From an uncultured Alsobacter sp. (GTDB lineage Bacteria; Pseudomonadota; Alphaproteobacteria; Rhizobiales; Beijerinckiaceae), in contig NZ_CAMFHB010000019.1 in assembly GCF_945952055.1 (NCBI RefSeq), positions 46,930 to 110,929 of the forward strand: a stretch of 64,000 nucleotides of DNA, written 5' to 3'. Positions 1 to 64,000 of this stretch are shown piece by piece (position 1 is the first letter of the stretch; each line of letters begins with the position of its first letter). The notes under the pieces were generated by a model. The model was not told the DNA's origin. It ran no database searches and saw only the letters and a program-made list of their open reading frames with translations. The translations under genes and the position numbers were made by a program.

Positions 1-2
1 TG

Positions 3-323
3 ATGGACGGCTGTGTGCGCGACATCAAGGCCATCCGGGCCATGAACTACCCGGTCTTCCACCAGGGCATCGCGCCGCTCGACTCCAAGGGGCGCGGCAA
101 GATCATGGCCATCGACGTGCCGATCCGCTGCGGTGGCGTGAAGGTCGATCCGGGCGACCTGATCTTCGGCGACGCCGACGGCGTCGTCGTCATCCCGAAG
201 GCCGTCGAGGAGCGCGTCGTCGACCTCGCCTTCGAGAAGGTCACCGGCGAGCGCAACACGCTGCATGACCTCCAGCGCGGCGACAAGCTCGCCGACGTCT
301 TCGCCCGCTACGGCATCCTGTGA
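3..323 (+). CDS. RraA-like / HMG aldolase family protein (5' end cut off)
   Basis: This is the C-terminal part of an RraA-family protein, a family that includes 4-hydroxy-4-methyl-2-oxoglutarate aldolases and oxaloacetate decarboxylases. The reading frame runs off the left edge, so the first ATG seen is internal. The visible 106 residues begin in the family's ligand-binding DG-x-VRD segment (DGCVRD) and include GDLIFGDADGVVVIPK, the typical segment near the C-terminus. The stop is 19 bases before the next gene, so the two are probably co-transcribed. An aldolase or decarboxylase role in the sugar-acid pathway of this cluster is inference; RraA proteins are often misnamed, so the substrate is open. 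Confidence 0.85.
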   Translation: MDGCVRDIKAIRAMNYPVFHQGIAPLDSKGRGKIMAIDVPIRCGGVKVDPGDLIFGDADGVVVIPKAVEERVVDLAFEKVTGERNTLHDLQRGDKLADVFARYGIL

Positions 324-342
324 GCCTTTCCGGAGATATCCG

Positions 343-1203
343 ATGATCGTCGACTGCCACGTCAACATCTACGACGACAGCCAGATGCTGCCGCTCTATG
401 CGGAGCTCGCGCGCCGGGCCCGGCCCGGCGGCTTCCCGCTGAAGAGCAACTGCGAGGACGTCTTCGCTGCGATGCAGGACGTCGACAAGGCGATCATCTT
501 CTCGCTGCGCTACAAGGACTCCATCGGCATCGACGGCGACGACGAGGTCACCGCCCGCGCCGTGGCCAAGCACCCGGACAAGTTCATCGGCTTCGCCTGC
601 GTCGACCCGCGCATGCCGGACTGCATGGACCTGCTGGTCCACGCCATCGAGGACCTCAAGCTCAAGGGCGTGAAGTTCGGCCCGATCTACAACGGCGTGT
701 CGCTGCTCGATCCCCGCCTCGAGCCCGTCTACGCATACCTGCAGAAGAACAATCTGCCGCTCACGATGCACATGGGCACGACCTACGGGACGAATGCCCC
801 CATCCATTGCGGCCGCCCGCTCGACGTCGACACCATCGCCCACCGCTACCCCGACCTGAAGATGATCATGGCCCACATGGGCCACCCCTGGTACGAGGAG
901 TGCATCGTCGTCGCGCGCAAGAACCCGAACGTCTATTGCGAGGTCTCGGCGCTCTACTACCGACCCTGGCAGTACTACAACATCCTGGTCTGCGCGCAGG
1001 AATACCTCATCACCGAGTGGAACAAGATCTTCTTCGGGACGGACTTTCCGTTCACGTCGGTGAAGGATTCCATCGAGGGCCTGCGCACGATCAACCGGCA
1101 GGTCGAGGGCACCAACCTGCCCCGCATCGCCGAGACCACCATCGAGCGGATCATCCACTCCAACCCGCTCGAGCACTGGTGGCACGGCGGGTATCCGGGC
1201 TGA
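343..1203 (+). CDS. Amidohydrolase family 2 protein
   Basis: The product is a 286-residue TIM-barrel metal-dependent hydrolase or decarboxylase of the Amidohydro_2 family (relatives include ACMSD and 4-oxalomesaconate hydratase). The start at 343 is chosen because GGAG lies 7 bases upstream (332-335); an in-frame ATG at 265 would overlap the previous gene. Putative metal or active-site residues are in DCHVN (His6), MHMG, AHMGHPW and GTDFPF. The usual N-terminal HxH is HxN here (Asn8), so metal binding may differ from classical members. It sits between an RraA-like gene and a sugar-acid dehydratase, which suggests a step in the same acid-catabolic pathway; the substrate is unknown. Confidence 0.88.
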   Translation: MIVDCHVNIYDDSQMLPLYAELARRARPGGFPLKSNCEDVFAAMQDVDKAIIFSLRYKDSIGIDGDDEVTARAVAKHPDKFIGFACVDPRMPDCMDLLVHAIEDLKLKGVKFGPIYNGVSLLDPRLEPVYAYLQKNNLPLTMHMGTTYGTNAPIHCGRPLDVDTIAHRYPDLKMIMAHMGHPWYEECIVVARKNPNVYCEVSALYYRPWQYYNILVCAQEYLITEWNKIFFGTDFPFTSVKDSIEGLRTINRQVEGTNLPRIAETTIERIIHSNPLEHWWHGGYPG

Positions 1204-1270
1204 GGAGCGGGTGGAACCCATGCGCCTGTTCAGATGGCCTCACTCTCCTTCGCGCTCCGACCTCATCACC

Positions 1271-1362
1271 GTCATCCTCGGGCTCGGCCCGAGGATCCAC
1301 GACTTTGCCGGGCCCGTCCCGAAGTCGTGGATGCCCGGGCTGTGCCCGGGCAGGGCGTGCGG
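1271..1362. repeat. Dispersed GC-rich palindromic repeat, copy A
   Basis: This is a diverged copy of a ~100-bp interspersed palindrome. It has the shared core CCACGACTT ... AAGTCGTGG (inverted inner stem) flanked by smaller palindromes such as GCCCGGGCTGTGCCCGGGC. It lies in the 211-bp gap between the amidohydrolase and the dehydratase genes. Nothing else was recognised in that gap except the ribosome binding site GAGGAGGA at 1403-1410. Confidence 0.85.
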
Positions 1363-1414
1363 AGAGGCGTGAGCCCAGGACAAAGCGCGTTTCGCAATCT
1401 CCGAGGAGGACGCG

Positions 1415-3150
<1,736 letters not shown>

Positions 3151-3151
<1 letters not shown>

Positions 3152-4299
3152 TGCCGGGCCGGCGTGACAGCACCGACGATGCGCGGCGCGGTCGCGTCAC
3201 GCTGCGCGATGTCGCGCAGCTCGCCGGCACCACGCCGATGACCGTGTCGAACGTCGTCAACGGGCGCGCCGGCTCCGTCGGTCCCGAGGTCGCCAAGCGC
3301 GTGCGGGCCGCCTGCGAGCGGCTCGGCTACCGGCCCCACGCCAATGCGCGCCGGCTGCGCACGAACCGGCGCCAAGCCATCGGGGTCGTCATCGTCGATC
3401 CGTCGCCCGCCTACGTCTCCGACCCGCTCACCGCGGCCATGCTCGCCGGCCTCACGGCGGCGCTGGGGCGCGAGGGCTACAGCACCGTGCTGCACGGCGT
3501 CGCGCCCGACGATCTCGACGACGCGCCTCTGCTGCGCCAGATCGAGAGCGACGGCATCTGCCTGATGCTGTCGGGCACCCCGGCGCAGCGGCGCGGTATC
3601 GTCCAGCGCGTGCATGCGCTCGGGCAGCCCCTGCTGCTGCTGCAGGGGGAGGTCGATCCGGGCGTCCCGGACGCGGCGAGCATCTTCCAGGACGACCGGG
3701 CCGGAGCCGCGGCGCTGGCCACGCATCTGTTCGCGCAGCCCACGCGGCACGCGGTGATGCTCGTGCCGCAGCAGCCCTGGCCGGCGATGGAGCGCCGCGA
3801 AGCCGGCGTGCGGGACGTGGTGAAGGACCTGCGCGACCCGCCCACGTTCCATCTCCTGCGCTGCGGCAACGAAGGCTTCGAGCCGACGCAGGCGGCGCTG
3901 GCCGACCACATCGACCGCCATGGCGTGCCCGACGTCGTCATCGGCGGCAACGACCAGATGGCCATCGCCGCCATCAAGCTGCTCGCGAGCCGTGGGCTTC
4001 GCGTGCCGCAGGACGTGCGGGTGTCGGGCTTCAACGGCCTCGATTTCTGGCGCTACGCCAGCCCCGAGCTGACCACGGTGTTCTCGCCGGCCTACGCGCT
4101 GGGCGAGGCGGCTGCGGCCGCCATGCTCGAGCGCCTGACACTCGGATCCTTCAGCTTCCGCCAGAGGGTGCTGCCGGTGCGCTTTGCCGCGCACGCCTCC
4201 ACGCTGGCGACCACGAACGCCGCTCCTGCACCGCAGGACGGCAACGACCGGACACACCATCCGGGAGCGACCACCCGCAGGAGGGGACAAGCACGATGA
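3151..4299 (+). CDS. LacI family transcriptional regulator
   Basis: The product is a 382-residue LacI/GalR repressor. Its N-terminal helix-turn-helix (about residues 17-70) contains VTLRDVAQLAGTTPMTVSNVV and the hinge helix GYRPHANARRLRT. The rest is a periplasmic-binding-protein-like effector domain ending in the usual dimer region (RVSGFNGLDFWRYASPELTTV). It starts inside the stop of the dehydratase gene and its own stop overlaps the binding-protein start (ATGA), so it is translated within the operon it probably controls. The effector is likely the imported acid or an intermediate (inference). I found no clear LacI operator inside the window; the promoter is probably left of the edge. Confidence 0.93.
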
Positions 4300-5870
4300 T
4301 CACGATCAGGACTATCGCCTCGCGGGCCGTCCTCGGCGGCCTCGCTGCGACACTCATGGCAGGAACCGCGCTCGCCCAGGCATCCCAGTGCGGACGCAAG
4401 GGCGGCGACCTCACCTTCGCGCTGGAGGCCCGGGTGCCCGGCCTCGACCAGCACGCCTCGAACTCGTCGGCGACCCGCAACGTCGCCATGAACATGTTCG
4501 AAACGCTCGTCACCCGCGACGAGAACATGATCCCCGTGCTCGAGCTCGCCGAGAGCATGGACCAGAGCGCCGACGGGCTCACCTACACCTTCAAGCTGCG
4601 CCAGGGCATTACCTTCCACAACGGCAAAGCGATGACCTCGGCCGACGTGGCGGCGTCCTTCCAGCGCTACTCGAAGATCGGCGTCGACCGCTCGATCCTG
4701 GAGCCCGTCGACAAGTGGGAGACGCCGGACGCCAACACCTTCGTGCTGAAGCTGAAGGAGGCGCGGCCCACCTTCATCGAGCAGCTCTCGGCCTTCACCG
4801 TGCCCGTCGTCATCATCCCGGCCGAGAACGTCGACGCGGCTGCCGGGCAGCTTCCCGTCGTCGGCACGGGACCCTTCCAGCTCGACGAGTTCAAGCCCGA
4901 CAGCCATGTGAAGCTGAAGAGGTTCGCCGGCTACAAGCCGGACACTCGTCACACCGCGATCTCCGGCTTCGGCGGCAACAAGGAGGCCTGCCTCGACACG
5001 GTGACCTTCCGGATGATGACGGAGCCGGCGGCGCGCACCGCGGCGCTCGAAGTGGGCGAGATCCAGGGCGTGGAGGACGTGCCCGTCGCCTCGCAGAAGC
5101 GGCTCGCCGGCAGCAAGGACATCAAGCTCACCCGCCTCGAACTCTTCACGATGAACGTCGCCTACCCGAACGCCTCGTTCCCGCCGACGGACAATCCGAA
5201 GGTGCGCCAGGCGATCCTCGCGGCCATGGACTTCGAGGAGATCATGGATGCGGCCAGCGACGGCCAGTACAAGCTCAACAAGGGCTTCCAGTTTCCGGGC
5301 ATGAACTACTACAGCGAGTCCGGTGCCGAGAACCTGAACCAGAAGAACAAGGACAAGGCGAAGAAGCTCCTCGCCGAAGCCGGCTACAAGGGCGAGAAGG
5401 TGACGCTGCTCACCAATCGCGAATTCCCCTACATGTACAACACCTCGCTGGTGATGGCCGAGCAGCTCAAGGCGGCCGGCATCAACGCCGAGCTGCTCGT
5501 GCTCGACTGGCCGGCGGCGCTGCAGAAGAGCATCAAGGAAACCGAGGGCTGGAACTTCTTCTACACCGGCTGGATCACCGTGATCGCGCTCGGCGGCCCG
5601 CAGACCATGCGCCAGATGGCGGCGCCGAACTACGTGTGGAAGCCCAAGGAGCCCGACGCGGAGTTCCAGGCGGCCTTCCAGACGCTGGCCGGCGGCAAGA
5701 CGCTGGACGAGCGCAAGGCCGCCTTCGCCAAGGCGCAGGCCCGCGCGCTCGACCAGGTCATGGCCATCCCCTTCGGTGCCATGCCGAAGACCCAGGCCGT
5801 GCGCGCCAACGTGGAAGGCTTCAAGGCCTACTACATCCCGCGCATGTCGGGGGTGTGGCTGAAGTCGTGA
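4296..5870 (+). CDS. ABC transporter substrate-binding protein, family 5 (system 1)
   Basis: This 524-residue periplasmic solute-binding protein belongs to the peptide/nickel/opine (SBP_bac_5) family. Residues 1-27 form a signal peptide with cleavage expected after ALA (TALA-Q). LRQGITFHNGKAMTSADV is the characteristic family segment. Ribosome binding site GGAGGGG lies at 4280-4286. It is the first gene of a complete importer with the next four genes. Length and signal are normal for the family. Family membership cannot name the ligand, because many members bind sugars, opines or other small conjugates; the neighbours (dehydratase, enolase-like enzyme, deacylase) suggest a sugar acid or conjugate. 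Confidence 0.93.
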   Translation: MITIRTIASRAVLGGLAATLMAGTALAQASQCGRKGGDLTFALEARVPGLDQHASNSSATRNVAMNMFETLVTRDENMIPVLELAESMDQSADGLTYTFKLRQGITFHNGKAMTSADVAASFQRYSKIGVDRSILEPVDKWETPDANTFVLKLKEARPTFIEQLSAFTVPVVIIPAENVDAAAGQLPVVGTGPFQLDEFKPDSHVKLKRFAGYKPDTRHTAISGFGGNKEACLDTVTFRMMTEPAARTAALEVGEIQGVEDVPVASQKRLAGSKDIKLTRLELFTMNVAYPNASFPPTDNPKVRQAILAAMDFEEIMDAASDGQYKLNKGFQFPGMNYYSESGAENLNQKNKDKAKKLLAEAGYKGEKVTLLTNREFPYMYNTSLVMAEQLKAAGINAELLVLDWPAALQKSIKETEGWNFFYTGWITVIALGGPQTMRQMAAPNYVWKPKEPDAEFQAAFQTLAGGKTLDERKAAFAKAQARALDQVMAIPFGAMPKTQAVRANVEGFKAYYIPRMSGVWLKS

Positions 5871-5898
5871 GGCAGTGATCGCCCTCGACCTCCTCGAC

Positions 5899-5995
5899 CG
5901 TCCTGCCCGGGCTCCGGCCCGGGCATCCACGACTTTGCCGGGGCCATTCTCAAGTCGTGGGTGGCCGGGCCAGGCCCGGCCATGACGGCGGAGAG
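5899..5995. repeat. Dispersed palindromic repeat, copy B, between binding protein and permease
   Basis: This is a full copy of the ~100-bp palindrome: outer arms TCCTGCCCGGGCTCCGGCCCGGGCA and TGGCCGGGCCAGGCCCGGCCATGAC, inner stem CCACGACTT / AAGTCGTGG. It lies within the 164-bp gap between the binding-protein and first permease genes of system 1. As RNA it would form a long hairpin that could protect the upstream transcript or reduce downstream expression (inference from known REP behaviour). Confidence 0.88.
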
Positions 5996-6034
5996 GGCGC
6001 GGCCTTCGAACCAAGGCAGCAGAAGCAGAGGCCC

Positions 6035-6988
6035 ATGGCGCGCTACACGCTGAAACGCCTGCTCCAGATGATCCCGCTCCTGCTGCTGGTGAGCCTCATC
6101 AGCTTCGGGCTCATCAAGCTCGTGCCGGGCGACCCGGCGGTGGTGATGGGCGGCTCCAACGCGACGCCGGCCGAGATCGAGGTCATCCGTCGCAACCTGG
6201 GCCTCGACCAGCCCCTCTGGCAGCAGCTCCTGTCCTTCTACGCCAACCTGGCGCGCGGCGATCTCGGCCGCTCGCTGTTGCTCGGCCAGCCGGTGATGGA
6301 GGCGCTCGTCGAGCGCACGCCGGTGACGCTGTGGATCTCGCTCTACTCCCTCATCCTCACAGTCGTGGTGGGGCTGGTCACCGGCATCGTGGCGGCGCTG
6401 CGCCACAACACCTGGGTCGACCAGGCGGTCTCGATCCTCGCCCTCATCGGCGTCTCGCTGCCGAACTTCTGGCTCGGGCTGATGATGATCGTGCTGTTCT
6501 CGGTGTGGCTCGGCTGGCTTCCCACCGGCGGCTACGTCGCGCCTTCCACGAGCCTCGTCGGCTTCCTGCAGACGGCGACCATGCCGGCGCTGTCGCTGGC
6601 CCTCCTGCAGATCGGCCTGCTCACGCGCATCACGCGCTCGACCATGCTCGACGTGCTCGGCCAGGACTACATCCGCACCGCACGCGCCAAGGGCCTGCCG
6701 GAAACGGTCGTCGTGCTGAAGCATGCCCTGGCGAACGTCATGATCCCGGTGGTCACCGTGATCGGCCTCATCCTCTCCGTGCTGCTGTCGGGATCGGTGA
6801 TCATCGAGACGATCTTCAGCGTGCCCGGCATCGGATCGCTGCTCGGCAACGCCATCCTGCGGCGCGACTACCCGATGATCCAGGGCGGGCTCCTGTTCGT
6901 CGCGGCCGCCCTCATGCTCCTCAACATTGTGGTCGACGTGCTCTACGGCGTGTTCGACCCGCGGGTGCGTGTCGATGGCCGCGGTTGA
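6035..6988 (+). CDS. ABC transporter permease, DppB/OppB type (system 1)
   Basis: This 317-residue inner-membrane permease has about six hydrophobic segments; the first is at residues 10-30. DYIRTARAKGL is the cytoplasmic EAA-loop motif that docks the ATPases, and the C-terminus FDPRVRVDGRG is typical of DppB. The start at 6035 gives the standard N-terminus MARYTLKRLLQMIP; the longer in-frame start at 5957 would read into the palindromic repeat. It partners the next permease gene, overlapping it by 14 bases, in import of the ligand delivered by the system 1 binding protein. Confidence 0.94.
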   Translation: MARYTLKRLLQMIPLLLLVSLISFGLIKLVPGDPAVVMGGSNATPAEIEVIRRNLGLDQPLWQQLLSFYANLARGDLGRSLLLGQPVMEALVERTPVTLWISLYSLILTVVVGLVTGIVAALRHNTWVDQAVSILALIGVSLPNFWLGLMMIVLFSVWLGWLPTGGYVAPSTSLVGFLQTATMPALSLALLQIGLLTRITRSTMLDVLGQDYIRTARAKGLPETVVVLKHALANVMIPVVTVIGLILSVLLSGSVIIETIFSVPGIGSLLGNAILRRDYPMIQGGLLFVAAALMLLNIVVDVLYGVFDPRVRVDGRG

Positions 6989-7868
6989 CGCCGACAGCCT
7001 GCGCGGCCCGGGCCTCCTGGAGCGGCTGCGCCCGGGCCGCACCGCCCGCAGGCTCATGCGCAACCGCGCCTTCGTGCTCGGCGCGATCCTCCTCACGGTC
7101 GTCGCCGTCGTCACGCTGCTCGCCCCGTGGATTTCGCCGTCCGATCCCAACCGCATGGCTGTGCGCTTCCGCTTCCGCGAGCCGTCCTGGGAGTACCCGT
7201 TCGGCACCGACAATCTCGGCCGCAACATGGTGAGCCGGGTGCTGTGGGGCGGGCGTCTCAGCCTCGAGATCGGGCTTTGGGTGGTCATGCTGAACGCCGT
7301 CTTCGGCGTGATGCTGGGCGCCGTGTCCGGCTATTTCCGCCGGCTCGACGGATTGCTGATGCGGGTCGCCGACGCGCTGATGGCGTTCCCCTCGGTGCTG
7401 CTCGCCATCGGCATCGCCGCGGCGCTCGGGCCGTCGGTGACCACGGTCGTGATCGCGCTCGCCGTCGTCTACATTCCCCGCACCGCGCGCGTGCTGCGCG
7501 CCTCCGTCCTCGTGGTGCGCGAGCTCGACTACGTGCAGGCGGCGCGGGCCTGCGGAGCGAGCGACCTGCGCATCCTGCTGCGCCACGTGCTGCCGAACTG
7601 CATGGCGCCGCTGATCGTGCAGCTCAGCTTCGTCTTCGCCTACGCAGTCCTGTCCGAAGCCGTTCTGAGCTTCCTCGGCCTCGGCGCGCCGCCGACGACG
7701 CCGAGCTGGGGCATCCTGATCGCGGAGGGCCGCAGCTATATCCGTGAGGCGACCTGGCTCACCGCGATCCCGGGGGCGGCCATCGCCGTCACCGTGCTCG
7801 GCCTCAACCTGCTCGGCGACGGCCTGCGCGACGTGCTCGACCCGCGCCTCAAGGTCGATGCCCGATGA
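6975..7868 (+). CDS. ABC transporter permease, DppC/OppC type (system 1)
   Basis: This 297-residue permease has the OppC_N cytoplasmic/TM region (RNRAFVLGAILLTVVAVV), the typical FGTDNLGRN periplasmic segment, the EAA loop (VQAARACGASDLRILLRHV) and a DVLDPRLKVD tail. I chose the start at 6975 because earlier codons read through the end of the DppB-like gene with no family similarity. Its stop overlaps the ATPase start (ATGA). It forms the heterodimeric pore with the preceding permease. Confidence 0.94.
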   Translation: MAAVDADSLRGPGLLERLRPGRTARRLMRNRAFVLGAILLTVVAVVTLLAPWISPSDPNRMAVRFRFREPSWEYPFGTDNLGRNMVSRVLWGGRLSLEIGLWVVMLNAVFGVMLGAVSGYFRRLDGLLMRVADALMAFPSVLLAIGIAAALGPSVTTVVIALAVVYIPRTARVLRASVLVVRELDYVQAARACGASDLRILLRHVLPNCMAPLIVQLSFVFAYAVLSEAVLSFLGLGAPPTTPSWGILIAEGRSYIREATWLTAIPGAAIAVTVLGLNLLGDGLRDVLDPRLKVDAR

Positions 7869-8854
7869 GCGCGCCGCTGCTCACCGTCACCGATCTCACG
7901 GTCGCCTTCCGGTCCGACGAGGGCATGGTGACGGCCGTGGACCGGGTGTCCTTCGCGGTGGCGCCGGGCGAGGTGCTCGGCATCGTGGGGGAATCCGGGT
8001 CCGGCAAGAGCGTCTCGGCGCTCGCCGTGATGGGGCTTCTCGACAAGGCGGCGAGCCGGGTGTCGGGCGAGATCCTGTTCGAGGGCGAGAACCTGCTCGC
8101 CCTGTCCGAGAAGCGCATGCGCACGATCCGCGGCCGACGGATCGGCATGATTTTCCAGGAGCCGATGACGTCGCTGAACCCGGTCTTCTCCATCGGCGAC
8201 CAGATCGTCGAGACGATCGTCCACCACGAGCGCCTCGGCCGGCAGGCGGCGCGCGAGCGCGCGGTGGCGATGCTCGACAAGGTGGGCATCCCCTCCGCGC
8301 GCCGGCGCCTCGACGACTATCCGCACCAGCTCTCCGGCGGCATGCGGCAGAGGGTGATGATCGCCATGGCGCTCGCCTGTTCGCCGAAGCTGCTGCTGGC
8401 CGACGAGCCGACCACGGCGCTGGACGTCACCATCCAGGCGCAACTCCTCGACCTGCTGCGCGACCTGCAGGCGGAGCTCGGCATGGCGGTCGTCGTCATC
8501 ACCCACAACATGGGTGTGATCGCCGAGTTCGCAGACCGGGTGAGCGTCTTCTACGCGGGGCGCGTGGCGGAAACCGCCCCGGCCGAGGCTCTGTTCGATA
8601 GGCCGTCGCACCCCTACACGCGTGGCCTGCTCGCCTCGACGCCCGAGATGGCGGAGGAGACCGACCGCCTGCGCACGATCCCCGGCACGCTCCCGTCGCT
8701 GGCCAAGCCGCCTCCGGGCTGCCGCTTCGCGCCCCGCTGCGACTGGGCCGTGGCGCTCTGCGATGCGCGTCGCCCGCCGCTTGAGATGGTGGGCGAGGGC
8801 CATGCGTCGGCGTGCCTGCGCGCGGCCGAGGTGGCGGGAGGGACGGTCGCATGA
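7865..8854 (+). CDS. ABC transporter ATPase, DppD/OppD type (system 1)
   Basis: This 329-residue ATPase energises importer 1. Motifs visible: Walker [10 protein letters not shown]-loop [10 protein letters not shown], signature [16 protein letters not shown], Walker [13 protein letters not shown] and H-loop ITHNMGV. The C-terminal oligopeptide-transporter extension carries the cysteine motif [14 protein letters not shown], typical of OppD/DppD proteins. It overlaps the genes on both sides by 4 bases (ATGA), indicating translational coupling. Confidence 0.95.
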
Positions 8855-9864
8855 GCGCACGCGAGCCCCTGCTCTCCGTCACCGGCCTCACCAAGCACTT
8901 TCCCGTGCGCGAGGGCCTCGTCGTCGAGCGCGAGGTCGGCCGCGTCCGTGCGGTGGACGACGTGTCCTTCACGATCGGCCACGGCGAGACGCTGGGCCTC
9001 GTGGGCGAGTCCGGCTGCGGCAAGTCGACGACGGGCCGCCTCGTCCTGCGCCTCATCGAGGCCACGGGCGGCAGCGTCAGCTTCGAGGGGCGCGACGTGC
9101 TGGCCCTGCCGCCGGCCGAACTGCGGGCGCTGCGTGGCGCCATGCAGATCGTCTTCCAGGATCCCTACGGTGCGCTCGACCCGCGCATGACCGTGGAGGA
9201 CATCATCACCGAGCCGCTCGCGATTCAGGGTGGGCACAGCGGCCCGCAGCTCGCGCAAGAAGCGCGCCGGCTCCTCGACGTCGTGGGTCTCGCCTCCGCC
9301 CATGCGCGGCGCTACCCGCACGAGTTCTCCGGCGGCCAGCGCCAGCGCATCGGCATCGCACGGGCGATCGCGCCGAAGCCGAAATTCATCGTGTGCGACG
9401 AGGCTGTGTCGGCGCTCGACGTGTCGGTGCAGGCGCAGATCGTCAACCTCCTGCAGGATCTCCAGCAGGAGATGGGGCTCTCCTATCTGTTCATCGCGCA
9501 CGACCTCGCGGTGGTGAAACACATCAGCGACCGCGTGGCGGTCATGTATCTCGGCCACGTGGTCGAGATCGCGGGCAAGCGCGACCTCTATGCCGACCCG
9601 CGACATCCCTACACGCAGGCGCTGCTCGACGCCGTGCCGGTGCGCCATCCGCGCCTGCGGCGCAAGCGGGCGCGGCTCACCGGCGAAATCCCGAGCCCGC
9701 TCGACCCGCCGCCCGGCTGCCGCTTCCACCGCCGCTGCCCGCTGGCGCAAGCCGTGTGCTCGGCCGAACGGCCGCTGCTGCGCGAGATCCTGCCCGGCCA
9801 CCAGGTGGCCTGCCACTTCGCCGAGACCACCGGCAAGAGCCCTGTCACCGGCCCGAAGCCCTGA
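8851..9864 (+). CDS. ABC transporter ATPase, DppF/OppF type (system 1)
   Basis: This 337-residue ATPase is the second motor subunit of importer 1. It has Walker [11 protein letters not shown]-loop [10 protein letters not shown], signature [16 protein letters not shown]-loop IAHDLAVV and the C-terminal cysteine motif [14 protein letters not shown]. One oddity is Walker B: it reads [10 protein letters not shown], with Ala in place of the usual Pro after the catalytic Glu. The Glu and D-loop are intact, so activity is expected. The start at 8851 overlaps the preceding stop; the enolase-family gene follows 10 bases later. Confidence 0.95.
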
Positions 9865-9874
9865 GGAGCGCGCC

Positions 9875-11050
9875 ATGCGGATCACCGCCGTCGAACCGAT
9901 CCTGCTCAAGGGCGACCAGGCCTACCGCTCCACGGCGGGCGGCGAAGAAGCGACCGACAATGGCGACTGGCAGCTGCTGGTGCGCGTGGCGACGGACGAG
10001 GGGCTCGAGGGATGGGCCGACGTCGAGACGCTGGCGCCGCCGGCGGTGGCCATCATCGCCGGGCCCGGCATGGCGGTGATGGGCTTCAAGTCGCTCTCGG
10101 AGCTCCTCGTCGGCGAGAACCCGCTGGAGGTCGAGCGGCTGTGGGACAGGCTCTATGTCGGGAGCGCCTACTACGGGCGGCGCGGCATCGCCATGCAGTG
10201 CATCTCGGCCATCGACAACTGCCTGTGGTCGATCCGCGCCCAGGCCGCGGGCGTGCCGCTCTCGACGCTTCTCGGCGGCCGCCGGCGCGACCGCGTCACG
10301 GCCTATGCCTCGACGCTCTTCCGCGACACGCCGGAGGGCATGGCCGCCGCGGCGAAGGGCTATGTCGACCTCGGCTTCCGGGCCGTGAAGTTCGGCTGGG
10401 GCGTCTTCGGCGAAGACCCCGGCCGGGACCGCGAACTGGTCGCGGCCGCGCGCGAGGCGCTGGGGCCGGACCGGGCGCTGCTCGTCGATCCCGGCTGGTA
10501 TCCGGTCGGCTGGTCGAAACCGGGCCCGATGCGCTCGCGCCGCGAGGCGATCGCGCTGTGCGAATGGCTCGCCGACTACGGCGTCGGCTGGGTCGAGGAC
10601 TTCATCCATCCCGAGCGCTTCGACGAGTACGCGGCCGTGCGCGCCGCGAGCCCCGTGCCCGTCGCGGCGGGCGAGCAGGTCGCGACGGTGTGGGACTTCG
10701 AGCGCTTCATCCAGCAGGGCTGCGTCGACGTCATCCAGCCGGACCTGTCGCGCTGCGGCGGCCTCACCGTCGCCCGCGAGGTGGCGCGCCTCGCCGAGGA
10801 AGCCGGCATCGACCTCGTGCCGCACTCCTGGCTCACGCACCTCCTCACCGGCTACAGCCTGCAGCTCATCGCGACGCTGCCGCGGGCGCGCTTCGTCGAG
10901 TTCAACGTCAGCCAGAGCGCGCTCACCCGCGGCGTGACCGTCGGCCGGCCGTTCCGGCTGGAGGACGACGGGACGGTGCTGATCCCCGACCTGCCGGGCA
11001 TCGGCGTCGAGGTCGACCGCGACTTCATCCAGGCCCACCGCGCCAATTGA
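9875..11050 (+). CDS. Enolase-superfamily enzyme, mandelate racemase subgroup
   Basis: This 391-residue protein has the mandelate-racemase / muconate-lactonizing fold. The metal ligands are Asp205 (LLVDPG), Glu241 (WVEDF) and Glu267 (AAGEQV), and a probable Asp290-His317 catalytic dyad lies in IQPDLSR and VPHSW. The spacing matches mandelate racemase (E-E 26, E-H 50, D-H 27 residues). The KxK base motif is reduced to Lys172-Phe-Gly, so a second lysine base is missing. Most likely it is an acid-sugar dehydratase (galactonate or fuconate type) rather than a racemase; the substrate is unknown. GAGGAG precedes the ATG. It fits with the IlvD-type dehydratase in the same operon. Confidence 0.92.
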   Translation: MRITAVEPILLKGDQAYRSTAGGEEATDNGDWQLLVRVATDEGLEGWADVETLAPPAVAIIAGPGMAVMGFKSLSELLVGENPLEVERLWDRLYVGSAYYGRRGIAMQCISAIDNCLWSIRAQAAGVPLSTLLGGRRRDRVTAYASTLFRDTPEGMAAAAKGYVDLGFRAVKFGWGVFGEDPGRDRELVAAAREALGPDRALLVDPGWYPVGWSKPGPMRSRREAIALCEWLADYGVGWVEDFIHPERFDEYAAVRAASPVPVAAGEQVATVWDFERFIQQGCVDVIQPDLSRCGGLTVAREVARLAEEAGIDLVPHSWLTHLLTGYSLQLIATLPRARFVEFNVSQSALTRGVTVGRPFRLEDDGTVLIPDLPGIGVEVDRDFIQAHRAN

Positions 11051-11082
11051 GATGCTGTGCAACTTTGTCGACGACGCACCCT

Positions 11083-11186
11083 CTCTCAGCCGTCATCCCC
11101 GGGCTTGGCCCGGGGACCCGCGACTTTGCCTGGGCCGCCCGACGTCGTGGGTGCCCGGGCCAAGCCCGGGCATGACGGCTGAGGGG
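11083..11186. repeat. Dispersed palindromic repeat, copy C
   Basis: One of the most complete copies. The outer arms CTCTCAGCCGTCATCCCCGGG and CCCGGGCATGACGGCTGAG are inverted complements, with GCCCGGGCCAAGCCCGGGC inside the right arm. The central stem is less perfect than in other copies (CGACTTTG / ACGTCGTGG). It lies between the enolase-family gene and the deacylase gene. Confidence 0.88.
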
Positions 11187-11233
11187 TCGAGGCTTCATTG
11201 CAAGACAGATCCACAATCGCCGAGGCCACACCC

Positions 11234-12265
11234 ATGACCGACCGCCAGATCGTCCGCCCAGCCCTCCTCGATCTCGAGAGCCCCGGCCGGCGCGACTACT
11301 ACGTCGCGCTGGAGCATGACTCGATCTGGGGTGACCACCTCATCCCGCTCACGGTCTTCGTCGGCCCGGAGGCGAAGGCCGGGCAGGGGCTCGTCGCTTT
11401 CGGCTCCAACCACGGCAACGAGTACGAAGGCCCGATGGCGATCCGCCACCTGATGGACGAAATCGCCATCGGCGACGTGCGCGGGCGCATCATCCTCATC
11501 CCGGTGCTGAACGTCGCGGCCTTCAGGGCAGGCACGCGGGACTCGACGCTCGACGACCGCGTGAACCTCAACCGTGCCTTCGTCGACGGCGCGGGGCGCG
11601 TGCCCGGCATCGCCGGCATCACCCACCGCATCGCCGACTTCGTGCGCACCTCGCTCTGGCAGCACGTGCACGTGGTGATCGACCTGCATGCCGGCGGCCA
11701 GGTGGCGCGCTTCGCGCCCGGGGCGAGCTTCCACCCGATCGCCGATCCGGTGCAGAGCAAGCTCATCGAGGACACCGCCCGGTGGTTCGGCACGCCGCTG
11801 GTCATCACCTACCAGAACGAGACGCCCGGGCTGCTCCCGAGCGAGGCCGAACGGCTGGGCAAGATCACGGTCGGCACGGAGCTCGGCTGGGGCGGCGCCG
11901 TCAGCCACGAGGGCGTGCGCTACGGTCGCCAGGGCGTCCGCGCAGCCGCCATCCACCATGGGCAGCTGACGGGGACCATCGAGAAGATCGCCCACCACGC
12001 GGACGGCTCGCAGCGCATGGTCGCGATGGTCGACCGCAGCTGCTTCACCGTGGCGCCCTTTGCCGGCCACTACGAGCCGCTGATGCCCTGCGGGGTGCCG
12101 GTCAAGGCCGGCGAGGCGGTGGGCCTGCTGCACGACTTCGAGCGCATCGACCTGCCGCCGTGGCCCGCGCGTGCGGGCGTGGACGGGATCGTCATCGCCC
12201 AGGCCTGGGGCGCGCCCGTGCTGCAGGGTCAGCACATCGTGGTGACGGGCGTGGTGATGGGGTGA
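11234..12265 (+). CDS. Succinylglutamate desuccinylase / aspartoacylase family deacylase
   Basis: This 343-residue protein is an M14-like zinc amidohydrolase of the AstE/AspA family, which cleaves N-acyl amino acids or similar amides. The zinc ligands are in NHGNEYEGP (H-x2-E) and VIDLHAGG (third His). The start at 11234 gives MTDRQIVRPA; an in-frame start at 11198 lacks support. It follows repeat copy C at the end of the region 1 gene run and may be the last gene of that operon or have its own promoter. A deacylating role on an imported N-acyl compound is inference. It is paralogous in family to the gene at 33686. Confidence 0.88.
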   Translation: MTDRQIVRPALLDLESPGRRDYYVALEHDSIWGDHLIPLTVFVGPEAKAGQGLVAFGSNHGNEYEGPMAIRHLMDEIAIGDVRGRIILIPVLNVAAFRAGTRDSTLDDRVNLNRAFVDGAGRVPGIAGITHRIADFVRTSLWQHVHVVIDLHAGGQVARFAPGASFHPIADPVQSKLIEDTARWFGTPLVITYQNETPGLLPSEAERLGKITVGTELGWGGAVSHEGVRYGRQGVRAAAIHHGQLTGTIEKIAHHADGSQRMVAMVDRSCFTVAPFAGHYEPLMPCGVPVKAGEAVGLLHDFERIDLPPWPARAGVDGIVIAQAWGAPVLQGQHIVVTGVVMG

Positions 12266-12312
12266 GGGAACTCCTCGCCTACAAAGACCTTCGCCCGTGC
12301 CCACCCCTCCGC

Positions 12313-12410
12313 ACGTCATCCCCGGGCTCGGCCCGGGGACCCACGACTTCAGGATGGCCCCGGCAAAGTCGTGGATGCCCGGGCCGAGCCCGGGCAGGAC
12401 GGCTGAGAGG
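12313..12410. repeat. Dispersed palindromic repeat, copy D (between convergent genes)
   Basis: A full copy whose central stem reads CCACGACTTCAGGATGGCCCCGGCAAAGTCGTGG; the loop is in the opposite orientation to the other copies. It is placed between the convergent ends of the deacylase (+) and hyuB (-) genes, where its hairpin could serve both strands as a transcript end. Confidence 0.88.
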
Positions 12411-12446
12411 TCAAGTCAACGGGTGAGACTGGCTCGGGACCTCGGC

Positions 12447-14189
12447 CTACAGCGGCCCCGTCGGCTTCATCGCCTCCGCCTTCGCCACCATCTCCGCGCC
12501 GTAGTCCCGCAGCGCCGCTTCGCGCGAGACCTTGCCCTGGCGGAGATCCGCGGCCAGCAGTTCGATCGGGCGCTGCGAGGGCGGGCCCCAGCCGCCGCCG
12601 CCGAGCGTTTCGACGCGGATGGTCTCGCCGGCCTTCATGACGAGGCCGGAGGCCTTGGAGTGGAGCAGTTCGGCGCCGGGCGTGCCGGCGTTGCGGACGA
12701 TGCGGGTCACGCTCGACGGCTTGCCGCCATGGACGCCGGGCGCCGGCACGAGGTGAGCGTCCGAGCGGGCCGAGAAGATGGTGCCATCGTTGCGGATGTG
12801 GATCTGGCGGGCCATGCCGAGGCCGCCGCGGTGGCGGCCGGCGCCGCCGGAATCCGGCACCAGGCAGTACTCGTCAAGCAGCAGCGGGTATTCAAGTTCC
12901 AGCGCCTCGACCGGGAGGTTGGTCGAGTTGACCGTGTGGACGTGCACCGCGTCCTGGCCGTCCATGTCGGCGAAGGCGCCGGCCCCGCCGCCCATGCTCT
13001 CGGGATAGACGTAGGTGGCCTTGCGGCGCGGGTGCCAGCCGGAGACCGAGGTGGCCGAGGTCGAGTCGTTGCACGAGGCCATGGTGTCCTCGGGCGGCAG
13101 TGCCTGGTAGAGCGCGCCGAAGACCGCGCCGCAGAGGCGGTTCGAGGTGACGGCGCGGGCCGCGACGGCGGCCGGCGGGCGCGGGTTGACGATGGTGCCT
13201 TCGGGCGCCGTGATCTTGATCGGGTCGATGATGCCCTGGTTCGGCATCAGGCCGGGGTCCAGCACCGCCTTCACGCAGTAGTAGACCGAGGCCTTGATGG
13301 CGCTGTCGGGCAGGTTCACGGCACCGCGCGCTTCCGGCCCGGAGCCGGCGAAGTCGAGCTCCAGCGTGTCGCCCTTGATGCGCGCCGTGCAGACGATCGG
13401 GACCTTGGGGCCCTCGAAGCCGTCGTCGTCCAGCGAGCGCTCGAAGGTGTACTCGCCGTCCGGCAGGGCGGCGAAGCGGGCCTTCAGGCGGCGGCTCGTG
13501 TAGGTGAGGATGTCCTCGAGCGCAAGCTCCACGGTCGGCCAGCCCATGCGGTCGACGAGCCGCAGCAGCATCTCGGCGCCGCGGGCGTTGGTGCCCACCT
13601 GTGTCTTCAGGTCGAGGATGCGCTCCTCGGGGTCGCGGGTGTTGTGGGCGATGAGCTCGAGCAGGTCGACGTCGATGGTGCCGGCCCGCGCGATGCGGAT
13701 CACCGGCAGGCGGATGCCTTCCTCGAAGATCGAGCGCGAGGTGCCGGAGGTGGACCCCGGCGTGCGCCCGCCGACGTCGGCGTGGTGGGCGATGTTACCG
13801 GCGAAGAAGCGCACGACGCCGTCGTGGTGCACCGGCGTTATGATCGAGATGTCGGGCAGGTGGCTGCCGCCGGCGAGATAGGGGTCGTTGCAGATGAAGG
13901 CGTCGCCGGGGGCCATGTCCTCGAGCTTGTAGCGGGCGAGGATGGCCTCCACGGCGCCGATCATCGCGCCGAGGTGGATCGGGATGTGGTCGGCCTGGGC
14001 GATGAGCCGGCCGCGCTCGTCGAAGAGCGCGGTGGAGCAGTCGCGCCGCTCCTTGATGTTGGTCGAGAACGACGAGCGGATGAGGATCGAGCCCATGTCC
14101 TCGGCGATGGCGAGGAGGCGGTTGGAGAACACCTCCATCTGGATGGCGTCGAACAGGCGCGGCGCGCTGCCGCCGGCGGTCTCGGTCAC
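12447..14189 (-). CDS. hyuB: Hydantoinase B / oxoprolinase family protein (HyuB)
   Basis: This 580-residue HyuB-family subunit works with HyuA in ATP-dependent opening of hydantoins, 5-oxoproline-like lactams or related substrates in the cytoplasm. Family segments include GDAFICNDPYLAGGSHLPDI, HHADVGGRTPGS and the C-terminal VETLGGGGWGPP. The start is a GTG (14187-14189) overlapping the hyuA stop (GTGA), the usual coupled arrangement. Length and order (hyuA then hyuB) are normal. The pair lies divergent from a hydantoinase gene under a shared control region, supporting a cyclic-amide pathway; the actual ring substrate is not shown by sequence. Confidence 0.92.
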   Translation of the reverse strand: MTETAGGSAPRLFDAIQMEVFSNRLLAIAEDMGSILIRSSFSTNIKERRDCSTALFDERGRLIAQADHIPIHLGAMIGAVEAILARYKLEDMAPGDAFICNDPYLAGGSHLPDISIITPVHHDGVVRFFAGNIAHHADVGGRTPGSTSGTSRSIFEEGIRLPVIRIARAGTIDVDLLELIAHNTRDPEERILDLKTQVGTNARGAEMLLRLVDRMGWPTVELALEDILTYTSRRLKARFAALPDGEYTFERSLDDDGFEGPKVPIVCTARIKGDTLELDFAGSGPEARGAVNLPDSAIKASVYYCVKAVLDPGLMPNQGIIDPIKITAPEGTIVNPRPPAAVAARAVTSNRLCGAVFGALYQALPPEDTMASCNDSTSATSVSGWHPRRKATYVYPESMGGGAGAFADMDGQDAVHVHTVNSTNLPVEALELEYPLLLDEYCLVPDSGGAGRHRGGLGMARQIHIRNDGTIFSARSDAHLVPAPGVHGGKPSSVTRIVRNAGTPGAELLHSKASGLVMKAGETIRVETLGGGGWGPPSQRPIELLAADLRQGKVSREAALRDYGAEMVAKAEAMKPTGPL

Positions 14190-16231
14190 GGGGCCACCTC
14201 CAGGATCATGTTGCCGTAGCGGTCGACGGTGAGGCGCTGGCCGGGCAGCACCACCGTGGTCGCGCTCATCTCGTTGACGATGGCCGGCCCCATCAGCGGC
14301 TGGCCGACGGGGAGTTGCTCGCGCTGGTAGACGGTCGCGGTCTGCCAGCCGTGCTTCGCGTCGATGTAGACGGGCCGCTCGCCGATGCGCGCGCCGGCGA
14401 CGGAGGCGCCGCCCTTGTGTTCGCGCGCCGGCGGCTTCGGCACCTCGCCGACGGCCTGCAGGCGGCAGCTCACGAACTCGATGTCGCGGTCCGGGATGAA
14501 ATAGCCGTATTCGCGGTCGTGCGCGGCGTGGAAGCGGCGCACCAGCTCGTCGAAGTCGCCGGCGCCGAGGCCCGTGCAGTCGACCTTCACCTCGAAGTTC
14601 TGGCCGCGGTAGCGCGCGTCGAGAATGCGCCGCTCGCTGCGCAGCGCCGGCGCGATGCCCTCGCGCTCCAGCCAGGCATTGCCGTCGCGGCCGAGCGCCG
14701 CGAGCTGTTCCAGAATCGCGCCCCAGCTCGCCGGATCCGCGTCGCCAAAGCAGCTGCGCACGTAGTCCGACGAGAGGTCGGTGTGCAGCATGCCGCGGGC
14801 GCAGACCGTGCCGGGCTCGATCGGGATGAGCACGCGCGGGATGCCGCATTCCACCGCCACTTCGGCGGCGTGCAGCGGACCGGCGCCGCCGAAGGCCGCC
14901 AGCGCGAAGTCGGAGATCGCGTAGCCGCGCTCCACCGACACGGCGCGGATGGCGCGGCTCATGTTGGCGTTGGCGATCTGGATGATGCCGTGCGCGGCGG
15001 CCTCGGGCGTGAGGCCGAGGGGTGCTGCGATCTTCTCTGCGATGACGCGGCGCGCGGCCTCGAGGTCGACGCTCATGCGCCCGCCCAGGAAGGCGTCGGG
15101 ATCGAGCCGGCCGAGGCACAGGTTGGCGTCGGTGATCGTCGCCTCGGTGCCGCCCTGGCCATAGGCGACCGGGCCGGGCGAGGCGCCTGCCGAACGCGGT
15201 CCGACCTTGAGGGCGCCCGCCTCGTCGACCGCGGCGATCGAACCGCCGCCGGCGCCGATGACGTGGATGTCGATCATCGGCGTCTTCACCGGATAGCCGG
15301 CGACGAGCCGGTTGCCGGTGAAGAGCGGCCTGCCCTCGTGGATCAGGGACACGTCGGTCGAGGTGCCGCCGACGTCGAAGGTGATGAGGTCGGGCAGGCC
15401 CGCGAGCGTGCCGATGGCGGCGGCGCCCACGACGCCGGCGGCCGGGCCGGACACGCAGGTGCGCACCGGGCACTCGCGCGCCGTCTCGACCGACATCAGG
15501 CCGCCGTTGGAATGAATGGTGTAGGGCTCGGCCGGGATGCCGAGCTCGCGCACGCGGCGGCGGAACTCCTCCAGGTAGCGGCCCATGCGCGGCCCGGTGA
15601 AGGCGTTGACGACGGTCGTCGACATCCGCTCGAACTCGCGGAACTCGGGCAGGATGCGCGAGGACACGCTGACATAGACGCCCGGCATCAGGCGCTCGAC
15701 GGCGGCGCGGGCCGCCTCCTCGTGCTCGGGTGCCAGGTAGGAATGCAGGAAGCAGATCGCGACCGCCTCGACCGCATGCTCGCGCAGCGCCAGCACGGCG
15801 TCCTCCAGCGAGGCCTCGTCGAGCGGGATCAGCGCGGTGCCCTCGGGACCGATGCGCTCCGTCACCTCCATGCGCCGGTCGCGCGGCACGAGGGGCGGGG
15901 GCTTGCGCAGGCGATAGTCGTAGATCGAGGGGCGGTCCTGGCGGCCGAGCTCCAGCACGTCGCGGAAGCCCTTGGTCGTGAGCAGTCCGGTCTTGGCCCC
16001 GCGCCGCTCGATGACGATGTTGGTCGCGACCGTGGTGCCGTGGCCGAGATAGGCGACCTGCGAGCCGGGGACGCCGGCGAGATCGAGGAGCTGCCTGAGC
16101 CCGTTCTCGATCGCCTGCGAGGGGTCGGAGGGCGTGGACGGGACCTTGTAGAAGCGCACCGCGCCGTCGTTCTCGTCCATCAGGATGAAGTCGGTGAACG
16201 TGCCACCGACATCGACGCCGATCCTCACCAT
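14186..16231 (-). CDS. hyuA: Hydantoinase A / oxoprolinase family protein (HyuA)
   Basis: This 681-residue HyuA-family protein has an actin-like ATP-binding fold. The N-terminal phosphate-binding segment RIGVDVGGTFTDFIL, the central phosphate-2 segment ITFDVGGTSTDVSLI and AAFGGAGPLHAAEVA are visible. It forms an ATP-dependent amidohydrolase (N-methylhydantoinase or oxoprolinase type) with HyuB. ATG at 16231 begins MVRIGVDVGGT, the standard start. Its promoter lies in the divergent region with the TGTATACA palindrome, shared with the hydantoinase gene. A second, diverged hyuAB pair occurs at 49035-53161. Confidence 0.93.
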   Translation of the reverse strand: MVRIGVDVGGTFTDFILMDENDGAVRFYKVPSTPSDPSQAIENGLRQLLDLAGVPGSQVAYLGHGTTVATNIVIERRGAKTGLLTTKGFRDVLELGRQDRPSIYDYRLRKPPPLVPRDRRMEVTERIGPEGTALIPLDEASLEDAVLALREHAVEAVAICFLHSYLAPEHEEAARAAVERLMPGVYVSVSSRILPEFREFERMSTTVVNAFTGPRMGRYLEEFRRRVRELGIPAEPYTIHSNGGLMSVETARECPVRTCVSGPAAGVVGAAAIGTLAGLPDLITFDVGGTSTDVSLIHEGRPLFTGNRLVAGYPVKTPMIDIHVIGAGGGSIAAVDEAGALKVGPRSAGASPGPVAYGQGGTEATITDANLCLGRLDPDAFLGGRMSVDLEAARRVIAEKIAAPLGLTPEAAAHGIIQIANANMSRAIRAVSVERGYAISDFALAAFGGAGPLHAAEVAVECGIPRVLIPIEPGTVCARGMLHTDLSSDYVRSCFGDADPASWGAILEQLAALGRDGNAWLEREGIAPALRSERRILDARYRGQNFEVKVDCTGLGAGDFDELVRRFHAAHDREYGYFIPDRDIEFVSCRLQAVGEVPKPPAREHKGGASVAGARIGERPVYIDAKHGWQTATVYQREQLPVGQPLMGPAIVNEMSATTVVLPGQRLTVDRYGNMILEVAP

Positions 16232-16328
16232 GGGCTAGACGCTCCGGGCCGGCCGGGTGCGGTCGGCGCTTGCATTGCTGGGTCGCATGTGAAAAAGCCT
16301 CATCGCCACGAGACTGCTAGCTTGTCTT

Positions 16329-16340
16329 AATGTATACATT
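16329..16340. promoter_or_regulatory. Candidate GntR-type operator AATGTATACATT
   Basis: This is a perfect 12-bp palindrome in the 181-bp gap between divergent hyuA and the hydantoinase gene. The A/T-rich site stands out in a GC-rich region and TGT-AT-ACA resembles operators of FCD-type GntR regulators, one of which is encoded at 17988. TTGTCT (16323-16328) beside it may be a -35 element. The regulator assignment is inference. Confidence 0.6.
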
Positions 16341-16412
16341 CTAGCGTCGCAAGCGTGCCGGCCAATGCGGGGGACCGGCGCGGCAAGAGCCTCGGCAGGG
16401 AGAGACCCGGGA

Positions 16413-17879
16413 ATGAGTGCGGCCTACGATCTGGTGATCCGCGGCGGGACCGTCGTGACGGCGACCGACTCGGTGAAAGCCGACGTCGCCATCGAGGGCG
16501 AGACCGTCGTCGCCGTCGGCCGTGGGCTCGGACAGGGCCGGCGCGAGATCGACGCCGCGGGAAAGCTCGTCCTGCCCGGCGGCATCGACGCCCACTGCCA
16601 TGTCGAGCAGATGACGGCGGGCGGCTTCAGGAATGCCGACACCTTCGAGACCGCGACCCGCTCGGCGGCGTTCGGCGGCACCACGACGATCATTCCCTTC
16701 GCCGCCCAGCATGTCGGCATGAAGCTGCCGGAGGTGGTGTCGGAGTACCGGGCGCTCGCGGCCAAGGGCGCCGTGATCGACTACGCGCTGCACATGATCA
16801 TCGCCGATCCGACGGCGGAGACCCTGGCGACCGACATCCCGGCCATGGTCGAGGAGGGCATCGGCTCCATCAAGCTGTTCATGACCTATGACCGGCTCAA
16901 GGTGGACGACGAGAAGTTCCTGGACGTGCTGCTCGCCGCCCGACGGTCCGGCGCCATGGTCTGCGTGCATGCCGAGAACCACGGCATGCTGAGCTGGATG
17001 GCGCGCAAGCTGACAGAGGCCGGGCACGTCGCGCCGAAGTTCCACGCCATGTCGCATCCGCGGCTGGCCGAGACGGAAGCCTTCACCCGGCTCGCGGCCA
17101 TGTCGGAGCTCGTCGACCAGCCCGTGATGATCTTCCACGTGTCCACGGCGGAAGGCGCGGAGGTGATCCGGGCGGCGCGCGGGCGCGGTGTGAAGCTCTT
17201 CGCGGAGACCTGTCCGCAGTACCTGGTGCTGAAGGCCGAGGACGTCGACCGACCGGGCCTGGAAGGCGCCAAGCTGATGTTCAGCCCGCCGTCGCGCTCG
17301 GCCTCCGACCAGGATGCCTTGTGGCGGGCCCTGGACCTCGGCGACCTCCAGCTGGTGTCTTCCGACCACGCGCCGTCCCGCTTCGACGAGACGGGTAAGC
17401 TCAGGGCCGGGCCCAACCCGCCCTTCAAGCAGATCCCCAACGGCATGCCCGGGCTCGAAACCCGCATGCCGCTGATGTTCGACCTGATGGTGAACAGGCG
17501 GGGGATGGGGCTCAGCCGCTTCGTCGAGCTCACGGCCACCAATCCGGCCAAGATCTACAACCTCCATCCGCGCAAGGGCACGATCGCCGCGGGGGCGGAC
17601 GCCGACATCGCGATCTGGGATCCGGAGCGCGAAGTCACGCTCTCCGACGAAAAGATGCATGACTTGGCGGGCTATACGCCTTATGCGGGCCGCGTGATCC
17701 GCGGATGGCCGGAAACGGTGCTCGTGCGGGGCACGCCCGTGATCGACGGCGGCTCGCTCGCCGTGGCCCCCGGGTTCGGACGGTTCCTGCCCCGCAAGGG
17801 TGGGGAGGCCGCGCGCCCGACCGGGCGTCTCGTCCGGGAAATGGATCCGGCCCGGAATTTCGGAGCCAATATTCTGTGA
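16413..17879 (+). CDS. Dihydropyrimidinase / D-hydantoinase family cyclic amidohydrolase
   Basis: This 488-residue enzyme hydrolyses cyclic amides (dihydropyrimidines, hydantoins) to N-carbamoyl acids. The full binuclear metal site is visible: His61 and His63 (DAHCHVE), Lys154 for carboxylation (SIKLFMTYD), His186 (VCVHAENH), His242 (IFHVSTAEG) and Asp318 (SSDHAPS). Spacing matches known hydantoinases. AGGGAGA lies about 10 bases upstream of the chosen ATG; an earlier in-frame start at 16365 would overlap the control region. It is divergent from hyuAB and followed by the GntR regulator. Dihydropyrimidinase or phenylhydantoinase-like activity is likely, but the natural substrate is not known. 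Confidence 0.94.
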   Translation: MSAAYDLVIRGGTVVTATDSVKADVAIEGETVVAVGRGLGQGRREIDAAGKLVLPGGIDAHCHVEQMTAGGFRNADTFETATRSAAFGGTTTIIPFAAQHVGMKLPEVVSEYRALAAKGAVIDYALHMIIADPTAETLATDIPAMVEEGIGSIKLFMTYDRLKVDDEKFLDVLLAARRSGAMVCVHAENHGMLSWMARKLTEAGHVAPKFHAMSHPRLAETEAFTRLAAMSELVDQPVMIFHVSTAEGAEVIRAARGRGVKLFAETCPQYLVLKAEDVDRPGLEGAKLMFSPPSRSASDQDALWRALDLGDLQLVSSDHAPSRFDETGKLRAGPNPPFKQIPNGMPGLETRMPLMFDLMVNRRGMGLSRFVELTATNPAKIYNLHPRKGTIAAGADADIAIWDPEREVTLSDEKMHDLAGYTPYAGRVIRGWPETVLVRGTPVIDGGSLAVAPGFGRFLPRKGGEAARPTGRLVREMDPARNFGANIL

Positions 17880-17889
17880 GAATCGGCGA

Positions 17890-17901
17890 ACGATATATCG
17901 T
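17890..17901. promoter_or_regulatory. Palindrome ACGATATATCGT upstream of gntR
   Basis: This 12-bp perfect palindrome, within the near-palindrome GGCGAACGATATATCGTCGCC, lies 10 bases after the hydantoinase stop and 86 bases before the regulator start. It is a candidate autoregulatory operator or part of a separate gntR promoter. No regulator has been tied to it. Confidence 0.45.
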
Positions 17902-17987
17902 CGCCAACGCATGGGTCGCGACGACCGGCATCGACATCGCCCCTGGGGCGTTGCAGAGGCAGGCCGCATCGCCCGGAGGACGTGGCA

Positions 17988-18695
17988 GTGAATAGCGCAG
18001 CACCCAAGTTCGAGGCCTCGATCGAAGCGTTTCCGCAGCCCAAGCGGCTGCTGCTCGCCGAATCGATCGCCGATTCCGTGGCAGAGGCCATTGCCACGCG
18101 TCTTCTCAGTCCGGGCGAACGCATCGTCGAGACATCCCTGGCGGACAAGCTCGGCGTGAGCCGGGTGCCGATCCGCGAGGCGCTGAAGGTGCTTCACGCG
18201 CAGGGGATCCTGTCCGGCGGCGGCCACCGCGGCTACCGCGTGGCCTCCTTCGAGCCCGCGACGATCGAGAAGGTGATGGAGGTCCGGCTCATGCTGGAGA
18301 CCTTCTTGCTGCGCGACGCCATCGCCAACTGGCGCAGCGGCGCCGAAGACCCGGCCGAGCTCAACAATGCCATCGAGCAGATGCGCATGTCGGCCAAGGC
18401 CGGCGACGCCCGTGCGTCGCTGCGGGCGGACCTGGAGTTTCACCGGACCATTTGCCGCGCCTCGCGCAACGAGATCGCCGCGACCCTGTGGAACGCCATT
18501 GCGCGGCACGTGCTGGTGATCTTCAGCCTCGAGCCCTACCGCGACAAGGACCTGTCCAAGGTCGCGCGCCAGCACGAGGCGTTCCGTGACTGGGTGCTGT
18601 CGCAGTTCAATGCCGAGCCGACGCTCGACGAGCTGCGGACGGCCCTGGAAGATCACCTTCTGCTCGTCGCCCGGACACGCCGCCGCGGCGGCTGA
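17988..18695 (+). CDS. GntR family regulator with FCD domain
   Basis: This 235-residue FadR/FCD-subfamily GntR regulator has an N-terminal winged helix (about residues 18-85, with GERIVETSLADKLGVSRVPI and REAL) and a C-terminal helical FCD ligand domain. The FCD metal-site residues are partly visible (RADLEFHRTI, RQHEAF, LEDHL). The start is a GTG at 17988, 7 bases after GGAGGA (17975-17980). The alternative GTG at 17982 is only 1 base from that site and is less likely. It sits between the hydantoinase and an exporter and probably controls the divergent hyu module through the TGTATACA site. Confidence 0.92.
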   Translation: MNSAAPKFEASIEAFPQPKRLLLAESIADSVAEAIATRLLSPGERIVETSLADKLGVSRVPIREALKVLHAQGILSGGGHRGYRVASFEPATIEKVMEVRLMLETFLLRDAIANWRSGAEDPAELNNAIEQMRMSAKAGDARASLRADLEFHRTICRASRNEIAATLWNAIARHVLVIFSLEPYRDKDLSKVARQHEAFRDWVLSQFNAEPTLDELRTALEDHLLLVARTRRRGG

Positions 18696-18750
18696 CGGCG
18701 CGGCCCAGGTCGACAGGGAGGGGCCGCCTCGGGGCGGTCATGCTGGGGGC

Positions 18751-19614
18751 ATGGACCGGACGGTGCTGCGGGCCTATGGCCTCGCCTTCCTGGCCATGCT
18801 GCTGTTCACCCTCGAGGCGGCCCTCGCCCGGCTGATCGGCCCGAGCATCAACGCGCCGCAGGTCGGGCTCGTCCGCAGCGCCATCCAGATCCTCTTCCTC
18901 GCCCTCTGGCTGCGGGGGTCCTTCAGGCTGGCCTTCACCAGTGACCGGCCGTTGATGCACGTCGCCCGCGGCATGCTCAGCGCCATCGGCATCGTCGCCT
19001 ACTACTACGTCTTCGCGACCCTGCCGCAGGCCACCGCGACGGTCATCTTCTTCGGCAGCATCGTCTTCACGACCATGGCCGCGGGACCCGTGCTGGGCGA
19101 GGTGGTCGGGTGGCGTCGCTGGGCGGCCTCGCTGGTGGGCTTCGCGGGGATCATCGTCGTGGCCCGGCCGACGACCATCGGCCTCGACTGGCCGGTCATC
19201 GTGGCGGTTCTCCTGGCGGTGAACGGCGCGGGCATCTCGCTGGCCACCAAGGGTCTCACCCGCACCGAGTCGACCGCCACGATCATGGGCTTCATCGCGC
19301 TCACCACCACGGTCATCAACCTGCCCTGGGCGGTGGCCGCGTGGACCTGGCCGGCGGGATGGGTGTGGGGCCTCACCCTCCTCATCGGCATCGCCGGGAC
19401 ACTCGGCCAGTGGTGCTCGATCTCCTCCTATCGCGGCGCCGACGCCTCGGGCATCGCCCCGGTCCAGTATCTGCGCATCGTGCTCTCCACCGCGATCGGG
19501 TTCAGCCTGTTCGGGGAGACGCCGGACCGCGCCACGGTCGTGGGTGGCCTGCTGGTGGCGGGCTCGGCGCTCTACATCACGCTGCACGAGGCGGGGAAGA
19601 AGCGGGCGGCTTAG
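18751..19614 (+). CDS. EamA/DMT family membrane transporter
   Basis: This 287-residue drug/metabolite transporter-superfamily protein has about ten hydrophobic segments arranged as two EamA repeats, with the first starting near residue 9. The start at 18751 gives MDRTVLRAYGLAFLAMLLFTL, placing the first membrane helix correctly; a longer frame start at 18586 would overlap gntR. It may export a metabolite or amino acid derived from hydantoin breakdown, or be unrelated. It is co-directional with gntR after a 55-bp gap, and ends 31 bases before the convergent DegT gene. Confidence 0.88.
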   Translation: MDRTVLRAYGLAFLAMLLFTLEAALARLIGPSINAPQVGLVRSAIQILFLALWLRGSFRLAFTSDRPLMHVARGMLSAIGIVAYYYVFATLPQATATVIFFGSIVFTTMAAGPVLGEVVGWRRWAASLVGFAGIIVVARPTTIGLDWPVIVAVLLAVNGAGISLATKGLTRTESTATIMGFIALTTTVINLPWAVAAWTWPAGWVWGLTLLIGIAGTLGQWCSISSYRGADASGIAPVQYLRIVLSTAIGFSLFGETPDRATVVGGLLVAGSALYITLHEAGKKRAA

Positions 19615-19645
19615 GCTGTCGGTCGGCAGAACCGTCGTGTTCCCT

Positions 19646-20779
19646 TCACCGTCCTGCTTCCTCGACGACCGCGTTCGCCACCTCCATCACCTGATCGTCC
19701 GTGAGATGCGGGCCGATGGGCAGGCCCATCAGGCGGTCGCCCGAGCGCTCCGAGACGGGGAAGCTGCCGCGCCCGAGACCGAGGTCCGCGAAGGCCGGAT
19801 GGAGGTGCAGGGGCGGGGCGTAGGAAAGGGCGGTGGGAATGCCGCGCGCGGCAAGGCGGGCGCGCACGCCGTCACGGTCGTCGAGATGGACCACGTAGTT
19901 GCGGAACGCGTGCTCGACGCGGGGCGAGGGCTGGGGTGGCTCGGCGGCCGAGCCGGCCAGCGCCCGCGCATAGAGGCCCGCCTGCCGCCGACGCGCGGCG
20001 AGGCTGTCCGGCACCTGGGGCAGCTTGGCGCGCAGCACGGCGGCCTGCAGTTCGTCGAGGCGCTCGTTCAGGCCCTCGGTCTCGTGGTGCAGCATGGTCT
20101 GGGCTGCGCCGGCCATGTGCCGGGAGCGCGCCTGGCCGTAGGCGGCGATCTTCTGCATGCGCTCGGCGAGCGCGGCGTCGGCGGTGACGCAGGCCCCGCC
20201 CGAACCGATGGAGCCGAGGTGCTTCGTGGGCGCGAAGCTGAAGCAGGTGACGTGGGCCAGCGTGCCCACGCGCCGCCCATCGATCGAGGCGCCGAGCGCC
20301 AGGCAGGCGTCCTCGATCACCGCGAGGCCATGCCGGGCCGCGACCTCCAGGATGGCCGGAAGCTCGGCGGGATGACCGTAGAGATCGACCGGCAGGACAG
20401 CCTTCACCGCCGGGGTGATCGCGGCGCGCATGGCGTCGAGATCCATCGTCAGGCTCACCGGATCCACGTCGACCAGGATCGGCGTGGCGCCGACGAGCCG
20501 GATGGCCGAGAGGCTGGCGATGTCGGTGTTGGCCACCGTGATGACCGCGTCGCCGCGGCCGATGCCCAGCGCCAGCAGCGCGACCTTCAGGGCCGCCGTC
20601 CCGGAGTTCGCCGATACGGCATGGGGCGCCCCCACGAAGGCGGCGAACTCCGCCTCGAAGGCGGGGACTTCCGGCCCCCAGTCGAGACGCCCGCTCTCCA
20701 GCACGCGCAGGATCGCGGCGTCGATGACGGGCTTGTGCCGCCGATAGAGCAACGCGTGGTCGTAGAAGGGGACGGCCAT
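19646..20779 (-). CDS. DegT/DnrJ/EryC1/StrS family aminotransferase
   Basis: This 377-residue PLP-dependent enzyme belongs to the family that usually aminates keto-sugars (AHBA synthase, ArnB, DesI type). SANSGTAALKVALLALG is the cofactor-binding segment and the Schiff-base lysine is near residue 185 in FSFAPTKHLGSIGSGG. There is no sugar-nucleotide synthesis gene nearby, which is unusual. The neighbours are a RidA-like protein and a GMC oxidoreductase, so it may act on a keto compound produced by oxidation (inference). It ends the - strand three-gene run that begins at 21571. Confidence 0.9.
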   Translation of the reverse strand: MAVPFYDHALLYRRHKPVIDAAILRVLESGRLDWGPEVPAFEAEFAAFVGAPHAVSANSGTAALKVALLALGIGRGDAVITVANTDIASLSAIRLVGATPILVDVDPVSLTMDLDAMRAAITPAVKAVLPVDLYGHPAELPAILEVAARHGLAVIEDACLALGASIDGRRVGTLAHVTCFSFAPTKHLGSIGSGGACVTADAALAERMQKIAAYGQARSRHMAGAAQTMLHHETEGLNERLDELQAAVLRAKLPQVPDSLAARRRQAGLYARALAGSAAEPPQPSPRVEHAFRNYVVHLDDRDGVRARLAARGIPTALSYAPPLHLHPAFADLGLGRGSFPVSERSGDRLMGLPIGPHLTDDQVMEVANAVVEEAGR

Positions 20780-20784
20780 GGCGC

Positions 20785-21195
20785 TCAGTCCTTCCGGCGC
20801 GCCACCGCGATGGCCTCGACCTCCAGGCGAACCTCCGGCGCGCCCAGCGCCTTAATGACGACCCCCGTGTGGGGCGGACGGTGTCCGTCGAAGTAGGCGA
20901 GGCGGATGGGCGTGACCTTGGGCGCATCGGCACTGTCGACGAGGTAGGTCGTGACCTTCACCACGTCGCGCTTCGTGACACCGCAATAGGCGAGCACCTT
21001 GTCGAGGCTCTCGAAGACCGCGCGCGCCTGCGCCTCGGCGTCGTTCGGGCCGATGATCTTGCCCTCGATGTCCTTGGCCACCTGGCCGGCGATGAAGATG
21101 AAGTCGCCGACCCGGGCGGCGTGCTCGTAGGTCGGGCCGCGGAACATGTCGGGCGGGCTCAGGAGCTCGATGGTCGGTCCCGTGTCGTCGCTCAT
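20785..21195 (-). CDS. RidA/YjgF-like protein
   Basis: This is a 136-residue Rid-superfamily protein. Classical RidA deaminates reactive imines and enamines and requires an arginine in the PAR-x-CV segment. Here the matching segment reads PPHTGVVIKALG, with His at the Arg position, so canonical imine deaminase activity is doubtful and it probably belongs to another Rid subfamily. The C-terminus (VRLEVEAIAVARRKD) fits the fold. It lies 5 bases upstream of the DegT aminotransferase, an enzyme type that can release such intermediates, so functional pairing is plausible. Confidence 0.88.
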   Translation of the reverse strand: MSDDTGPTIELLSPPDMFRGPTYEHAARVGDFIFIAGQVAKDIEGKIIGPNDAEAQARAVFESLDKVLAYCGVTKRDVVKVTTYLVDSADAPKVTPIRLAYFDGHRPPHTGVVIKALGAPEVRLEVEAIAVARRKD

Positions 21196-21196
21196 G

Positions 21197-21571
21197 TCAG
21201 GAACTCCTCTGTTGTGCGGAGCGGGCGCGGACCTGCGCCAGCAGGGCTTCGTCGAAGTGAGGGGACGGATCGCGCGGGCCGCTCTCGGCGATGTCCCGGA
21301 TGACGGCCTGGACGGCCGGGCTCGTGTAGTAGGCAGAGTAGACGGCCTCGGTGACCGCGCGCATCATGGACGCATCGTCGGCGGCCAGGCGCGCGAGCCA
21401 TGCGGACGCTTCGCCTGCCGTCCGCGGCATGCTGCCTGCATGCCTTGCGAGATGCGGCCCGAGGGTCGCGGCGAGGCTCTCCGTGTCGAGAACGTCGCCG
21501 GCCGCGGGCCAGCGGTTGGCCTGGCCGGGGATCATCGCGTCGAGGAGGATGCGGACCTGGTCCCTGGTCAT
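21197..21571 (-). CDS. Small protein of unknown function next to GMC oxidoreductase
   Basis: This is a 124-residue protein I do not recognise with certainty. It is soluble-looking, with no signal peptide or membrane segment, and helix-rich. The N-terminus RILLDAMIPGQANRWPAAG faintly resembles the start of gluconate 2-dehydrogenase subunit 3 proteins, which partner GMC-type flavoproteins. It is divergent from the GMC gene (42-bp gap) and is followed one base later by the RidA-like gene. A partner role for the flavoprotein is a guess supported only by position and that weak similarity. Confidence 0.75.
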   Translation of the reverse strand: MTRDQVRILLDAMIPGQANRWPAAGDVLDTESLAATLGPHLARHAGSMPRTAGEASAWLARLAADDASMMRAVTEAVYSAYYTSPAVQAVIRDIAESGPRDPSPHFDEALLAQVRARSAQQRSS

Positions 21572-21612
21572 CGCGGGCTCTGGGCAGGCAGGTACGGGAA
21601 GGGGACAGGGGC

Positions 21613-23208
21613 ATGACGGACATCGAGGCGGACGTCGTCATCGTCGGGACGGGACCCACGGGGGCCGCCGCGGCATGGAGGCTGGCATCGCAGGGCATCG
21701 ACGTGCTGTGCGTCGAGCGCGGCGGCTGGGTTGACACGGCCGCCATCCCGCGCGACGGGGCTGACTGGGAGCTGCGCCGGCGCAGCGACTGGCACGCCAA
21801 TCCCAACATTCGCCGCTGGCCGCAGGACGAGCCGGTGGACGACGCCGACAGTCCGATCCGCCCCATGGTCGGGCACGCGGTCGGCGGCAGCTCGATCTGG
21901 TGGTCGGCGCACATGCCGCGTTTCAGGGCCGCGGACTTCCGCATGCGCAGCGAGGACGGCGTGGGCGAGGATTGGCCCGTCGGCGTGGAGGACCTCGAGC
22001 CCTGGTTCGACCTCAACGAGGACGAGATCGGGCTCGCGGGCGTCGTCGGCGATCCGTCCGCGCCGGCCCGCCGCAACACGCTGCGGAGCCTTCCGCCGAT
22101 CGGCGCCTGCGGCCGGCGCTTCGCGGCCGCCTTCGACCGGCTCGGCTGGCATTGGTGGCCCGTCGATCTGACGCAGGGGCGCGACGGGGAGGGCGACGAG
22201 CCGTGCACCCATGTCGGCCCTTGTGACGTCGGCTGCCCGGCGCGGCGACGCCAGGCGGCCGATCGCATCTACATGCGGCGCGCGCTGGAGGCAGGCGCCC
22301 GGCTGCTGACCCACACCCGCGCGCTGGAACTGGAGCACGACGCCCAAGGCCGCGTGACGGCGCTCGTCTCTGCCGGCGTGTCCGGGCGTTTCCGCGTGCG
22401 CGGCCGGCGCTTCGCACTCGCCGCCAACGGCATGGGCACGCCGCGCCTCCTGCTCCTGTCGCGTTCGGGCGCGTTTCCGGACGGCCTGGGCAACCGCTCG
22501 GGGCTCGTCGGCCGCAACCTCATGCTGCACCCCTACGCGAAGGTCGAGGGGCTCTTCGACGAGCCGCTCGGCAGCTGGACTTCCGGCCAGAAGGCCGGGA
22601 TCATCTCCTTCGAATTCTTCGGCACGCGCCCGGAGGCCGGCTTCCCCCGCGGCTGCAAACTGCAGCTCAATTTCGGCCCGCAGCCCTTCGCGCTCTCGAT
22701 GGGCGCGACGCTGAGCATGCCGCTGCCCTTCGGCGCCGACCACCACGCCGAATTTGAGCGGCGCTTCGACCGCATCGCCGGCATCAGCGTCTGCGCCGAG
22801 GACCTGCCGGATCCCGAGAACCGCATCGCGTTGTCCGACACGCTGACCGACGCCGACGGCCTGCCGGCGCCGCGCATGGTCTACCGGCTGTCGGATGCAT
22901 CGCGCCGCAACCTCGACCACGGCATGGAGCGCGCCGGAGAGGTGCTGCGGGAGGCGGGCGCCACGGAGCTGTTCCACACGCCGCTGCAGAAGGACGCCGG
23001 CTTCCACATCATGGGCACGGCGCGCATGGGGCGCGATCCGGAGACCTCGGTGGTGGATCCGCAGTGCCGCGTGCACGGCAGCGACAACCTGTTCGTGCTC
23101 GATGCCAGCGTGTTCGTGACCTCGTCCTCGGTGAACCCCACCGCGACGGCGCAGGCGCTGGCGCTGAGGACGGCGGACGTGATCGCGGGGGAGCGGCGGG
23201 TGGGGTGA
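21613..23208 (+). CDS. GMC family oxidoreductase (FAD-dependent)
   Basis: This 531-residue glucose-methanol-choline flavoprotein has the N-terminal FAD site VVIVGTGPTGAAAAWRLASQ and the C-terminal GMC segment HIMGTARMG with SSSVNPTATAQALALRTADV. The cysteine-rich segment CTHVGPCDVGCPARRR (about residues 198-213) is common in bacterial dehydrogenase-type GMC proteins. There is no signal peptide, so it appears cytoplasmic unless carried by a partner. It oxidises an alcohol or sugar hydroxyl; the substrate is unknown. A short divergent region separates it from the small unknown protein. Repeat copy E follows the stop. Confidence 0.92.
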   Translation: MTDIEADVVIVGTGPTGAAAAWRLASQGIDVLCVERGGWVDTAAIPRDGADWELRRRSDWHANPNIRRWPQDEPVDDADSPIRPMVGHAVGGSSIWWSAHMPRFRAADFRMRSEDGVGEDWPVGVEDLEPWFDLNEDEIGLAGVVGDPSAPARRNTLRSLPPIGACGRRFAAAFDRLGWHWWPVDLTQGRDGEGDEPCTHVGPCDVGCPARRRQAADRIYMRRALEAGARLLTHTRALELEHDAQGRVTALVSAGVSGRFRVRGRRFALAANGMGTPRLLLLSRSGAFPDGLGNRSGLVGRNLMLHPYAKVEGLFDEPLGSWTSGQKAGIISFEFFGTRPEAGFPRGCKLQLNFGPQPFALSMGATLSMPLPFGADHHAEFERRFDRIAGISVCAEDLPDPENRIALSDTLTDADGLPAPRMVYRLSDASRRNLDHGMERAGEVLREAGATELFHTPLQKDAGFHIMGTARMGRDPETSVVDPQCRVHGSDNLFVLDASVFVTSSSVNPTATAQALALRTADVIAGERRVG

Positions 23209-23261
23209 GGTGAGACGTGGCCTTGTCTGGGCCTCTTCAGGTTCACTGCATTCTTCCCGTG

Positions 23262-23357
23262 CGTCCTGCCCGGGCTTGGCCCGGGCATCCACGACTGTGC
23301 CGGGGCCGTCCTGAAGTCGTGGGTGGCCGGGCCAAGCCCGGCCATGACGGCTGAGAG
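23262..23357. repeat. Dispersed palindromic repeat, copy E (between convergent genes)
   Basis: A full copy (TCCTGCCCGGGCTTGGCCC ... GGCCATGACGGCTGAGAG) with inner stem CCACGACT / AGTCGTGG, in the 233-bp gap between the convergent GMC (+) and OppF-type ATPase (-) genes. The rest of the gap shows no other clear feature. Confidence 0.88.
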
Positions 23358-23441
23358 ATGGAGGCTGGCTGGAGGTACGCATGAGCGGCCCCCTGATGTG
23401 AACGAGGCCGCAGCGTCTGGCATCGACACTGCGCCGGGTGG

Positions 23442-24457
23442 TCATGCCACATCGTCCCGGATGCAGGCCTTGAAGTGCCCTGGTGCCATCTCGCGCAGCG
23501 GTGGCACGGTGGTGGCGCAGGCGTCGCCCGCGAAGGGGCAGCGGGTGCGGAAGACGCAGCCCGACGGGGGCTTGGCGGGGCTCGGAATGTCGCCCTTGAG
23601 GATGATGCGCCGGCGCGGTGCGTCGGGGTCGGCGACGGGGGCGGCGGCCAGCAGGGCCATGGAGTAGGGGTGCTGGGGCGCGGCGAAGAGGCGCTCCACG
23701 GGCGCCATCTCCATGACCTTGCCGAGATAGAGCACGATCACCCGGTCGCAGATGTACTCGACGACGCTGAGGTCATGCGAGATGAACAGCATCGCGAGGC
23801 CGAACTCGCGCTGAAGCCGCGCCAGCAGGTTGATGATCTGCGCCTGGATCGACACATCGAGGGCAGAGACGGGCTCGTCGGCGACGATCAGGTCGGGTTC
23901 CACGGCGAGCGCGCGGGCGATGACGATGCGCTGGCGCTGGCCGCCGGAGAACTCGTGCGGATAACGGTCGAGGTGCTGGGCCGACAGGCCGACGCGCTCG
24001 AGGATCTCGACGATGGCGTCGCGGTGGCTGCGCCCGCGCCACAGGTCGTGGATGGTCAGCGCCTCGGCGAGCGTCGAGCCGACGCGCAGGCGCGGGTTGA
24101 GGCTCGCGAACGGGTCCTGGAAGACGATCTGCATCCGCCGCCGGAAGGGGCGCATCGCGGCACGGTCGATGGTGGTGATGTCCGCGCCGTCGAAGCGGAT
24201 CGTTCCAGCGGTGGGGTCGGTCAGGCGCAGGACCGTGCGGCCGATGGTGGTCTTGCCCGACCCCGATTCGCCGACGAGACCCACGACCTCTCCCGGCGCG
24301 ACGGTGAAGCTCACCCCGTCGATGGCGCGGATCAGCGGCTTGGCATTGCCGAAGAACGGACGCTCGCCTCCGAAGTGCTTGGTGAGGCCGTCGACCTCGA
24401 GCAGAGGCTTGATGCTTCCGGCGGTCGGCATGGCCGGGGAGTCCGTCGCGGCGGCGC

Positions 24458-24461
<4 letters not shown>
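23442..24461 (-). CDS. ABC transporter ATPase, OppF/DppF type (system 2)
   Basis: This 339-residue ATPase has Walker [13 protein letters not shown]-loop [10 protein letters not shown], signature [16 protein letters not shown], Walker [13 protein letters not shown]-loop ISHDLSVV and the C-terminal motif [14 protein letters not shown]. It starts with GTG at 24459-24461, overlapping the stop of its OppD-type partner. There are no permease genes on this strand. Its likely partners are the binding protein and permeases at 28474-31943, encoded on the other strand beyond the divergent promoter (inference from the matching arrangement in region 6). Confidence 0.94.
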
Positions 24462-25474
<1,013 letters not shown>

Positions 25475-25542
25475 CGCAGCCCTTGTGCGCAGCGACTGCA
25501 TCCGACCATGACCCGGTTTCCGTCTCAAGCACAAAGATTAGC

Positions 25543-25553
25543 TTGTTAGACAA
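25543..25553. promoter_or_regulatory. Candidate GntR/FadR-type operator TTGTTAGACAA
   Basis: This TTGT-N3-ACAA inverted repeat lies in the 169-bp divergent gap between the system 2 ATPase genes (-) and the SDR operon (+). The same architecture occurs at 37377-37387. It fits the known FadR-subfamily pattern TnGTnnnACnA, so joint control of both strands by one regulator is likely but unproven. Confidence 0.6.
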
Positions 25554-25643
25554 TTAGACCGAAGCTACGATCCGCTCGTACTCGACGAAGAGCCCGGCCA
25601 GCCGCTCAGGAGGCAAGCCGGATGCCAAGCGGAGGCTCAAGGC

Positions 25644-26408
25644 GTGAGGCTTCAGGGCAAGGTCGCGGTCGTCACCGGCGCGGGCAACGGAATGGGGCGC
25701 GCCACGGCGCTGCTGTTCGCGCGCGAAGGTGCGGCGGTGGTCATCGGTGACGTGGACATGGCGGGCGGCGCGAGCGCCGTGGCCGAGATCGAAGCGGCCG
25801 GTGGGCGTGGCGTCTTCCAGCGCTGCGACGTGTCGAAGGAGGCCGACGTCGCGGCCCTGATCGACACCGCCGAGCAGCGCTACGGCAAGCTCGACACCAT
25901 CTTCAACAATGCCGGGATCGAGCAGCCTGTGACGCCGTCGACCGACGTCACCGAGGAGCTCTTCGACCGCGTCATCGGCATCAACCTGAAGGGCACGTTC
26001 TTCGGCTGCAAGCATGCCATCCCGGCGCTGCTGCGCAACGGTGGCGGCACCATCGTCAACAACTCGAGCGTCAGCGCCTTCGCCAACGTGGGCGGCAACA
26101 TCTCCTATGCCGCGTCGAAGGGCGCGGTGATGTCCCTGACGCGCGTGCTGGCCATCGAGTACGCCAAGCGCAACATCCGGGTGAATGCCATCAACCCCGG
26201 CGTCATCGACACGGACATGAACCGGCGCAACGCCGTGCTCTCGAACGATCCGGCCGCGACCGAGGAGCGCTGGCGCGCCATCACGCCGATGGGGCGCATG
26301 GGGACGGGCGACGAGATCGCCCAGACAGTGCTCTACCTGGCCTCGGACCAGTCGTCCTTCGTGACCGGGGTCGGTCTCCTCATCGACGGGGGGAGGGTGG
26401 CCACGTGA
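25644..26408 (+). CDS. SDR family NAD(P)-dependent oxidoreductase
   Basis: This 254-residue short-chain dehydrogenase interconverts a hydroxyl and a ketone. The cofactor motif is GAGNGMG, the NNAG motif is present, and the catalytic Ser and YxxxK are in NNSSVSAF and SYAASK. The C-terminus VTGVGLLIDGG is typical. It starts with GTG, with GGAGG 8 bases upstream. An acidic residue after the second strand (VIGDVD) suggests NAD preference. It is the first gene of an operon that runs to 36256; the substrate is unknown. Confidence 0.92.
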   Translation: MRLQGKVAVVTGAGNGMGRATALLFAREGAAVVIGDVDMAGGASAVAEIEAAGGRGVFQRCDVSKEADVAALIDTAEQRYGKLDTIFNNAGIEQPVTPSTDVTEELFDRVIGINLKGTFFGCKHAIPALLRNGGGTIVNNSSVSAFANVGGNISYAASKGAVMSLTRVLAIEYAKRNIRVNAINPGVIDTDMNRRNAVLSNDPAATEERWRAITPMGRMGTGDEIAQTVLYLASDQSSFVTGVGLLIDGGRVAT

Positions 26409-27154
26409 GCGGCAAGCTGCAGGGCAAGGTCTGCGTCGTCACGGGAGCAGCCCGCGGCATCGGCCGCGCCGTCGTCCAGCTTTACGGGGCCGAGGGTGCG
26501 CGCGTTCACGCCATCGACCGCCTCGCCGATGAGCTGGATGTCGTCGTCGCGGGCATTCGTGCGGCCGGCGGCACCGCCGACGCGCACGTGCTCGACCTGC
26601 GCTCGGCGCAGGAGATCGCGACCACCTTCGCCGCGATCGAGGCGCGCGAGGGCCGCATCGACGTGCTGGTCAACAATGCCGGCGTCATCTTCTTCAAGCC
26701 CATCGAGGCGGTGAGCGCCGAGGACTGGGACTGGATGCACGACATCAACCTGCGCGGCACGTTCCTGTGCTGCCGCGCGGTGGCGCCGGGCATGAAGGCG
26801 CGCAAGGCCGGCTCGATCATGAACGTGTCGAGCAACGCGGGCATCCGCGGCGGCGTCGACGAATCGACTTACTGCGCGACGAAGTTCGGGATCGAGGGCC
26901 TGTCGCGAGCGCTGGCGCTCGAGTTCGCGCCCTATAACGTCGCCGTGAACAGCGTGACGCCCGGGCATCCCGTGCACACCTCGATGAGCGAGATCACCTA
27001 CGGCGAGGCCCAGCGCAAGATCTGGAAGGATCCCGTCGAGATCGCGCCGGCCTTCGTCCACCTCGCGTTGCAGGACGCGTCGGGCATTCACGACCAGTAT
27101 GTCCGGGCCTGGGACCTCGCCGAGAAGCTTCGTGCGGAGGGATGGTCGGCATGA
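26405..27154 (+). CDS. SDR family oxidoreductase
   Basis: This is a second short-chain dehydrogenase, 249 residues. Motifs: GAARGIG cofactor loop, NNAG, NVSSNAG and catalytic YCATK. It overlaps the previous SDR gene by 4 bases. Its C-terminus (LALQDASGIHDQYVRAWDL) departs from the usual TG-x-x-x-x-DGG ending, so its substrate pocket likely differs from the first SDR. Two successive SDRs before an amidohydrolase suggest a short oxidative route for the imported compound (inference). Confidence 0.9.
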   Translation: MSGKLQGKVCVVTGAARGIGRAVVQLYGAEGARVHAIDRLADELDVVVAGIRAAGGTADAHVLDLRSAQEIATTFAAIEAREGRIDVLVNNAGVIFFKPIEAVSAEDWDWMHDINLRGTFLCCRAVAPGMKARKAGSIMNVSSNAGIRGGVDESTYCATKFGIEGLSRALALEFAPYNVAVNSVTPGHPVHTSMSEITYGEAQRKIWKDPVEIAPAFVHLALQDASGIHDQYVRAWDLAEKLRAEGWSA

Positions 27155-28392
27155 GCGGCGCGGGCGCCCGTCTGCTGATCCGCGCCGGGCGCGTGGTCAC
27201 CGGCACGGGTGCCGTGCTCGAAGGAGCTTCCGTGCTCGTCGAGGGCGAGCGCATCGCCGCCGTGGGGCGCTCGGCCGATATCGGTACGCCGGACGGCGTC
27301 CGCGCCGTGGACGCGCCGGGTCAGACGCTGATCCCCGGGCTCATCGACGCCCACGTCCACCTCGCTTACAGCGGCATTCCGCACAAGCGCGCCTTCCGCG
27401 CTGAGCTCGCGGAACTCTCCTATCCAGCCGTTGCGCTGCGCGCTGCGGGCTATGCCCGCAACAGCCTGCGGCACGGGTTCACGGCGCTGCGCGACATGCA
27501 TGCGCCGGGCGGCGCGATCATCGACCTGCGCCGCGCCATCGATGCCGGGCACGTGGAAGGGCCGCGCATCAAGGCCTGCGGCCGGGGCCTCTCGGTCACC
27601 GGCGGGCACATGGACCAGCCGGGCTGGGCCGACCATGCCGAGTTCCGCGACCTGACGCGGCCCTGCGACGGGCCGGTCGCCTTCCGCCAGGGCGTCCGCG
27701 AGGAGATCAAGCGCGGCGCCGACTTCATCAAGCTGAACACCTGCGTCTCCTTCTGGAAGAAGCCCGGTGTGTGGTGCCGGCAGGAGATGACCAACGAGGA
27801 GATCGCCGCCGCCTGCGACGAGGCCCACATGCAGGGCTACACGGTGGCCGCGCACACCTCCGGCGACGAGGGCCTCGCGAACACGATCATCCACGGCGTG
27901 GACTGCGTGGAGCACGCCCATTTCTGCGACGAGCGCATCATCGAGCTGATGGTCAAGCACGGCACCTACTACGTGCCGACGCTGCTCGTGAACGAGCGCA
28001 ACTTCGACTTCTCGCCACAGGAGCAGGGCGTGTCGCCCGGTGCCTGGGCGTGGCTGAATGCCGCGCGCGAGGCGAAGTGGAAATCGCTCACGATGGCCCG
28101 CAAGGCCGGCGTGCGCATCTGTTCGGGCACCGACGCCGGTTTCATGCTGGAGCACGGGCCGGTGAACTGGAAGGAACTCGCCCTGCTGGTGCAGGGCGGG
28201 CTCACGCCGCTCGAGGCGATCACCGCCGCCACCGCCACGAACGCCGATCTGCTCGGCCTCGAGGCGGGGCGCGTGGCGCCGGGGCGGCTGGCTGACCTCG
28301 TGCTCGTCGACGGCGATCCCACCGTGGACATCGCCGTGCTCGGCGAGGTCGGCCGCCTGCGGGTGTTCAAGGGAGGCAAGGACGTCGTGTGA
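27151..28392 (+). CDS. Amidohydrolase, imidazolonepropionase/prolidase-like
   Basis: This 413-residue metal-dependent amidohydrolase resembles the Xaa-Pro/imidazolonepropionase-like group. Metal-site residues are visible in DAHVHL (HxH), ADFIKLN (lysine), AAHTSGDEG, VEHAHFCD and SGTDAGF. The ATG at 27151 overlaps the preceding stop and follows GGAGGG by 9 bases; the alternative at 27142 directly abuts that site. It probably hydrolyses a cyclic or linear amide brought in by the adjacent transporter. A related family member lies at 42573 in region 5. Confidence 0.92.
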   Translation: MSGAGARLLIRAGRVVTGTGAVLEGASVLVEGERIAAVGRSADIGTPDGVRAVDAPGQTLIPGLIDAHVHLAYSGIPHKRAFRAELAELSYPAVALRAAGYARNSLRHGFTALRDMHAPGGAIIDLRRAIDAGHVEGPRIKACGRGLSVTGGHMDQPGWADHAEFRDLTRPCDGPVAFRQGVREEIKRGADFIKLNTCVSFWKKPGVWCRQEMTNEEIAAACDEAHMQGYTVAAHTSGDEGLANTIIHGVDCVEHAHFCDERIIELMVKHGTYYVPTLLVNERNFDFSPQEQGVSPGAWAWLNAAREAKWKSLTMARKAGVRICSGTDAGFMLEHGPVNWKELALLVQGGLTPLEAITAATATNADLLGLEAGRVAPGRLADLVLVDGDPTVDIAVLGEVGRLRVFKGGKDVV

Positions 28393-28473
28393 CGCGCCGG
28401 CAAGAGCGCGGGACTTGTGAAGCAACAGCGGATCCGCGGCGAACGTCGCGGTCGTGACCGGAGAGGGGATGAC

Positions 28474-30069
28474 ATGACAGGACGCCGTACACTCTTGCTG
28501 GCCGGGACGATTCTCCTGGCCGGACTGCTCGGACCGATGGGCCGGGGCCATGCCCAGGACATGACGATCGTCTGGGCTGACGACAGCAACAGCGACGTGA
28601 CCTACGATCCGCGCGTGACGCAGTCGCGCCACGAGGAGCAGGTGATCGTCCAGGTCTTCGACCAGCTCATCGCCGCCGACGAGAACGGCAAGATGTCGCC
28701 GTGGCTCGCGACGTCTTGGACCGTGGCGCCCGACAACAAGTCGGTGACGCTGAAGCTGCGCGAGGGCGTGAAGTTCCACGACGGGACGCCGTTCAACGCC
28801 GAGGCGGTGAAGTTTACCTTCGACACCATCGCCGATCCCAAGACCGGCTCGCAGGGCGCCGTCGACATGCTCGGGCCCTACGAGGGCTCCGACGTGCTGG
28901 GCCCCTACGAGATCCGCGTGCGCTACAAGCGTCCGTTCGCCGACGCCGTGTCCTCCTACACGGAGAACGAACTCTCGCCGGTGAGCCCCACGGCCGTGCA
29001 GAAGCTCGGCAACACGGGCTTCGCCCAGGCGCCGGTCGGCACGGGCCCGTTCAAGTTCGTGTCGTGGGAGAAGGGCCGCGAGGTCGTCCTCGAGCGCAAC
29101 CCGGACTACAAGTGGGCGCCGTCCTTCTCGGCCGTGCAGGGGCCGCCGAAGGTCGCCAAGATCATTCACCGCTTCATTCCGAACGCGGCGACCCGCGTCG
29201 CGGCTCTGGAAGCGGGCGAAGTCCAGATCTCCGACATCACGCCGCCGCTCGACACCAATCGTCTCGCCGACGGCGGGAAGTTCAAGGCGACCGTGGGCGT
29301 CGCCGCCGGCCTGCCCTACGGCCTGCTGCTCAACACGTCGCGCGGCCCCTTCGCCGAGAAGCCCGTGCGTGAAGCCTTCATGACGGCGATCGACCGTCCG
29401 AAGCTGTCGCAGAACCTGTTCTTCGGCCTCGCGAAGCCCGCCTGGGGGCCGCTGGCGCCGTCGATGGCGGCCTATTCGAAGTCGGTCGAGGCCTACTATC
29501 CGTTCAACCGCGACAAGGCGGCCAAGATGCTGGAGGACGCCGGCTGGAAGGTCGGCGCCAACGGCATCCGCGAGAAGGGCGGCAAGCCGCTGAGCCTCTA
29601 TGCGCCGTGCCTGCTCGAGCCGGATACCTGCGTCGCGATCCAGGGCGACGTGAAGCGCGTCGGCATCGACCTCAAGGTCGAGAACGTCCTGAAGCAGAAG
29701 CAGGACGAGCTCATCTTCGCCAACGACTACGACGTGCTGCCGATCCGCTGGGTCAACAACTCGCCGTCGGTGCTGACGATCCCCTTCACCAGCGCCAACA
29801 TCCCCGAGCCCGGCAAGTTCAAGTTCAACTGGGCCCGCTGGGCTGACCCGGCTCTGGACAAGCTGCTCGCCGATGCCGGCTCCGCCACGTCGCCCGAGCA
29901 GGCCTCCAAGCTCTACACCGACGCGCAGAAGATGATCATGGACGCCGCGATCTTCTTCCCCGTCCACGACCAGGTGCAGACCGTGGTGCACTCGGCCAAG
30001 ATCAAGGGCCTGCGCTACGCCGTCGGCCAGTGGCAGGTGCGCCTCCAGGAGGTCGAGCCCGCCAACTGA
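28474..30069 (+). CDS. ABC transporter substrate-binding protein, family 5 (system 2)
   Basis: This 531-residue periplasmic binding protein has a signal peptide at residues 1-27 (RTLLLAGTILLAGLLG, cleavage after GHA-Q). It carries the family segment LKLREGVKFHDGTPFNAEAV. GAGAGGGG precedes the ATG at 28474; an upstream ATG at 28417 would add a non-signal extension and is rejected. It delivers ligand to the two permeases that follow. The ATPases expected to complete the importer are on the opposite strand at 23442-25474. Confidence 0.93.
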   Translation: MTGRRTLLLAGTILLAGLLGPMGRGHAQDMTIVWADDSNSDVTYDPRVTQSRHEEQVIVQVFDQLIAADENGKMSPWLATSWTVAPDNKSVTLKLREGVKFHDGTPFNAEAVKFTFDTIADPKTGSQGAVDMLGPYEGSDVLGPYEIRVRYKRPFADAVSSYTENELSPVSPTAVQKLGNTGFAQAPVGTGPFKFVSWEKGREVVLERNPDYKWAPSFSAVQGPPKVAKIIHRFIPNAATRVAALEAGEVQISDITPPLDTNRLADGGKFKATVGVAAGLPYGLLLNTSRGPFAEKPVREAFMTAIDRPKLSQNLFFGLAKPAWGPLAPSMAAYSKSVEAYYPFNRDKAAKMLEDAGWKVGANGIREKGGKPLSLYAPCLLEPDTCVAIQGDVKRVGIDLKVENVLKQKQDELIFANDYDVLPIRWVNNSPSVLTIPFTSANIPEPGKFKFNWARWADPALDKLLADAGSATSPEQASKLYTDAQKMIMDAAIFFPVHDQVQTVVHSAKIKGLRYAVGQWQVRLQEVEPAN

Positions 30070-30077
30070 CGTGAACC

Positions 30078-30105
30078 CGGCGGGGCGCCTCGCGGCGTCC
30101 CGCCG
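30078..30105 (+). promoter_or_regulatory. 12-bp-stem hairpin between binding protein and permease (system 2)
   Basis: CGGCGGGGCGCC, loop TCGC, GGCGTCCCGCCG: a near-perfect stem (one G-T pair) 8 bases after the binding-protein stop. There is no T-run, so it is more likely to stabilise the binding-protein mRNA or reduce read-through than to terminate fully. Confidence 0.65.
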
Positions 30106-30135
30106 ATTGCCCCTGACGCCGAGCCGAACCGCTTC

Positions 30136-31062
30136 ATGAACTACGTCCTGCGACGTCTTGCCGGCATGATCCCGGTCCTCCTGTTCACCTGGACGGTGGT
30201 CTTCATCGTCCTCCAGGTGATCCCGGGCGACCCGGTGAACCTCATGCTCGCCGGTGTCCCGGCCTCCGAGGAGGTGCGGGCCAACGAGCGCGCGCGGCTC
30301 GGCCTCGATCGGCCGGTCGTCGAGCGCTACGTGACGTTCCTGGGCCGGGCCATCAAGGGCGATCTCGGCGAGAGCTTCCGCACGCGCCAGCCCGTCGGCA
30401 AGATGATCCTGGAGCAGGCGCGCTCGACTCTGGAACTGGCGCTGGGCGGCCTCCTCGTCGGCCTGCTGGTCGGGCTCGTGCTCGGCATCCTGGCCGGGGT
30501 GAGACCCAACACCTGGGTCGACACGCTGTGCATGACGCTGGCGCTCGTCGGCGTGTCCCTGCCCTCCTTCTGGATCGGCATGGTGCTCATCTACGTCTTC
30601 GGCAACGTGCTCGGCTGGGTGCCCATCGTCGGGCGCGGCCTGCCGGCCCTGATCCTGCCCTCCATCACGGTCGGGCTCTTCATCGCCGGCGGCTTCGCCA
30701 GGCTCGTGCGCTCCTCGATCATCGACGCGCTCGGCCAGGACTACATCCGCACGGCCCGGGCCAAGGGCCTGTCGCGCGCCCGCATCATCTTCAAGCACGC
30801 GCTGCGCAACGCGATGATCCCGCCGGTCACGCTGCTCGGCGTGCAGATCGGCGTGCTGATCGGCGGCGCGGTCGTCACCGAGAACGTCTTCGCGCGGCCC
30901 GGGCTCGGCACCATGCTGGTCGACGGGGTGCTCACCAAGGACATGCCGCTCGTCCAGGCGCTCGTCGTCTACACCACGGCGGCCTACCTGCTGGTCAACC
31001 TCGTCGTCGACATTCTCTACGGCATGATCGATCCGCGCATCCGCATGGGGAGGGCGACATGA
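30136..31062 (+). CDS. ABC transporter permease, DppB/OppB type (system 2)
   Basis: This 308-residue permease starts with the standard MNYVLRRLAGMIPVLLFTW membrane anchor, has the QVIPGDPVNLML periplasmic segment, the EAA loop DYIRTARAKGLSRARIIFKH and the C-terminus MIDPRIRMG. It has about six membrane segments. It follows a GC hairpin and overlaps its partner permease by 4 bases. With the next gene it forms the inner-membrane channel for system 2. Confidence 0.94.
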   Translation: MNYVLRRLAGMIPVLLFTWTVVFIVLQVIPGDPVNLMLAGVPASEEVRANERARLGLDRPVVERYVTFLGRAIKGDLGESFRTRQPVGKMILEQARSTLELALGGLLVGLLVGLVLGILAGVRPNTWVDTLCMTLALVGVSLPSFWIGMVLIYVFGNVLGWVPIVGRGLPALILPSITVGLFIAGGFARLVRSSIIDALGQDYIRTARAKGLSRARIIFKHALRNAMIPPVTLLGVQIGVLIGGAVVTENVFARPGLGTMLVDGVLTKDMPLVQALVVYTTAAYLLVNLVVDILYGMIDPRIRMGRAT

Positions 31063-31943
31063 GCGCCGTCGCCGCGCCCGCGCCGTCCACGACCCGCAGG
31101 CCACGCCGCTGGCGCACCCTGCGCCGCTTCGTGCGCCATCCGGGCGCCTTCGCCGCCGCCGTCGTGCTCGCCACCATCGTGATCCTGGCCATCGTCGCGC
31201 CCTGGATCGTCCCTTACGACTGGAACGAGACGGATCTCGGTGCCCGCCTCGGCGCGCCCAACGCGGAGTTCTGGTTCGGCACCGACCTGCACGGGCGCGA
31301 CGTGTTCTCCCGCGTCGTCTACGGCGCCCGCTACTCGATCAGCATCGGCCTGGCCACCGTGACCCTGTCGCTGCTGGCGGGCAGCTTCATCGGCATCGTC
31401 ATCGGCTATGCCGGCGGGCGCATCGACGAGTGGGGCTCGCGTTTCATCGACGTGATGCTCGGCTTTCCCCAGATCGTCATGGCGATCCTCGTGGTGTCGA
31501 TCCTCGGCGTCGGCCTCGTCAATGTCGTGCTGGCGGTGGCGATCGCCGGCGTGCCCCGCTTCGCCCGCGTGGTGCGCGGCGCCGTGCTGGTGGTGAAGGA
31601 GCAGCCCTTCATCGAGGCGGCCCGGGCGCTGGGCGCCGGCGACCTCCGGATCATGCTTCGCCACCTTCTGCCGAATGCCGTGCCGACGCTCGTCGTGCTC
31701 GGCACGCTCGACCTCGGCAACGCCATCCTGACGACGGCGACGCTCAGCTTCCTCGGCCTCGGGGCCCAGCCGCCGACGCCGGAGTGGGGCGCGATGCTGA
31801 ACTCCGGCCGCGAATACATGCGCTACGCGCCCTGGACGATGATGTTCCCGGGCTTCGCCCTCTTCCTGGTCGTCATGGCGGTGAACCTCCTGGGTGACCG
31901 CCTGAGCCAGGTCCTCGACCCTCGTTCCGTGGATCGCAAATGA
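31059..31943 (+). CDS. ABC transporter permease, DppC/OppC type (system 2)
   Basis: This 294-residue permease has an Arg-rich cytoplasmic N-terminus, a first membrane segment around residues 30-50, the FGTDLHGRDVFSRVVYGAR segment, the EAA loop (IEAARALGAGDLRIMLRH) and the RLSQVLDPRS tail. It starts at an ATGA overlap with the DppB-type gene and ends in an overlap with the aminotransferase gene, so all are translated from one message. Confidence 0.94.
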   Translation: MSAVAAPAPSTTRRPRRWRTLRRFVRHPGAFAAAVVLATIVILAIVAPWIVPYDWNETDLGARLGAPNAEFWFGTDLHGRDVFSRVVYGARYSISIGLATVTLSLLAGSFIGIVIGYAGGRIDEWGSRFIDVMLGFPQIVMAILVVSILGVGLVNVVLAVAIAGVPRFARVVRGAVLVVKEQPFIEAARALGAGDLRIMLRHLLPNAVPTLVVLGTLDLGNAILTTATLSFLGLGAQPPTPEWGAMLNSGREYMRYAPWTMMFPGFALFLVVMAVNLLGDRLSQVLDPRSVDRK

Positions 31944-33145
31944 TGAGTGCCATGACGCCAACGCCCTCCCGCGCCGCAACGCGCTTCGCCGACCGGGTGA
32001 AGATCAAGCAGTCGTCCGTCCGGACGCGCATGCTCGACATTGCCGCCAAGCTCACCGACGTCATCGCACTGGGCCGCGGCGATCCCGATCTCGACACGCC
32101 GGCGCACATCGTCGAGGCGGGCCGCGCGGCGCTCGCCAAGGGCGCCACGCACTACACCCATCCGCTCGGCATGCCGGAGCTGCGCAAGGCGATCTGCGAG
32201 GCGATCAAGCGCGACGGTGGGGCCGAGTACTTCCCCGACGAGATCGTGGTCACGGCCGGCGCACAGGAGTCGATGTTCGTCGCCATGCTGGCGCTCGTCA
32301 GCCCCGGCGACGAGGTGATCATCCCCTCGCCGGGCTACAATTCGTATCACCAGGCCGTCGAGCTCGCCGAAGGCAAGATCGTCACGGTGCCGACCTACGA
32401 GAAGGACGGCTTCGCGCTGACCGCCGACGAGGTCGCCAAGGTGCTGACCCCGAACTCGCGCATCCTGTGCCTGATCAACCCTTCGAACCCGACGGGGATG
32501 GTCATCCCGCCGTCCGAGATCGACAAGCTCTGCGCGCTCGCCATCGAGCACGACCTGATCGTCATCTCCGACGAGATCTATGCCAAGCTCACCTACGACA
32601 ACGCCCGCGTCCAGCGCGTCGCGGCGCTGCCGGGCATGCGCGAGCGCACCATCACCATCGACGGCTTCTCGAAGGCCTATTCGATGACCGGCTGGCGCGT
32701 CGGCTACTTCGCCGCGCCGAAGTCCTTCACCACGCCGATGGCCGAGATCCACCACGGCCTCGCCATCTGCGCGCCGGCGGTCAGCCAGCACGCCGCGCTG
32801 GCGGCCCTGACGGGCCCGCAGGACTGCGTGGAAGAGTCCCGCCGCCTCTACGACGAGCGCCGCAAGCTGATGTGCGCGGCGCTGGACCGCATGGGCCTGA
32901 GCTACGCCCGCCCCAACGGTGCCTTCTACGTCTACGCCAACGTCTCCTCGACCGGGCTCAGCGCCTCGGACTTCTGCATCAGGCTGCTGGAGGAGGGGAA
33001 GGTGATGATGTTCCCCGGCTCCCTCTTCGGCGACCACTGCGACGACTACGTCCGCATCTCCCTGCTGCAGCCGCTCGCCAAGGTCGAGGAGGCGGCAGCG
33101 CGCATGGAGAAGGTGGTCAAGGCGCTGCGGGCCGCCCGCGCATGA
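31940..33145 (+). CDS. Class I/II PLP-dependent aminotransferase
   Basis: This 401-residue fold-type I aminotransferase (AspC-like) has PLP lysine Lys245 in DGFSKAYSMTGWRVGY. INPSNPTG and ISDEIYAKL are the cofactor-binding segments. It is clearly related to the aminotransferase at 43799 (same GRGDPD start, FSK-x-Y-x-MTGWRVGY, and LFGD endings), implying paralogues recruited to two neighbouring importer operons. It probably removes the amino group from an amino acid released from the imported compound. Another ATG three bases later is equally possible as start. Confidence 0.93.
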   Translation: MMSAMTPTPSRAATRFADRVKIKQSSVRTRMLDIAAKLTDVIALGRGDPDLDTPAHIVEAGRAALAKGATHYTHPLGMPELRKAICEAIKRDGGAEYFPDEIVVTAGAQESMFVAMLALVSPGDEVIIPSPGYNSYHQAVELAEGKIVTVPTYEKDGFALTADEVAKVLTPNSRILCLINPSNPTGMVIPPSEIDKLCALAIEHDLIVISDEIYAKLTYDNARVQRVAALPGMRERTITIDGFSKAYSMTGWRVGYFAAPKSFTTPMAEIHHGLAICAPAVSQHAALAALTGPQDCVEESRRLYDERRKLMCAALDRMGLSYARPNGAFYVYANVSSTGLSASDFCIRLLEEGKVMMFPGSLFGDHCDDYVRISLLQPLAKVEEAAARMEKVVKALRAARA

Positions 33146-33191
33146 CCCCGTCCGTTTCGACTTTCCCGACATCAGCGGCAGGAGACGCCCG

Positions 33192-33683
33192 ATGAACGCA
33201 CCCGTGAAGACCGACAATCCCAACGTCATCGGCATCAAGCACATGGCGTTCGCGGTGAAGGACGCCCGCAAGGCACTGGAGGGCTATTCGCGCTTCCTGT
33301 GCGTGCCCGGCGACACGAAGATCATGGAGTACGAGAAGTCGCGCAACCGCGTGGCGCTCTTCAACCTCGGCGGCATCGAGTACCAGCTCTGCGAGTCGAT
33401 GGACGACAACGGCCGCTTCGCCACCTGGATCAAGGAGCGTGGCGGCGAGGGCCTGCACCACATCTGCTACGCGGTCGACTCGATCGACAAGGCGCTGGCC
33501 CATGCCCAGCAGCAGGGCGCGGAACTGCGCCTGTGCAAGCCCTGCGGCGTGAAGGGCAGCCACGCCCATCCCGAAGGTTACGTCGCCTTCCTCGACAATG
33601 ATGCCGGCGGCATCGAGATCGAGTTCATGCAGGTCTACACGCCCGAAGAGCTCGAGAAGTACAAGCAAGTGAAGGGGATCTGA
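33192..33683 (+). CDS. VOC superfamily (glyoxalase-like) protein
   Basis: This 163-residue vicinal-oxygen-chelate protein resembles methylmalonyl-CoA epimerase and glyoxalase I. Likely metal ligands are the His in IKHMAFAV, His in LHHICYAV and Glu in GIEIEFMQVY. AGGAGA precedes the start. It could epimerise, isomerise or dioxygenate an intermediate of this operon; the fold alone does not say which. It lies between the aminotransferase and a deacylase-like gene, 2 bases before the latter. Confidence 0.88.
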   Translation: MNAPVKTDNPNVIGIKHMAFAVKDARKALEGYSRFLCVPGDTKIMEYEKSRNRVALFNLGGIEYQLCESMDDNGRFATWIKERGGEGLHHICYAVDSIDKALAHAQQQGAELRLCKPCGVKGSHAHPEGYVAFLDNDAGGIEIEFMQVYTPEELEKYKQVKGI

Positions 33684-33685
33684 CG

Positions 33686-34714
33686 ATGGCCGGGGGCAAG
33701 GAGAAGCCGGTGGCGAAGGCCGCCGCCAAGGCGAAGACCGTGACCGTGGGCACCGCCAAGGCGGCGCCCGGCAAGGTGGCGCGGGGCGCGATCGAGGTGT
33801 TCCGCCAGGCCGGCGGCTCGATGGTCGAGATCCCCGTCGTCGTCATCAACGGCGTCAATCCCGGACCGGTGTTCTGGGTCGATGCGGCGATCCACGGCGA
33901 CGAGCCCGAGGGCACGCTCGCCTGCCAGATCGCCATGCGCGAGGTGGATCCCCAGCAGATGTCGGGAACGCTCGTGCTGGTGCCGGCGATCAACGTGCCG
34001 GCCTACGAGGCGGCCTGCCGCGGCAACCCGCTCGACACCTTCAGCCACGACATGAACCGGATCTATCCGGGGCGAGCGAACGGCTACTTCTCGGAGCGTG
34101 TCGCGTGGGCCCACTACCAGTGGCTCACCAAGGTGGCTGACCTCGAGATCTCGATCCACTCGGGCGGCGCGCACTCCTACCTCGCCGAGGCCATCTTCGT
34201 GGACGAGCGGCCGGAGTCGGTGGAGCTCGCCACCGCCATGGGACCGGGCTGGGGCTGCATCATGTCCTCGCCCAATCCCAAGGGGAACCCGATGGCGGCA
34301 ATGGCCGAGATCGGCAAGGTCGGCATCACCGTCGAGCTCGGCGGCCGCTCGGCCACCTCGCCCAAGGCTTTCGCCGAGGTCGGGCGCAAGCTCGCCGACG
34401 CGATCCTGAACATCCTGCGGCACTACAAGATGCTGCCGGGCAAGGCGAAGTACGACAAGAACCGCACCAAGGGCTCGCAGGAGGCGCTGCTGGCGCCGGC
34501 CTCCGGCCTCTACCTTCCGGAGCCCGGAACGCAGTTCCTGACGCCGATGAAGAAGGACGACGTGATCGCCAGGATCTACTCGCTCTTCGGCGATGAACTG
34601 GCGGTGCTGCGGGCGCCGGCCGACGGCATGATCTTCGGGCTGCGCGCGCTGCCCAACGTCACCGTGGGCGACTGGTGCTGCTTCTTCAACAAGGTCACGG
34701 GCAAGCGGACCTAG
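33686..34714 (+). CDS. Succinylglutamate desuccinylase / aspartoacylase family protein
   Basis: This 342-residue zinc deacylase has zinc ligands in AIHGDEPEG (H-x2-E) and LEISIHSGG (His), and the substrate-arginine segment NRIYPGR. It is unusual in its N-terminus: residues 1-35 are rich in Lys and Ala (KEKPVAKAAAKAKTVTVG), like a histone-H1-type tail, and absent from most of the family. It probably cleaves an N-acyl or ester bond of the imported compound. The start directly follows the VOC gene with AAGGGG upstream. It shares the family with 11234-12265 but only moderate similarity. Confidence 0.9.
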   Translation: MAGGKEKPVAKAAAKAKTVTVGTAKAAPGKVARGAIEVFRQAGGSMVEIPVVVINGVNPGPVFWVDAAIHGDEPEGTLACQIAMREVDPQQMSGTLVLVPAINVPAYEAACRGNPLDTFSHDMNRIYPGRANGYFSERVAWAHYQWLTKVADLEISIHSGGAHSYLAEAIFVDERPESVELATAMGPGWGCIMSSPNPKGNPMAAMAEIGKVGITVELGGRSATSPKAFAEVGRKLADAILNILRHYKMLPGKAKYDKNRTKGSQEALLAPASGLYLPEPGTQFLTPMKKDDVIARIYSLFGDELAVLRAPADGMIFGLRALPNVTVGDWCCFFNKVTGKRT

Positions 34715-34733
34715 GCACGCTTGGACACGGCGG

Positions 34734-34759
34734 CACCGGCTTTCGCGCGAAAGCCGGTG
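34734..34759. repeat. Perfect 26-bp palindrome
   Basis: CACCGGCTTTCGC followed by its exact reverse complement GCGAAAGCCGGTG lies in the short gap between the deacylase and puuE-like genes. It differs in sequence from the ~100-bp repeat family. It could be a second small palindromic repeat type or a local hairpin; only one copy is seen in the window. Confidence 0.7.
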
Positions 34760-34793
34760 GCCCCAGATGACGGGTTGCGCAGGGATGAACACG

Positions 34794-35714
34794 ATGCAGC
34801 TGGGCGGTCAGATGATGGACGGGCACCCCCGCGACTTCGTCGGCTATGCCGACAAGCCGCCCCATCCCGACTGGCCCGGCGGCGCGCGCGTCGCGATCAA
34901 CTTCGTCGTCAATTACGAGGAAGGGTCCGAGTACTCGATCGGCGACGGCGACGGCCGGTCCGAGACTGCCCTGACCGAGGTCTCTGCCGCCCGGGTGCCA
35001 GCCGGGGAACGCGATCTCGCCTCGGAGAGCATGTACGAGTACGGGACGCGTGTCGGCTTCTGGCGCATCGCGCGCCTGTTCGCCGACCGAGGGATCGCGG
35101 CGACCGCCTTCGGCTGCGCCGTCGCGCTGGAGCGCAATCCGCCGGCCGCCGAGTTCATGGCCCGCCACGGCTGGGACGTGTGCTGCCACGGCTGGCGCTG
35201 GGTCGAGCACTACAAGCTGTCGGAGGACGAGGAGCGCGAGCACATCCGGCTCGCGGTCGAGTCCATCCAGCGCACCATGGGCGAGCGTCCCGTGGGCTGG
35301 TACTGCCGCTACGCGCCCAGCACGGCCACGCGCCGCCTGCTCGTGGAGGAGGGCGGCTTCCTCTACGACAGCGACAGCTACAACGACGAACTGCCCTACT
35401 GGACGATGGTGGCCGGGCGCCGGCACCTGATCGTGCCCTATTCGCTCGTCACCAACGACGTGAAGCTCACCAGCGGCCTCTTCACCGGCGACGACTTCTA
35501 CGTCCTGCTGAAGAACGCCTTCGACGTCCTCTACGAGGAAGGCGCCGTGGCGCCGAAGATGATGTCCGTGGGCCTGCATCCCCGGCTCATCGGACACCCC
35601 GCCAGGCTCTCCGGGCTGCAGAAGTTCGTTGACTACGTTGTGTCCAAGCCGGACGTCTGGGCTTGCCGTCGCGCCGACATTGCGCGTCACTGGATCGCGC
35701 GCCATCCGGCCTGA
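34794..35714 (+). CDS. puuE: PuuE-type allantoinase / polysaccharide deacetylase family protein
   Basis: This 306-residue NodB-fold protein is close to PuuE allantoinases, which open allantoin to allantoate. Family segments seen: GHPRDFVGYADKPPHPDWPGG, INFVVNYEEGSE, ESMYEYGTRVGFWR and EEGGFLYDSDSYNDELPYW. Starts at 34767, 34785 and 34794 are all in frame; 34794 is preferred because AGGG (34781-34784) is 9 bases upstream, but this is not certain. It is followed by a ureidoglycolate lyase gene, which supports ureide chemistry. Allantoin itself or a related ureide may be the substrate. Confidence 0.88.
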   Translation: MQLGGQMMDGHPRDFVGYADKPPHPDWPGGARVAINFVVNYEEGSEYSIGDGDGRSETALTEVSAARVPAGERDLASESMYEYGTRVGFWRIARLFADRGIAATAFGCAVALERNPPAAEFMARHGWDVCCHGWRWVEHYKLSEDEEREHIRLAVESIQRTMGERPVGWYCRYAPSTATRRLLVEEGGFLYDSDSYNDELPYWTMVAGRRHLIVPYSLVTNDVKLTSGLFTGDDFYVLLKNAFDVLYEEGAVAPKMMSVGLHPRLIGHPARLSGLQKFVDYVVSKPDVWACRRADIARHWIARHPA

Positions 35715-35752
35715 GCCGGATCGCCGAGCGATTCGGGAGCACAGGGCAGGCC

Positions 35753-36256
35753 ATGACCACCATCGCGATCAGCCTCCACATGGGAGGCCCCAGGAGCTTC
35801 GACATCTCCCGCTTCGGCCGCTGGATCGAGCCGCCGACCGTCCCCGGCGAGCGGATCGACCTCACGGACGTGATGGCTTTGGACGACTCGGGCATCGTGC
35901 CGCGCGTGCACGTGAACCTCGTGCAGCCGGTCACCCTTCCGCACAGCATCCAGAAGCTCGAGCGCCATCCCCGCGCCTCGCAGGCCTTCATGCCGCTCGA
36001 CGTGGCCCGCTACATGGTGCTCGTGGCCGGCACCCGCGACGACGGCCATCCCGACCTCGATGACCTGCACGCCGTGCTGATGCCCGGCAATGTCGGCGTC
36101 TGCTACGCGCCCGGCACCTGGCACATGGGCGCCACGGTGCTCGACCGCCCGGGCAATTTCACGGTGCTCTGGCCGAGGCTGCCGGACGGGCCCGATGGTG
36201 GGCCGGGGGATACCGAGATCGCGACGCTGGAGCGGCCGGTGCGGATCGAGGGGTAG
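35753..36256 (+). CDS. allA: Ureidoglycolate lyase (AllA) family protein
   Basis: This 167-residue cupin-type protein has the AllA features LERHPRASQAFMPLD, YMVLVAGTRDDGHPDL and CYAPGTWHMGATVL. AllA converts ureidoglycolate to glyoxylate and urea, the last step of allantoin use. The start at 35753 is chosen because the frame upstream overlaps puuE. It is the last gene of the operon and is followed by repeat copy F. Allantoicase or allantoate amidohydrolase and urate oxidase are not in the window, so the route may be partial here or act on another ureide. Confidence 0.87.
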   Translation: MTTIAISLHMGGPRSFDISRFGRWIEPPTVPGERIDLTDVMALDDSGIVPRVHVNLVQPVTLPHSIQKLERHPRASQAFMPLDVARYMVLVAGTRDDGHPDLDDLHAVLMPGNVGVCYAPGTWHMGATVLDRPGNFTVLWPRLPDGPDGGPGDTEIATLERPVRIEG

Positions 36257-36311
36257 TCTTGCTAGATCCCCGTTGAGGGCTCCTGGCAGACTTCTGTTTG
36301 CTCGCTTCCAT

Positions 36312-36416
36312 CTCTCAGCCGTCTTGGCCGGGCTTGGCCCGGCCATCCACGACTTTGCCGGGGCCATCCCGAAGTCGTGGGTGCCCGGGCCAAGCCCGGG
36401 CATGACGGCGGAGAGA
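36312..36416. repeat. Dispersed palindromic repeat, copy F (between convergent genes)
   Basis: A full copy with outer arms CTCTCAGCCGTCTTGGCCGGG and CCCGGGCATGACGGCGGAGAG and the inner CCACGACTT / AAGTCGTGG stem. It lies between allA (+) and the NHL-protein gene (-). Confidence 0.88.
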
Positions 36417-36449
36417 GCGAGGGTCAGTGGGACGACCGCAGTCTGACCA

Positions 36450-37307
36450 TCACCCCACCGGCACCAGCCGTGTGATCCGGCTGGGATTGCCCTCCGCCAG
36501 ATAGAGCACCCCGTCCGCCGTCCCCCAGATCCCATGGGCCCCGTTGAGCACCGGCCGGCAGCGGTCGATGCGCTTGAAGTCCGGGGAGAGGCACGTCAGC
36601 GAGGGCACGCCGTCGGTCACGAAGAGCCGCCCCTGGGCGTCGCCCCAGATGTCGGACGGGCGATGGAAGCCGTCGATGGCCTTCAGGAACACACCGTCGC
36701 GGTCGAACACCTGCAGCCGGTCGTTCTCGCGGTCGGCAACGACGACCTTGCCGTCGCCGCAGACCCAGATGCCATGGGCGGTGACGAAACGGCCGGGCTC
36801 CGTGCCGATGCCGCCCCAGCGCAGCTCCGGCTGCAACGATGCCCCGAAGCGATGCACGAAGGCGTGGCCGTAGCCGTCGCCGACATAGACCTCGCCGGCC
36901 GGGCCGAAGGCGATGTCGGACGGATGGCCGAAGGGCCGACCCGGGCCGTGCCGCGTGCCGAGGGAGGCCACCCGTTCGCCCTGCGCGGTGAAGGCGATGA
37001 CCTCGTGCGCGTCGCGATCGGTGATCCAGAGGCGGCCCTGCGGATCGCAGGCGATCATGTGGGCGTCGGCGACCTCCTCGCCCCAGGCGCCGAGCCTCCT
37101 GCCCTCCCGATCGAACACCAGGACCGCGGGGCCTGACGGTTCCGTCAGCGGGTCGCGGCGAACCAGGACGTGGACGTTCCCGCCGGGGTCGACGGCCACG
37201 TCGGTCACGCGCCCTTCAGACCCCGAAATGCTGCCGAACGGTCGCTCGACGGCGCAGACGCGCCCGCCGATTGCCACCCTCAAGCCTGCAGCCGCGTGCG
37301 CGCCCAT
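36450..37307 (-). CDS. NHL-repeat / SMP-30-like beta-propeller protein
   Basis: This 285-residue protein has repeating blades of the NHL/gluconolaconase-like type: VTDVAVDPGGNVHVL, IACDPQGRLWITDRDAHEV, PSDIAFGPAGEVYVGDGYG and HGIWVCGDGKVVVADREND recur at about 45-residue spacing. There is no signal peptide, so it is probably cytoplasmic. It could be a lactonase or hydrolase scaffold, but metal ligands typical of SMP-30 gluconolactonase are not evident. It is divergent from the region 5 operon with the TTGTTATACAA site between, so it is probably co-regulated with it. Confidence 0.87.
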   Translation of the reverse strand: MGAHAAAGLRVAIGGRVCAVERPFGSISGSEGRVTDVAVDPGGNVHVLVRRDPLTEPSGPAVLVFDREGRRLGAWGEEVADAHMIACDPQGRLWITDRDAHEVIAFTAQGERVASLGTRHGPGRPFGHPSDIAFGPAGEVYVGDGYGHAFVHRFGASLQPELRWGGIGTEPGRFVTAHGIWVCGDGKVVVADRENDRLQVFDRDGVFLKAIDGFHRPSDIWGDAQGRLFVTDGVPSLTCLSPDFKRIDRCRPVLNGAHGIWGTADGVLYLAEGNPSRITRLVPVG

Positions 37308-37364
37308 GATCGTCGTCCCCGTGCCTGTGGCGCCCCTGCAGGCAGCGTGCCGAGCGAGAGCGCA

Positions 37365-37393
37365 TTGACTGTATGTTTGTTATACAATATCGC
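37365..37393 (+). promoter_or_regulatory. Candidate promoter with embedded GntR-type operator
   Basis: TTGACT (37365-37370) is a good -35 and TATCGC (37388-37393) a weak -10 at 17-base spacing, reading toward the system 3 operon. The spacer contains TTGTTATACAA (37377-37387), a TTGT-N3-ACAA palindrome. A regulator bound there would block RNA polymerase directly. The site assignment is inference; no start-site data are available. Confidence 0.6.
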
Positions 37394-37545
37394 TTTGTGA
37401 CAACAAGAAACGCTCGCGATCCGGCCCTTCTCCCGTTGGCATCCGGATTGCTCGGGAACGCCGGGGACCATGGTCCCGAGTGTTCGCGCCCCCGACCGCC
37501 GACACTGCTCCGCCACGCCGTCTTTCGAGGGAAAGGACTGCTCCG

Positions 37546-39153
37546 ATGGCCCGTTGGTCCGTTTCAGGCTCGCTTCGCACGCTTCTCGTCTCCTCCGCCC
37601 TGGCGCTCGCCGCCGGCCCGGCCTTCGCCCAGGCAAACCTGGTGATCGCCTTCCCGGCGAACCAGGAGCCGGCCCAGCTCGACGGCCACATCGACCCCTA
37701 CCAGTCGACCTGGCTGCTCAACTCCTTCATCGCCGATCCGCTCGTCATCCTCGACAGCGACGGCAGCTACAAGCCGGCGCTGGCGACCTCCTGGGAGAGC
37801 TCGCCCGACGGCAAGGTGTGGACCTTCAAGCTGCGCTCCGGCGTCACCTTCCAGGACGGCACGCCCTTCGACGCGGCCGCGGTGAAGTACAACCTCGAGC
37901 GCATCAACGACCCGAAGACCGCGTCTGCCCAGCTGAAGAGCGACGTGGGCCCGTGGAAGTCTGTCGAGGTGGTCGATCCGACGACGGTGAAGATCACCTA
38001 CGACACGCCGTGGGTGACGCTGCTGGACGCGCTGCGCCGCACGCCGATCTGGTCGCCGACCGCGGCGGAGAAGTTCGGCCTCGCCAACTTCAGCAAGAAC
38101 CTCGTGGGCGCCGGTCCGTTCACGCTGGCCGAGTGGGTGCCCAACGACCGCATCGTCTTCAAGAAGTGGGCGGGCTACGGCGGCTGGAACCCGGTGCAGA
38201 AGGCCAAGGGCCCGGTCGGCGTCGACCAGGTGACGGTGCGCTGGATCGGCGAGGGCGCAGTGCTCGGCAACGTTGTCAAGAGCGGCAACGCCCAGATCGG
38301 CTTCACCATCCCGGCGAGCTTCGTCGACGAGTACAAGAACGACAAGACGGTCCAGTTCATCTCGAAGGACCAGTCGGGCACCGGCCTGCAGATGGTGATG
38401 AACACCCGCAAGCCGCCGTTGAACGACGTGCGCGTGCGCCGCGCGCTGCACCATGCCGCCGACCAGGCCGCCATCAACAAGCTGCTCTACGACGGCTACT
38501 ACGCGCCCTCCGAAGGCCCGCTCAACAACAACCATCGCTGCTTCTGGGACGGCGCGGGCAAGATGTACGAGCGCTCCGCCGACAAGGCCAAGGCGCTGCT
38601 CGAGCAGGCCGGCTGGAAGGCCGTGTCGGGCAAGCCGATCCGCGAGGCCCAGGGCGTCGCGGGCGTGCCGGACGGGACGCCGCTGAAGATCCGCTACAAC
38701 GTCCTCCATCACAAGGAGATCGGCGAGGCGCTGCAGGCGCAGATGCGCCGCGCCGGCATCGACCTCGCCGTCGAGGTGGTGGCCGGTCCCGTGCAGCTCG
38801 ACCGCGTGCGCAAGGCCGACTTCGAGCTCATGTACGAGCGCCAGCGTTCGCCCGATCCGCTGATCCTCGACCAGGTGTGGAACTCCAAGTGGGACCAGCC
38901 CGGCGGCTGGGCCTGGACGGGCTTCAAGGACGACACGCTCGACACCACGCTCAACAAGCTGCGCGCGCTGCCCTCCATCGACGAGCGCTGCGCGGCCGCC
39001 CGCGACGCGCAGAAGATCATCATGGAGAACGCGCTGATGCTGCCGACCCTGTCCGACCCGGTCTTCGTGGCCGTGTCCGGCAAGGTGAAGGGCTTCCAGA
39101 TGGGCGCCGAGGGCAACTGGTTCTTCCTGAACAACGTGACCCTCGACAAGTGA
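37546..39153 (+). CDS. ABC transporter substrate-binding protein, family 5 (system 3)
   Basis: This 535-residue periplasmic protein has a signal peptide of about 28 residues (LRTLLVSSALALAAGPAFA-Q) and the family segment LRSGVTFQDGTPFDAAAV. AAAGGA lies 8 bases before ATG 37546; the upstream in-frame ATG at 37480 lacks a site and would bury the signal. It is the first gene of a long operon. A GC hairpin separates it from the permeases. The ligand may be an amide or hydantoin-like compound, given the HyuAB and amidohydrolase downstream (inference). Confidence 0.93.
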   Translation: MARWSVSGSLRTLLVSSALALAAGPAFAQANLVIAFPANQEPAQLDGHIDPYQSTWLLNSFIADPLVILDSDGSYKPALATSWESSPDGKVWTFKLRSGVTFQDGTPFDAAAVKYNLERINDPKTASAQLKSDVGPWKSVEVVDPTTVKITYDTPWVTLLDALRRTPIWSPTAAEKFGLANFSKNLVGAGPFTLAEWVPNDRIVFKKWAGYGGWNPVQKAKGPVGVDQVTVRWIGEGAVLGNVVKSGNAQIGFTIPASFVDEYKNDKTVQFISKDQSGTGLQMVMNTRKPPLNDVRVRRALHHAADQAAINKLLYDGYYAPSEGPLNNNHRCFWDGAGKMYERSADKAKALLEQAGWKAVSGKPIREAQGVAGVPDGTPLKIRYNVLHHKEIGEALQAQMRRAGIDLAVEVVAGPVQLDRVRKADFELMYERQRSPDPLILDQVWNSKWDQPGGWAWTGFKDDTLDTTLNKLRALPSIDERCAAARDAQKIIMENALMLPTLSDPVFVAVSGKVKGFQMGAEGNWFFLNNVTLDK

Positions 39154-39167
39154 CGGACCACGGACAT

Positions 39168-39195
39168 CCGGCGGCGCGCTCGCGCGTGCCGCCGG
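39168..39195 (+). promoter_or_regulatory. 12-bp-stem hairpin between binding protein and permease (system 3)
   Basis: CCGGCGGCGCGC, loop TCGC, GCGTGCCGCCGG, beginning 15 bases after the binding-protein stop. The loop sequence and stem length equal those of the hairpin at 30078, with one G-T pair each. There is no T-run. Confidence 0.65.
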
Positions 39196-39236
39196 CCTCC
39201 CGCCGGGCGCCCGTTGCCCGCAAGAGCATGTGATCC

Positions 39237-40172
39237 ATGGGTCGCTACATCCTCAGCCGTGTTCTCCAGCTGCTGCCGGTGCTCTGGCTGATCACGCTGA
39301 TCGTGTTCATGATCATGCACGTCCTGCCGGGCGACCCCGCCGAGCTGATGCTGGCGGGCGCCGAGGGTGGCGCGATCACGCCCGAGCGGTTGCGCGAGCT
39401 GCACCAGGAGATGGGGCTCGACGACCCGCTGGTGGTGCAGTACCTGCGCTTCCTCGGCCACGCGATGATCGGCGACCTCGGCCAGTCGATCCGGTTCCGC
39501 ATGCCGGTGACCGAGCTCATCCTCGACCGGTTCGCCTCCACGCTGGAACTCGCCGTCTTCGGCCTCCTGGTGGCGCTGCTCATCGGCGTACCGCTCGGCA
39601 TGCTGGCGGCGCTGCGCCAGAACACGGCCATCGACACGGCCGCCATGGGCATCGCCTATGTCAGCGCCTCGATGCCGATCTACTGGCTGGGCCTGGTCTC
39701 GATCCTGATCTTCTCGTTCATCCTCGGCTGGTTCCCGCCGGCAGGGGGCGACGGATGGCAGACGCTGGTGCTGCCCGCCGTCACGCTGGGTCTCGTCTCC
39801 TCCGGTCTCGTGGCGCGCCTCATCCGCTCCAGCATGGTCGAGGTGCTGGCCGAGGACTACATCCGCACCAGTCGCGCCAAGGGCCTGCCCGAGCGCCTCG
39901 TGCTGTGGCGCCACGGCCTGAAGAACGCGCTCATCCCGGTCGTCACGATGGTGGGCCTGCAGTTCGGGGGCATGCTGGCCGGCGCCGTCGTCACCGAGAC
40001 GGTGTTCAGCCGCCCGGGCGTCGGCCGCCTCGTCGTCAGCGCCATCCTGGCCAAGGACTACCCGCTGGTGCAGGGCTGCATCATCTTCCTCGCCACGGTC
40101 TATCTCACCGTGAACCTCGCAGTCGACGTCGCCTATGCGTGGCTCGACCCGCGCATCCGCTACACGGTCTGA
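39237..40172 (+). CDS. ABC transporter permease, DppB/OppB type (system 3)
   Basis: This 311-residue permease starts MGRYILSRVLQLLPVLWLI, has HVLPGDPAELML, the EAA loop DYIRTSRAKGLPERLVLWRH, the conserved TETVFSRPGVGRL segment and LDPRIRYTV at the end. The upstream ribosome binding site is weak, consistent with lower expression than the binding protein. It is 3 bases from the partner permease gene. Confidence 0.94.
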   Translation: MGRYILSRVLQLLPVLWLITLIVFMIMHVLPGDPAELMLAGAEGGAITPERLRELHQEMGLDDPLVVQYLRFLGHAMIGDLGQSIRFRMPVTELILDRFASTLELAVFGLLVALLIGVPLGMLAALRQNTAIDTAAMGIAYVSASMPIYWLGLVSILIFSFILGWFPPAGGDGWQTLVLPAVTLGLVSSGLVARLIRSSMVEVLAEDYIRTSRAKGLPERLVLWRHGLKNALIPVVTMVGLQFGGMLAGAVVTETVFSRPGVGRLVVSAILAKDYPLVQGCIIFLATVYLTVNLAVDVAYAWLDPRIRYTV

Positions 40173-40175
40173 GCC

Positions 40176-41075
40176 ATGGCGGGACCCGTGGCCAGCGAGG
40201 CTCTTGCCGCCCCGGTCGTCGCTCCCGCGAGCCGCGGGCTGCGGGCGCCGTGGGTGCGCCGCTTCCTGCGCAACAAGGGGGCGGTGGCCAGCCTCCTCGT
40301 GCTCCTGGCCTGGTGCGTCGTGGCGCTGCTCGGCACGCGGGTGGTGCCCTACGATCCGACGGAGACGGTCGACCTCGCGCGCCAGCCGCCGTCCGCGACC
40401 TACTGGTTCGGGACCGATCTCCTGGGCCGTGACGTCTTCAGCCGCGTGCTGGTCGGCTCGCAGATCTCGCTGTGGCTCGGCTTCATCAGCGTGACGCTGG
40501 GGGCAGTGCCCGGCGTCTTCCTGGGGCTGATCGCCGGCTACAAGGGCGGCTGGTGGGACACCGTGATCTCGCGCTGCATGGACGCGCTCCTTGCCTTTCC
40601 CTCGATCCTGCTGGCGCTCGTCGTCATCGTGGCGCTCGGCACCTCGATCGAGAACGTCATGATCGCGGTGGGCATCGCCACGGTGCCGCAATACGCCCGC
40701 CTCGTGCGCGGCAGCGTGCTGTCGATCAAGCAGCTGCCTTATGTCGAGGCCGCCCGCGTTGTGGGCAACCGGCCCTGGCGCATCATGCTGCGGCACGTGC
40801 TCGTCAATGCCTATGCGCCCGTGGTCGTGCTCTCCACGCTGCAAATCGGCAATGCCATCCTCATCGGCTCGGGGCTGTCGTTCCTCGGCCTCGGCGCTCA
40901 GCCGCCGACCCCCGAATGGGGCCTGATGTCGGCCGAGGGCCGCGAGGTGCTCAAGCGCGCCTGGTGGATCTCGACCTTCCCGGGCCTCGCCATCCTCACC
41001 GTCGTCGTCGCCTGCAACCTGGTCGGCGACGGCCTGCGCTCCGCCTTCGACCCGCGCATGCGGGTGGAAGGCTGA
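40176..41075 (+). CDS. ABC transporter permease, DppC/OppC type (system 3)
   Basis: This 299-residue permease has a cytoplasmic N-terminus, first membrane helix near residues 38-60, the FGTDLLGRDVFSRVLVGSQ segment, EAA loop VEAARVVGNRPWRIMLRH and FLGLGAQPPTPEWGLM before the last helix. It pairs with the preceding permease. Enzyme genes follow directly, with the ATPases five genes downstream at 47006-49035. Confidence 0.94.
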   Translation: MAGPVASEALAAPVVAPASRGLRAPWVRRFLRNKGAVASLLVLLAWCVVALLGTRVVPYDPTETVDLARQPPSATYWFGTDLLGRDVFSRVLVGSQISLWLGFISVTLGAVPGVFLGLIAGYKGGWWDTVISRCMDALLAFPSILLALVVIVALGTSIENVMIAVGIATVPQYARLVRGSVLSIKQLPYVEAARVVGNRPWRIMLRHVLVNAYAPVVVLSTLQIGNAILIGSGLSFLGLGAQPPTPEWGLMSAEGREVLKRAWWISTFPGLAILTVVVACNLVGDGLRSAFDPRMRVEG

Positions 41076-41089
41076 TACCGGAGATCTCC

Positions 41090-42541
41090 ATGACCCAGCC
41101 GATCCCGCCCGCCGCCCTCAAGGATCCCTTCGTCGGGATGCAGATCAGCCCGATCAGCTTCATCGACGAGGGCGTCGACACCGTGCTCGACACGCTGCAG
41201 AACCGGGTCGGCGTGAACGCGCTGCTGATCGGGACGATCTCGTGGCTGGGCCTCAAGGTCGGCCGGCGCATCTCGCACCAGCTCGAGGGCTGGCCCGACC
41301 ATGGCGTGCCGGCGCCCTACACCATGCAGGGCGGCAGCTACATCAAATCGCGGCCCGAGTACTACAGCGACACCTTCATCAAGGAATTCGCCTCGGCCGA
41401 TCCCGAGATGGGCGGGCAGGACATCCTCGACCTCGTCATCCCGAAGGCCAAGGAACGCGGGATGAAGGTGATCCCGGAGTTCATGGAGCCGCTGTTCAAA
41501 TACGCCGGCCACGGCTCGGCGGCCGCGGTGCTCATCCCCAACATGCCGCAGTGCCTGGAGATCGACCTGCTCGGCCGCGTCGCCGGCGAGCCCTGCACGA
41601 GCAACCCGCATTACCGGAAGTGGTGGCACGGCATCGTCGAGCAGCACTGCCGCTCCTACGGCATCGACGGCATCATGTGGTGCAACGAGCGCAACAGCCC
41701 CCTCGACCGGATGCTGCAGGGCCAGGCGCCGGGCTGCTTCTGCCCGCACTGCCGCAAGGAGGCTGCCGAGCGTGGCATCGACTGTGAGCGCGTGAAGGTC
41801 GCCTTCCACAAGGTGTGGGACGTGGTGAAGGGGCTGCGCGCCAACAAGACCTTCGCCGACAACTCGCTCATCGAGTTCATGCGCGTGCTGCTCGTGAACC
41901 CCGAGGTTCTGCTGTGGGAGAAGCTCTGGCTGGAGCGCTCCAAGGACCTCGACCGCGAGCTCTACGGCATCGTGAAGTGGTGCGACCCGAAGCTCTCCTT
42001 CGGCCTCAACGTGTGGAACCGCAACCACTTCAATCCGGTGCGCAAGGCGCAATGGGGCTGGGAGGAGCAGACCGACTATGCCGACTGGGTGAAGCCCATC
42101 ACCTACCAGCACCAGTCGGGCCACATCTTCGCGAAGGAGATGGAGCACTACCGCAAGACCATCCTGCGCGACTTCGACGCCAACGACTTCACGCCCGCGA
42201 TGTACTCCATCCTCGGCCTCAACGAGGCGCCGTGGGACAAGGTGGTGCAGGCCGGTCTCGATCCCGACACCTACGTCTACGGTCAGTGCGCCGACGCCGT
42301 GCGCGGCTGCGCCGGCAAGGCCAAGGTCTACATGGGCATCGGCGTCGACGCGCCGCGCGAGCGCAAGGACCAGGCGGTCTGCACGCCGGACATCGTCTAT
42401 CGCAGCGTGCTGGCGACTTACCGCGCCGGCGGGGAGGGGATCGTCTATTCCCCGAACTATGCCGGCATGAACCTCACCAACCTCGATGGCGGCGCCCGCG
42501 CGCTCGAGGAACTCGGCCTCAAGCCCGCCACCGCGGCCTGA
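41090..42541 (+). CDS. Unrecognised TIM-barrel-like protein, glycosyl-hydrolase-like, with Cys motif
   Basis: This 483-residue cytoplasmic protein has no signal peptide. I could not assign it to a named family with confidence. Alternating strand/helix patterns, the segment YGIDGIMWCNERNSP and a C-F-C-P-H-C cluster (Cys216, Cys218, Cys221) resemble uncharacterised glycoside-hydrolase-like (GHL/family 10-type) TIM barrels. The cysteines may bind a metal. The Glu in WCNE could be catalytic. GGAG lies 6 bases upstream of ATG 41090. It sits between permeases and an amidohydrolase, so a role in processing the imported ligand is inferred. Confidence 0.85.
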   Translation: MTQPIPPAALKDPFVGMQISPISFIDEGVDTVLDTLQNRVGVNALLIGTISWLGLKVGRRISHQLEGWPDHGVPAPYTMQGGSYIKSRPEYYSDTFIKEFASADPEMGGQDILDLVIPKAKERGMKVIPEFMEPLFKYAGHGSAAAVLIPNMPQCLEIDLLGRVAGEPCTSNPHYRKWWHGIVEQHCRSYGIDGIMWCNERNSPLDRMLQGQAPGCFCPHCRKEAAERGIDCERVKVAFHKVWDVVKGLRANKTFADNSLIEFMRVLLVNPEVLLWEKLWLERSKDLDRELYGIVKWCDPKLSFGLNVWNRNHFNPVRKAQWGWEEQTDYADWVKPITYQHQSGHIFAKEMEHYRKTILRDFDANDFTPAMYSILGLNEAPWDKVVQAGLDPDTYVYGQCADAVRGCAGKAKVYMGIGVDAPRERKDQAVCTPDIVYRSVLATYRAGGEGIVYSPNYAGMNLTNLDGGARALEELGLKPATAA

Positions 42542-42572
42542 CGGCGACACCACACCAGAGAGGGAGGCGACG

Positions 42573-43796
42573 ATGCCCGAACAGGCACCCTGGCGGTTCC
42601 AGAAGATCATCCGGCCCATGGTCGAGATCGAGCCCGAGCACGTGATCCTGGTCGGCCGCGTGCTGACCTGCGTCGGCGACGAGATCATCGAGAACGGCTT
42701 CGTCGAGATCGAGGGCAAGACGATCAAGCGGGTCGGCCGCACGTCCGATCTCGGCGCGACTGCAGCGCGGGTGATCGAGACCGGCGGCACGATCCTGCCG
42801 GGCCTCATCCAGAGCCACGGGCACCTCGCCTGGGACGGCATCCACGACCTCGCGGCGCAGTCCATGGACGATGCGCCCGAGATCGCCGCCTACAAGTGCG
42901 CGAGCAACATGCTGATCAACCTGAAGGCGGGCGTGACCACCTTCCGGGACCTCGGCGTCAACCGCACCAACCTCTTCGCCAAGCAGGCGGTGGCCCAGGG
43001 CATCTTCCCCGGCCCGCGGCTGCTCGTCTGCGGCCAGGCCATCGTGCAGACCGGCGGGCACACCTACTGGTGCTGCCGCGAGGCGAGCGGACCCGACGAG
43101 ATGCGGCGGGCCGTGCGCGAGCAGGTGCGCGGCGGGGCCGATCTCATCAAGATCATGGCCTGCCACGACACGCTCGAGTTCACCGACGCCGAACTCGAGG
43201 CGGTGATCGACGAGAGCCACCGCAACAAGCTGCCGATCACGGCGCACGCCACCTACGACGCCTGCATCAACCGCGTGGTCCGCTTCGGCATCGACGTGGT
43301 CGAGCACGGTGGCTCGATGAGCGAGGAGACGATCGGGCTCCTGAAGGAAAAGAACGTCCCCATCGTCACGACCTTCGCGCCGGTGGTGGTGCAGAGCCAG
43401 CCGGAGATCGCGCGCAAGTTCAACATTCCGGAGTGGAAGATCGCCGAGCGCCAGAAGGCCGTCGCCGATCCCAAGCGCTACCAGGGCCTGGTCGATGCGG
43501 CAAAGGCCGGCGTCACCATCGCCTTCGGCACGGACTGCGGCAGCCCGGCGGTGGCGCACAGCGTCATCGCGCCGGAGCTGAAGTTCATGGTGAAGGTCGG
43601 CGTCAAGACCGACGCCTACGATGCCATTCGCAGTGCCACGGTGGTGGCCGCGGGCATCAACAAGCTGAAGCAGATCGGAACCCTGCAGGAGGGCATGCTC
43701 GCCGACGTGATCGTCGTCGACGGCAACCCGCTTGCCGATCTCGACGATATCGCGAAGGTCCGGATGACCTTCCTCGAAGGAAAGCGGATGGTGTGA
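42573..43796 (+). CDS. Amidohydrolase, imidazolonepropionase/prolidase-like
   Basis: This 407-residue amidohydrolase has metal-site segments IQSHGHLAWDG (HxH), DLIKIMACHD (lysine), ITAHATYD, VEHGGSMSE and FGTDCGSP. GAGGGAGG precedes the ATG at 42573; the in-frame start at 42486 would overlap the preceding gene. It is from the same family as 27151-28392 but clearly diverged. It probably hydrolyses an amide or lactam derived from the imported compound before transamination by the next gene product (inference). Confidence 0.92.
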   Translation: MPEQAPWRFQKIIRPMVEIEPEHVILVGRVLTCVGDEIIENGFVEIEGKTIKRVGRTSDLGATAARVIETGGTILPGLIQSHGHLAWDGIHDLAAQSMDDAPEIAAYKCASNMLINLKAGVTTFRDLGVNRTNLFAKQAVAQGIFPGPRLLVCGQAIVQTGGHTYWCCREASGPDEMRRAVREQVRGGADLIKIMACHDTLEFTDAELEAVIDESHRNKLPITAHATYDACINRVVRFGIDVVEHGGSMSEETIGLLKEKNVPIVTTFAPVVVQSQPEIARKFNIPEWKIAERQKAVADPKRYQGLVDAAKAGVTIAFGTDCGSPAVAHSVIAPELKFMVKVGVKTDAYDAIRSATVVAAGINKLKQIGTLQEGMLADVIVVDGNPLADLDDIAKVRMTFLEGKRMV

Positions 43797-43798
43797 CG

Positions 43799-45001
43799 AT
43801 GAGCGAAGACAAACTCCGGAGCGACGCAGATCCCCGGCTGATGAAGGCGCTGTCGCGCCGCATCCGTGCCCACGACGAGAGCTACCGGACCAAGATGCTC
43901 GCCATGGCGGCGAAGCTGCCGGACGTGATCGCCATGGGCCGTGGCGACCCCGATTTCCACACGCCCAAGCACATCGTAGAGGCGGCCAAGAAGGCGATCG
44001 ACGAGAACCAGCACCACTACACGCTGCCGGCCGGCCTGCCGCAGCTGCGCGAGGCCATCGCCGACACGCTGCGCCGCGAGAACGGCCTCGACTACACCGC
44101 CAACGAGGTGGTGGTGACCGCCGGCACGCAGGAAGCGGTGATGCTGTGCATGCTCGCCCTGATCGACCAGGGCGACGAGGTGCTGATGCCGACGCCGCGC
44201 TTCACCTCCTACGACACGGCGGTGGAGATGTGCGGCGGCGTCTGCGTCGACATTCCGACCGTCGAGGCGACGAACTTCGCCCTGATGCCGGCGGAGATCG
44301 AGAAGCGCATCACGCCGCGCACCAAGGTGCTCGTGCTGATCACGCCGAACAACCCGACGGGCGCGGTGACGCCGCCGTCGGCCATTCGCGAGATCGCCGA
44401 GATCTGCAAGCGGCGCGACATCGTGGTGATCTCGGACGAGATCTATGCCCGCATCATCTTCGAGGGCAGCGAGCACCTCTCCATCGGCACCCTGCCGGGG
44501 ATGAAGGAGCGCACCATCACGATGAACGGCTTCTCGAAGTCGTACGCCATGACCGGCTGGCGCGTCGGCTACGTGGCCGCGCCGGCGGCCTTCACGGCGC
44601 GCCTGACGGAGCCGCGGCACACGCTGTCGATCAACGCCAACACGCCCGCGCAGTGGGCGGCGCTCGCCGCGCTCACCGGCCCGCAGGAGCCGGTGGACGC
44701 CATGGTGCGCGCCTATGCCGAGCGGCGCGCCTACATGCTGGAGGCGCTCGACGAACTGGGCTTCACCTACGGCCATCCGGGCGGCGCCTTCTACGTCTAC
44801 GCCAACGTGGAAAAGAGCGGGCGGCCGGCACCGGAGTTCTGCGAGAAGCTCCTGACCGAGGCGCGCGTGCTGGTGTTCCCCGGCACGCTGTTCGGCGACA
44901 AGGACGACCGCTACATCCGGCTCAGCCTGCTGCAGCCGGTGGAGCGCATCCGCGAGGCCGTGGCGCGCCTCAAGGACGCCAAGTCCAGGATCTTCGCATG
45001 A
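43799..45001 (+). CDS. Class I/II PLP-dependent aminotransferase
   Basis: This 400-residue fold-type I aminotransferase has PLP lysine Lys247 in NGFSKSYAMTGWRVGY, with ITPNNPTG and ISDEIYARI. It is a paralogue of the protein at 31940-33145. The start lies 2 bases after the amidohydrolase stop; the stop overlaps the oxidoreductase start (ATGA). It would convert the liberated amino acid to a keto acid or the reverse. Confidence 0.93.
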   Translation: MSEDKLRSDADPRLMKALSRRIRAHDESYRTKMLAMAAKLPDVIAMGRGDPDFHTPKHIVEAAKKAIDENQHHYTLPAGLPQLREAIADTLRRENGLDYTANEVVVTAGTQEAVMLCMLALIDQGDEVLMPTPRFTSYDTAVEMCGGVCVDIPTVEATNFALMPAEIEKRITPRTKVLVLITPNNPTGAVTPPSAIREIAEICKRRDIVVISDEIYARIIFEGSEHLSIGTLPGMKERTITMNGFSKSYAMTGWRVGYVAAPAAFTARLTEPRHTLSINANTPAQWAALAALTGPQEPVDAMVRAYAERRAYMLEALDELGFTYGHPGGAFYVYANVEKSGRPAPEFCEKLLTEARVLVFPGTLFGDKDDRYIRLSLLQPVERIREAVARLKDAKSRIFA

Positions 45002-46041
45002 CGGTCCGCCTCCTCCAGATCGGGCTCGGCAACCGCGGCGGCATGTGGGCGGACATCGTCGCCTCCAAGCCCGACGTCGAGATCGCTGCGGTCATGGACA
45101 TCGATCCCAAGCGGCTCGAGACCTTCGCGGCGAAGTATCCGGCGCCGCGGCGGTATCTCACGCTGGAGGAGTCCATTGCCGCAGGCGGCTACGACGCGGC
45201 TTTGCTGGTGACGCCGCCGGACGGTCACCTCGCGCAGTGCCGGATGCTGTTCGAGGCGGGCCTGCCCATCCTGGCCGAGAAGCCGCTCGCCACGACCATG
45301 GACGATGCCGCGGCGATCGTGCGGCTCGCCGAGAGCCACCAGCTGCCGCTGACCGTGGGGCTCAATTTCCGCTACCTGCCGGTGACGCAGGGCATCCGCG
45401 ACCTCGTGGCGCGCAAGGTTTATGGCGAACCCGGCTTCGGCCAGTTCACCTACCTGCGCAACCGGGACGGCATGCGGCCGGGGCTCAACAAGTACCCGCT
45501 CACCATGCGCCACCCGATGATGCTGGAGCAGAGCGTCCACCACCTCGACCTCATCCGCTACGCCTATGGCCGCGAGGTCGAGGCGGTGAGCTGCCGGACC
45601 TGGAACCCGTCGTGGTCCATGTACGCCCATGCCGCCAACGTGGCCTGCCTGCTCACGCTCGAGGGTGGGCTGGAGGTCAACTACCAGGGCACCTGGACCG
45701 GCGGGTGGAACGGGATGAAGTTCGAGTGGCGCACCGACTGCGAGCGCGGCGTCATCGTGCAGCGCGAACTGTTCGCCGACCTCGCCGCGGCGGCGACCGG
45801 CGACGATGCGCTGACGACGGTGCCGATCGCCGACGAGCGGGCCTTCATCGACGACACGGCGCATCTGCTCGACGCCTTCGTGGCTTGCCTGAAGGACGGC
45901 ACGCCACCGCCCTGCGACGGGCGCGACCACCTGCGCACGCTGGCGCTCTGCTTCGCCGCCATCGAGAGCGACGACACCGGCACGCGCGTGGACGTGCCCG
46001 CCTTCATGGTCCGTCACGGCCTCGCGGACCTGATGGCATGA
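44998..46041 (+). CDS. Gfo/Idh/MocA family oxidoreductase
   Basis: This 347-residue NAD(P)-dependent oxidoreductase has the Rossmann start LLQIGLGNRGGMWADIV, the EKP motif (AEKPLATTMDDA) with catalytic Lys, and QSVHHLDLIRYAYG, the conserved HxxD-type catalytic segment. Members act on sugars, inositols or related polyols. ATGA overlaps join it to genes on both sides. In this operon it could act on a sugar-like portion released by the TIM-barrel protein (inference). Confidence 0.92.
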   Translation: MTVRLLQIGLGNRGGMWADIVASKPDVEIAAVMDIDPKRLETFAAKYPAPRRYLTLEESIAAGGYDAALLVTPPDGHLAQCRMLFEAGLPILAEKPLATTMDDAAAIVRLAESHQLPLTVGLNFRYLPVTQGIRDLVARKVYGEPGFGQFTYLRNRDGMRPGLNKYPLTMRHPMMLEQSVHHLDLIRYAYGREVEAVSCRTWNPSWSMYAHAANVACLLTLEGGLEVNYQGTWTGGWNGMKFEWRTDCERGVIVQRELFADLAAAATGDDALTTVPIADERAFIDDTAHLLDAFVACLKDGTPPPCDGRDHLRTLALCFAAIESDDTGTRVDVPAFMVRHGLADLMA

Positions 46042-47009
46042 CCGTGCTGGTGACGGGAGCGGGCGGGTTCGTGGGTTGCCACCTCGTGGAAGCCCTCGCG
46101 CGCGCCTTCCCGTCCACGCCCGTGGTGGCAGCCGACCTCGCTCCGCCCGACGCCGCCGCGGCGGCCGTCTACGCGAGCTTCCCGGGCCAGGTGGTCTCCG
46201 TGGCCGTCGACGTCGCCGACCGTTCGGCTGTCGCGGACCTCGTCGGCCGAACACGCCCCGAGACGATCGTCCATGCCGCGGCGATCACGCCGACGCCGGA
46301 GCAGGAGCGCGCGGACCCCGTCCGCATCATGGACGTCAACTACGGCGGTCTCGCCAACGTGCTGCAGCCGGCCACCACCGTGCCCGGGCTGCGGCGCGTG
46401 GTGTTCCTCTCGTCCACCGGTGTCTTCGGGCCCGCGGCCGGGCAGGGGCCGCTCGACGAGGAGGCCGACCCGAAGCCCCGGATCCTCTACGGCATCGCCA
46501 AGCGCGCGGGCGAAGACCTGCTGCGGCGCTGGTCGGAGGTCACGGGCGTCAGCGGCGCGAGCCTGCGGCTCGGGGCCATCTTCGGGCGGCACGAGCGCCC
46601 CACGCCGCATCGCGGCCGCATGAGTGCCGTCGGGCGGCTGCTCGCGGCCGGCGCCGGCGGTCGCGAGGTGGCGGTGCACGGGCGCGCCGTGCTGCGCGAC
46701 TGGCTGGATGGCGACGACCTCGGCGCCGGCATCGCTCGCCTCGTCGCGGCTCCGAAGCTGGGGGCGACGCTCTATCACGCGACGGGCGAACGGCTCTCCT
46801 TCGGAGAGGTCGTCGACGCCGCTGAGCGCGGCGGCCTTCGCTGCCGCTGGGTCGGCGATCCGGCGGCCGCCAACGTCTCGCAGCTTCCGCAGGACAATCG
46901 TCCCGAGACGCCGGCGACGCGCTTCGCGCGGGAGTTCGGGCCGCTGTGCCGGCGGCCCGTGACCGAGGCGGTGCGCGACATGGCGGCGACGGCGGGAGTG
47001 GCGGCATGA
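46038..47009 (+). CDS. NAD-dependent epimerase/dehydratase family protein
   Basis: This 323-residue extended SDR has [10 protein letters not shown] as the cofactor loop, FLSSTGVFG around the catalytic Ser and [11 protein letters not shown] as YxxxK. It resembles nucleotide-sugar epimerases and uronate dehydrogenases in layout, though the substrate loop is not decisive. Overlaps with both neighbours show coupled translation. Confidence 0.9.
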
Positions 47010-47986
47010 GCGCGTTGCTCGAGGTCGAGGACCTCTCCGTCGCGTTCCGCTCGCAGTCCGGCACCGTCCGGGCCGTCGACGGGGTGTCGTTCTCGGTCGA
47101 TCGCGGGGAGACGCTCGGCATTGTGGGCGAGTCCGGCTCGGGCAAGTCCGTGACGGCGCTCGCCGTCATGGGCCTCGTTGCCGATCCGCCCGGCAGGATC
47201 ACCGGCGGGCGCATCCGCTTCGAGGGCCAGGACCTTCGCGCCGCGTCGCCGGAGACGTTGCGGTCGCTGCGCGGGCACGGCATCGCCATGATTTTCCAGG
47301 ATCCCATGACGTCGCTGAACCCGGTGCTCACCATCGGGCGCCAGCTGACCGAGGTCACCGAGGTCCATCTGGGGCTGTCGCCGGAGCAGGCGCGCCGGCG
47401 CGCGGTCGAGCTCCTCGACATGGTCGGCATTCCCTCGCCCGAGAGCCGGCTCGACGACTATCCGCACCGCTTCTCGGGCGGCATGCGCCAGCGCGTCATG
47501 ATCGCCATGGCCATGGCCTGCAAGCCGCGCCTGATCATCGCCGACGAGCCGACCACCGCGCTCGACGTCACCATCCAGGCCCAGATCCTGGAGCTCCTGC
47601 GCAGCCTTCAGGCCGAACTCGGCATGGCCATGATCCTGATCACCCACGATCTCGGCGTCGTCGCCGGCATGGCCGACCGGGTCTGCGTCATGTATGCCGG
47701 CCGCATCGTCGAGGAGGGCCCGACCGAGGCGATCTTCGACGCGCCGGGCATGCCCTACACGGCCGGGCTCCTCGGTTCGGTGCCGCGGCTCGACAGGCCC
47801 GATTCCGCGCGGCTCGTGCCGATCCCCGGCCTGCCGCCGGCCGGCTCGCAGGGCCCGGGCGTCTGCAGCTTCGCGCCGCGGTGCGGGCACACGATGGCGC
47901 GGTGCCTGGAAAAGGCGCCGTCGCTTGTCCCGGTCGGCGATGCGCGACACCGGGCGGCCTGCTGGTTGCGGGAGGCCCGCCCGTGA
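47006..47986 (+). CDS. ABC transporter ATPase, OppD/DppD type (system 3)
   Basis: This 326-residue ATPase has Walker [12 protein letters not shown]-loop [10 protein letters not shown], signature [16 protein letters not shown], Walker [13 protein letters not shown]-loop ITHDLGVV and C-terminal [14 protein letters not shown]. The start at 47006 overlaps the epimerase stop; a longer frame from 46946 is rejected because [12 protein letters not shown] is the standard N-terminus. With the next gene it completes importer 3 in the same operon as its permeases, five enzyme genes downstream. Confidence 0.95.
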
Positions 47987-49035
47987 CGACATCCGCCGGA
48001 CCCTTGCTCGAGGTCGAGAACCTCGCGGTCCACTTCCCCGTCACGCGCGGCTTCATCTTCGAGCGCCAGGTGGGCACCGTGAAGGCCGTCGACGGCGTGT
48101 CCTTCGCCCTGCAGCGCGGCTCCACCCTCGGCCTGGTGGGCGAAAGCGGCTGCGGCAAGTCGACGGTCGGCCGCGCCATCCTGCGGCTCGTCGAGCCCAC
48201 CGGCGGCAGCGTGCGCTTCGACGGCACCGACCTGCGCGGGCTCGGCGAGGAGGAGTTGCGGCGGCTGCGCCGGCGCATCCAGATGATCTTCCAGGACCCC
48301 TATGCCAGTCTCAACCCGCGCATGAGCGTGGGGGCCGCGCTGGCCGAGCCGATCCGCCTGCACGGCCTGCGCGAGGGCGAGGCGGCGGTGAAGGACCGGG
48401 TGCGCGAGCTCCTGGGTCTCGTCGGGCTCGACCCGGCCTATGCGGAACGTTTCCCGCACGAGTTTTCCGGCGGTCAGCGGCAACGCATCGGCATCGCCCG
48501 CGCGCTCGCCTGTGAGCCCGATCTCATCGTCTGCGACGAGCCCGTCTCGGCGCTCGACGTGTCGATCCAGGCCCAGGTGATGAACCTGCTGCAGGACCTG
48601 CAGCAGAAGCTCGGGCTCACCTACCTGTTCATCGCCCACGGCCTCAACGTGGTGCGCCACATCAGCGACCGCGTGGCGGTGATGTATCTCGGGCGCATCG
48701 TCGAGATGGGCGAGAAGGGCCCGCTCTACGCCGACCCGCGCCACCCCTACACGCGCGCCCTGCTGTCCGCCGTGCCGGTGCCCGATCCGCGGCTGGAGAA
48801 GCGCCGTCGCCGCATCATCCTGCAGGGCGACGTTCCGAGCCCGCTCAACCCTCCCCCCGGGTGCCGCTTCCAGACCCGCTGCCCCGTGGTGCAGGATCGC
48901 TGCCGCAGCGAGGACCAACAGCTCGCGCCGGGGCCGTCCGGGGTGGACGTCGCCTGCTGGCGTGCGCCCGAGGTGCCCGCGCTGCTGCCCAACGCTTTCG
49001 CAGGGACGGCTGCCCCGTCCACCAGGACCCACTGA
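47983..49035 (+). CDS. ABC transporter ATPase, OppF/DppF type (system 3)
   Basis: This 350-residue ATPase starts at a GTG overlapping the previous stop (GTGA). Motifs: Walker [22 protein letters not shown], signature [16 protein letters not shown], Walker [12 protein letters not shown] and C-terminal [14 protein letters not shown]. The H-loop region reads IAHGLNVV, where nearly all relatives have AHDL; the His is intact. Its stop overlaps the hyuA start by one base. Confidence 0.94.
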
Positions 49036-51104
49036 TGACCACAGCCCGCTACCGCATCGGCATCGACGTCGGCGGCACCTTCACCGATTTCATCCTGGCC
49101 GACATGACCGGCGGCGGGCTCGTCCTGCACAAGGAACCGTCAGTGCCGGGCGACCCGTCGCTCGCCGTCGAGCGCGGCATCGCGGCCCTCGTGGATAGCC
49201 GCGGGCTGGCGCCACGGGACGTCGAGCTCGTCGTCCACGGCACAACCATCGGCCTCAACGCCATCATCCAGCGGCGGGGCGCGAAGCTCGCCCTCGTCGT
49301 GTCGCGGGGCAACCGCGACGTGATGGAGATTGCGCGGCTGAGGCTGCCGAGCTCCTACGACGTGGCGGCCCCGCGCGAAGCGCCGCTGGTGCGCCGCGAC
49401 CTGGTGTTCGAAGTGGGGGCGCGCCTGCGCTCCGACGGCACCGTGCTCGAACCCGTCGATCCCGCCGAAGTGGACGGCGTGGCGGACGAACTCGCCAGGC
49501 GCGGCGTCGACGCGGTCGCCGTCATGCTCCTCAACTCCTATCGCGATCCTGCCCTCGAGATCGAAGTGGCGGAGCGCCTGCGGGCCCGCCTGCCGGGCGT
49601 GCTGGTGACGGAATCGGGCGTGGTCTGGCCCGAGGTGCGCGAGTACGAGCGCTGCCTCGTGGCTGGCCTCAACGCCTATATCCATCCGTTGATGACGTCC
49701 TATTTCGACCGCCTGCAGCGCCGCGTCGGCGAGGCCGGCGTGAAGGGGCCGATCTACATCACCGCCAACAATGGCGGGACGCTCGGCCTCGACACGGCCC
49801 GCGAACGCCCCATCGACACCGTGCTCTCCGGGCCCGCCTCGGGCGTCGTCGCCTCGGTGCGGATGGGCGAGGCGGCGGGGCGCACCAGGCTCATCACCTT
49901 CGACATGGGCGGAACCAGCGCCGACATCTCGATCGTGCGGGCCGGAGCGCCGGAGTTCACGACCACCACCTTCGTGGGCGACTTCCCGCTGATCATGCCC
50001 GTGGTGAACGTCGGCGCCATCGGCGCCGGCGGCGGGTCGATCCTGTGGGTCGACGACCAGGGTTTCCTGAAGGTCGGACCGCTCTCCGCGGGGGCCGATC
50101 CTGGTCCCGTGTCGTACCGGCGCGGCGGCACGCAGCCCGCCGTCACCGATTGCTATCTCGCCACCGGCATCATCGACCCCGACCGCTTCCTCGGCGGCCG
50201 CATGCGGCTCGACCGCGAGGCGGCGCTCGCGGCGCTCGCCGAGATCGCGCAGCGGCTCGGCCTCCCGGGGCCCGTGGACGCGGCGGAGGCGGCCCTGCGG
50301 GTGGCCAGCGCCAAGATGGCCAGCGAGGTGATCAAGCTGCTCGCGACGGCCGGAGCCGACCCGCGCGACTTCGCGCTCGTCGCCTATGGCGGCGCGGGCC
50401 CGACCCATGCGGTGCTGCTGGCGGAGGAGGCGGGGCTGGAGGCCGTGCTGGTGCCGACCACGCCTGGCGCCTTCTGCGCGCTCGGAGCCGTGCTCGCCGA
50501 CGTTCGCCGCGACTACGTCCAGACGGCACGCCACCTGATCGCGGCACCCGGCGTCCTGCCGGCGTCGCGCGACGGCTGGGCTGCCGTGGACGAGGCCATC
50601 GCCCGCCTGCGCCGCGACGCGCTCGCCTGGATCGCCAAGGAGGGCGCGCTCGTCGGCGCCCACAGCATCGCGGTCAGCGCCAACATGCGCTACACGGGCC
50701 AGGCCTACGAACTCGACATCCCGGCGCCCTCGGATCCGCCCGATCCCGCCTCATGGTGCGAGGCCTTCCATGCCGAGCACCACCGCCTCTACGGCTTCAG
50801 CGATCCGTCGGCCCCGGTGCAGGTCACGACCGTTCGGCTCGGGGTGATCGGCAAGGTGCCGCCCGTCCAGTTCCCGCCGGCCGACGACGCGAAGCCCGTG
50901 GCGCGCGGCACCCGCACCGTGTGGCGCAACGGAAAGGCGCTCGAGGCCGCCGTCTACGACCGCGCGGGCTTCGGCCGCGGCGCGGCGGTCCAGGGTCCCG
51001 CCATCATCGAGCAGGCCGACACCACCACGCTGGTGCTCGACGGCTGGCGCTGCGAGGCCGACGCCATCGGCACCCTTCACCTGACGCGGGAGGGCCGGCG
51101 GTGA
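49035..51104 (+). CDS. hyuA: Hydantoinase A / oxoprolinase family protein (second HyuA)
   Basis: This 689-residue HyuA protein has YRIGIDVGGTFTDFILAD at the N-terminus, ITFDMGGTSADISIV in the ATPase core and YGGAGPTHAVLLAEEAG. It is diverged from the HyuA at 14186-16231. ATP-dependent opening of a hydantoin, lactam or similar with the next gene product is expected. Its place in the importer operon ties the reaction to the imported compound (inference). The ATG overlaps the stop of the OppF-type gene. Confidence 0.93.
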   Translation: MTTARYRIGIDVGGTFTDFILADMTGGGLVLHKEPSVPGDPSLAVERGIAALVDSRGLAPRDVELVVHGTTIGLNAIIQRRGAKLALVVSRGNRDVMEIARLRLPSSYDVAAPREAPLVRRDLVFEVGARLRSDGTVLEPVDPAEVDGVADELARRGVDAVAVMLLNSYRDPALEIEVAERLRARLPGVLVTESGVVWPEVREYERCLVAGLNAYIHPLMTSYFDRLQRRVGEAGVKGPIYITANNGGTLGLDTARERPIDTVLSGPASGVVASVRMGEAAGRTRLITFDMGGTSADISIVRAGAPEFTTTTFVGDFPLIMPVVNVGAIGAGGGSILWVDDQGFLKVGPLSAGADPGPVSYRRGGTQPAVTDCYLATGIIDPDRFLGGRMRLDREAALAALAEIAQRLGLPGPVDAAEAALRVASAKMASEVIKLLATAGADPRDFALVAYGGAGPTHAVLLAEEAGLEAVLVPTTPGAFCALGAVLADVRRDYVQTARHLIAAPGVLPASRDGWAAVDEAIARLRRDALAWIAKEGALVGAHSIAVSANMRYTGQAYELDIPAPSDPPDPASWCEAFHAEHHRLYGFSDPSAPVQVTTVRLGVIGKVPPVQFPPADDAKPVARGTRTVWRNGKALEAAVYDRAGFGRGAAVQGPAIIEQADTTTLVLDGWRCEADAIGTLHLTREGRR

Positions 51105-53161
51105 CGCAGGATGCAGCCTCCGGGATCGTCCTCGATCCCGTCGACCTCGAGATCTTCTTCCACAAGTTCACCGCCGTGGCCGAGGAGATGGCCATCACGC
51201 TGCAGCGGGCGGCCCGCACCACCTATGTGAAGGAGGCCGGCGACTTCGGCACCGCGCTGGCGAGCCCCGGCGGACGGTTCTTCGCCTATCCGCGCGTGCT
51301 GGGCGTCTCGGGCTTCCTCGACAGCGACGTCGGCCCCTCGCTGGAGGCGATCCCGGACCTCGAGCCCGGCGACGTCATCATCACCAACCACCCCTATGCG
51401 AGTGTCGGGCTCTCCACCCACATGCCCGACCTGCACCTCATCCGGCCGATCTTCCACGAGGGCCGGATCGTCGCCCATGCCTGGGACTTCATCCACTCGG
51501 CGGATGTCGGCGGCGGCGTGCCGTCCTCGATCTCGCCGCGCTTCTCGGACCTGTTCCAGGAGGGCTTCCAGATTCCGCCGATGAAGCTGATGAAGGCGGG
51601 CGTGATGAACGCCGACTTCCTGACGCTCTACCGGTCGAACTGCCGCACGCCCGACGTCAATCTCGGCGACATCAACGCCATGCTGGCGGCGCTGGCCATC
51701 GGCGAGCGGCGGGTGCACGAGCTCATCGCCGCCCACGGCGTCGAGACCTTCATGCAGGCGCAGCGCGACCTCGTGGCCTATGCCGCGGCCAAGGCGCGCC
51801 AGGTGCAGCGGCGGATCCCGGACGGCGACCACGTCTTCTGGGACTATCTCGACGACGACTACAATTCGCCGGTGCCTGTGCGCCTGCGCTGCTGCCTCAA
51901 GGCGCGCGACGGCCACGTGCATCTCGACTTCACGGGCTCCGACCCTCAGGTCGAGGCTGCCTACAACGTGCCGACCGGCGGGCGTCGGCACGTGTGGCTG
52001 ACGCTCAAGCTCATGCACTTCGTCTACAGCACCGACCGCACGGTGCCGCTGAACTACGGGCTGTTCGAGAACATCACCGTCGAGGCCCCGTCCGGCACCA
52101 TCGTCAATCCCGAGCCGCCCGCCGCCGTGGGCGTGCGTGCCGCCACGGCCATCCGCATCAACGAGGCGCTGGTGGGCGCCATGTCGGTCGCCAAGCCCGG
52201 GCTGATGCCGGCGCCGAGCGGCGGCGTGATGATCCCGTCCGTGCTCGTCGAGCAGGATCCGGCGACGGGCGCGCGCAGCGTCATGGTGCTGCAGTCGCTC
52301 GTCGGCGGGACGGGGGCACGCGAGGGCGGCGACGGCGTCGACGGGCGCGATTCCAGCCTCGCCAACCAGCGCAACACGCCGATCGAGAAGACCGAGGAGG
52401 AATCCGCCGCGGTCATCGTCGACTACGCGCTGCGCCCGGACTCGGGCGGCGCCGGCCGCTGGCGTGGCGGCACCGGCGTCGTCTTCAGCGTGCGCATCGT
52501 GCGCGACGGCAGCGCCGTGCTGGGCCGCGGCATGGAGCGCTTCGTGTTCCGGCCGTGGGGCATGGCCGGCGGCAAGCCGGGCGCCAATGCCCGCGTGGTG
52601 CTCAACGCCGGGACGCCGCAGGAACGTGACCTCGGCAAGCTCGACATGTTCGTGGCGCGCGCCGGCGACGTGGTCACCATCATGACCCCTGGCGGCGGCG
52701 GCTTCGGCGACCCGCTGGAGCGGCCGGCGGATGTGGTCCGCGACGACGTAGTGTCGGGCTATGTGAGCCGCGAGTCCGCCCTTGCGGACTATGGCGTCGT
52801 GCTCGACGGCGACGCCGTGGACGAGGCTGCGACGCGGGCCCGGCGGGACGCCATCCGTCGCGGCCGCCCGGGCCTGAAGCGCTTCGACTACGGGCCCGAG
52901 CGCGAGGCCTGGGACACCGTCTTCGACGACGCGTCGATGCTGGAGTTCAATGCCCTGCTGATGCGGCTGCCGACCTCGGTGCGTTCGCGCCGGCGGCGTG
53001 AGATCTTCGACCGGGTGGTGCCGGGCCTGTCGGCCGGCGTCCGGCCGCTGCAGGACGCCATCGGCGATCCGGACGCGGCACGCGCCCGGCTCAAGGACGA
53101 TATCGAGGCCCTCCGGCGCGCTCTCGCGCCAGGCGAGGGAGAGACAAGGAGGACGTCATGA
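51101..53161 (+). CDS. hyuB: Hydantoinase B / oxoprolinase family protein (second HyuB)
   Basis: This 686-residue HyuB protein starts at a GTG overlapping the hyuA stop. Family segments are GDVIITNHPYASVGLSTHMP, HSADVGGGVPSS and VTIMTPGGGGFGDP. It is about 100 residues longer than the HyuB at 12447; the extra length is mostly a C-terminal part after GGGGFGDP (ERPADVVRDDVVSGYVSRE onward) rich in Arg and Asp. The extension could contact the partner or be lineage-specific. It is coupled to the following oxidoreductase gene (ATGA). Confidence 0.93.
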   Translation: MTQDAASGIVLDPVDLEIFFHKFTAVAEEMAITLQRAARTTYVKEAGDFGTALASPGGRFFAYPRVLGVSGFLDSDVGPSLEAIPDLEPGDVIITNHPYASVGLSTHMPDLHLIRPIFHEGRIVAHAWDFIHSADVGGGVPSSISPRFSDLFQEGFQIPPMKLMKAGVMNADFLTLYRSNCRTPDVNLGDINAMLAALAIGERRVHELIAAHGVETFMQAQRDLVAYAAAKARQVQRRIPDGDHVFWDYLDDDYNSPVPVRLRCCLKARDGHVHLDFTGSDPQVEAAYNVPTGGRRHVWLTLKLMHFVYSTDRTVPLNYGLFENITVEAPSGTIVNPEPPAAVGVRAATAIRINEALVGAMSVAKPGLMPAPSGGVMIPSVLVEQDPATGARSVMVLQSLVGGTGAREGGDGVDGRDSSLANQRNTPIEKTEEESAAVIVDYALRPDSGGAGRWRGGTGVVFSVRIVRDGSAVLGRGMERFVFRPWGMAGGKPGANARVVLNAGTPQERDLGKLDMFVARAGDVVTIMTPGGGGFGDPLERPADVVRDDVVSGYVSRESALADYGVVLDGDAVDEAATRARRDAIRRGRPGLKRFDYGPEREAWDTVFDDASMLEFNALLMRLPTSVRSRRRREIFDRVVPGLSAGVRPLQDAIGDPDAARARLKDDIEALRRALAPGEGETRRTS

Positions 53162-54222
53162 AGGTCGGAATCATCGGGGCGAGCTTCGCCAAGGCCGCCT
53201 ATCTGCCGGCGCTGAAGCACGTCGAGGGCGCCGAGGTGGTCGCCATCGCCAGCGCGCGCAAGTCCAGCGCCGAGGCTGCCGCGCAGGCGTTCGGCGTGCC
53301 GCACGCCTATGACGACTGGCAGGCGATGATCGCGAACCACACGTTCGACCTCGTCTGCGTCGCGACCCCCACCGTGACTCACGCGCCGATGACGCTGGCC
53401 GCTCTGGATGCCGGTGCCGCGGTGCTGTGCGAGAAGCCCACCGCCATGGACGCCGGGCAGGCCAAGGCCATGCTCGACCGTGCCGAGGCGCTCGGCCGGG
53501 TGCACATGATCGACCACGAGCTCCGCTTCAACCCGAACCGCCGCAAGGTGAAGGCGCTCATCGACAGCGGCGCGATCGGTAAGGTCCGGCACGTCGTCGT
53601 CTCGAACATCGTGGCGGCCTGGGGCGATCCGGCGTCGCGCTCAAAGGGCGACTGGTGGTCGCTGGCGAGCGAAGGCGGCGGGCGGCTCGGCGCCAATGGC
53701 TCGCACCAGGTCGACCTCATCCGCTGGTGGCTGGGCGAGGTCGGCGCCGCCGACGGCATGCTGCGCACCATGGTGCCGGACCGCGTGGACAAGACGACCG
53801 GCGAGCCCTGGCGGGCGGACGCCGACGATTTCGCATCCTTCACCCTCGACATGAAGAGCGGCGCCATCGTCCAGGTCATCATCAACGCGACCGCGCGTCA
53901 CGGGCTCGACAACACCACCCAGATCTTCGGCAGCGAGGGCACCATCCTGCTGCACAACACCGGCGAGAAGCTGCTCGTCGCCAAGGCCGGCGAGACCTTC
54001 AAGGAGGAGCAGGTCGAGGACCCCAACGCCAGCCTGCCCGGCCTCAACGCCGGCATCTGGAACGTGTCGGTCGTGGGCGTGATGCGCGAACTCGCCGCCG
54101 CCATCCGCGAGAAGCGCCCGGTGAAGGAAGGCGCGACCTTCTGGGACGGCTGGAAGAACCAGCTCGTTCTGGACGCGGTGGCCCAGTCGAGCAAGGAGCG
54201 GCGGTGGGTGGATCTGGGGTGA
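53158..54222 (+). CDS. Gfo/Idh/MocA family oxidoreductase (second)
   Basis: This 354-residue oxidoreductase starts MKVGIIGASFAKAAYLPAL with a Rossmann loop GASFAK, EKPTAMDAG (EKP motif) and GSHQVDLIRWWLG. It ends the 13-gene operon that begins at 37546 and is followed by repeat copy G. It differs from the one at 44998, so the pathway appears to have two separate dehydrogenase steps on polyol-like or keto substrates (inference). Confidence 0.92.
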   Translation: MKVGIIGASFAKAAYLPALKHVEGAEVVAIASARKSSAEAAAQAFGVPHAYDDWQAMIANHTFDLVCVATPTVTHAPMTLAALDAGAAVLCEKPTAMDAGQAKAMLDRAEALGRVHMIDHELRFNPNRRKVKALIDSGAIGKVRHVVVSNIVAAWGDPASRSKGDWWSLASEGGGRLGANGSHQVDLIRWWLGEVGAADGMLRTMVPDRVDKTTGEPWRADADDFASFTLDMKSGAIVQVIINATARHGLDNTTQIFGSEGTILLHNTGEKLLVAKAGETFKEEQVEDPNASLPGLNAGIWNVSVVGVMRELAAAIREKRPVKEGATFWDGWKNQLVLDAVAQSSKERRWVDLG

Positions 54223-54250
54223 GGGGCGCTGATCTCGACGCTGCGCTGCA

Positions 54251-54357
54251 TCTCTCAACTGTCCTGGCCGGGCTTGGCCCGGCCATCCACGACTGTGCCG
54301 GGGCCATGCGCAAGTCGTGGGTGCCCGGGCCAAGCCCGGGCATGACGCGCGGAGGGG
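54251..54357. repeat. Dispersed palindromic repeat, copy G (between convergent genes)
   Basis: A full copy with GGCCGGGCTTGGCCCGGCC and GCCCGGGCCAAGCCCGGGC arms and inner CCACGACT / AGTCGTGG stem. It lies between the convergent oxidoreductase (+) and OppF-type ATPase (-) genes. Confidence 0.88.
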
Positions 54358-54387
54358 TTGGAGCCTTGCAGAGGTGCCTTCAGCCCC

Positions 54388-55377
54388 TCACTGCCTGATG
54401 CACGCGGCCCGGTGGTCCGGCCCGCGCTCCGTCAGCGGCGGCACCACCTCGCCGCACTCCTTCGTCGCCACCGGGCACCGCGTGCGGAAGACGCAGCCCG
54501 ACGGCGGGTTGAGCGGGGAGGGGATGTCGCCCTGCAGGATCACGCGCTCGCGCTTCACCGTCGGGTCGGGGATCGGCACGGCTGAGAGCAGGGCCTGCGT
54601 GTAGGGATGGCGCGGGTTCGTGTAGAGCGAGCGCGCCGGCGCGATCTCCATGATCCGGCCGAGATACATGACCGCCACGTGGTCGGAGATGTACTCGACG
54701 ATGCCGAGGTCGTGGGCGATGAAGAGCACCGTCAGGCCGAACTCGTCCTTGAGGTCCTCGATGAGGTTCACCACCTGCGCGCGGATCGAGACGTCGAGCG
54801 CCGAGACGGGCTCGTCGGCGACGAGGAACGAGGGCTTCACCGCGAGCGCGCGGGCGATGCCGATGCGCTGGCGCTGGCCGCCGGAGAACTCGTGCGGGTA
54901 GCGCCGGGCGTGCGAGGGTGACAGGCCCACCCGCTGCAGCAGGTCGGCGATCCGCTCGCCGCGCTCGGCACCCCGGGCGAGGTCGTGGATGTCCAGCGCC
55001 TGGCCGACGATCTCGCCCACGGTCATGCGCGGGTTGAGGCTCGCGAACGGATCCTGGAAGACGATCTGCATGCGCCGGCGGTACTGGCGCATGGCTTCGG
55101 GGGGGAGCGTCGTGATGTCGACGCCGTCGTAGACCACCTCGCCGGCTGTCGGCTCGATGAGGCGCAGGATCGAGCGGCCAACGGTGGTCTTGCCGGACCC
55201 GGATTCGCCGACGAGCCCCAGCACCTGGCCACGGCCGATGTCGAAGGAGACGTCCTGGACGGCCTTCACCTGGGCGACCACGCGCGAGAGGATGCCCCCG
55301 TGCACGGGGAACTCCTTCACGAGGTTGCGGACGGAGAGCAGGGCGGGGGCAGGCTTGGCCTTCGGTGCGGCGCTCAT
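54388..55377 (-). CDS. ABC transporter ATPase, OppF/DppF type (system 4)
   Basis: This 329-residue ATPase has Walker [13 protein letters not shown]-loop [10 protein letters not shown], signature [16 protein letters not shown], Walker [13 protein letters not shown]-loop IAHDLGIV and C-terminal [17 protein letters not shown] at 55377 overlaps its OppD-type partner's stop. It ends the four-gene - strand operon. The permeases it powers are probably those at 60597-62522 on the other strand. Confidence 0.94.
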
Positions 55378-56405
55378 GCGGAAACGGTCTCCTCGGCGAG
55401 CGCGCGCCAACGCACGCAGCGCACGGTATGGCCGCCGCCCGTATCCTCGAGCGGCGGGATGGCGGCGCGGCATTCGTCCTGCGCGTGGGCGCAGCGCGGG
55501 TTGAAGGCGCAGCCCGGCGGTGGGCGCAGCAGGTTCGGCACGGTGCCCGGGATACTCTCCAGCCGCTTGCGCGTGCCGCTGGCCCGGTCGAGACGCGGGA
55601 TCGAGTTCATCAAGGCGCGGGTGTAGGGCATGCGTGGCCGGGCGAAGATGTCGCGCACGTCGCCTTCCTCGACCACCTTGCCGGCGTACATCACCACGAC
55701 GCGGTCGGCCATCTCGGCCACGACGCCGAGGTCGTGGGTGATGAACAGGATCGACATGCCGAGCTCGCGCTGAAGCTTGCGCATCAGGTCGAGGATCTGG
55801 GCCTGGATGGTGACGTCGAGCGCCGTCGTCGGCTCGTCGGCGATGAGCAGCTTCGGCCGGCAGCACAGCGCCATGGCGATCATGGCGCGCTGGCGCATGC
55901 CGCCCGACATCTGATGCGGATAGTTCTCGATGCGCCGGCGCGGATCGGGGATGCCGACGAGGTCGAGCATCTCGACGGCCGCTTCACGAGACGCTGCCTT
56001 GTCCTTCTTCTGGTGCAGGGCGACGGCCTCGGCGATCTGGTCGCCGATGGTCTTCACCGGGTTCAGGCTCGTCATCGGCTCCTGGAAGATCATGCCGATC
56101 TCGTTGCCGCGCACGGCCCGGATCTCGGGGCCGGACATCGCCAGGAGGTCGCGCCCGCCGAAGGTGATCGAGCCGCCGACGACGGCGCCCGGCGGCGGGA
56201 TCAGCCGCATCACCGAGAGGCTCGTCACCGACTTGCCTGATCCGGATTCGCCCACGACAGCGACGGTCTCGCCGCGCCCGACGTGGAAGCTCACGCCGTC
56301 CACGGCGGGCACCACCCCATCCTCGGTGCGGAAATGGGTCTGGAGGTCGCGAATGACGAGCAGCGGCTCTCGATCGGCGGAGGTCAAGGCGGAAGGGCTC
56401 CTCAC
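55374..56405 (-). CDS. ABC transporter ATPase, OppD/DppD type (system 4)
   Basis: This 343-residue ATPase starts at GTG (56403-56405), overlapping the stop of the M24 gene; the long frame further upstream is a shadow. Motifs: [55 protein letters not shown] and [14 protein letters not shown]. It works with the OppF-type protein above. Confidence 0.94.
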
Positions 56406-57571
56406 AGGGTGATCACCCGCTTCTCCCAGGGATGGACGGGAATGAACCGGCTCGGGACCTCGACCCCGTTCTCGCCGACGATCATCGACGTGATCGTGCG
56501 GTAGCCGTCGATCCCCGGGCGATAGATGCCGGGCTCGTTGGAAAACACCATGCCGGGCGCGACCACGGTGACGTCGCCGGGCGCGAGCCACGGAGCCTCG
56601 TGGCCCTCGATGCCCATGCCGTGGCCGATGCGGTGGCGCAGCGTGTCGCCGAGGCCCGCGGCCTTGATCGGCTCCAGCGCCGCGTCGTTGACGGCGGTGC
56701 AGGCGGCGCCGGGGCGCAGCGCCGCGATGGCGGCATCGTTGCTGGCCTGCATGGCGTCGAGGCAGCGGCGCTGGTCGGCGTTCGGATCGCCCAGCACGAA
56801 GGTCGCGCCGCTCTCGGCGTGGTAGCCGCCGAGGCTCGCGCCGATGCCCGCGATCATGGTCTCGCCGGGGGATGGCCGCCGCGCGATGACCTTGCCGTGC
56901 GGCAGCGCGCCGCGCGGGCCCGTGTGGACGGTGCCGGTGATGCCGAGCTTGGTGCGGCCGAACGCGGCTGCGTGATCGCGTGACAGGGCCGCGCTGGCGG
57001 TCCCCATGCCGTGCGCGAGGATGTCGAGTTCGGTGCCGCCGCCCCGCACGATGTCGGCGGTGCCCGACAGGATCGCTTCGAGACACAGGTCGGCATAGCG
57101 CGCCGCGGTGCGGGTGAGGAGCAGCTCCTCCGGCTCCTTGACGTAGCGCTGGCGCTCGACGAGGTCGGTCACGGCCAGCGCCGCCACGCCGTCGCGCGCG
57201 GCGTCGAGCAGCTTGACCGGCAGGGTATCCACGGCGACGCGGCGGCGGCCGATCTCGCCCAGCATCCAGAGGACGGGGTGCACGACGCCGGGGAACTCGT
57301 CGTAGGTCCGGACGTCGGCGATCCAGCCATCCTCGGCGTTCTCCTTCTCGAGCAGGGGCACGAACAGGATGGGCTCGCCGTCGACGGGCACCCAGGCACC
57401 GACAGGCCGCTCGTTGGCCGAGTGGAAGAAGCCGGTCGCGTAGATCACGTTGCCGGTGGCGAGCATCAGCAGGCCGTCGTGGCCCTCGCGCTGCAGCGTG
57501 CGGCGCAGGCGGTCCTGGACGCGGCGGTAGAAGGGCTCGGCGAGAGGAGCGGGGGACACGGTCGTCATCAT
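56402..57571 (-). CDS. M24 family (creatinase/Xaa-Pro aminopeptidase-like) hydrolase
   Basis: This 389-residue pita-bread-fold protein has an N-terminal creatinase domain and a C-terminal catalytic domain. Metallopeptidases of the family carry D, D, H, E, E ligands. Here the DxG motif is IAGIGAS (Asp to Gly), the SDITR motif is YHAESGATF, and the final Glu segment is [11 protein letters not shown]. Only His in [11 protein letters not shown] and Glu in SNEPGIY remain. It is therefore closer to metal-independent creatinase or ectoine-hydrolase-type members than to aminopeptidases. It probably hydrolyses an amidine or amide in the imported ligand. ATG at 57571 overlaps the previous stop. Confidence 0.9.
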
Positions 57572-58740
57572 GCACCGACCTCGATTGCAAAGGGAATGCC
57601 GAGTTCGCCGGCGAGCGCCTTCAGGTCGTCGTAGACGGCCTTGTCCAGCGGCACGCCGTCCCGGCGTTTCTGCGTCTCGCGCCGGTGCTCGAGTTCGCCC
57701 GGCACGAGGACCTCGCTGAAACCAGGCCGTAGCCGGCTGGTGCGGATGTCGTCGACGAGGCGGGCCATGCGCTCCTGGAAGGTCGCGAGCGGCATGAACC
57801 ACTCGACGTCGATCGCCGTGAAGGTGTGAGCGACATCCTGCCGCAGGGGGTCCGAATAGGGCGTGCGGCCGAAGGCTCCGCCCGACACCACGCCGGTCAT
57901 GACGTCGGTCATCAGGGAGAGCCCATAGCCTTTGTACTGGCCGATGCCGAGCAGGGCGCCCTGCATGGCCGCCACGGGATCGTCGGTCTCCTCGCCGTCG
58001 GGCGTGAGTGCCCAGTCCAGCGGCATCGGGCGATTCTCGCGCGCATGCCATCGCATCATGCCCTTGCCGGCCGTCGTCAGGGCGATGTCGAGGATGACCG
58101 GAAACCCATGGCCGCCCGGGGCGCCGATGGCCCAGGGGTTCGTGCCGACCATGGGCGTCGCACCGCCCCAGGGGGCCATCTCCGGCCCCGCATTGGTGAA
58201 GGCGATGCCGATGCACCCGGCATGGACTGCCTCATGGGCGTGCACCGCCGAGGAGCCGTAGTGGGTGCTGCCGCGCACCACGACGGTGCCGATGCCGCAG
58301 GTCTTGGCCTTGGTGACCGCGAGCCGCATGGCGCGCACCCCGGTGACGCTGCCCAACCCGTTGTGCGCATCGACCAGAGCGAGCGCCGGGCTCTCCTTGA
58401 CGATCTCGAAGCGTGCACGCGGATCGATCACGCTGCCCCCGATGCGCTCGCGATAGGCGCGCAGCCGGCGTACGCCCTGACCCTGTCCGGGATGGAAGCG
58501 CAGTTCGCTGTAGACGAGCGCTCCGGCCGTGATCGCGGCCTGCTCCTCGTCCAGCCCCATGGCGCGAAAAGCGGCCTGCGTGAAGCTCAGGAGGCGGTCG
58601 GCATCGACGGCCATGGTGTCGATCGGCCGCAAGGCTGCGGCGGCCTCTGGCAAGGCGCTTGCAGGGTCGTGGCTCGACGGTGAGGAAGGCTGGGACACGG
58701 GAGGCTCGTCTTTCGGCAAAAGCGGAGTTGGCGTCTTCAA
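57568..58740 (-). CDS. Malate/L-lactate dehydrogenase (Ldh2/AllD) family oxidoreductase
   Basis: This NAD(P)-dependent enzyme belongs to the Ldh2/MDG family, which includes ureidoglycolate and sulfolactate dehydrogenases. Family segments: [42 protein letters not shown] and [11 protein letters not shown]. The reading frame extends to TTG at 58738-58740, adding a Ser/Pro-rich 42-residue leader. An internal ATG at 58614 ([16 protein letters not shown]) matches the usual family start, so the true start is uncertain. It is the first gene of the - strand operon, divergent from the system 4 binding protein. Confidence 0.88.
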
Positions 58741-58784
58741 TCCCGCATTGCAAAGCAGGACGAACGCCTATTAGACTGTAGAAA

Positions 58785-58795
58785 TGTATTACAAT
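58785..58795. promoter_or_regulatory. Candidate GntR-type operator TGTATTACA
   Basis: TGT-ATT-ACA inverted repeat (58785-58793, continuing AAT as ATTGT on the other strand) in the divergent gap between the Ldh2-type gene (-) and the system 4 binding protein (+). It resembles the TTGT-N3-ACAA sites at 25543 and 37377 and sits next to TTAGAC (58771), a possible -35. The assignment is inference. Confidence 0.5.
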
Positions 58796-58921
58796 CGACA
58801 AGGGGGATTTCGCGGCAAACCCGCGCTTCGTCCCCCGGTCGGTCGACTCGACCGGAGCCACGGCACAGAGGGGGTGCCTCGGCGAACCGGAACCAAACCC
58901 CCGGCATGATGGAGATGTTCC

Positions 58922-60496
58922 ATGACGCGTAGGATGGGCCTGAAGGGACGCATCGCACTGGCGCTGGCCGGTGCCGCTGCCATCCCGGCCCTGGCGCTCG
59001 CCCAGGCGCCCGGACCCAACACGCTGGTGATCGGCTACGGCACGGATGCCAGCACGCTCGATCCCGACGACATCAGCTCCCGCGATACGGCGAACATCGC
59101 CCAGCACATCTTCGGGACCCTGTTCCAGATCACCGAGTCGGGCTCGATCGTTCCCTACCTGGCGCAGTCCTACACGGAGTCCGAGGACGGCACGAAGCTG
59201 ACCTTCAAGCTCAATCCGGGCCTGACCTGCCACGATGGCGAGAAGCTGACCGCCGAGGACGTCGTCTACTCCTTCAAGCGCGCCGCCGACCCGGCCATGA
59301 AGTTCACCGGCAACACGCCGGGCTTCGTGTTCTCGTCGCTGGGCTACAAGGACGCCAAGGTCATCGACGACCTGACCGCCGAGATCTCGATCGCGAAGTA
59401 CAATCCGATCGCGCTCGGCATGGTCGCCGAGGTCTACATCCACTGCAAGGACAGCTACGAGAAGATGACGAAGGAGCAGGCGGCGCAGAAGCCGATCGGC
59501 TCCGGTCCCTATCGGTTCGTCGAGTGGGTGCGCTCCGACCGCATCGTCATCGAGAAGGTGCCCGGCTTCACGCTGCGTCCCGCCAACTTCGAGAAGGTTG
59601 TCTGGCGCGTCATTCCGGAGGCCTCGACCCGTACGGCCGAACTGCTGGCCGGCAACGTCGACATCATCACCAACGTCGCGCCCGACCAGATCGGAACGGT
59701 CAACAAGAGCGCCAAGGCGCAGGTCGCCCCGGTGAGCGGCACGCGCCGCATCTATGTCGGCTTCAACCAGAAGGACGTGTTCGCCAACACGCCCGGCGGC
59801 AAGGCGATCCAGAACCCGGCCGTGCGCCGCGCCCTGCAGTACGCGGTCGACGTTCCGGCCATCTGCGAGCAGCTCCTCAACACGACCTGCAAGCGCGCGA
59901 CGGGTCTCGTGAACCCGCCGAACGACAATCCCGCGCTGCAGCCCTATCCCTATGACCCGAAGATGGCCGAGAAGCTTCTCGACGAGGCCGGCTTCCCGAA
60001 GAAGGACGGGGTGCGCTTCGAGATCACGATGCAGGCGCCGCGCGGCCGCTACCTGAACGACGCCAACGTCGCTCTCGCCGTCGGCCAGTACCTCACCGAC
60101 ATCGGCGTGAAGACCAAGGTCGAGCTGATGGAGTGGGCCTCGGTCTACACCCCGCTCATCCGCAAGAAGGAAGCCGGCCCGCTGTTCCTGCTGGGTTCGG
60201 GCGGCGGCACCTGGAACGCGCTCTACGACATGGCCGACCTGTCCACCCCGGACGCCGGCACGAACTACACCAACTGGAACGACCCGGACTTCTTCAACGG
60301 CTGGGCCGACCTGGCCCAGAAGAAGCCGGCCGCCGAGCAGCGCAAGACCATCGACCAGATGCTCAAGGTCTTCTACGAGAAGGGGCCGTGGCTGCTGATG
60401 TACTTCCAGCCCGACTTCTACGGCGTCAGCACGCGCATCGACTGGAAGCCGCGCCGCGACGAGAAGATCTACATCAACGAAGCCAAGCTGAAGTGA
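58922..60496 (+). CDS. ABC transporter substrate-binding protein, family 5 (system 4)
   Basis: This 524-residue periplasmic binding protein has a signal peptide (RIALALAGAAAIPALALA-Q) and the family segment LNPGLTCHDGEKLTAEDVVY. GGAG (58911-58914) lies 7 bases before the ATG. A Cys pair in VPAICEQLLNTTCKRATG may form a periplasmic disulfide. It is the first gene of a + operon with two permeases and an M20 peptidase; ATPases are on the divergent strand. Confidence 0.93.
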   Translation: MTRRMGLKGRIALALAGAAAIPALALAQAPGPNTLVIGYGTDASTLDPDDISSRDTANIAQHIFGTLFQITESGSIVPYLAQSYTESEDGTKLTFKLNPGLTCHDGEKLTAEDVVYSFKRAADPAMKFTGNTPGFVFSSLGYKDAKVIDDLTAEISIAKYNPIALGMVAEVYIHCKDSYEKMTKEQAAQKPIGSGPYRFVEWVRSDRIVIEKVPGFTLRPANFEKVVWRVIPEASTRTAELLAGNVDIITNVAPDQIGTVNKSAKAQVAPVSGTRRIYVGFNQKDVFANTPGGKAIQNPAVRRALQYAVDVPAICEQLLNTTCKRATGLVNPPNDNPALQPYPYDPKMAEKLLDEAGFPKKDGVRFEITMQAPRGRYLNDANVALAVGQYLTDIGVKTKVELMEWASVYTPLIRKKEAGPLFLLGSGGGTWNALYDMADLSTPDAGTNYTNWNDPDFFNGWADLAQKKPAAEQRKTIDQMLKVFYEKGPWLLMYFQPDFYGVSTRIDWKPRRDEKIYINEAKLK

Positions 60497-60503
60497 TCGA
60501 GCG

Positions 60504-60569
60504 CGCCCCGGCCGAAGCGGCCGGGGCGTGTTACCCTGATACGCGGGTGCCGGCCCCTGGCGGCCGGCA
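60504..60569 (+). promoter_or_regulatory. Two hairpins between binding protein and permease (system 4)
   Basis: The first (60504-60528) is a perfect 11-bp stem, CGCCCCGGCCG, loop AAG, CGGCCGGGGCG. The second (60548-60569) is TGCCGGCC, loop CCTGGC, GGCCGGCA. TTACCCTGAT follows the first, without a T-run. They fill the gap between the binding-protein stop and the permease start, as in the other systems. Confidence 0.65.
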
Positions 60570-60596
60570 TCATCTCGTGATGGAGTGCCCCCACGC

Positions 60597-61574
60597 ATGT
60601 GGACCTATGTCGGGCGGCGACTGCTGCAGAGCGTCTTCGTCATCATCGGCGTGACCGTGATCAGCTTCGTCGCGCTGCACATGGGCGGCGACCCGACCTA
60701 CCTCTTCGTCAGCGAGCGCGCGACGGCCGAGGAGATCGCGGAGACCCGCGCCAAGCTCGGTTTCGACAAGCCGCTTCCGGAGCAGTATCTCAGCTTCGCG
60801 GCGGGCCTCGTGAAGGGCGACCTCGGGACGTCGCTCACCTACAAGACCCCGACCGTCGACGTCATCGCCCAGCACTTTCCCGCGACCCTCGAACTGACGA
60901 TCGTCGCCATCCTGCTGGCCATCCTGGTCTCGGTGCCGCTCGGCATCCTGGCGGCGCTCAAGCGAGGAACAGCCATCGACGGCGGCATCATGACGCTCGC
61001 GATGTTCGGCCAATCCATGCCGAGCTTCTGGCTCGGCATCATGATGATCCTGTTCATCGGGCTGGGACTGGGCTGGCTGCCGATCTCCGGCCACGTGCCG
61101 GTGCTCGATCCGCTGCTCCGGGGCGAAGTCCTCACCGCGATCCGCAACATCCCCGAGGCCGCGCGCTACGTGGCGATGCCGGCGCTGACGGTCGCCTTCT
61201 TCTCGATATCGCGCAATGCGCGCCTCGTGCGCTCCTCCATGCTGGAGGTGCTCGGCCAGGACTTCATCCGCACCGCCCGCGCCAAGGGCCTTGCCGAAGG
61301 CGACGTCGTGGTGGGCCACGCGCTGCGCAATGCGTGGCTGCCGGTCGTGACCATGCTCGGCCTCGAGTTCGGGTTCATGCTGAGCGGCGTCGTCGTGGTG
61401 GAGACGATCTTCTCCTGGCCGGGGCTGGGCCGGCTGGTCTTCAACGCTATCAACCAGCGCGACATCCCGCTCGTGCAGGCGGCGGTCGTCGTCTTCGCGG
61501 TGACGTTCGTGAGCCTCAACCTGCTGGTCGACCTGATCTATGCGCGCCTCGACCCGCGCATCCGCCTGAGCTGA
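60597..61574 (+). CDS. ABC transporter permease, DppB/OppB type (system 4)
   Basis: This 325-residue permease starts MWTYVGRRLLQSVFVIIGV, with HMGGDPTYLFVSERAT in the first periplasmic loop (HMGGDP rather than the common LPGDP), EAA loop DFIRTARAKGLAEGDVVVGH and LDPRIRLS at the end. GGAG lies 11 bases before ATG 60597; the GTG at 60585 overlaps that site and is less likely. It pairs with the next permease. Confidence 0.94.
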   Translation: MWTYVGRRLLQSVFVIIGVTVISFVALHMGGDPTYLFVSERATAEEIAETRAKLGFDKPLPEQYLSFAAGLVKGDLGTSLTYKTPTVDVIAQHFPATLELTIVAILLAILVSVPLGILAALKRGTAIDGGIMTLAMFGQSMPSFWLGIMMILFIGLGLGWLPISGHVPVLDPLLRGEVLTAIRNIPEAARYVAMPALTVAFFSISRNARLVRSSMLEVLGQDFIRTARAKGLAEGDVVVGHALRNAWLPVVTMLGLEFGFMLSGVVVVETIFSWPGLGRLVFNAINQRDIPLVQAAVVVFAVTFVSLNLLVDLIYARLDPRIRLS

Positions 61575-61586
61575 GGAGCGAGCCTC

Positions 61587-62522
61587 GTGACAGATGCCTC
61601 CACCGGCATGACCACTGCGGCGACGGCGGAAGCCGCCGAGCCCTCGGCCCGTCGTCGCACCGCCCGTCGCGCCTGGCGCAGCCTCCTGCGCGCGCGCTGG
61701 CCCGTGCTGGCCATGCTGATCCTCGCGATCGTCGGACTGGCCGCGGCCTTCGGGCCATCCTTCGCCCCGCGCGACCCCAACCGGCAGGCGATCATGGCCC
61801 GCCTCAAGCCTCCGATGGCCGTCGACCGGCAGGGCAAGGTCGACTACGTGCTGGGCACGGATGCGCTCGGACGTGACGTGCTCTCGCGCCTCATCTACGG
61901 CGCCCGAATCTCGGTGGTCGTCGGGCTCGCGGCCGTCGTGATCGGCGGCATCCTCGGCACCGTCCTGGGGCTCGTCGCAGGCTATTTCGGTGGCTGGATC
62001 GACGACCTGATCATGCGAATAGCCGATATCCAGCTGGCCTTTCCCTTCGTGCTGCTCGCCATCATGTTCCTGATCGTGCTGGGGCCGGGGGTGTGGAACC
62101 TCATCATCATCCTGGGCATAGGACAGTGGGTCACCTACGCCCGCATCGCGCGCGGTCAGACCATCGCCCAGCGCGAGAAGGAATATGTCGACGCGGTGAA
62201 GGCGCTCGGCGCCCGCACCTCGACCATCCTGTTCCAGACGATCCTGCCCAACATCCTCGCCCCGCTCACCGTCATCGCCTCGTTCAACGTCGCGAGCGTG
62301 ATCCTGTCGGAGGCGGCGCTCTCCTTCCTCGGCCTCGGCGTGCCGCCGACGGTGCCGACCTGGGGCGGCATGCTCGCGGAGAGCCGCGACCAGCTGCTGG
62401 CCGGGCGCTGGTGGCTCGCGATCTTCCCGGGCGTGGCCATCATGGCCACGGTCCTCTCCTTCAACATCCTGGGCGACTGGCTGAGGGACTTCCTCGATCC
62501 GCGCCTGCAGACCACGGGCTGA
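61587..62522 (+). CDS. ABC transporter permease, DppC/OppC type (system 4)
   Basis: This 311-residue permease starts at GTG 61587, with GAGGAG 8 bases upstream. It has an Ala/Thr/Arg-rich cytoplasmic leader of about 35 residues, first helix near residues 36-55, LGTDALGRDVLSRLIYGAR, EAA loop VDAVKALGARTSTILFQT and FLGLGVPPTVPTWGGML. It completes the channel of system 4. Confidence 0.94.
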   Translation: MTDASTGMTTAATAEAAEPSARRRTARRAWRSLLRARWPVLAMLILAIVGLAAAFGPSFAPRDPNRQAIMARLKPPMAVDRQGKVDYVLGTDALGRDVLSRLIYGARISVVVGLAAVVIGGILGTVLGLVAGYFGGWIDDLIMRIADIQLAFPFVLLAIMFLIVLGPGVWNLIIILGIGQWVTYARIARGQTIAQREKEYVDAVKALGARTSTILFQTILPNILAPLTVIASFNVASVILSEAALSFLGLGVPPTVPTWGGMLAESRDQLLAGRWWLAIFPGVAIMATVLSFNILGDWLRDFLDPRLQTTG

Positions 62523-62526
62523 GACC

Positions 62527-63900
62527 ATGGCCGACGACAGCATGAAGGACATCTACGCCTGGATCGACGCCCATGCGGGCGAGGCGGTCGCCGACCTGCA
62601 GGAGCTGGTGCGCCAGCCCTCGATCTCGGCCCAGAAGGTAGGGCTCGAGGAGTGCTGCGAGCTGGTGCTCGCCCAGATGAGGCGCGACGGGCTCGACGCC
62701 CACCGCCACGAGCTCGATGGCGGCCCGCCGATCATCGTCGGCCACATGACGACGCCGCGCTCGAAGAAGACGATGCTGTGCTACTCGCACTACGACGTGC
62801 AGCCGCCCGAGCCCATCGACGCGTGGAGCCATGGCGGGCCCTGGTCGGCGGCCATCGTCGACGGCATCCTCTATGGCCGGGGCGCGACCGACAACAAGTC
62901 GGGCGTGCTGGCCTTCAACAAGGCGGCCAAGGCCTTCATGGCGGTGCGCGGCGAGCTGCCGGTGAACCTCAAGTTCATCATCGAAGGCGAGGAGGAGATC
63001 GGCTCCCTGCATCTCGGCCCGTGGGTCGAGAAGAACAAGGCGCTGCTCGAGGCCGACGGCATGCACTGCCTGGACGGCTCGGTCGACACCTCCACGCTGC
63101 TGCCGGACATCGACCTCGGCCTCAAGTCCGTGCTCTTCGTCGAGCTCATCGCGCGCGGCGCGAAGTCCGACGTCCACTCGCTGAACTTCCCGCTGCTGCC
63201 GAGCCCCGCATGGGACATCGTGCGGGCGCTCAACACCATCATGGACGAGAACCGACGCATCCTCGTGGAGGGCTGGTACGAGGGCCTTTACGAGCTCGAC
63301 GCGGACGACGAGCAGGAGCTGGTCGACAAGGCCAAGCGCGTGAACCTGCAGGACATGCGCGACGAGTGGGGCATCAAGGAATTTGCGCTGGGCCGCGACG
63401 GCGTCGAGGCGATCCGGGCCCGGACCTACGAGCCGACCGCCAACATCCAGGGTCTCTTCGCGGGCTACACGGGCCCCGGCATGAAGACCATCGTGCCCAA
63501 CGAGGCGCGGGTGAAGATGGACTTCCGGCTCATCCCGAACATCCAGCCGGACAAGGCCATCGCAAGGCTCAAGGCCCACCTCGTCAAGCACGGGTTCGGC
63601 CACCTGGAGGTGCAGTACCGCATGAACGCGGAGCCGCCCTACAAGATCTCCGTGCGCGAGAGCATGGCCCAGGCGATCATCGCCGCCGCCACCAAGGTCT
63701 ATGGCGAGGTGCCGATCGTGAACGGCGTCTCCGCCGAGGGCACGATCCTGCGCCACGTGTGGATCCCGTGTGTACTCACGGGCTTCGCCAACCCCGGCGC
63801 GAACCTGCATGCCCCCGACGAGAACATCTCGGTCGCAAGCTACATCCAGGGCATCAAGTACGCCGCCACCATCATGGAAGAGTTCGGCAAGACGGGTTGA
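62527..63900 (+). CDS. M20 family metallopeptidase (dipeptidase-like)
   Basis: This 457-residue cytoplasmic M20 peptidase has the metal and catalytic residues in YSHYDVQPP (His88, Asp90) and EGEEEIGS (Glu155 base, Glu156 ligand), plus a dimerisation domain and the distal His segment near NLHAPDENI. The length matches M20A dipeptidases (PepV/CNDP type). M20 also includes N-carbamoylases, so a carbamoyl or acyl amino acid substrate is possible. It follows the DppC-type gene after 4 bases, suggesting it cleaves the imported ligand after transport. Confidence 0.92.
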   Translation: MADDSMKDIYAWIDAHAGEAVADLQELVRQPSISAQKVGLEECCELVLAQMRRDGLDAHRHELDGGPPIIVGHMTTPRSKKTMLCYSHYDVQPPEPIDAWSHGGPWSAAIVDGILYGRGATDNKSGVLAFNKAAKAFMAVRGELPVNLKFIIEGEEEIGSLHLGPWVEKNKALLEADGMHCLDGSVDTSTLLPDIDLGLKSVLFVELIARGAKSDVHSLNFPLLPSPAWDIVRALNTIMDENRRILVEGWYEGLYELDADDEQELVDKAKRVNLQDMRDEWGIKEFALGRDGVEAIRARTYEPTANIQGLFAGYTGPGMKTIVPNEARVKMDFRLIPNIQPDKAIARLKAHLVKHGFGHLEVQYRMNAEPPYKISVRESMAQAIIAAATKVYGEVPIVNGVSAEGTILRHVWIPCVLTGFANPGANLHAPDENISVASYIQGIKYAATIMEEFGKTG

Positions 63901-63940
63901 GGTGTGGTCGGGCCCAATCCCTTTAACCTGACCCGCTCCG

Positions 63941-63958
63941 CGTCTTGGCCGGGCTTGG
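63941..63958. repeat. Truncated palindromic repeat, copy H
   Basis: CGTCTTGGCCGGGCTTGG matches the left 18 bases of copies F and G, and then stops where the others continue CCCGGCCATCC. The sequence after it is unrelated to the repeat and is treated below as a probable mobile-element end. Confidence 0.7.
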
Positions 63959-64000
63959 TGTACAGACCGGAGACATGGTGAACACTCGTTCGGGGACATG
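63959..64000. mobile_element. Probable insertion-sequence end (cut by window edge)
   Basis: TGTACAGACCGGAGACATGG and onward interrupts repeat copy H exactly after GGGCTTGG and runs off the window. It starts with TG and contains two direct copies of CGG(A/G)GACATG (63968-63977 and 63991-64000), like the multiple transposase sites at ends of IS21- or IS481-type elements. No transposase is visible, so the family is not assigned. Confidence 0.5.

Follow-up and report, generated by a model that had tools for sequence, protein, structure and literature searches.

Within the 64,000-nucleotide stretch of DNA analysed here (the window), thirteen genes on the plus strand spanned positions 37546–54222, all of them open and intact. 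From 5′ to 3′ the spacing at their junctions was 83, 3, 14, 31, 2, −4, −4, −4, −4, −1, −4 and −4 nt, and with seven of the twelve junctions overlapping, the closely spaced or coupled arrangement described in a first-pass annotation was confirmed. The operon was bounded at its 5′ end by a divergent gene on the minus strand encoding an NHL-repeat protein (36450–37307; PF01436), and at its 3′ end by a convergent minus-strand gene starting from 54388. A consensus scan of 37000–55000 returned no promoter-like sites and a single terminator-like site, located on the minus strand within the first gene of the operon. The NHL protein was most similar to generic NHL propellers, with peptidylglycine amidating monooxygenase a weaker match, and its gene was found in the equivalent position at loci L013 and L015 and in genome G166.

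Importer and enzymes of the operon

Five of the genes encoded an importer of the Opp/Dpp type (family 5). Specifically, these were a solute-binding protein (SBP; 37546–39153; PF00496, 255.8 bits), permease B (39237–40172; PF00528 and PF19300), permease C (PermC; 40176–41075; PF00528 and OppC_N), and the ATPases D (47006–47986) and F (AtpF; 47983–49035), both with ABC_tran and oligo_HPY domains. Opp/Dpp importers have these same five parts, namely SBP_bac_5, two BPD_transp_1 permeases and two oligo_HPY ATPases, all present here in one operon; unlike in those importers, the genes were interleaved with enzymes acting on sugars and amides. The N-terminus of the SBP appeared, by eye, to be of a secretion type. 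The protein fell below the cut-off in all ten NCBIfam rows shown, the best of which were for nickel (NikA, 167.3 bits against a cut-off of 393) and other binding proteins. Its nearest solved relatives were YliB (1uqw, 130.1 bits), a glutathione-binding protein, followed by 5u4o, 4wed and, in fourth place, AgaA (6hlx, 116.6 bits), the opine-binding protein of an importer for mannopine/agropine catabolism. In the mannopine/agropine system, too, a family-5 binding protein feeds the catabolism of sugar-amino-acid compounds, although our comparison covers the binding protein only, for which YliB scored higher.

The remaining eight genes encoded a glycoside-hydrolase-like TIM-barrel protein (TIM; 41090–42541), a metal-dependent, dipeptidase-like amidohydrolase (42573–43796; PF01979, Amidohydro_1), a class I/II PLP aminotransferase (43799–45001; PF00155, Aminotran_1_2, 238.6 bits; SKSY motif at 246), the Gfo/Idh/MocA dehydrogenase GfoA (44998–46041; PF01408; EKP and HxxD motifs), an epimerase/dehydratase-type SDR (46038–47009; PF01370, 124.3 bits; YGIAK at 151), a HyuA/oxoprolinase-type subunit that is a candidate for ring opening (49035–51104; PF01968, Hydantoinase_A, 289.7 bits), its partner HyuB (51101–53161; PF02538, Hydantoinase_B, 468.8 bits), and a second Gfo/Idh/MocA dehydrogenase, GfoB (53158–54222; PF01408). 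The domain assignments of the first-pass annotation were reproduced throughout, for the importer as well as for these enzymes (Amidohydro_1, Aminotran_1_2, two GFO_IDH_MocA, Epimerase, Hydantoinase_A and Hydantoinase_B).

The amidohydrolase had intact metal motifs (HGH82, H225, H245 and D321) and a possible longer start at 42486. Its homologues were scored from the candidates sharing the most words, and nearly all of the first 120 of 2053 matches were 407–411 aa in length. The model for a Xaa-Pro dipeptidase (XaaProDiPepCaul, NF051886) gave 188.2 bits, under its cut-off of 500. The best solved match was 9kov, ‘trum-mut’ (157.6 bits), and ochratoxinase matched as well, while several other solved matches were arginine carboxypeptidases or prolidases; the Xaa-Pro/Xaa-Arg dipeptidases 3be7 and Cc2672 (3mtw), which share the metal motifs, scored 118.9 and 115.3 bits. 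For HyuA and HyuB, the caprolactamase CapAB models (NF050156 and NF050157) gave 496.4 and 222.6 bits against cut-offs of 1000, such that the CapA score was half of the curated cut-off, and the nearest solved relative of HyuA was a 5-oxoprolinase (6yra). Compared with caprolactamase and 5-oxoprolinase, HyuAB is accessory in the system described here.

Enzymes of sugar redox chemistry, cyclic-amide hydrolases and an arginine-carboxypeptidase-like enzyme occur together, as might be expected if glycated (Maillard/opine-type) amino acids or peptides were the substrate, for example sugar-derived imidazolones of arginine that would be opened by the cyclic-amide hydrolases. The ranking of AgaA among the SBP relatives would fit this reading, but the SBP similarity is generic, no fructosamine kinase or deglycase was found among the proteins scanned, and such linkages need no glycoside-hydrolase fold; we consider it improbable. 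Conjugates of this type, along with an amino-sugar lactam, were the ligands suggested in the first-pass annotation, for which the solved proteins nearest to the SBP give a mixed picture. Among the papers listed on glycated peptides and cyclic dipeptides we found no such gene cluster.

The TIM-barrel protein

No Pfam or NCBIfam family matched TIM at E ≤ 0.001, including GHL10 (PF02638), which was carried by two of the first 120 relatives out of 691 matches, these again having been scored from the candidates with the most shared words. The AF2 model (pLDDT 89.3, pTM 0.90) adopted a (beta/alpha)8 fold of the glycoside-hydrolase clan-A type, and the nearest folds were Cwp19, PgaB, GH42 and GH164. 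The closest resemblance in fold was to glycoside hydrolases of the GHL10/Cwp19 and PgaB types. TIM differs from these in having no Pfam match and no export signal that could be recognised by eye, and it carries an acidic residue, D420, close to the position on strand 7 that is a glycine in Cwp19. E200 and R201 were invariant, even in three relatives with 31–34% identity, in which position 420 was D once and N twice, and N199 was replaced by S in one. By secondary structure, rather than by residue-level superposition, N199-E200 and D420 fit the places at which clan-A enzymes have their acidic catalytic pair, one at the end of strand 4 and one at the end of strand 7. E200 is likely to be the acid/base and D420 a candidate partner. 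A glycoside-hydrolase fold such as that modelled is no proof of glycosidase activity.

The surroundings of distant TIM relatives suggested a possible source of the substrate. A relative with 32% identity, on a Granulicella plasmid, was flanked by one gene for a peptidylprolyl isomerase and one for aminopeptidase P, behind genes of the proline-racemase and DapA families and an oxidoreductase; further upstream were a GH127 gene and a gene with a beta-L-arabinofuranosidase domain. Additionally, two Parabacteroides relatives were near GH43 and a prolyl oligopeptidase. Together with the prolidase-type best matches of the window amidohydrolase and of an M24 creatinase/prolidase-type hydrolase encoded beyond the operon (56402–57568, minus strand; PF00557 and PF01321), these neighbours would suit glycosylated proline- or hydroxyproline-rich peptides, such as fragments of extensin or arabinogalactan-protein, from which TIM would remove the sugar, prolidase-like enzymes would cut Xaa-(hydroxy)proline, and ring openers would take the diketopiperazines into which such dipeptides close. 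We keep this only as an alternative and hold it to be decidedly unlikely: the proline racemase family was present in five of the 12 TIM-bearing genomes tested, and the Granulicella genes, used as queries, had no match in the window and only weak ones in the 78 loci described below (DapA in two, M1 in one). Moreover, the TIM relatives concerned are about one-third identical, and the Granulicella protein looks exported. The combination of proline-racemase-family epimerase, oxidase and DapA-family deaminase that marks trans-4-hydroxyproline catabolism was not found in the locus. A plasmid search with TIM returned two records only, both of them distant relatives.

Recurrence of the gene set in other genomes

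Using TIM as the bait and six exact peptide patterns, we fetched 78 loci, a sample that is biased to close relatives because exact patterns were used. By their record titles, these loci belonged to alpha- and gammaproteobacteria, Gemmatimonadota, Chloroflexota, Deinococcota and others; Microvirga antarctica and Meiothermus hypogaeus are examples of cultured carriers. The amidohydrolase was present in 66 and absent from the fetched DNA of 12, including L012 and L024, and an aminotransferase of the window type was found in 60. GfoA, present in 35, is core in Gemmatimonadota, gammaproteobacteria and some alphaproteobacteria. The order permease-TIM-amidohydrolase-aminotransferase-Gfo/Idh-ATPases was retained in 20 of the 78 loci, across phyla, and in 26 loci permease C preceded TIM by no more than 400 nt. 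The search for the same neighbourhood elsewhere, which had been proposed with the first-pass annotation, thus recovered the core order, and carbohydrate-type enzymes and C-N hydrolases behind an Opp-type importer were upheld as a co-inherited unit. Nor were the genes scattered in close relatives, since in the one genome of the same genus that carried TIM (G003, on the contig of locus L009) the permeases, TIM, amidohydrolase, aminotransferase, GfoA, SDR and ATPases were contiguous.

The idea that all thirteen genes form one set held for this core, comprising TIM, the amidohydrolase and the aminotransferase together with the importer, but not for SDR (13 of the 78 loci), GfoB (12), HyuA (8) and HyuB (7), which are accessory, and further genes of the system lie outside the thirteen. 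HyuA also followed ATPase F in L014 and L024, and a gene of the GfoB type was found 30–134 nt upstream of TIM in L016, L017 and L018. An AllB/ErtD-type hydrolase was present in 31 loci, M24 in 29, Ldh_2 in 24 and DUF4438 in 22. Ring-opening families occurred in one of the 21 loci from Gemmatimonadota and Gammaproteobacteria, indicating that ring opening is not core; our best reading is that ring-opening hydrolases are additions in many lineages. For DUF4438, a solved relative is TM1086, the function of which is unstated; the literature searched contained no paper on the family, and we found no match to it in the genome from which the window derives.

Sequence divergence of TIM tracked that of Gfo/Idh most closely (r 0.96), while the correlation was lower for AtpF (0.51–0.81), perhaps owing to mixed paralogues; common ancestry alone would be expected to produce part of such a correlation, and these values are without tree correction. 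Within the class, TIM was present in two of 241 genomes, a patchy distribution on the basis of which the gene set was probably transferred horizontally. Importer sets and hydrolase families occur more than once in the window, as they would if catabolic genes with no joint function had accumulated there by chance or locally, yet such an origin is contradicted by the order conserved across phyla and by the correlated divergence, and is highly improbable.

These comparisons also bear on ordinary peptide scavenging, by which plain di- or oligopeptides of Xaa-Pro or Xaa-Arg type would be imported, cut by the amidohydrolase and M24, and deaminated by aminotransferases, with TIM, Gfo/Idh and SDR serving some separate redox or hydrolytic purpose. 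The importer is of the peptide class, the best NCBIfam row of the amidohydrolase is that for the Xaa-Pro dipeptidase and its solved matches include arginine carboxypeptidases and prolidases, and the peptidase families M24, M32, M14 and M20 recur near TIM. Against this, TIM is what the loci have in common, with its divergence closest to that of Gfo/Idh, and the two Gfo/Idh proteins, the SDR and, at other TIM loci, ALO and MR/MLE family members suggest that the substrate includes a sugar or polyol. We therefore judge plain peptides to be an unlikely substrate.

Companion operon and predicted pathway

The system is larger than the limits drawn in the first-pass annotation, and a companion operon at 27142–36256 belongs to it. 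This plus-strand region comprised a second amidohydrolase (27142–28392; PF01979), which shared 53% identity with an amidohydrolase encoded close to TIM in Meiothermus (L032); a second Opp-type importer that heads the operon, with an SBP and two permeases (28417–31943; PF00496, and PF00528 in the first permease); an aminotransferase (31940–33145; PF00155); a VOC (glyoxalase-fold) protein (33192–33683; PF13669); a DoeB-like AstE/AspA-type deacylase (33686–34714; PF24827); a PuuE-like, allantoinase-type hydrolase (34767–35714; TIGR03212, 392 bits, below the cut-off of 424.6); and a ureidoglycolate-lyase-like protein (35753–36256; PF04115, 79.2 bits). The second permease was 51% identical to PermC by tblastn. 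In G166 the importer genes had the same order and the aminotransferase was 81% identical. The VOC gene was found in the same two of 241 class genomes as TIM, once on a separate contig; as the G166 contigs in question might yet meet some 20 kb or more away, a loss of linkage is not proven.

The adjoining PuuE-like and ureidoglycolate-lyase-like genes raise the prospect of a ureide or hydantoin pathway parallel to purine catabolism, in which enzymes of the PuuE, AllB or HyuAB type would open an allantoin-like ring, leaving the product to be finished by the ureidoglycolate-lyase-like protein and Ldh_2. The frequency of AllB/ErtD-type and Ldh_2 genes at the TIM loci is consistent with this, Ldh_2 (in the window at 57568–58740, minus strand; PF02615, 358.1 bits) being related to sulfolactate and ureidoglycolate dehydrogenases. 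However, the genome has a separate PuuE, on C6, of which the window protein is a paralogue and which scored 550 bits, above the cut-off. Moreover, PuuE-like proteins of the window type are commoner than TIM, being present in 22 of the 241 genomes, of which 20 lack TIM, and their neighbours were mostly housekeeping or mixed in the four of those 22 examined (10 proteins scanned), the one exception (L122) having a pair similar to that in the window. Ring openers are also nearly absent from the Gemmatimonadota form. On these grounds purine/allantoin catabolism was rejected as the main role, and a parallel ureide pathway is, in our assessment, quite unlikely.

Ectoine catabolism by DoeA and DoeB was likewise rejected. 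Members of the M24, AstE/AspA and aminotransferase classes do occur together in the window region, but DoeB scored 108.2 bits against a cut-off of 402.7 and DoeA 40.9 against 613, and the window M24 scored higher with PepQ (110.1) than with the DoeA models (56.6 and 40.9). Breakdown of mycosporine-like amino acids would need a demethylating step. That reading was dropped partly for this reason, and nothing on the gene set was found in the part of the literature surveyed.

Based on gene content, intact motifs, recurrence and conserved order across phyla, correlated divergence and the co-occurrence of the companion operon, we tentatively favour, at somewhat short of even confidence, a scavenging pathway by which a peptide-like sugar conjugate would be imported through the Opp-type system and broken down in the cytosol as food. 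The SBP and importer would capture the conjugate and bring it into the cell, where TIM probably cleaves the sugar linkage. The amidohydrolase would then cut an amide or peptide bond to release an amino acid, which the aminotransferase would convert to a 2-oxo acid, while the sugar or polyol thus released would undergo oxidation or epimerisation by the Gfo/Idh dehydrogenases and SDR. In many lineages an accessory hydrolase (HyuAB in the window, AllB-type or PuuE-type enzymes elsewhere) may open cyclic forms such as lactams, diketopiperazines or hydantoin-like rings, and the companion operon may act on another portion of this nutrient. The claim in the first-pass annotation that no named pathway has this gene set agreed with the portion of the literature searched, on which our best reading is that the pathway is previously undescribed.

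A more specific proposal, which we regard as doubtful, is that TIM is the founding member of a new glycosidase family, cytosolic and acting on sugars bound to peptides, and that the two operons constitute a pathway, spread by horizontal transfer to at least five phyla by record titles, that scavenges sugar-modified peptides of decaying biomass, including ring-closed forms. Sugar-modified and cyclised peptides make up a share of the poorly characterised organic nitrogen from dead cells and plant walls, and a gene set that is conserved and transferable, and whose importer is genetically defined, would offer an entry point to the identity of the compound, together with a handle on an enzyme family that has neither a Pfam nor an NCBIfam model. 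Finally, from the co-occurrence of the companion operon, both operons are predicted to be induced by the same compound.

Structure of the operon and its conserved core

The proposed plus-strand operon of 13 genes (37546-54222) was present with every gene intact, seven of its 12 junctions overlapping by 1 or 4 nt, and the families named in the first-pass annotation were upheld by Pfam. The start of the gene for the TIM-barrel, glycoside-hydrolase-fold protein (TIM; 41090-42541) lay at 41090; for the amidohydrolase, 42573 was the most likely start. The 5′ boundary was formed by a divergent NHL gene, followed by the start of the binding-protein gene, and the 3′ boundary by a convergent gene. The NHL-repeat gene (36450-37307) had counterparts in the Methylobacterium locus L013, in locus L015, and in genome G166, likewise divergent from the adjacent importer gene.

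At E ≤ 0.001, TIM matched neither a Pfam nor an NCBIfam family, and a protein search with the same threshold returned 691 relatives, nearly always called hypothetical protein where the source named them (best 120 of 691). Six exact peptide patterns, scanned against species genomes, yielded 78 TIM loci, a sample biased to close relatives (59-91% identity). Neighbors were counted by tblastn, using window genes and representatives from other loci as queries and accepting matches anywhere in a locus. The amidohydrolase was found in 66/78 loci and an aminotransferase in 60/78, followed by the ATPase AtpF (46), the permease PermC (45), the Gfo/Idh/MocA dehydrogenase GfoA (35), AllB-type (31), M24 (29), M32 and VOC (25 each), Ldh_2 (24), DUF4438 (22), ALO (15), SDR and AspA (13 each), GfoB (12), HyuA (8), HyuB and M14 (7 each), and PuuE (5). 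Many loci were truncated where their contigs stopped; when only the 44 loci with over 8 kb on both sides of TIM were counted, the amidohydrolase was present in 42 and an aminotransferase in 40. The window's gene order, disregarding SDR, appeared again in 20 of the 78. The gene set put forward as a single catabolic system therefore divides into a recurring core, comprising the importer, TIM, amidohydrolase, aminotransferase, and Gfo/Idh, versus the accessory HyuAB, SDR, and GfoB, each nonetheless found in other loci.

Many Rhodobacteraceae-titled loci carried VOC, AT1, and M32 divergent from two DUF4438 genes, Ldh_2, M24, amidohydrolase, AT2, TIM, and AllB, and the M24 and Ldh_2 genes of the window (56402-58740, minus strand) were relatives of those in these loci. 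A tandem DUF4438 pair, related to TM1086, lay at L043:3508-5306 (a fetched locus); a literature search for the name DUF4438 found no paper.

Distribution and co-divergence

Based mostly on record titles, the 78 loci comprised 29 from Alphaproteobacteria, 17 Gemmatimonadota, 14 Chloroflexota, nine Deinococcota, four Gammaproteobacteria, two Acidobacteria, and one each from Gracilibacteria, Spirochaetota, and Actinomycetota; some single labels may reflect misbinned contigs. The TIMs of L017 (titled Gracilibacteria) and L011 (titled Acidobacteriaceae) were 72% and 78% identical to that of the window, possibly through misbinning or recent transfer.

Among 59 genomes drawn by kinship, TIM occurred only in the window's own and one same-genus genome, and was absent from two others of the genus. 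An even draw of the class gave TIM in 2/241 genomes and a close amidohydrolase in 1/241, and a wider TIM profile gave 2/398 across the phylum. Such patchy presence, together with approximately 60-80% identity across phyla, suggests horizontal transfer of the TIM set. For TIM, amidohydrolase, aminotransferase, and Gfo, pairwise identities correlated at 0.81-0.97, and for AtpF more weakly (0.51-0.81), all uncorrected for shared ancestry.

Enzymes and candidate ligand

In its workings the system resembles known operons that pair an importer with catabolic enzymes. No published description of this gene set was found among the papers listed, a weak negative given that most subscription literature lay outside the search, and no system enzyme reached a curated NCBIfam cut-off among the matches listed. 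The amidohydrolase had the expected metal-ligand motifs; its top NCBIfam row, under cut-off, was Xaa-Pro dipeptidase, and its solved matches were led by 9kov 'trum-mut' and included arginine carboxypeptidases, prolidases, and ochratoxinase. Motifs were intact in the aminotransferase, Gfo/Idh, and SDR, and HyuA was nearest to the 5-oxoprolinase 6yra and an N-methylhydantoinase. AllB-, PuuE-, or HyuAB-type hydrolases were present in 41/78 loci but in only 1/21 of the Gemmatimonadota and gammaproteobacterial loci, so the ability to open rings appears to be an addition to the system.

Glycosylated (hydroxy)proline peptides were suggested as the nutrient by the surroundings of TIM relatives. On Granulicella plasmid pACIX901 (L095, L099), a distant relative (32%) sat between peptidylprolyl isomerase and aminopeptidase P genes, preceded by hydroxyproline-like pathway genes; genes encoding a GH127 member and a beta-L-arabinofuranosidase-domain protein lay farther upstream, and the whole is a candidate extensin-degradation locus. 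Two Parabacteroides relatives were near GH43 and prolyl oligopeptidase. However, the proline racemase family was present in only five of 12 TIM-bearing genomes tested, and, weak matches aside, neither the window nor the 78 loci had hydroxyproline-type genes close to TIM. The binding protein's nearest relatives were also mixed, with NikA first among NCBIfam rows and YliB first among solved structures. We therefore tentatively favor some peptide-like conjugate bearing a sugar, a reading somewhat short of even odds. At L096:8848-11881, a Parabacteroides locus of the SusCD type held two tandem TIM relatives, accompanied by glycerate kinase and an SLC13 permease.

Companion operon and neighboring genes

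VOC, AspA, and PuuE of the companion operon (27142-36256) were upstream of the importer in Microvirga (L010) and Methylobacterium (L013), as in the window, joined in L013 by the companion aminotransferase. G166, the genome from which L012 derives (contig identity confirmed), carried this companion operon as SBP2, two permeases, AT1 (81%), VOC (80%), AspA (75%), PuuE (62%), and NHL, on a separate contig from its TIM operon, and the two could still join approximately 20 kb or more away. In the class draw, the VOC protein and TIM were common to the same 2/241 genomes. PuuE-like proteins of the window's type were in 22/241 and thus are not specific to the system.

The window was importer-rich, with five partial or whole sets besides the operon's own; Opp/Dpp-type genes lay at 4296-9864, 23442-25534, 28417-31943, 54388-56363, and 58922-62522. 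The region 58922-63900 encoded a third solute-binding protein, two permeases, and an M20 peptidase, and may also belong to the system, since binding proteins of the same sequence cluster (c34) were near TIM in L010 and several Rhodobacteraceae-titled loci. A second HyuAB pair (12489-17879, minus strand; HyuA 41% and HyuB 34% to the operon's copies) was adjoined by an AllB-like amidohydrolase, 30-33% identical to AllB proteins near TIM, and had a GntR/FCD regulator (17982-18695) beside it.
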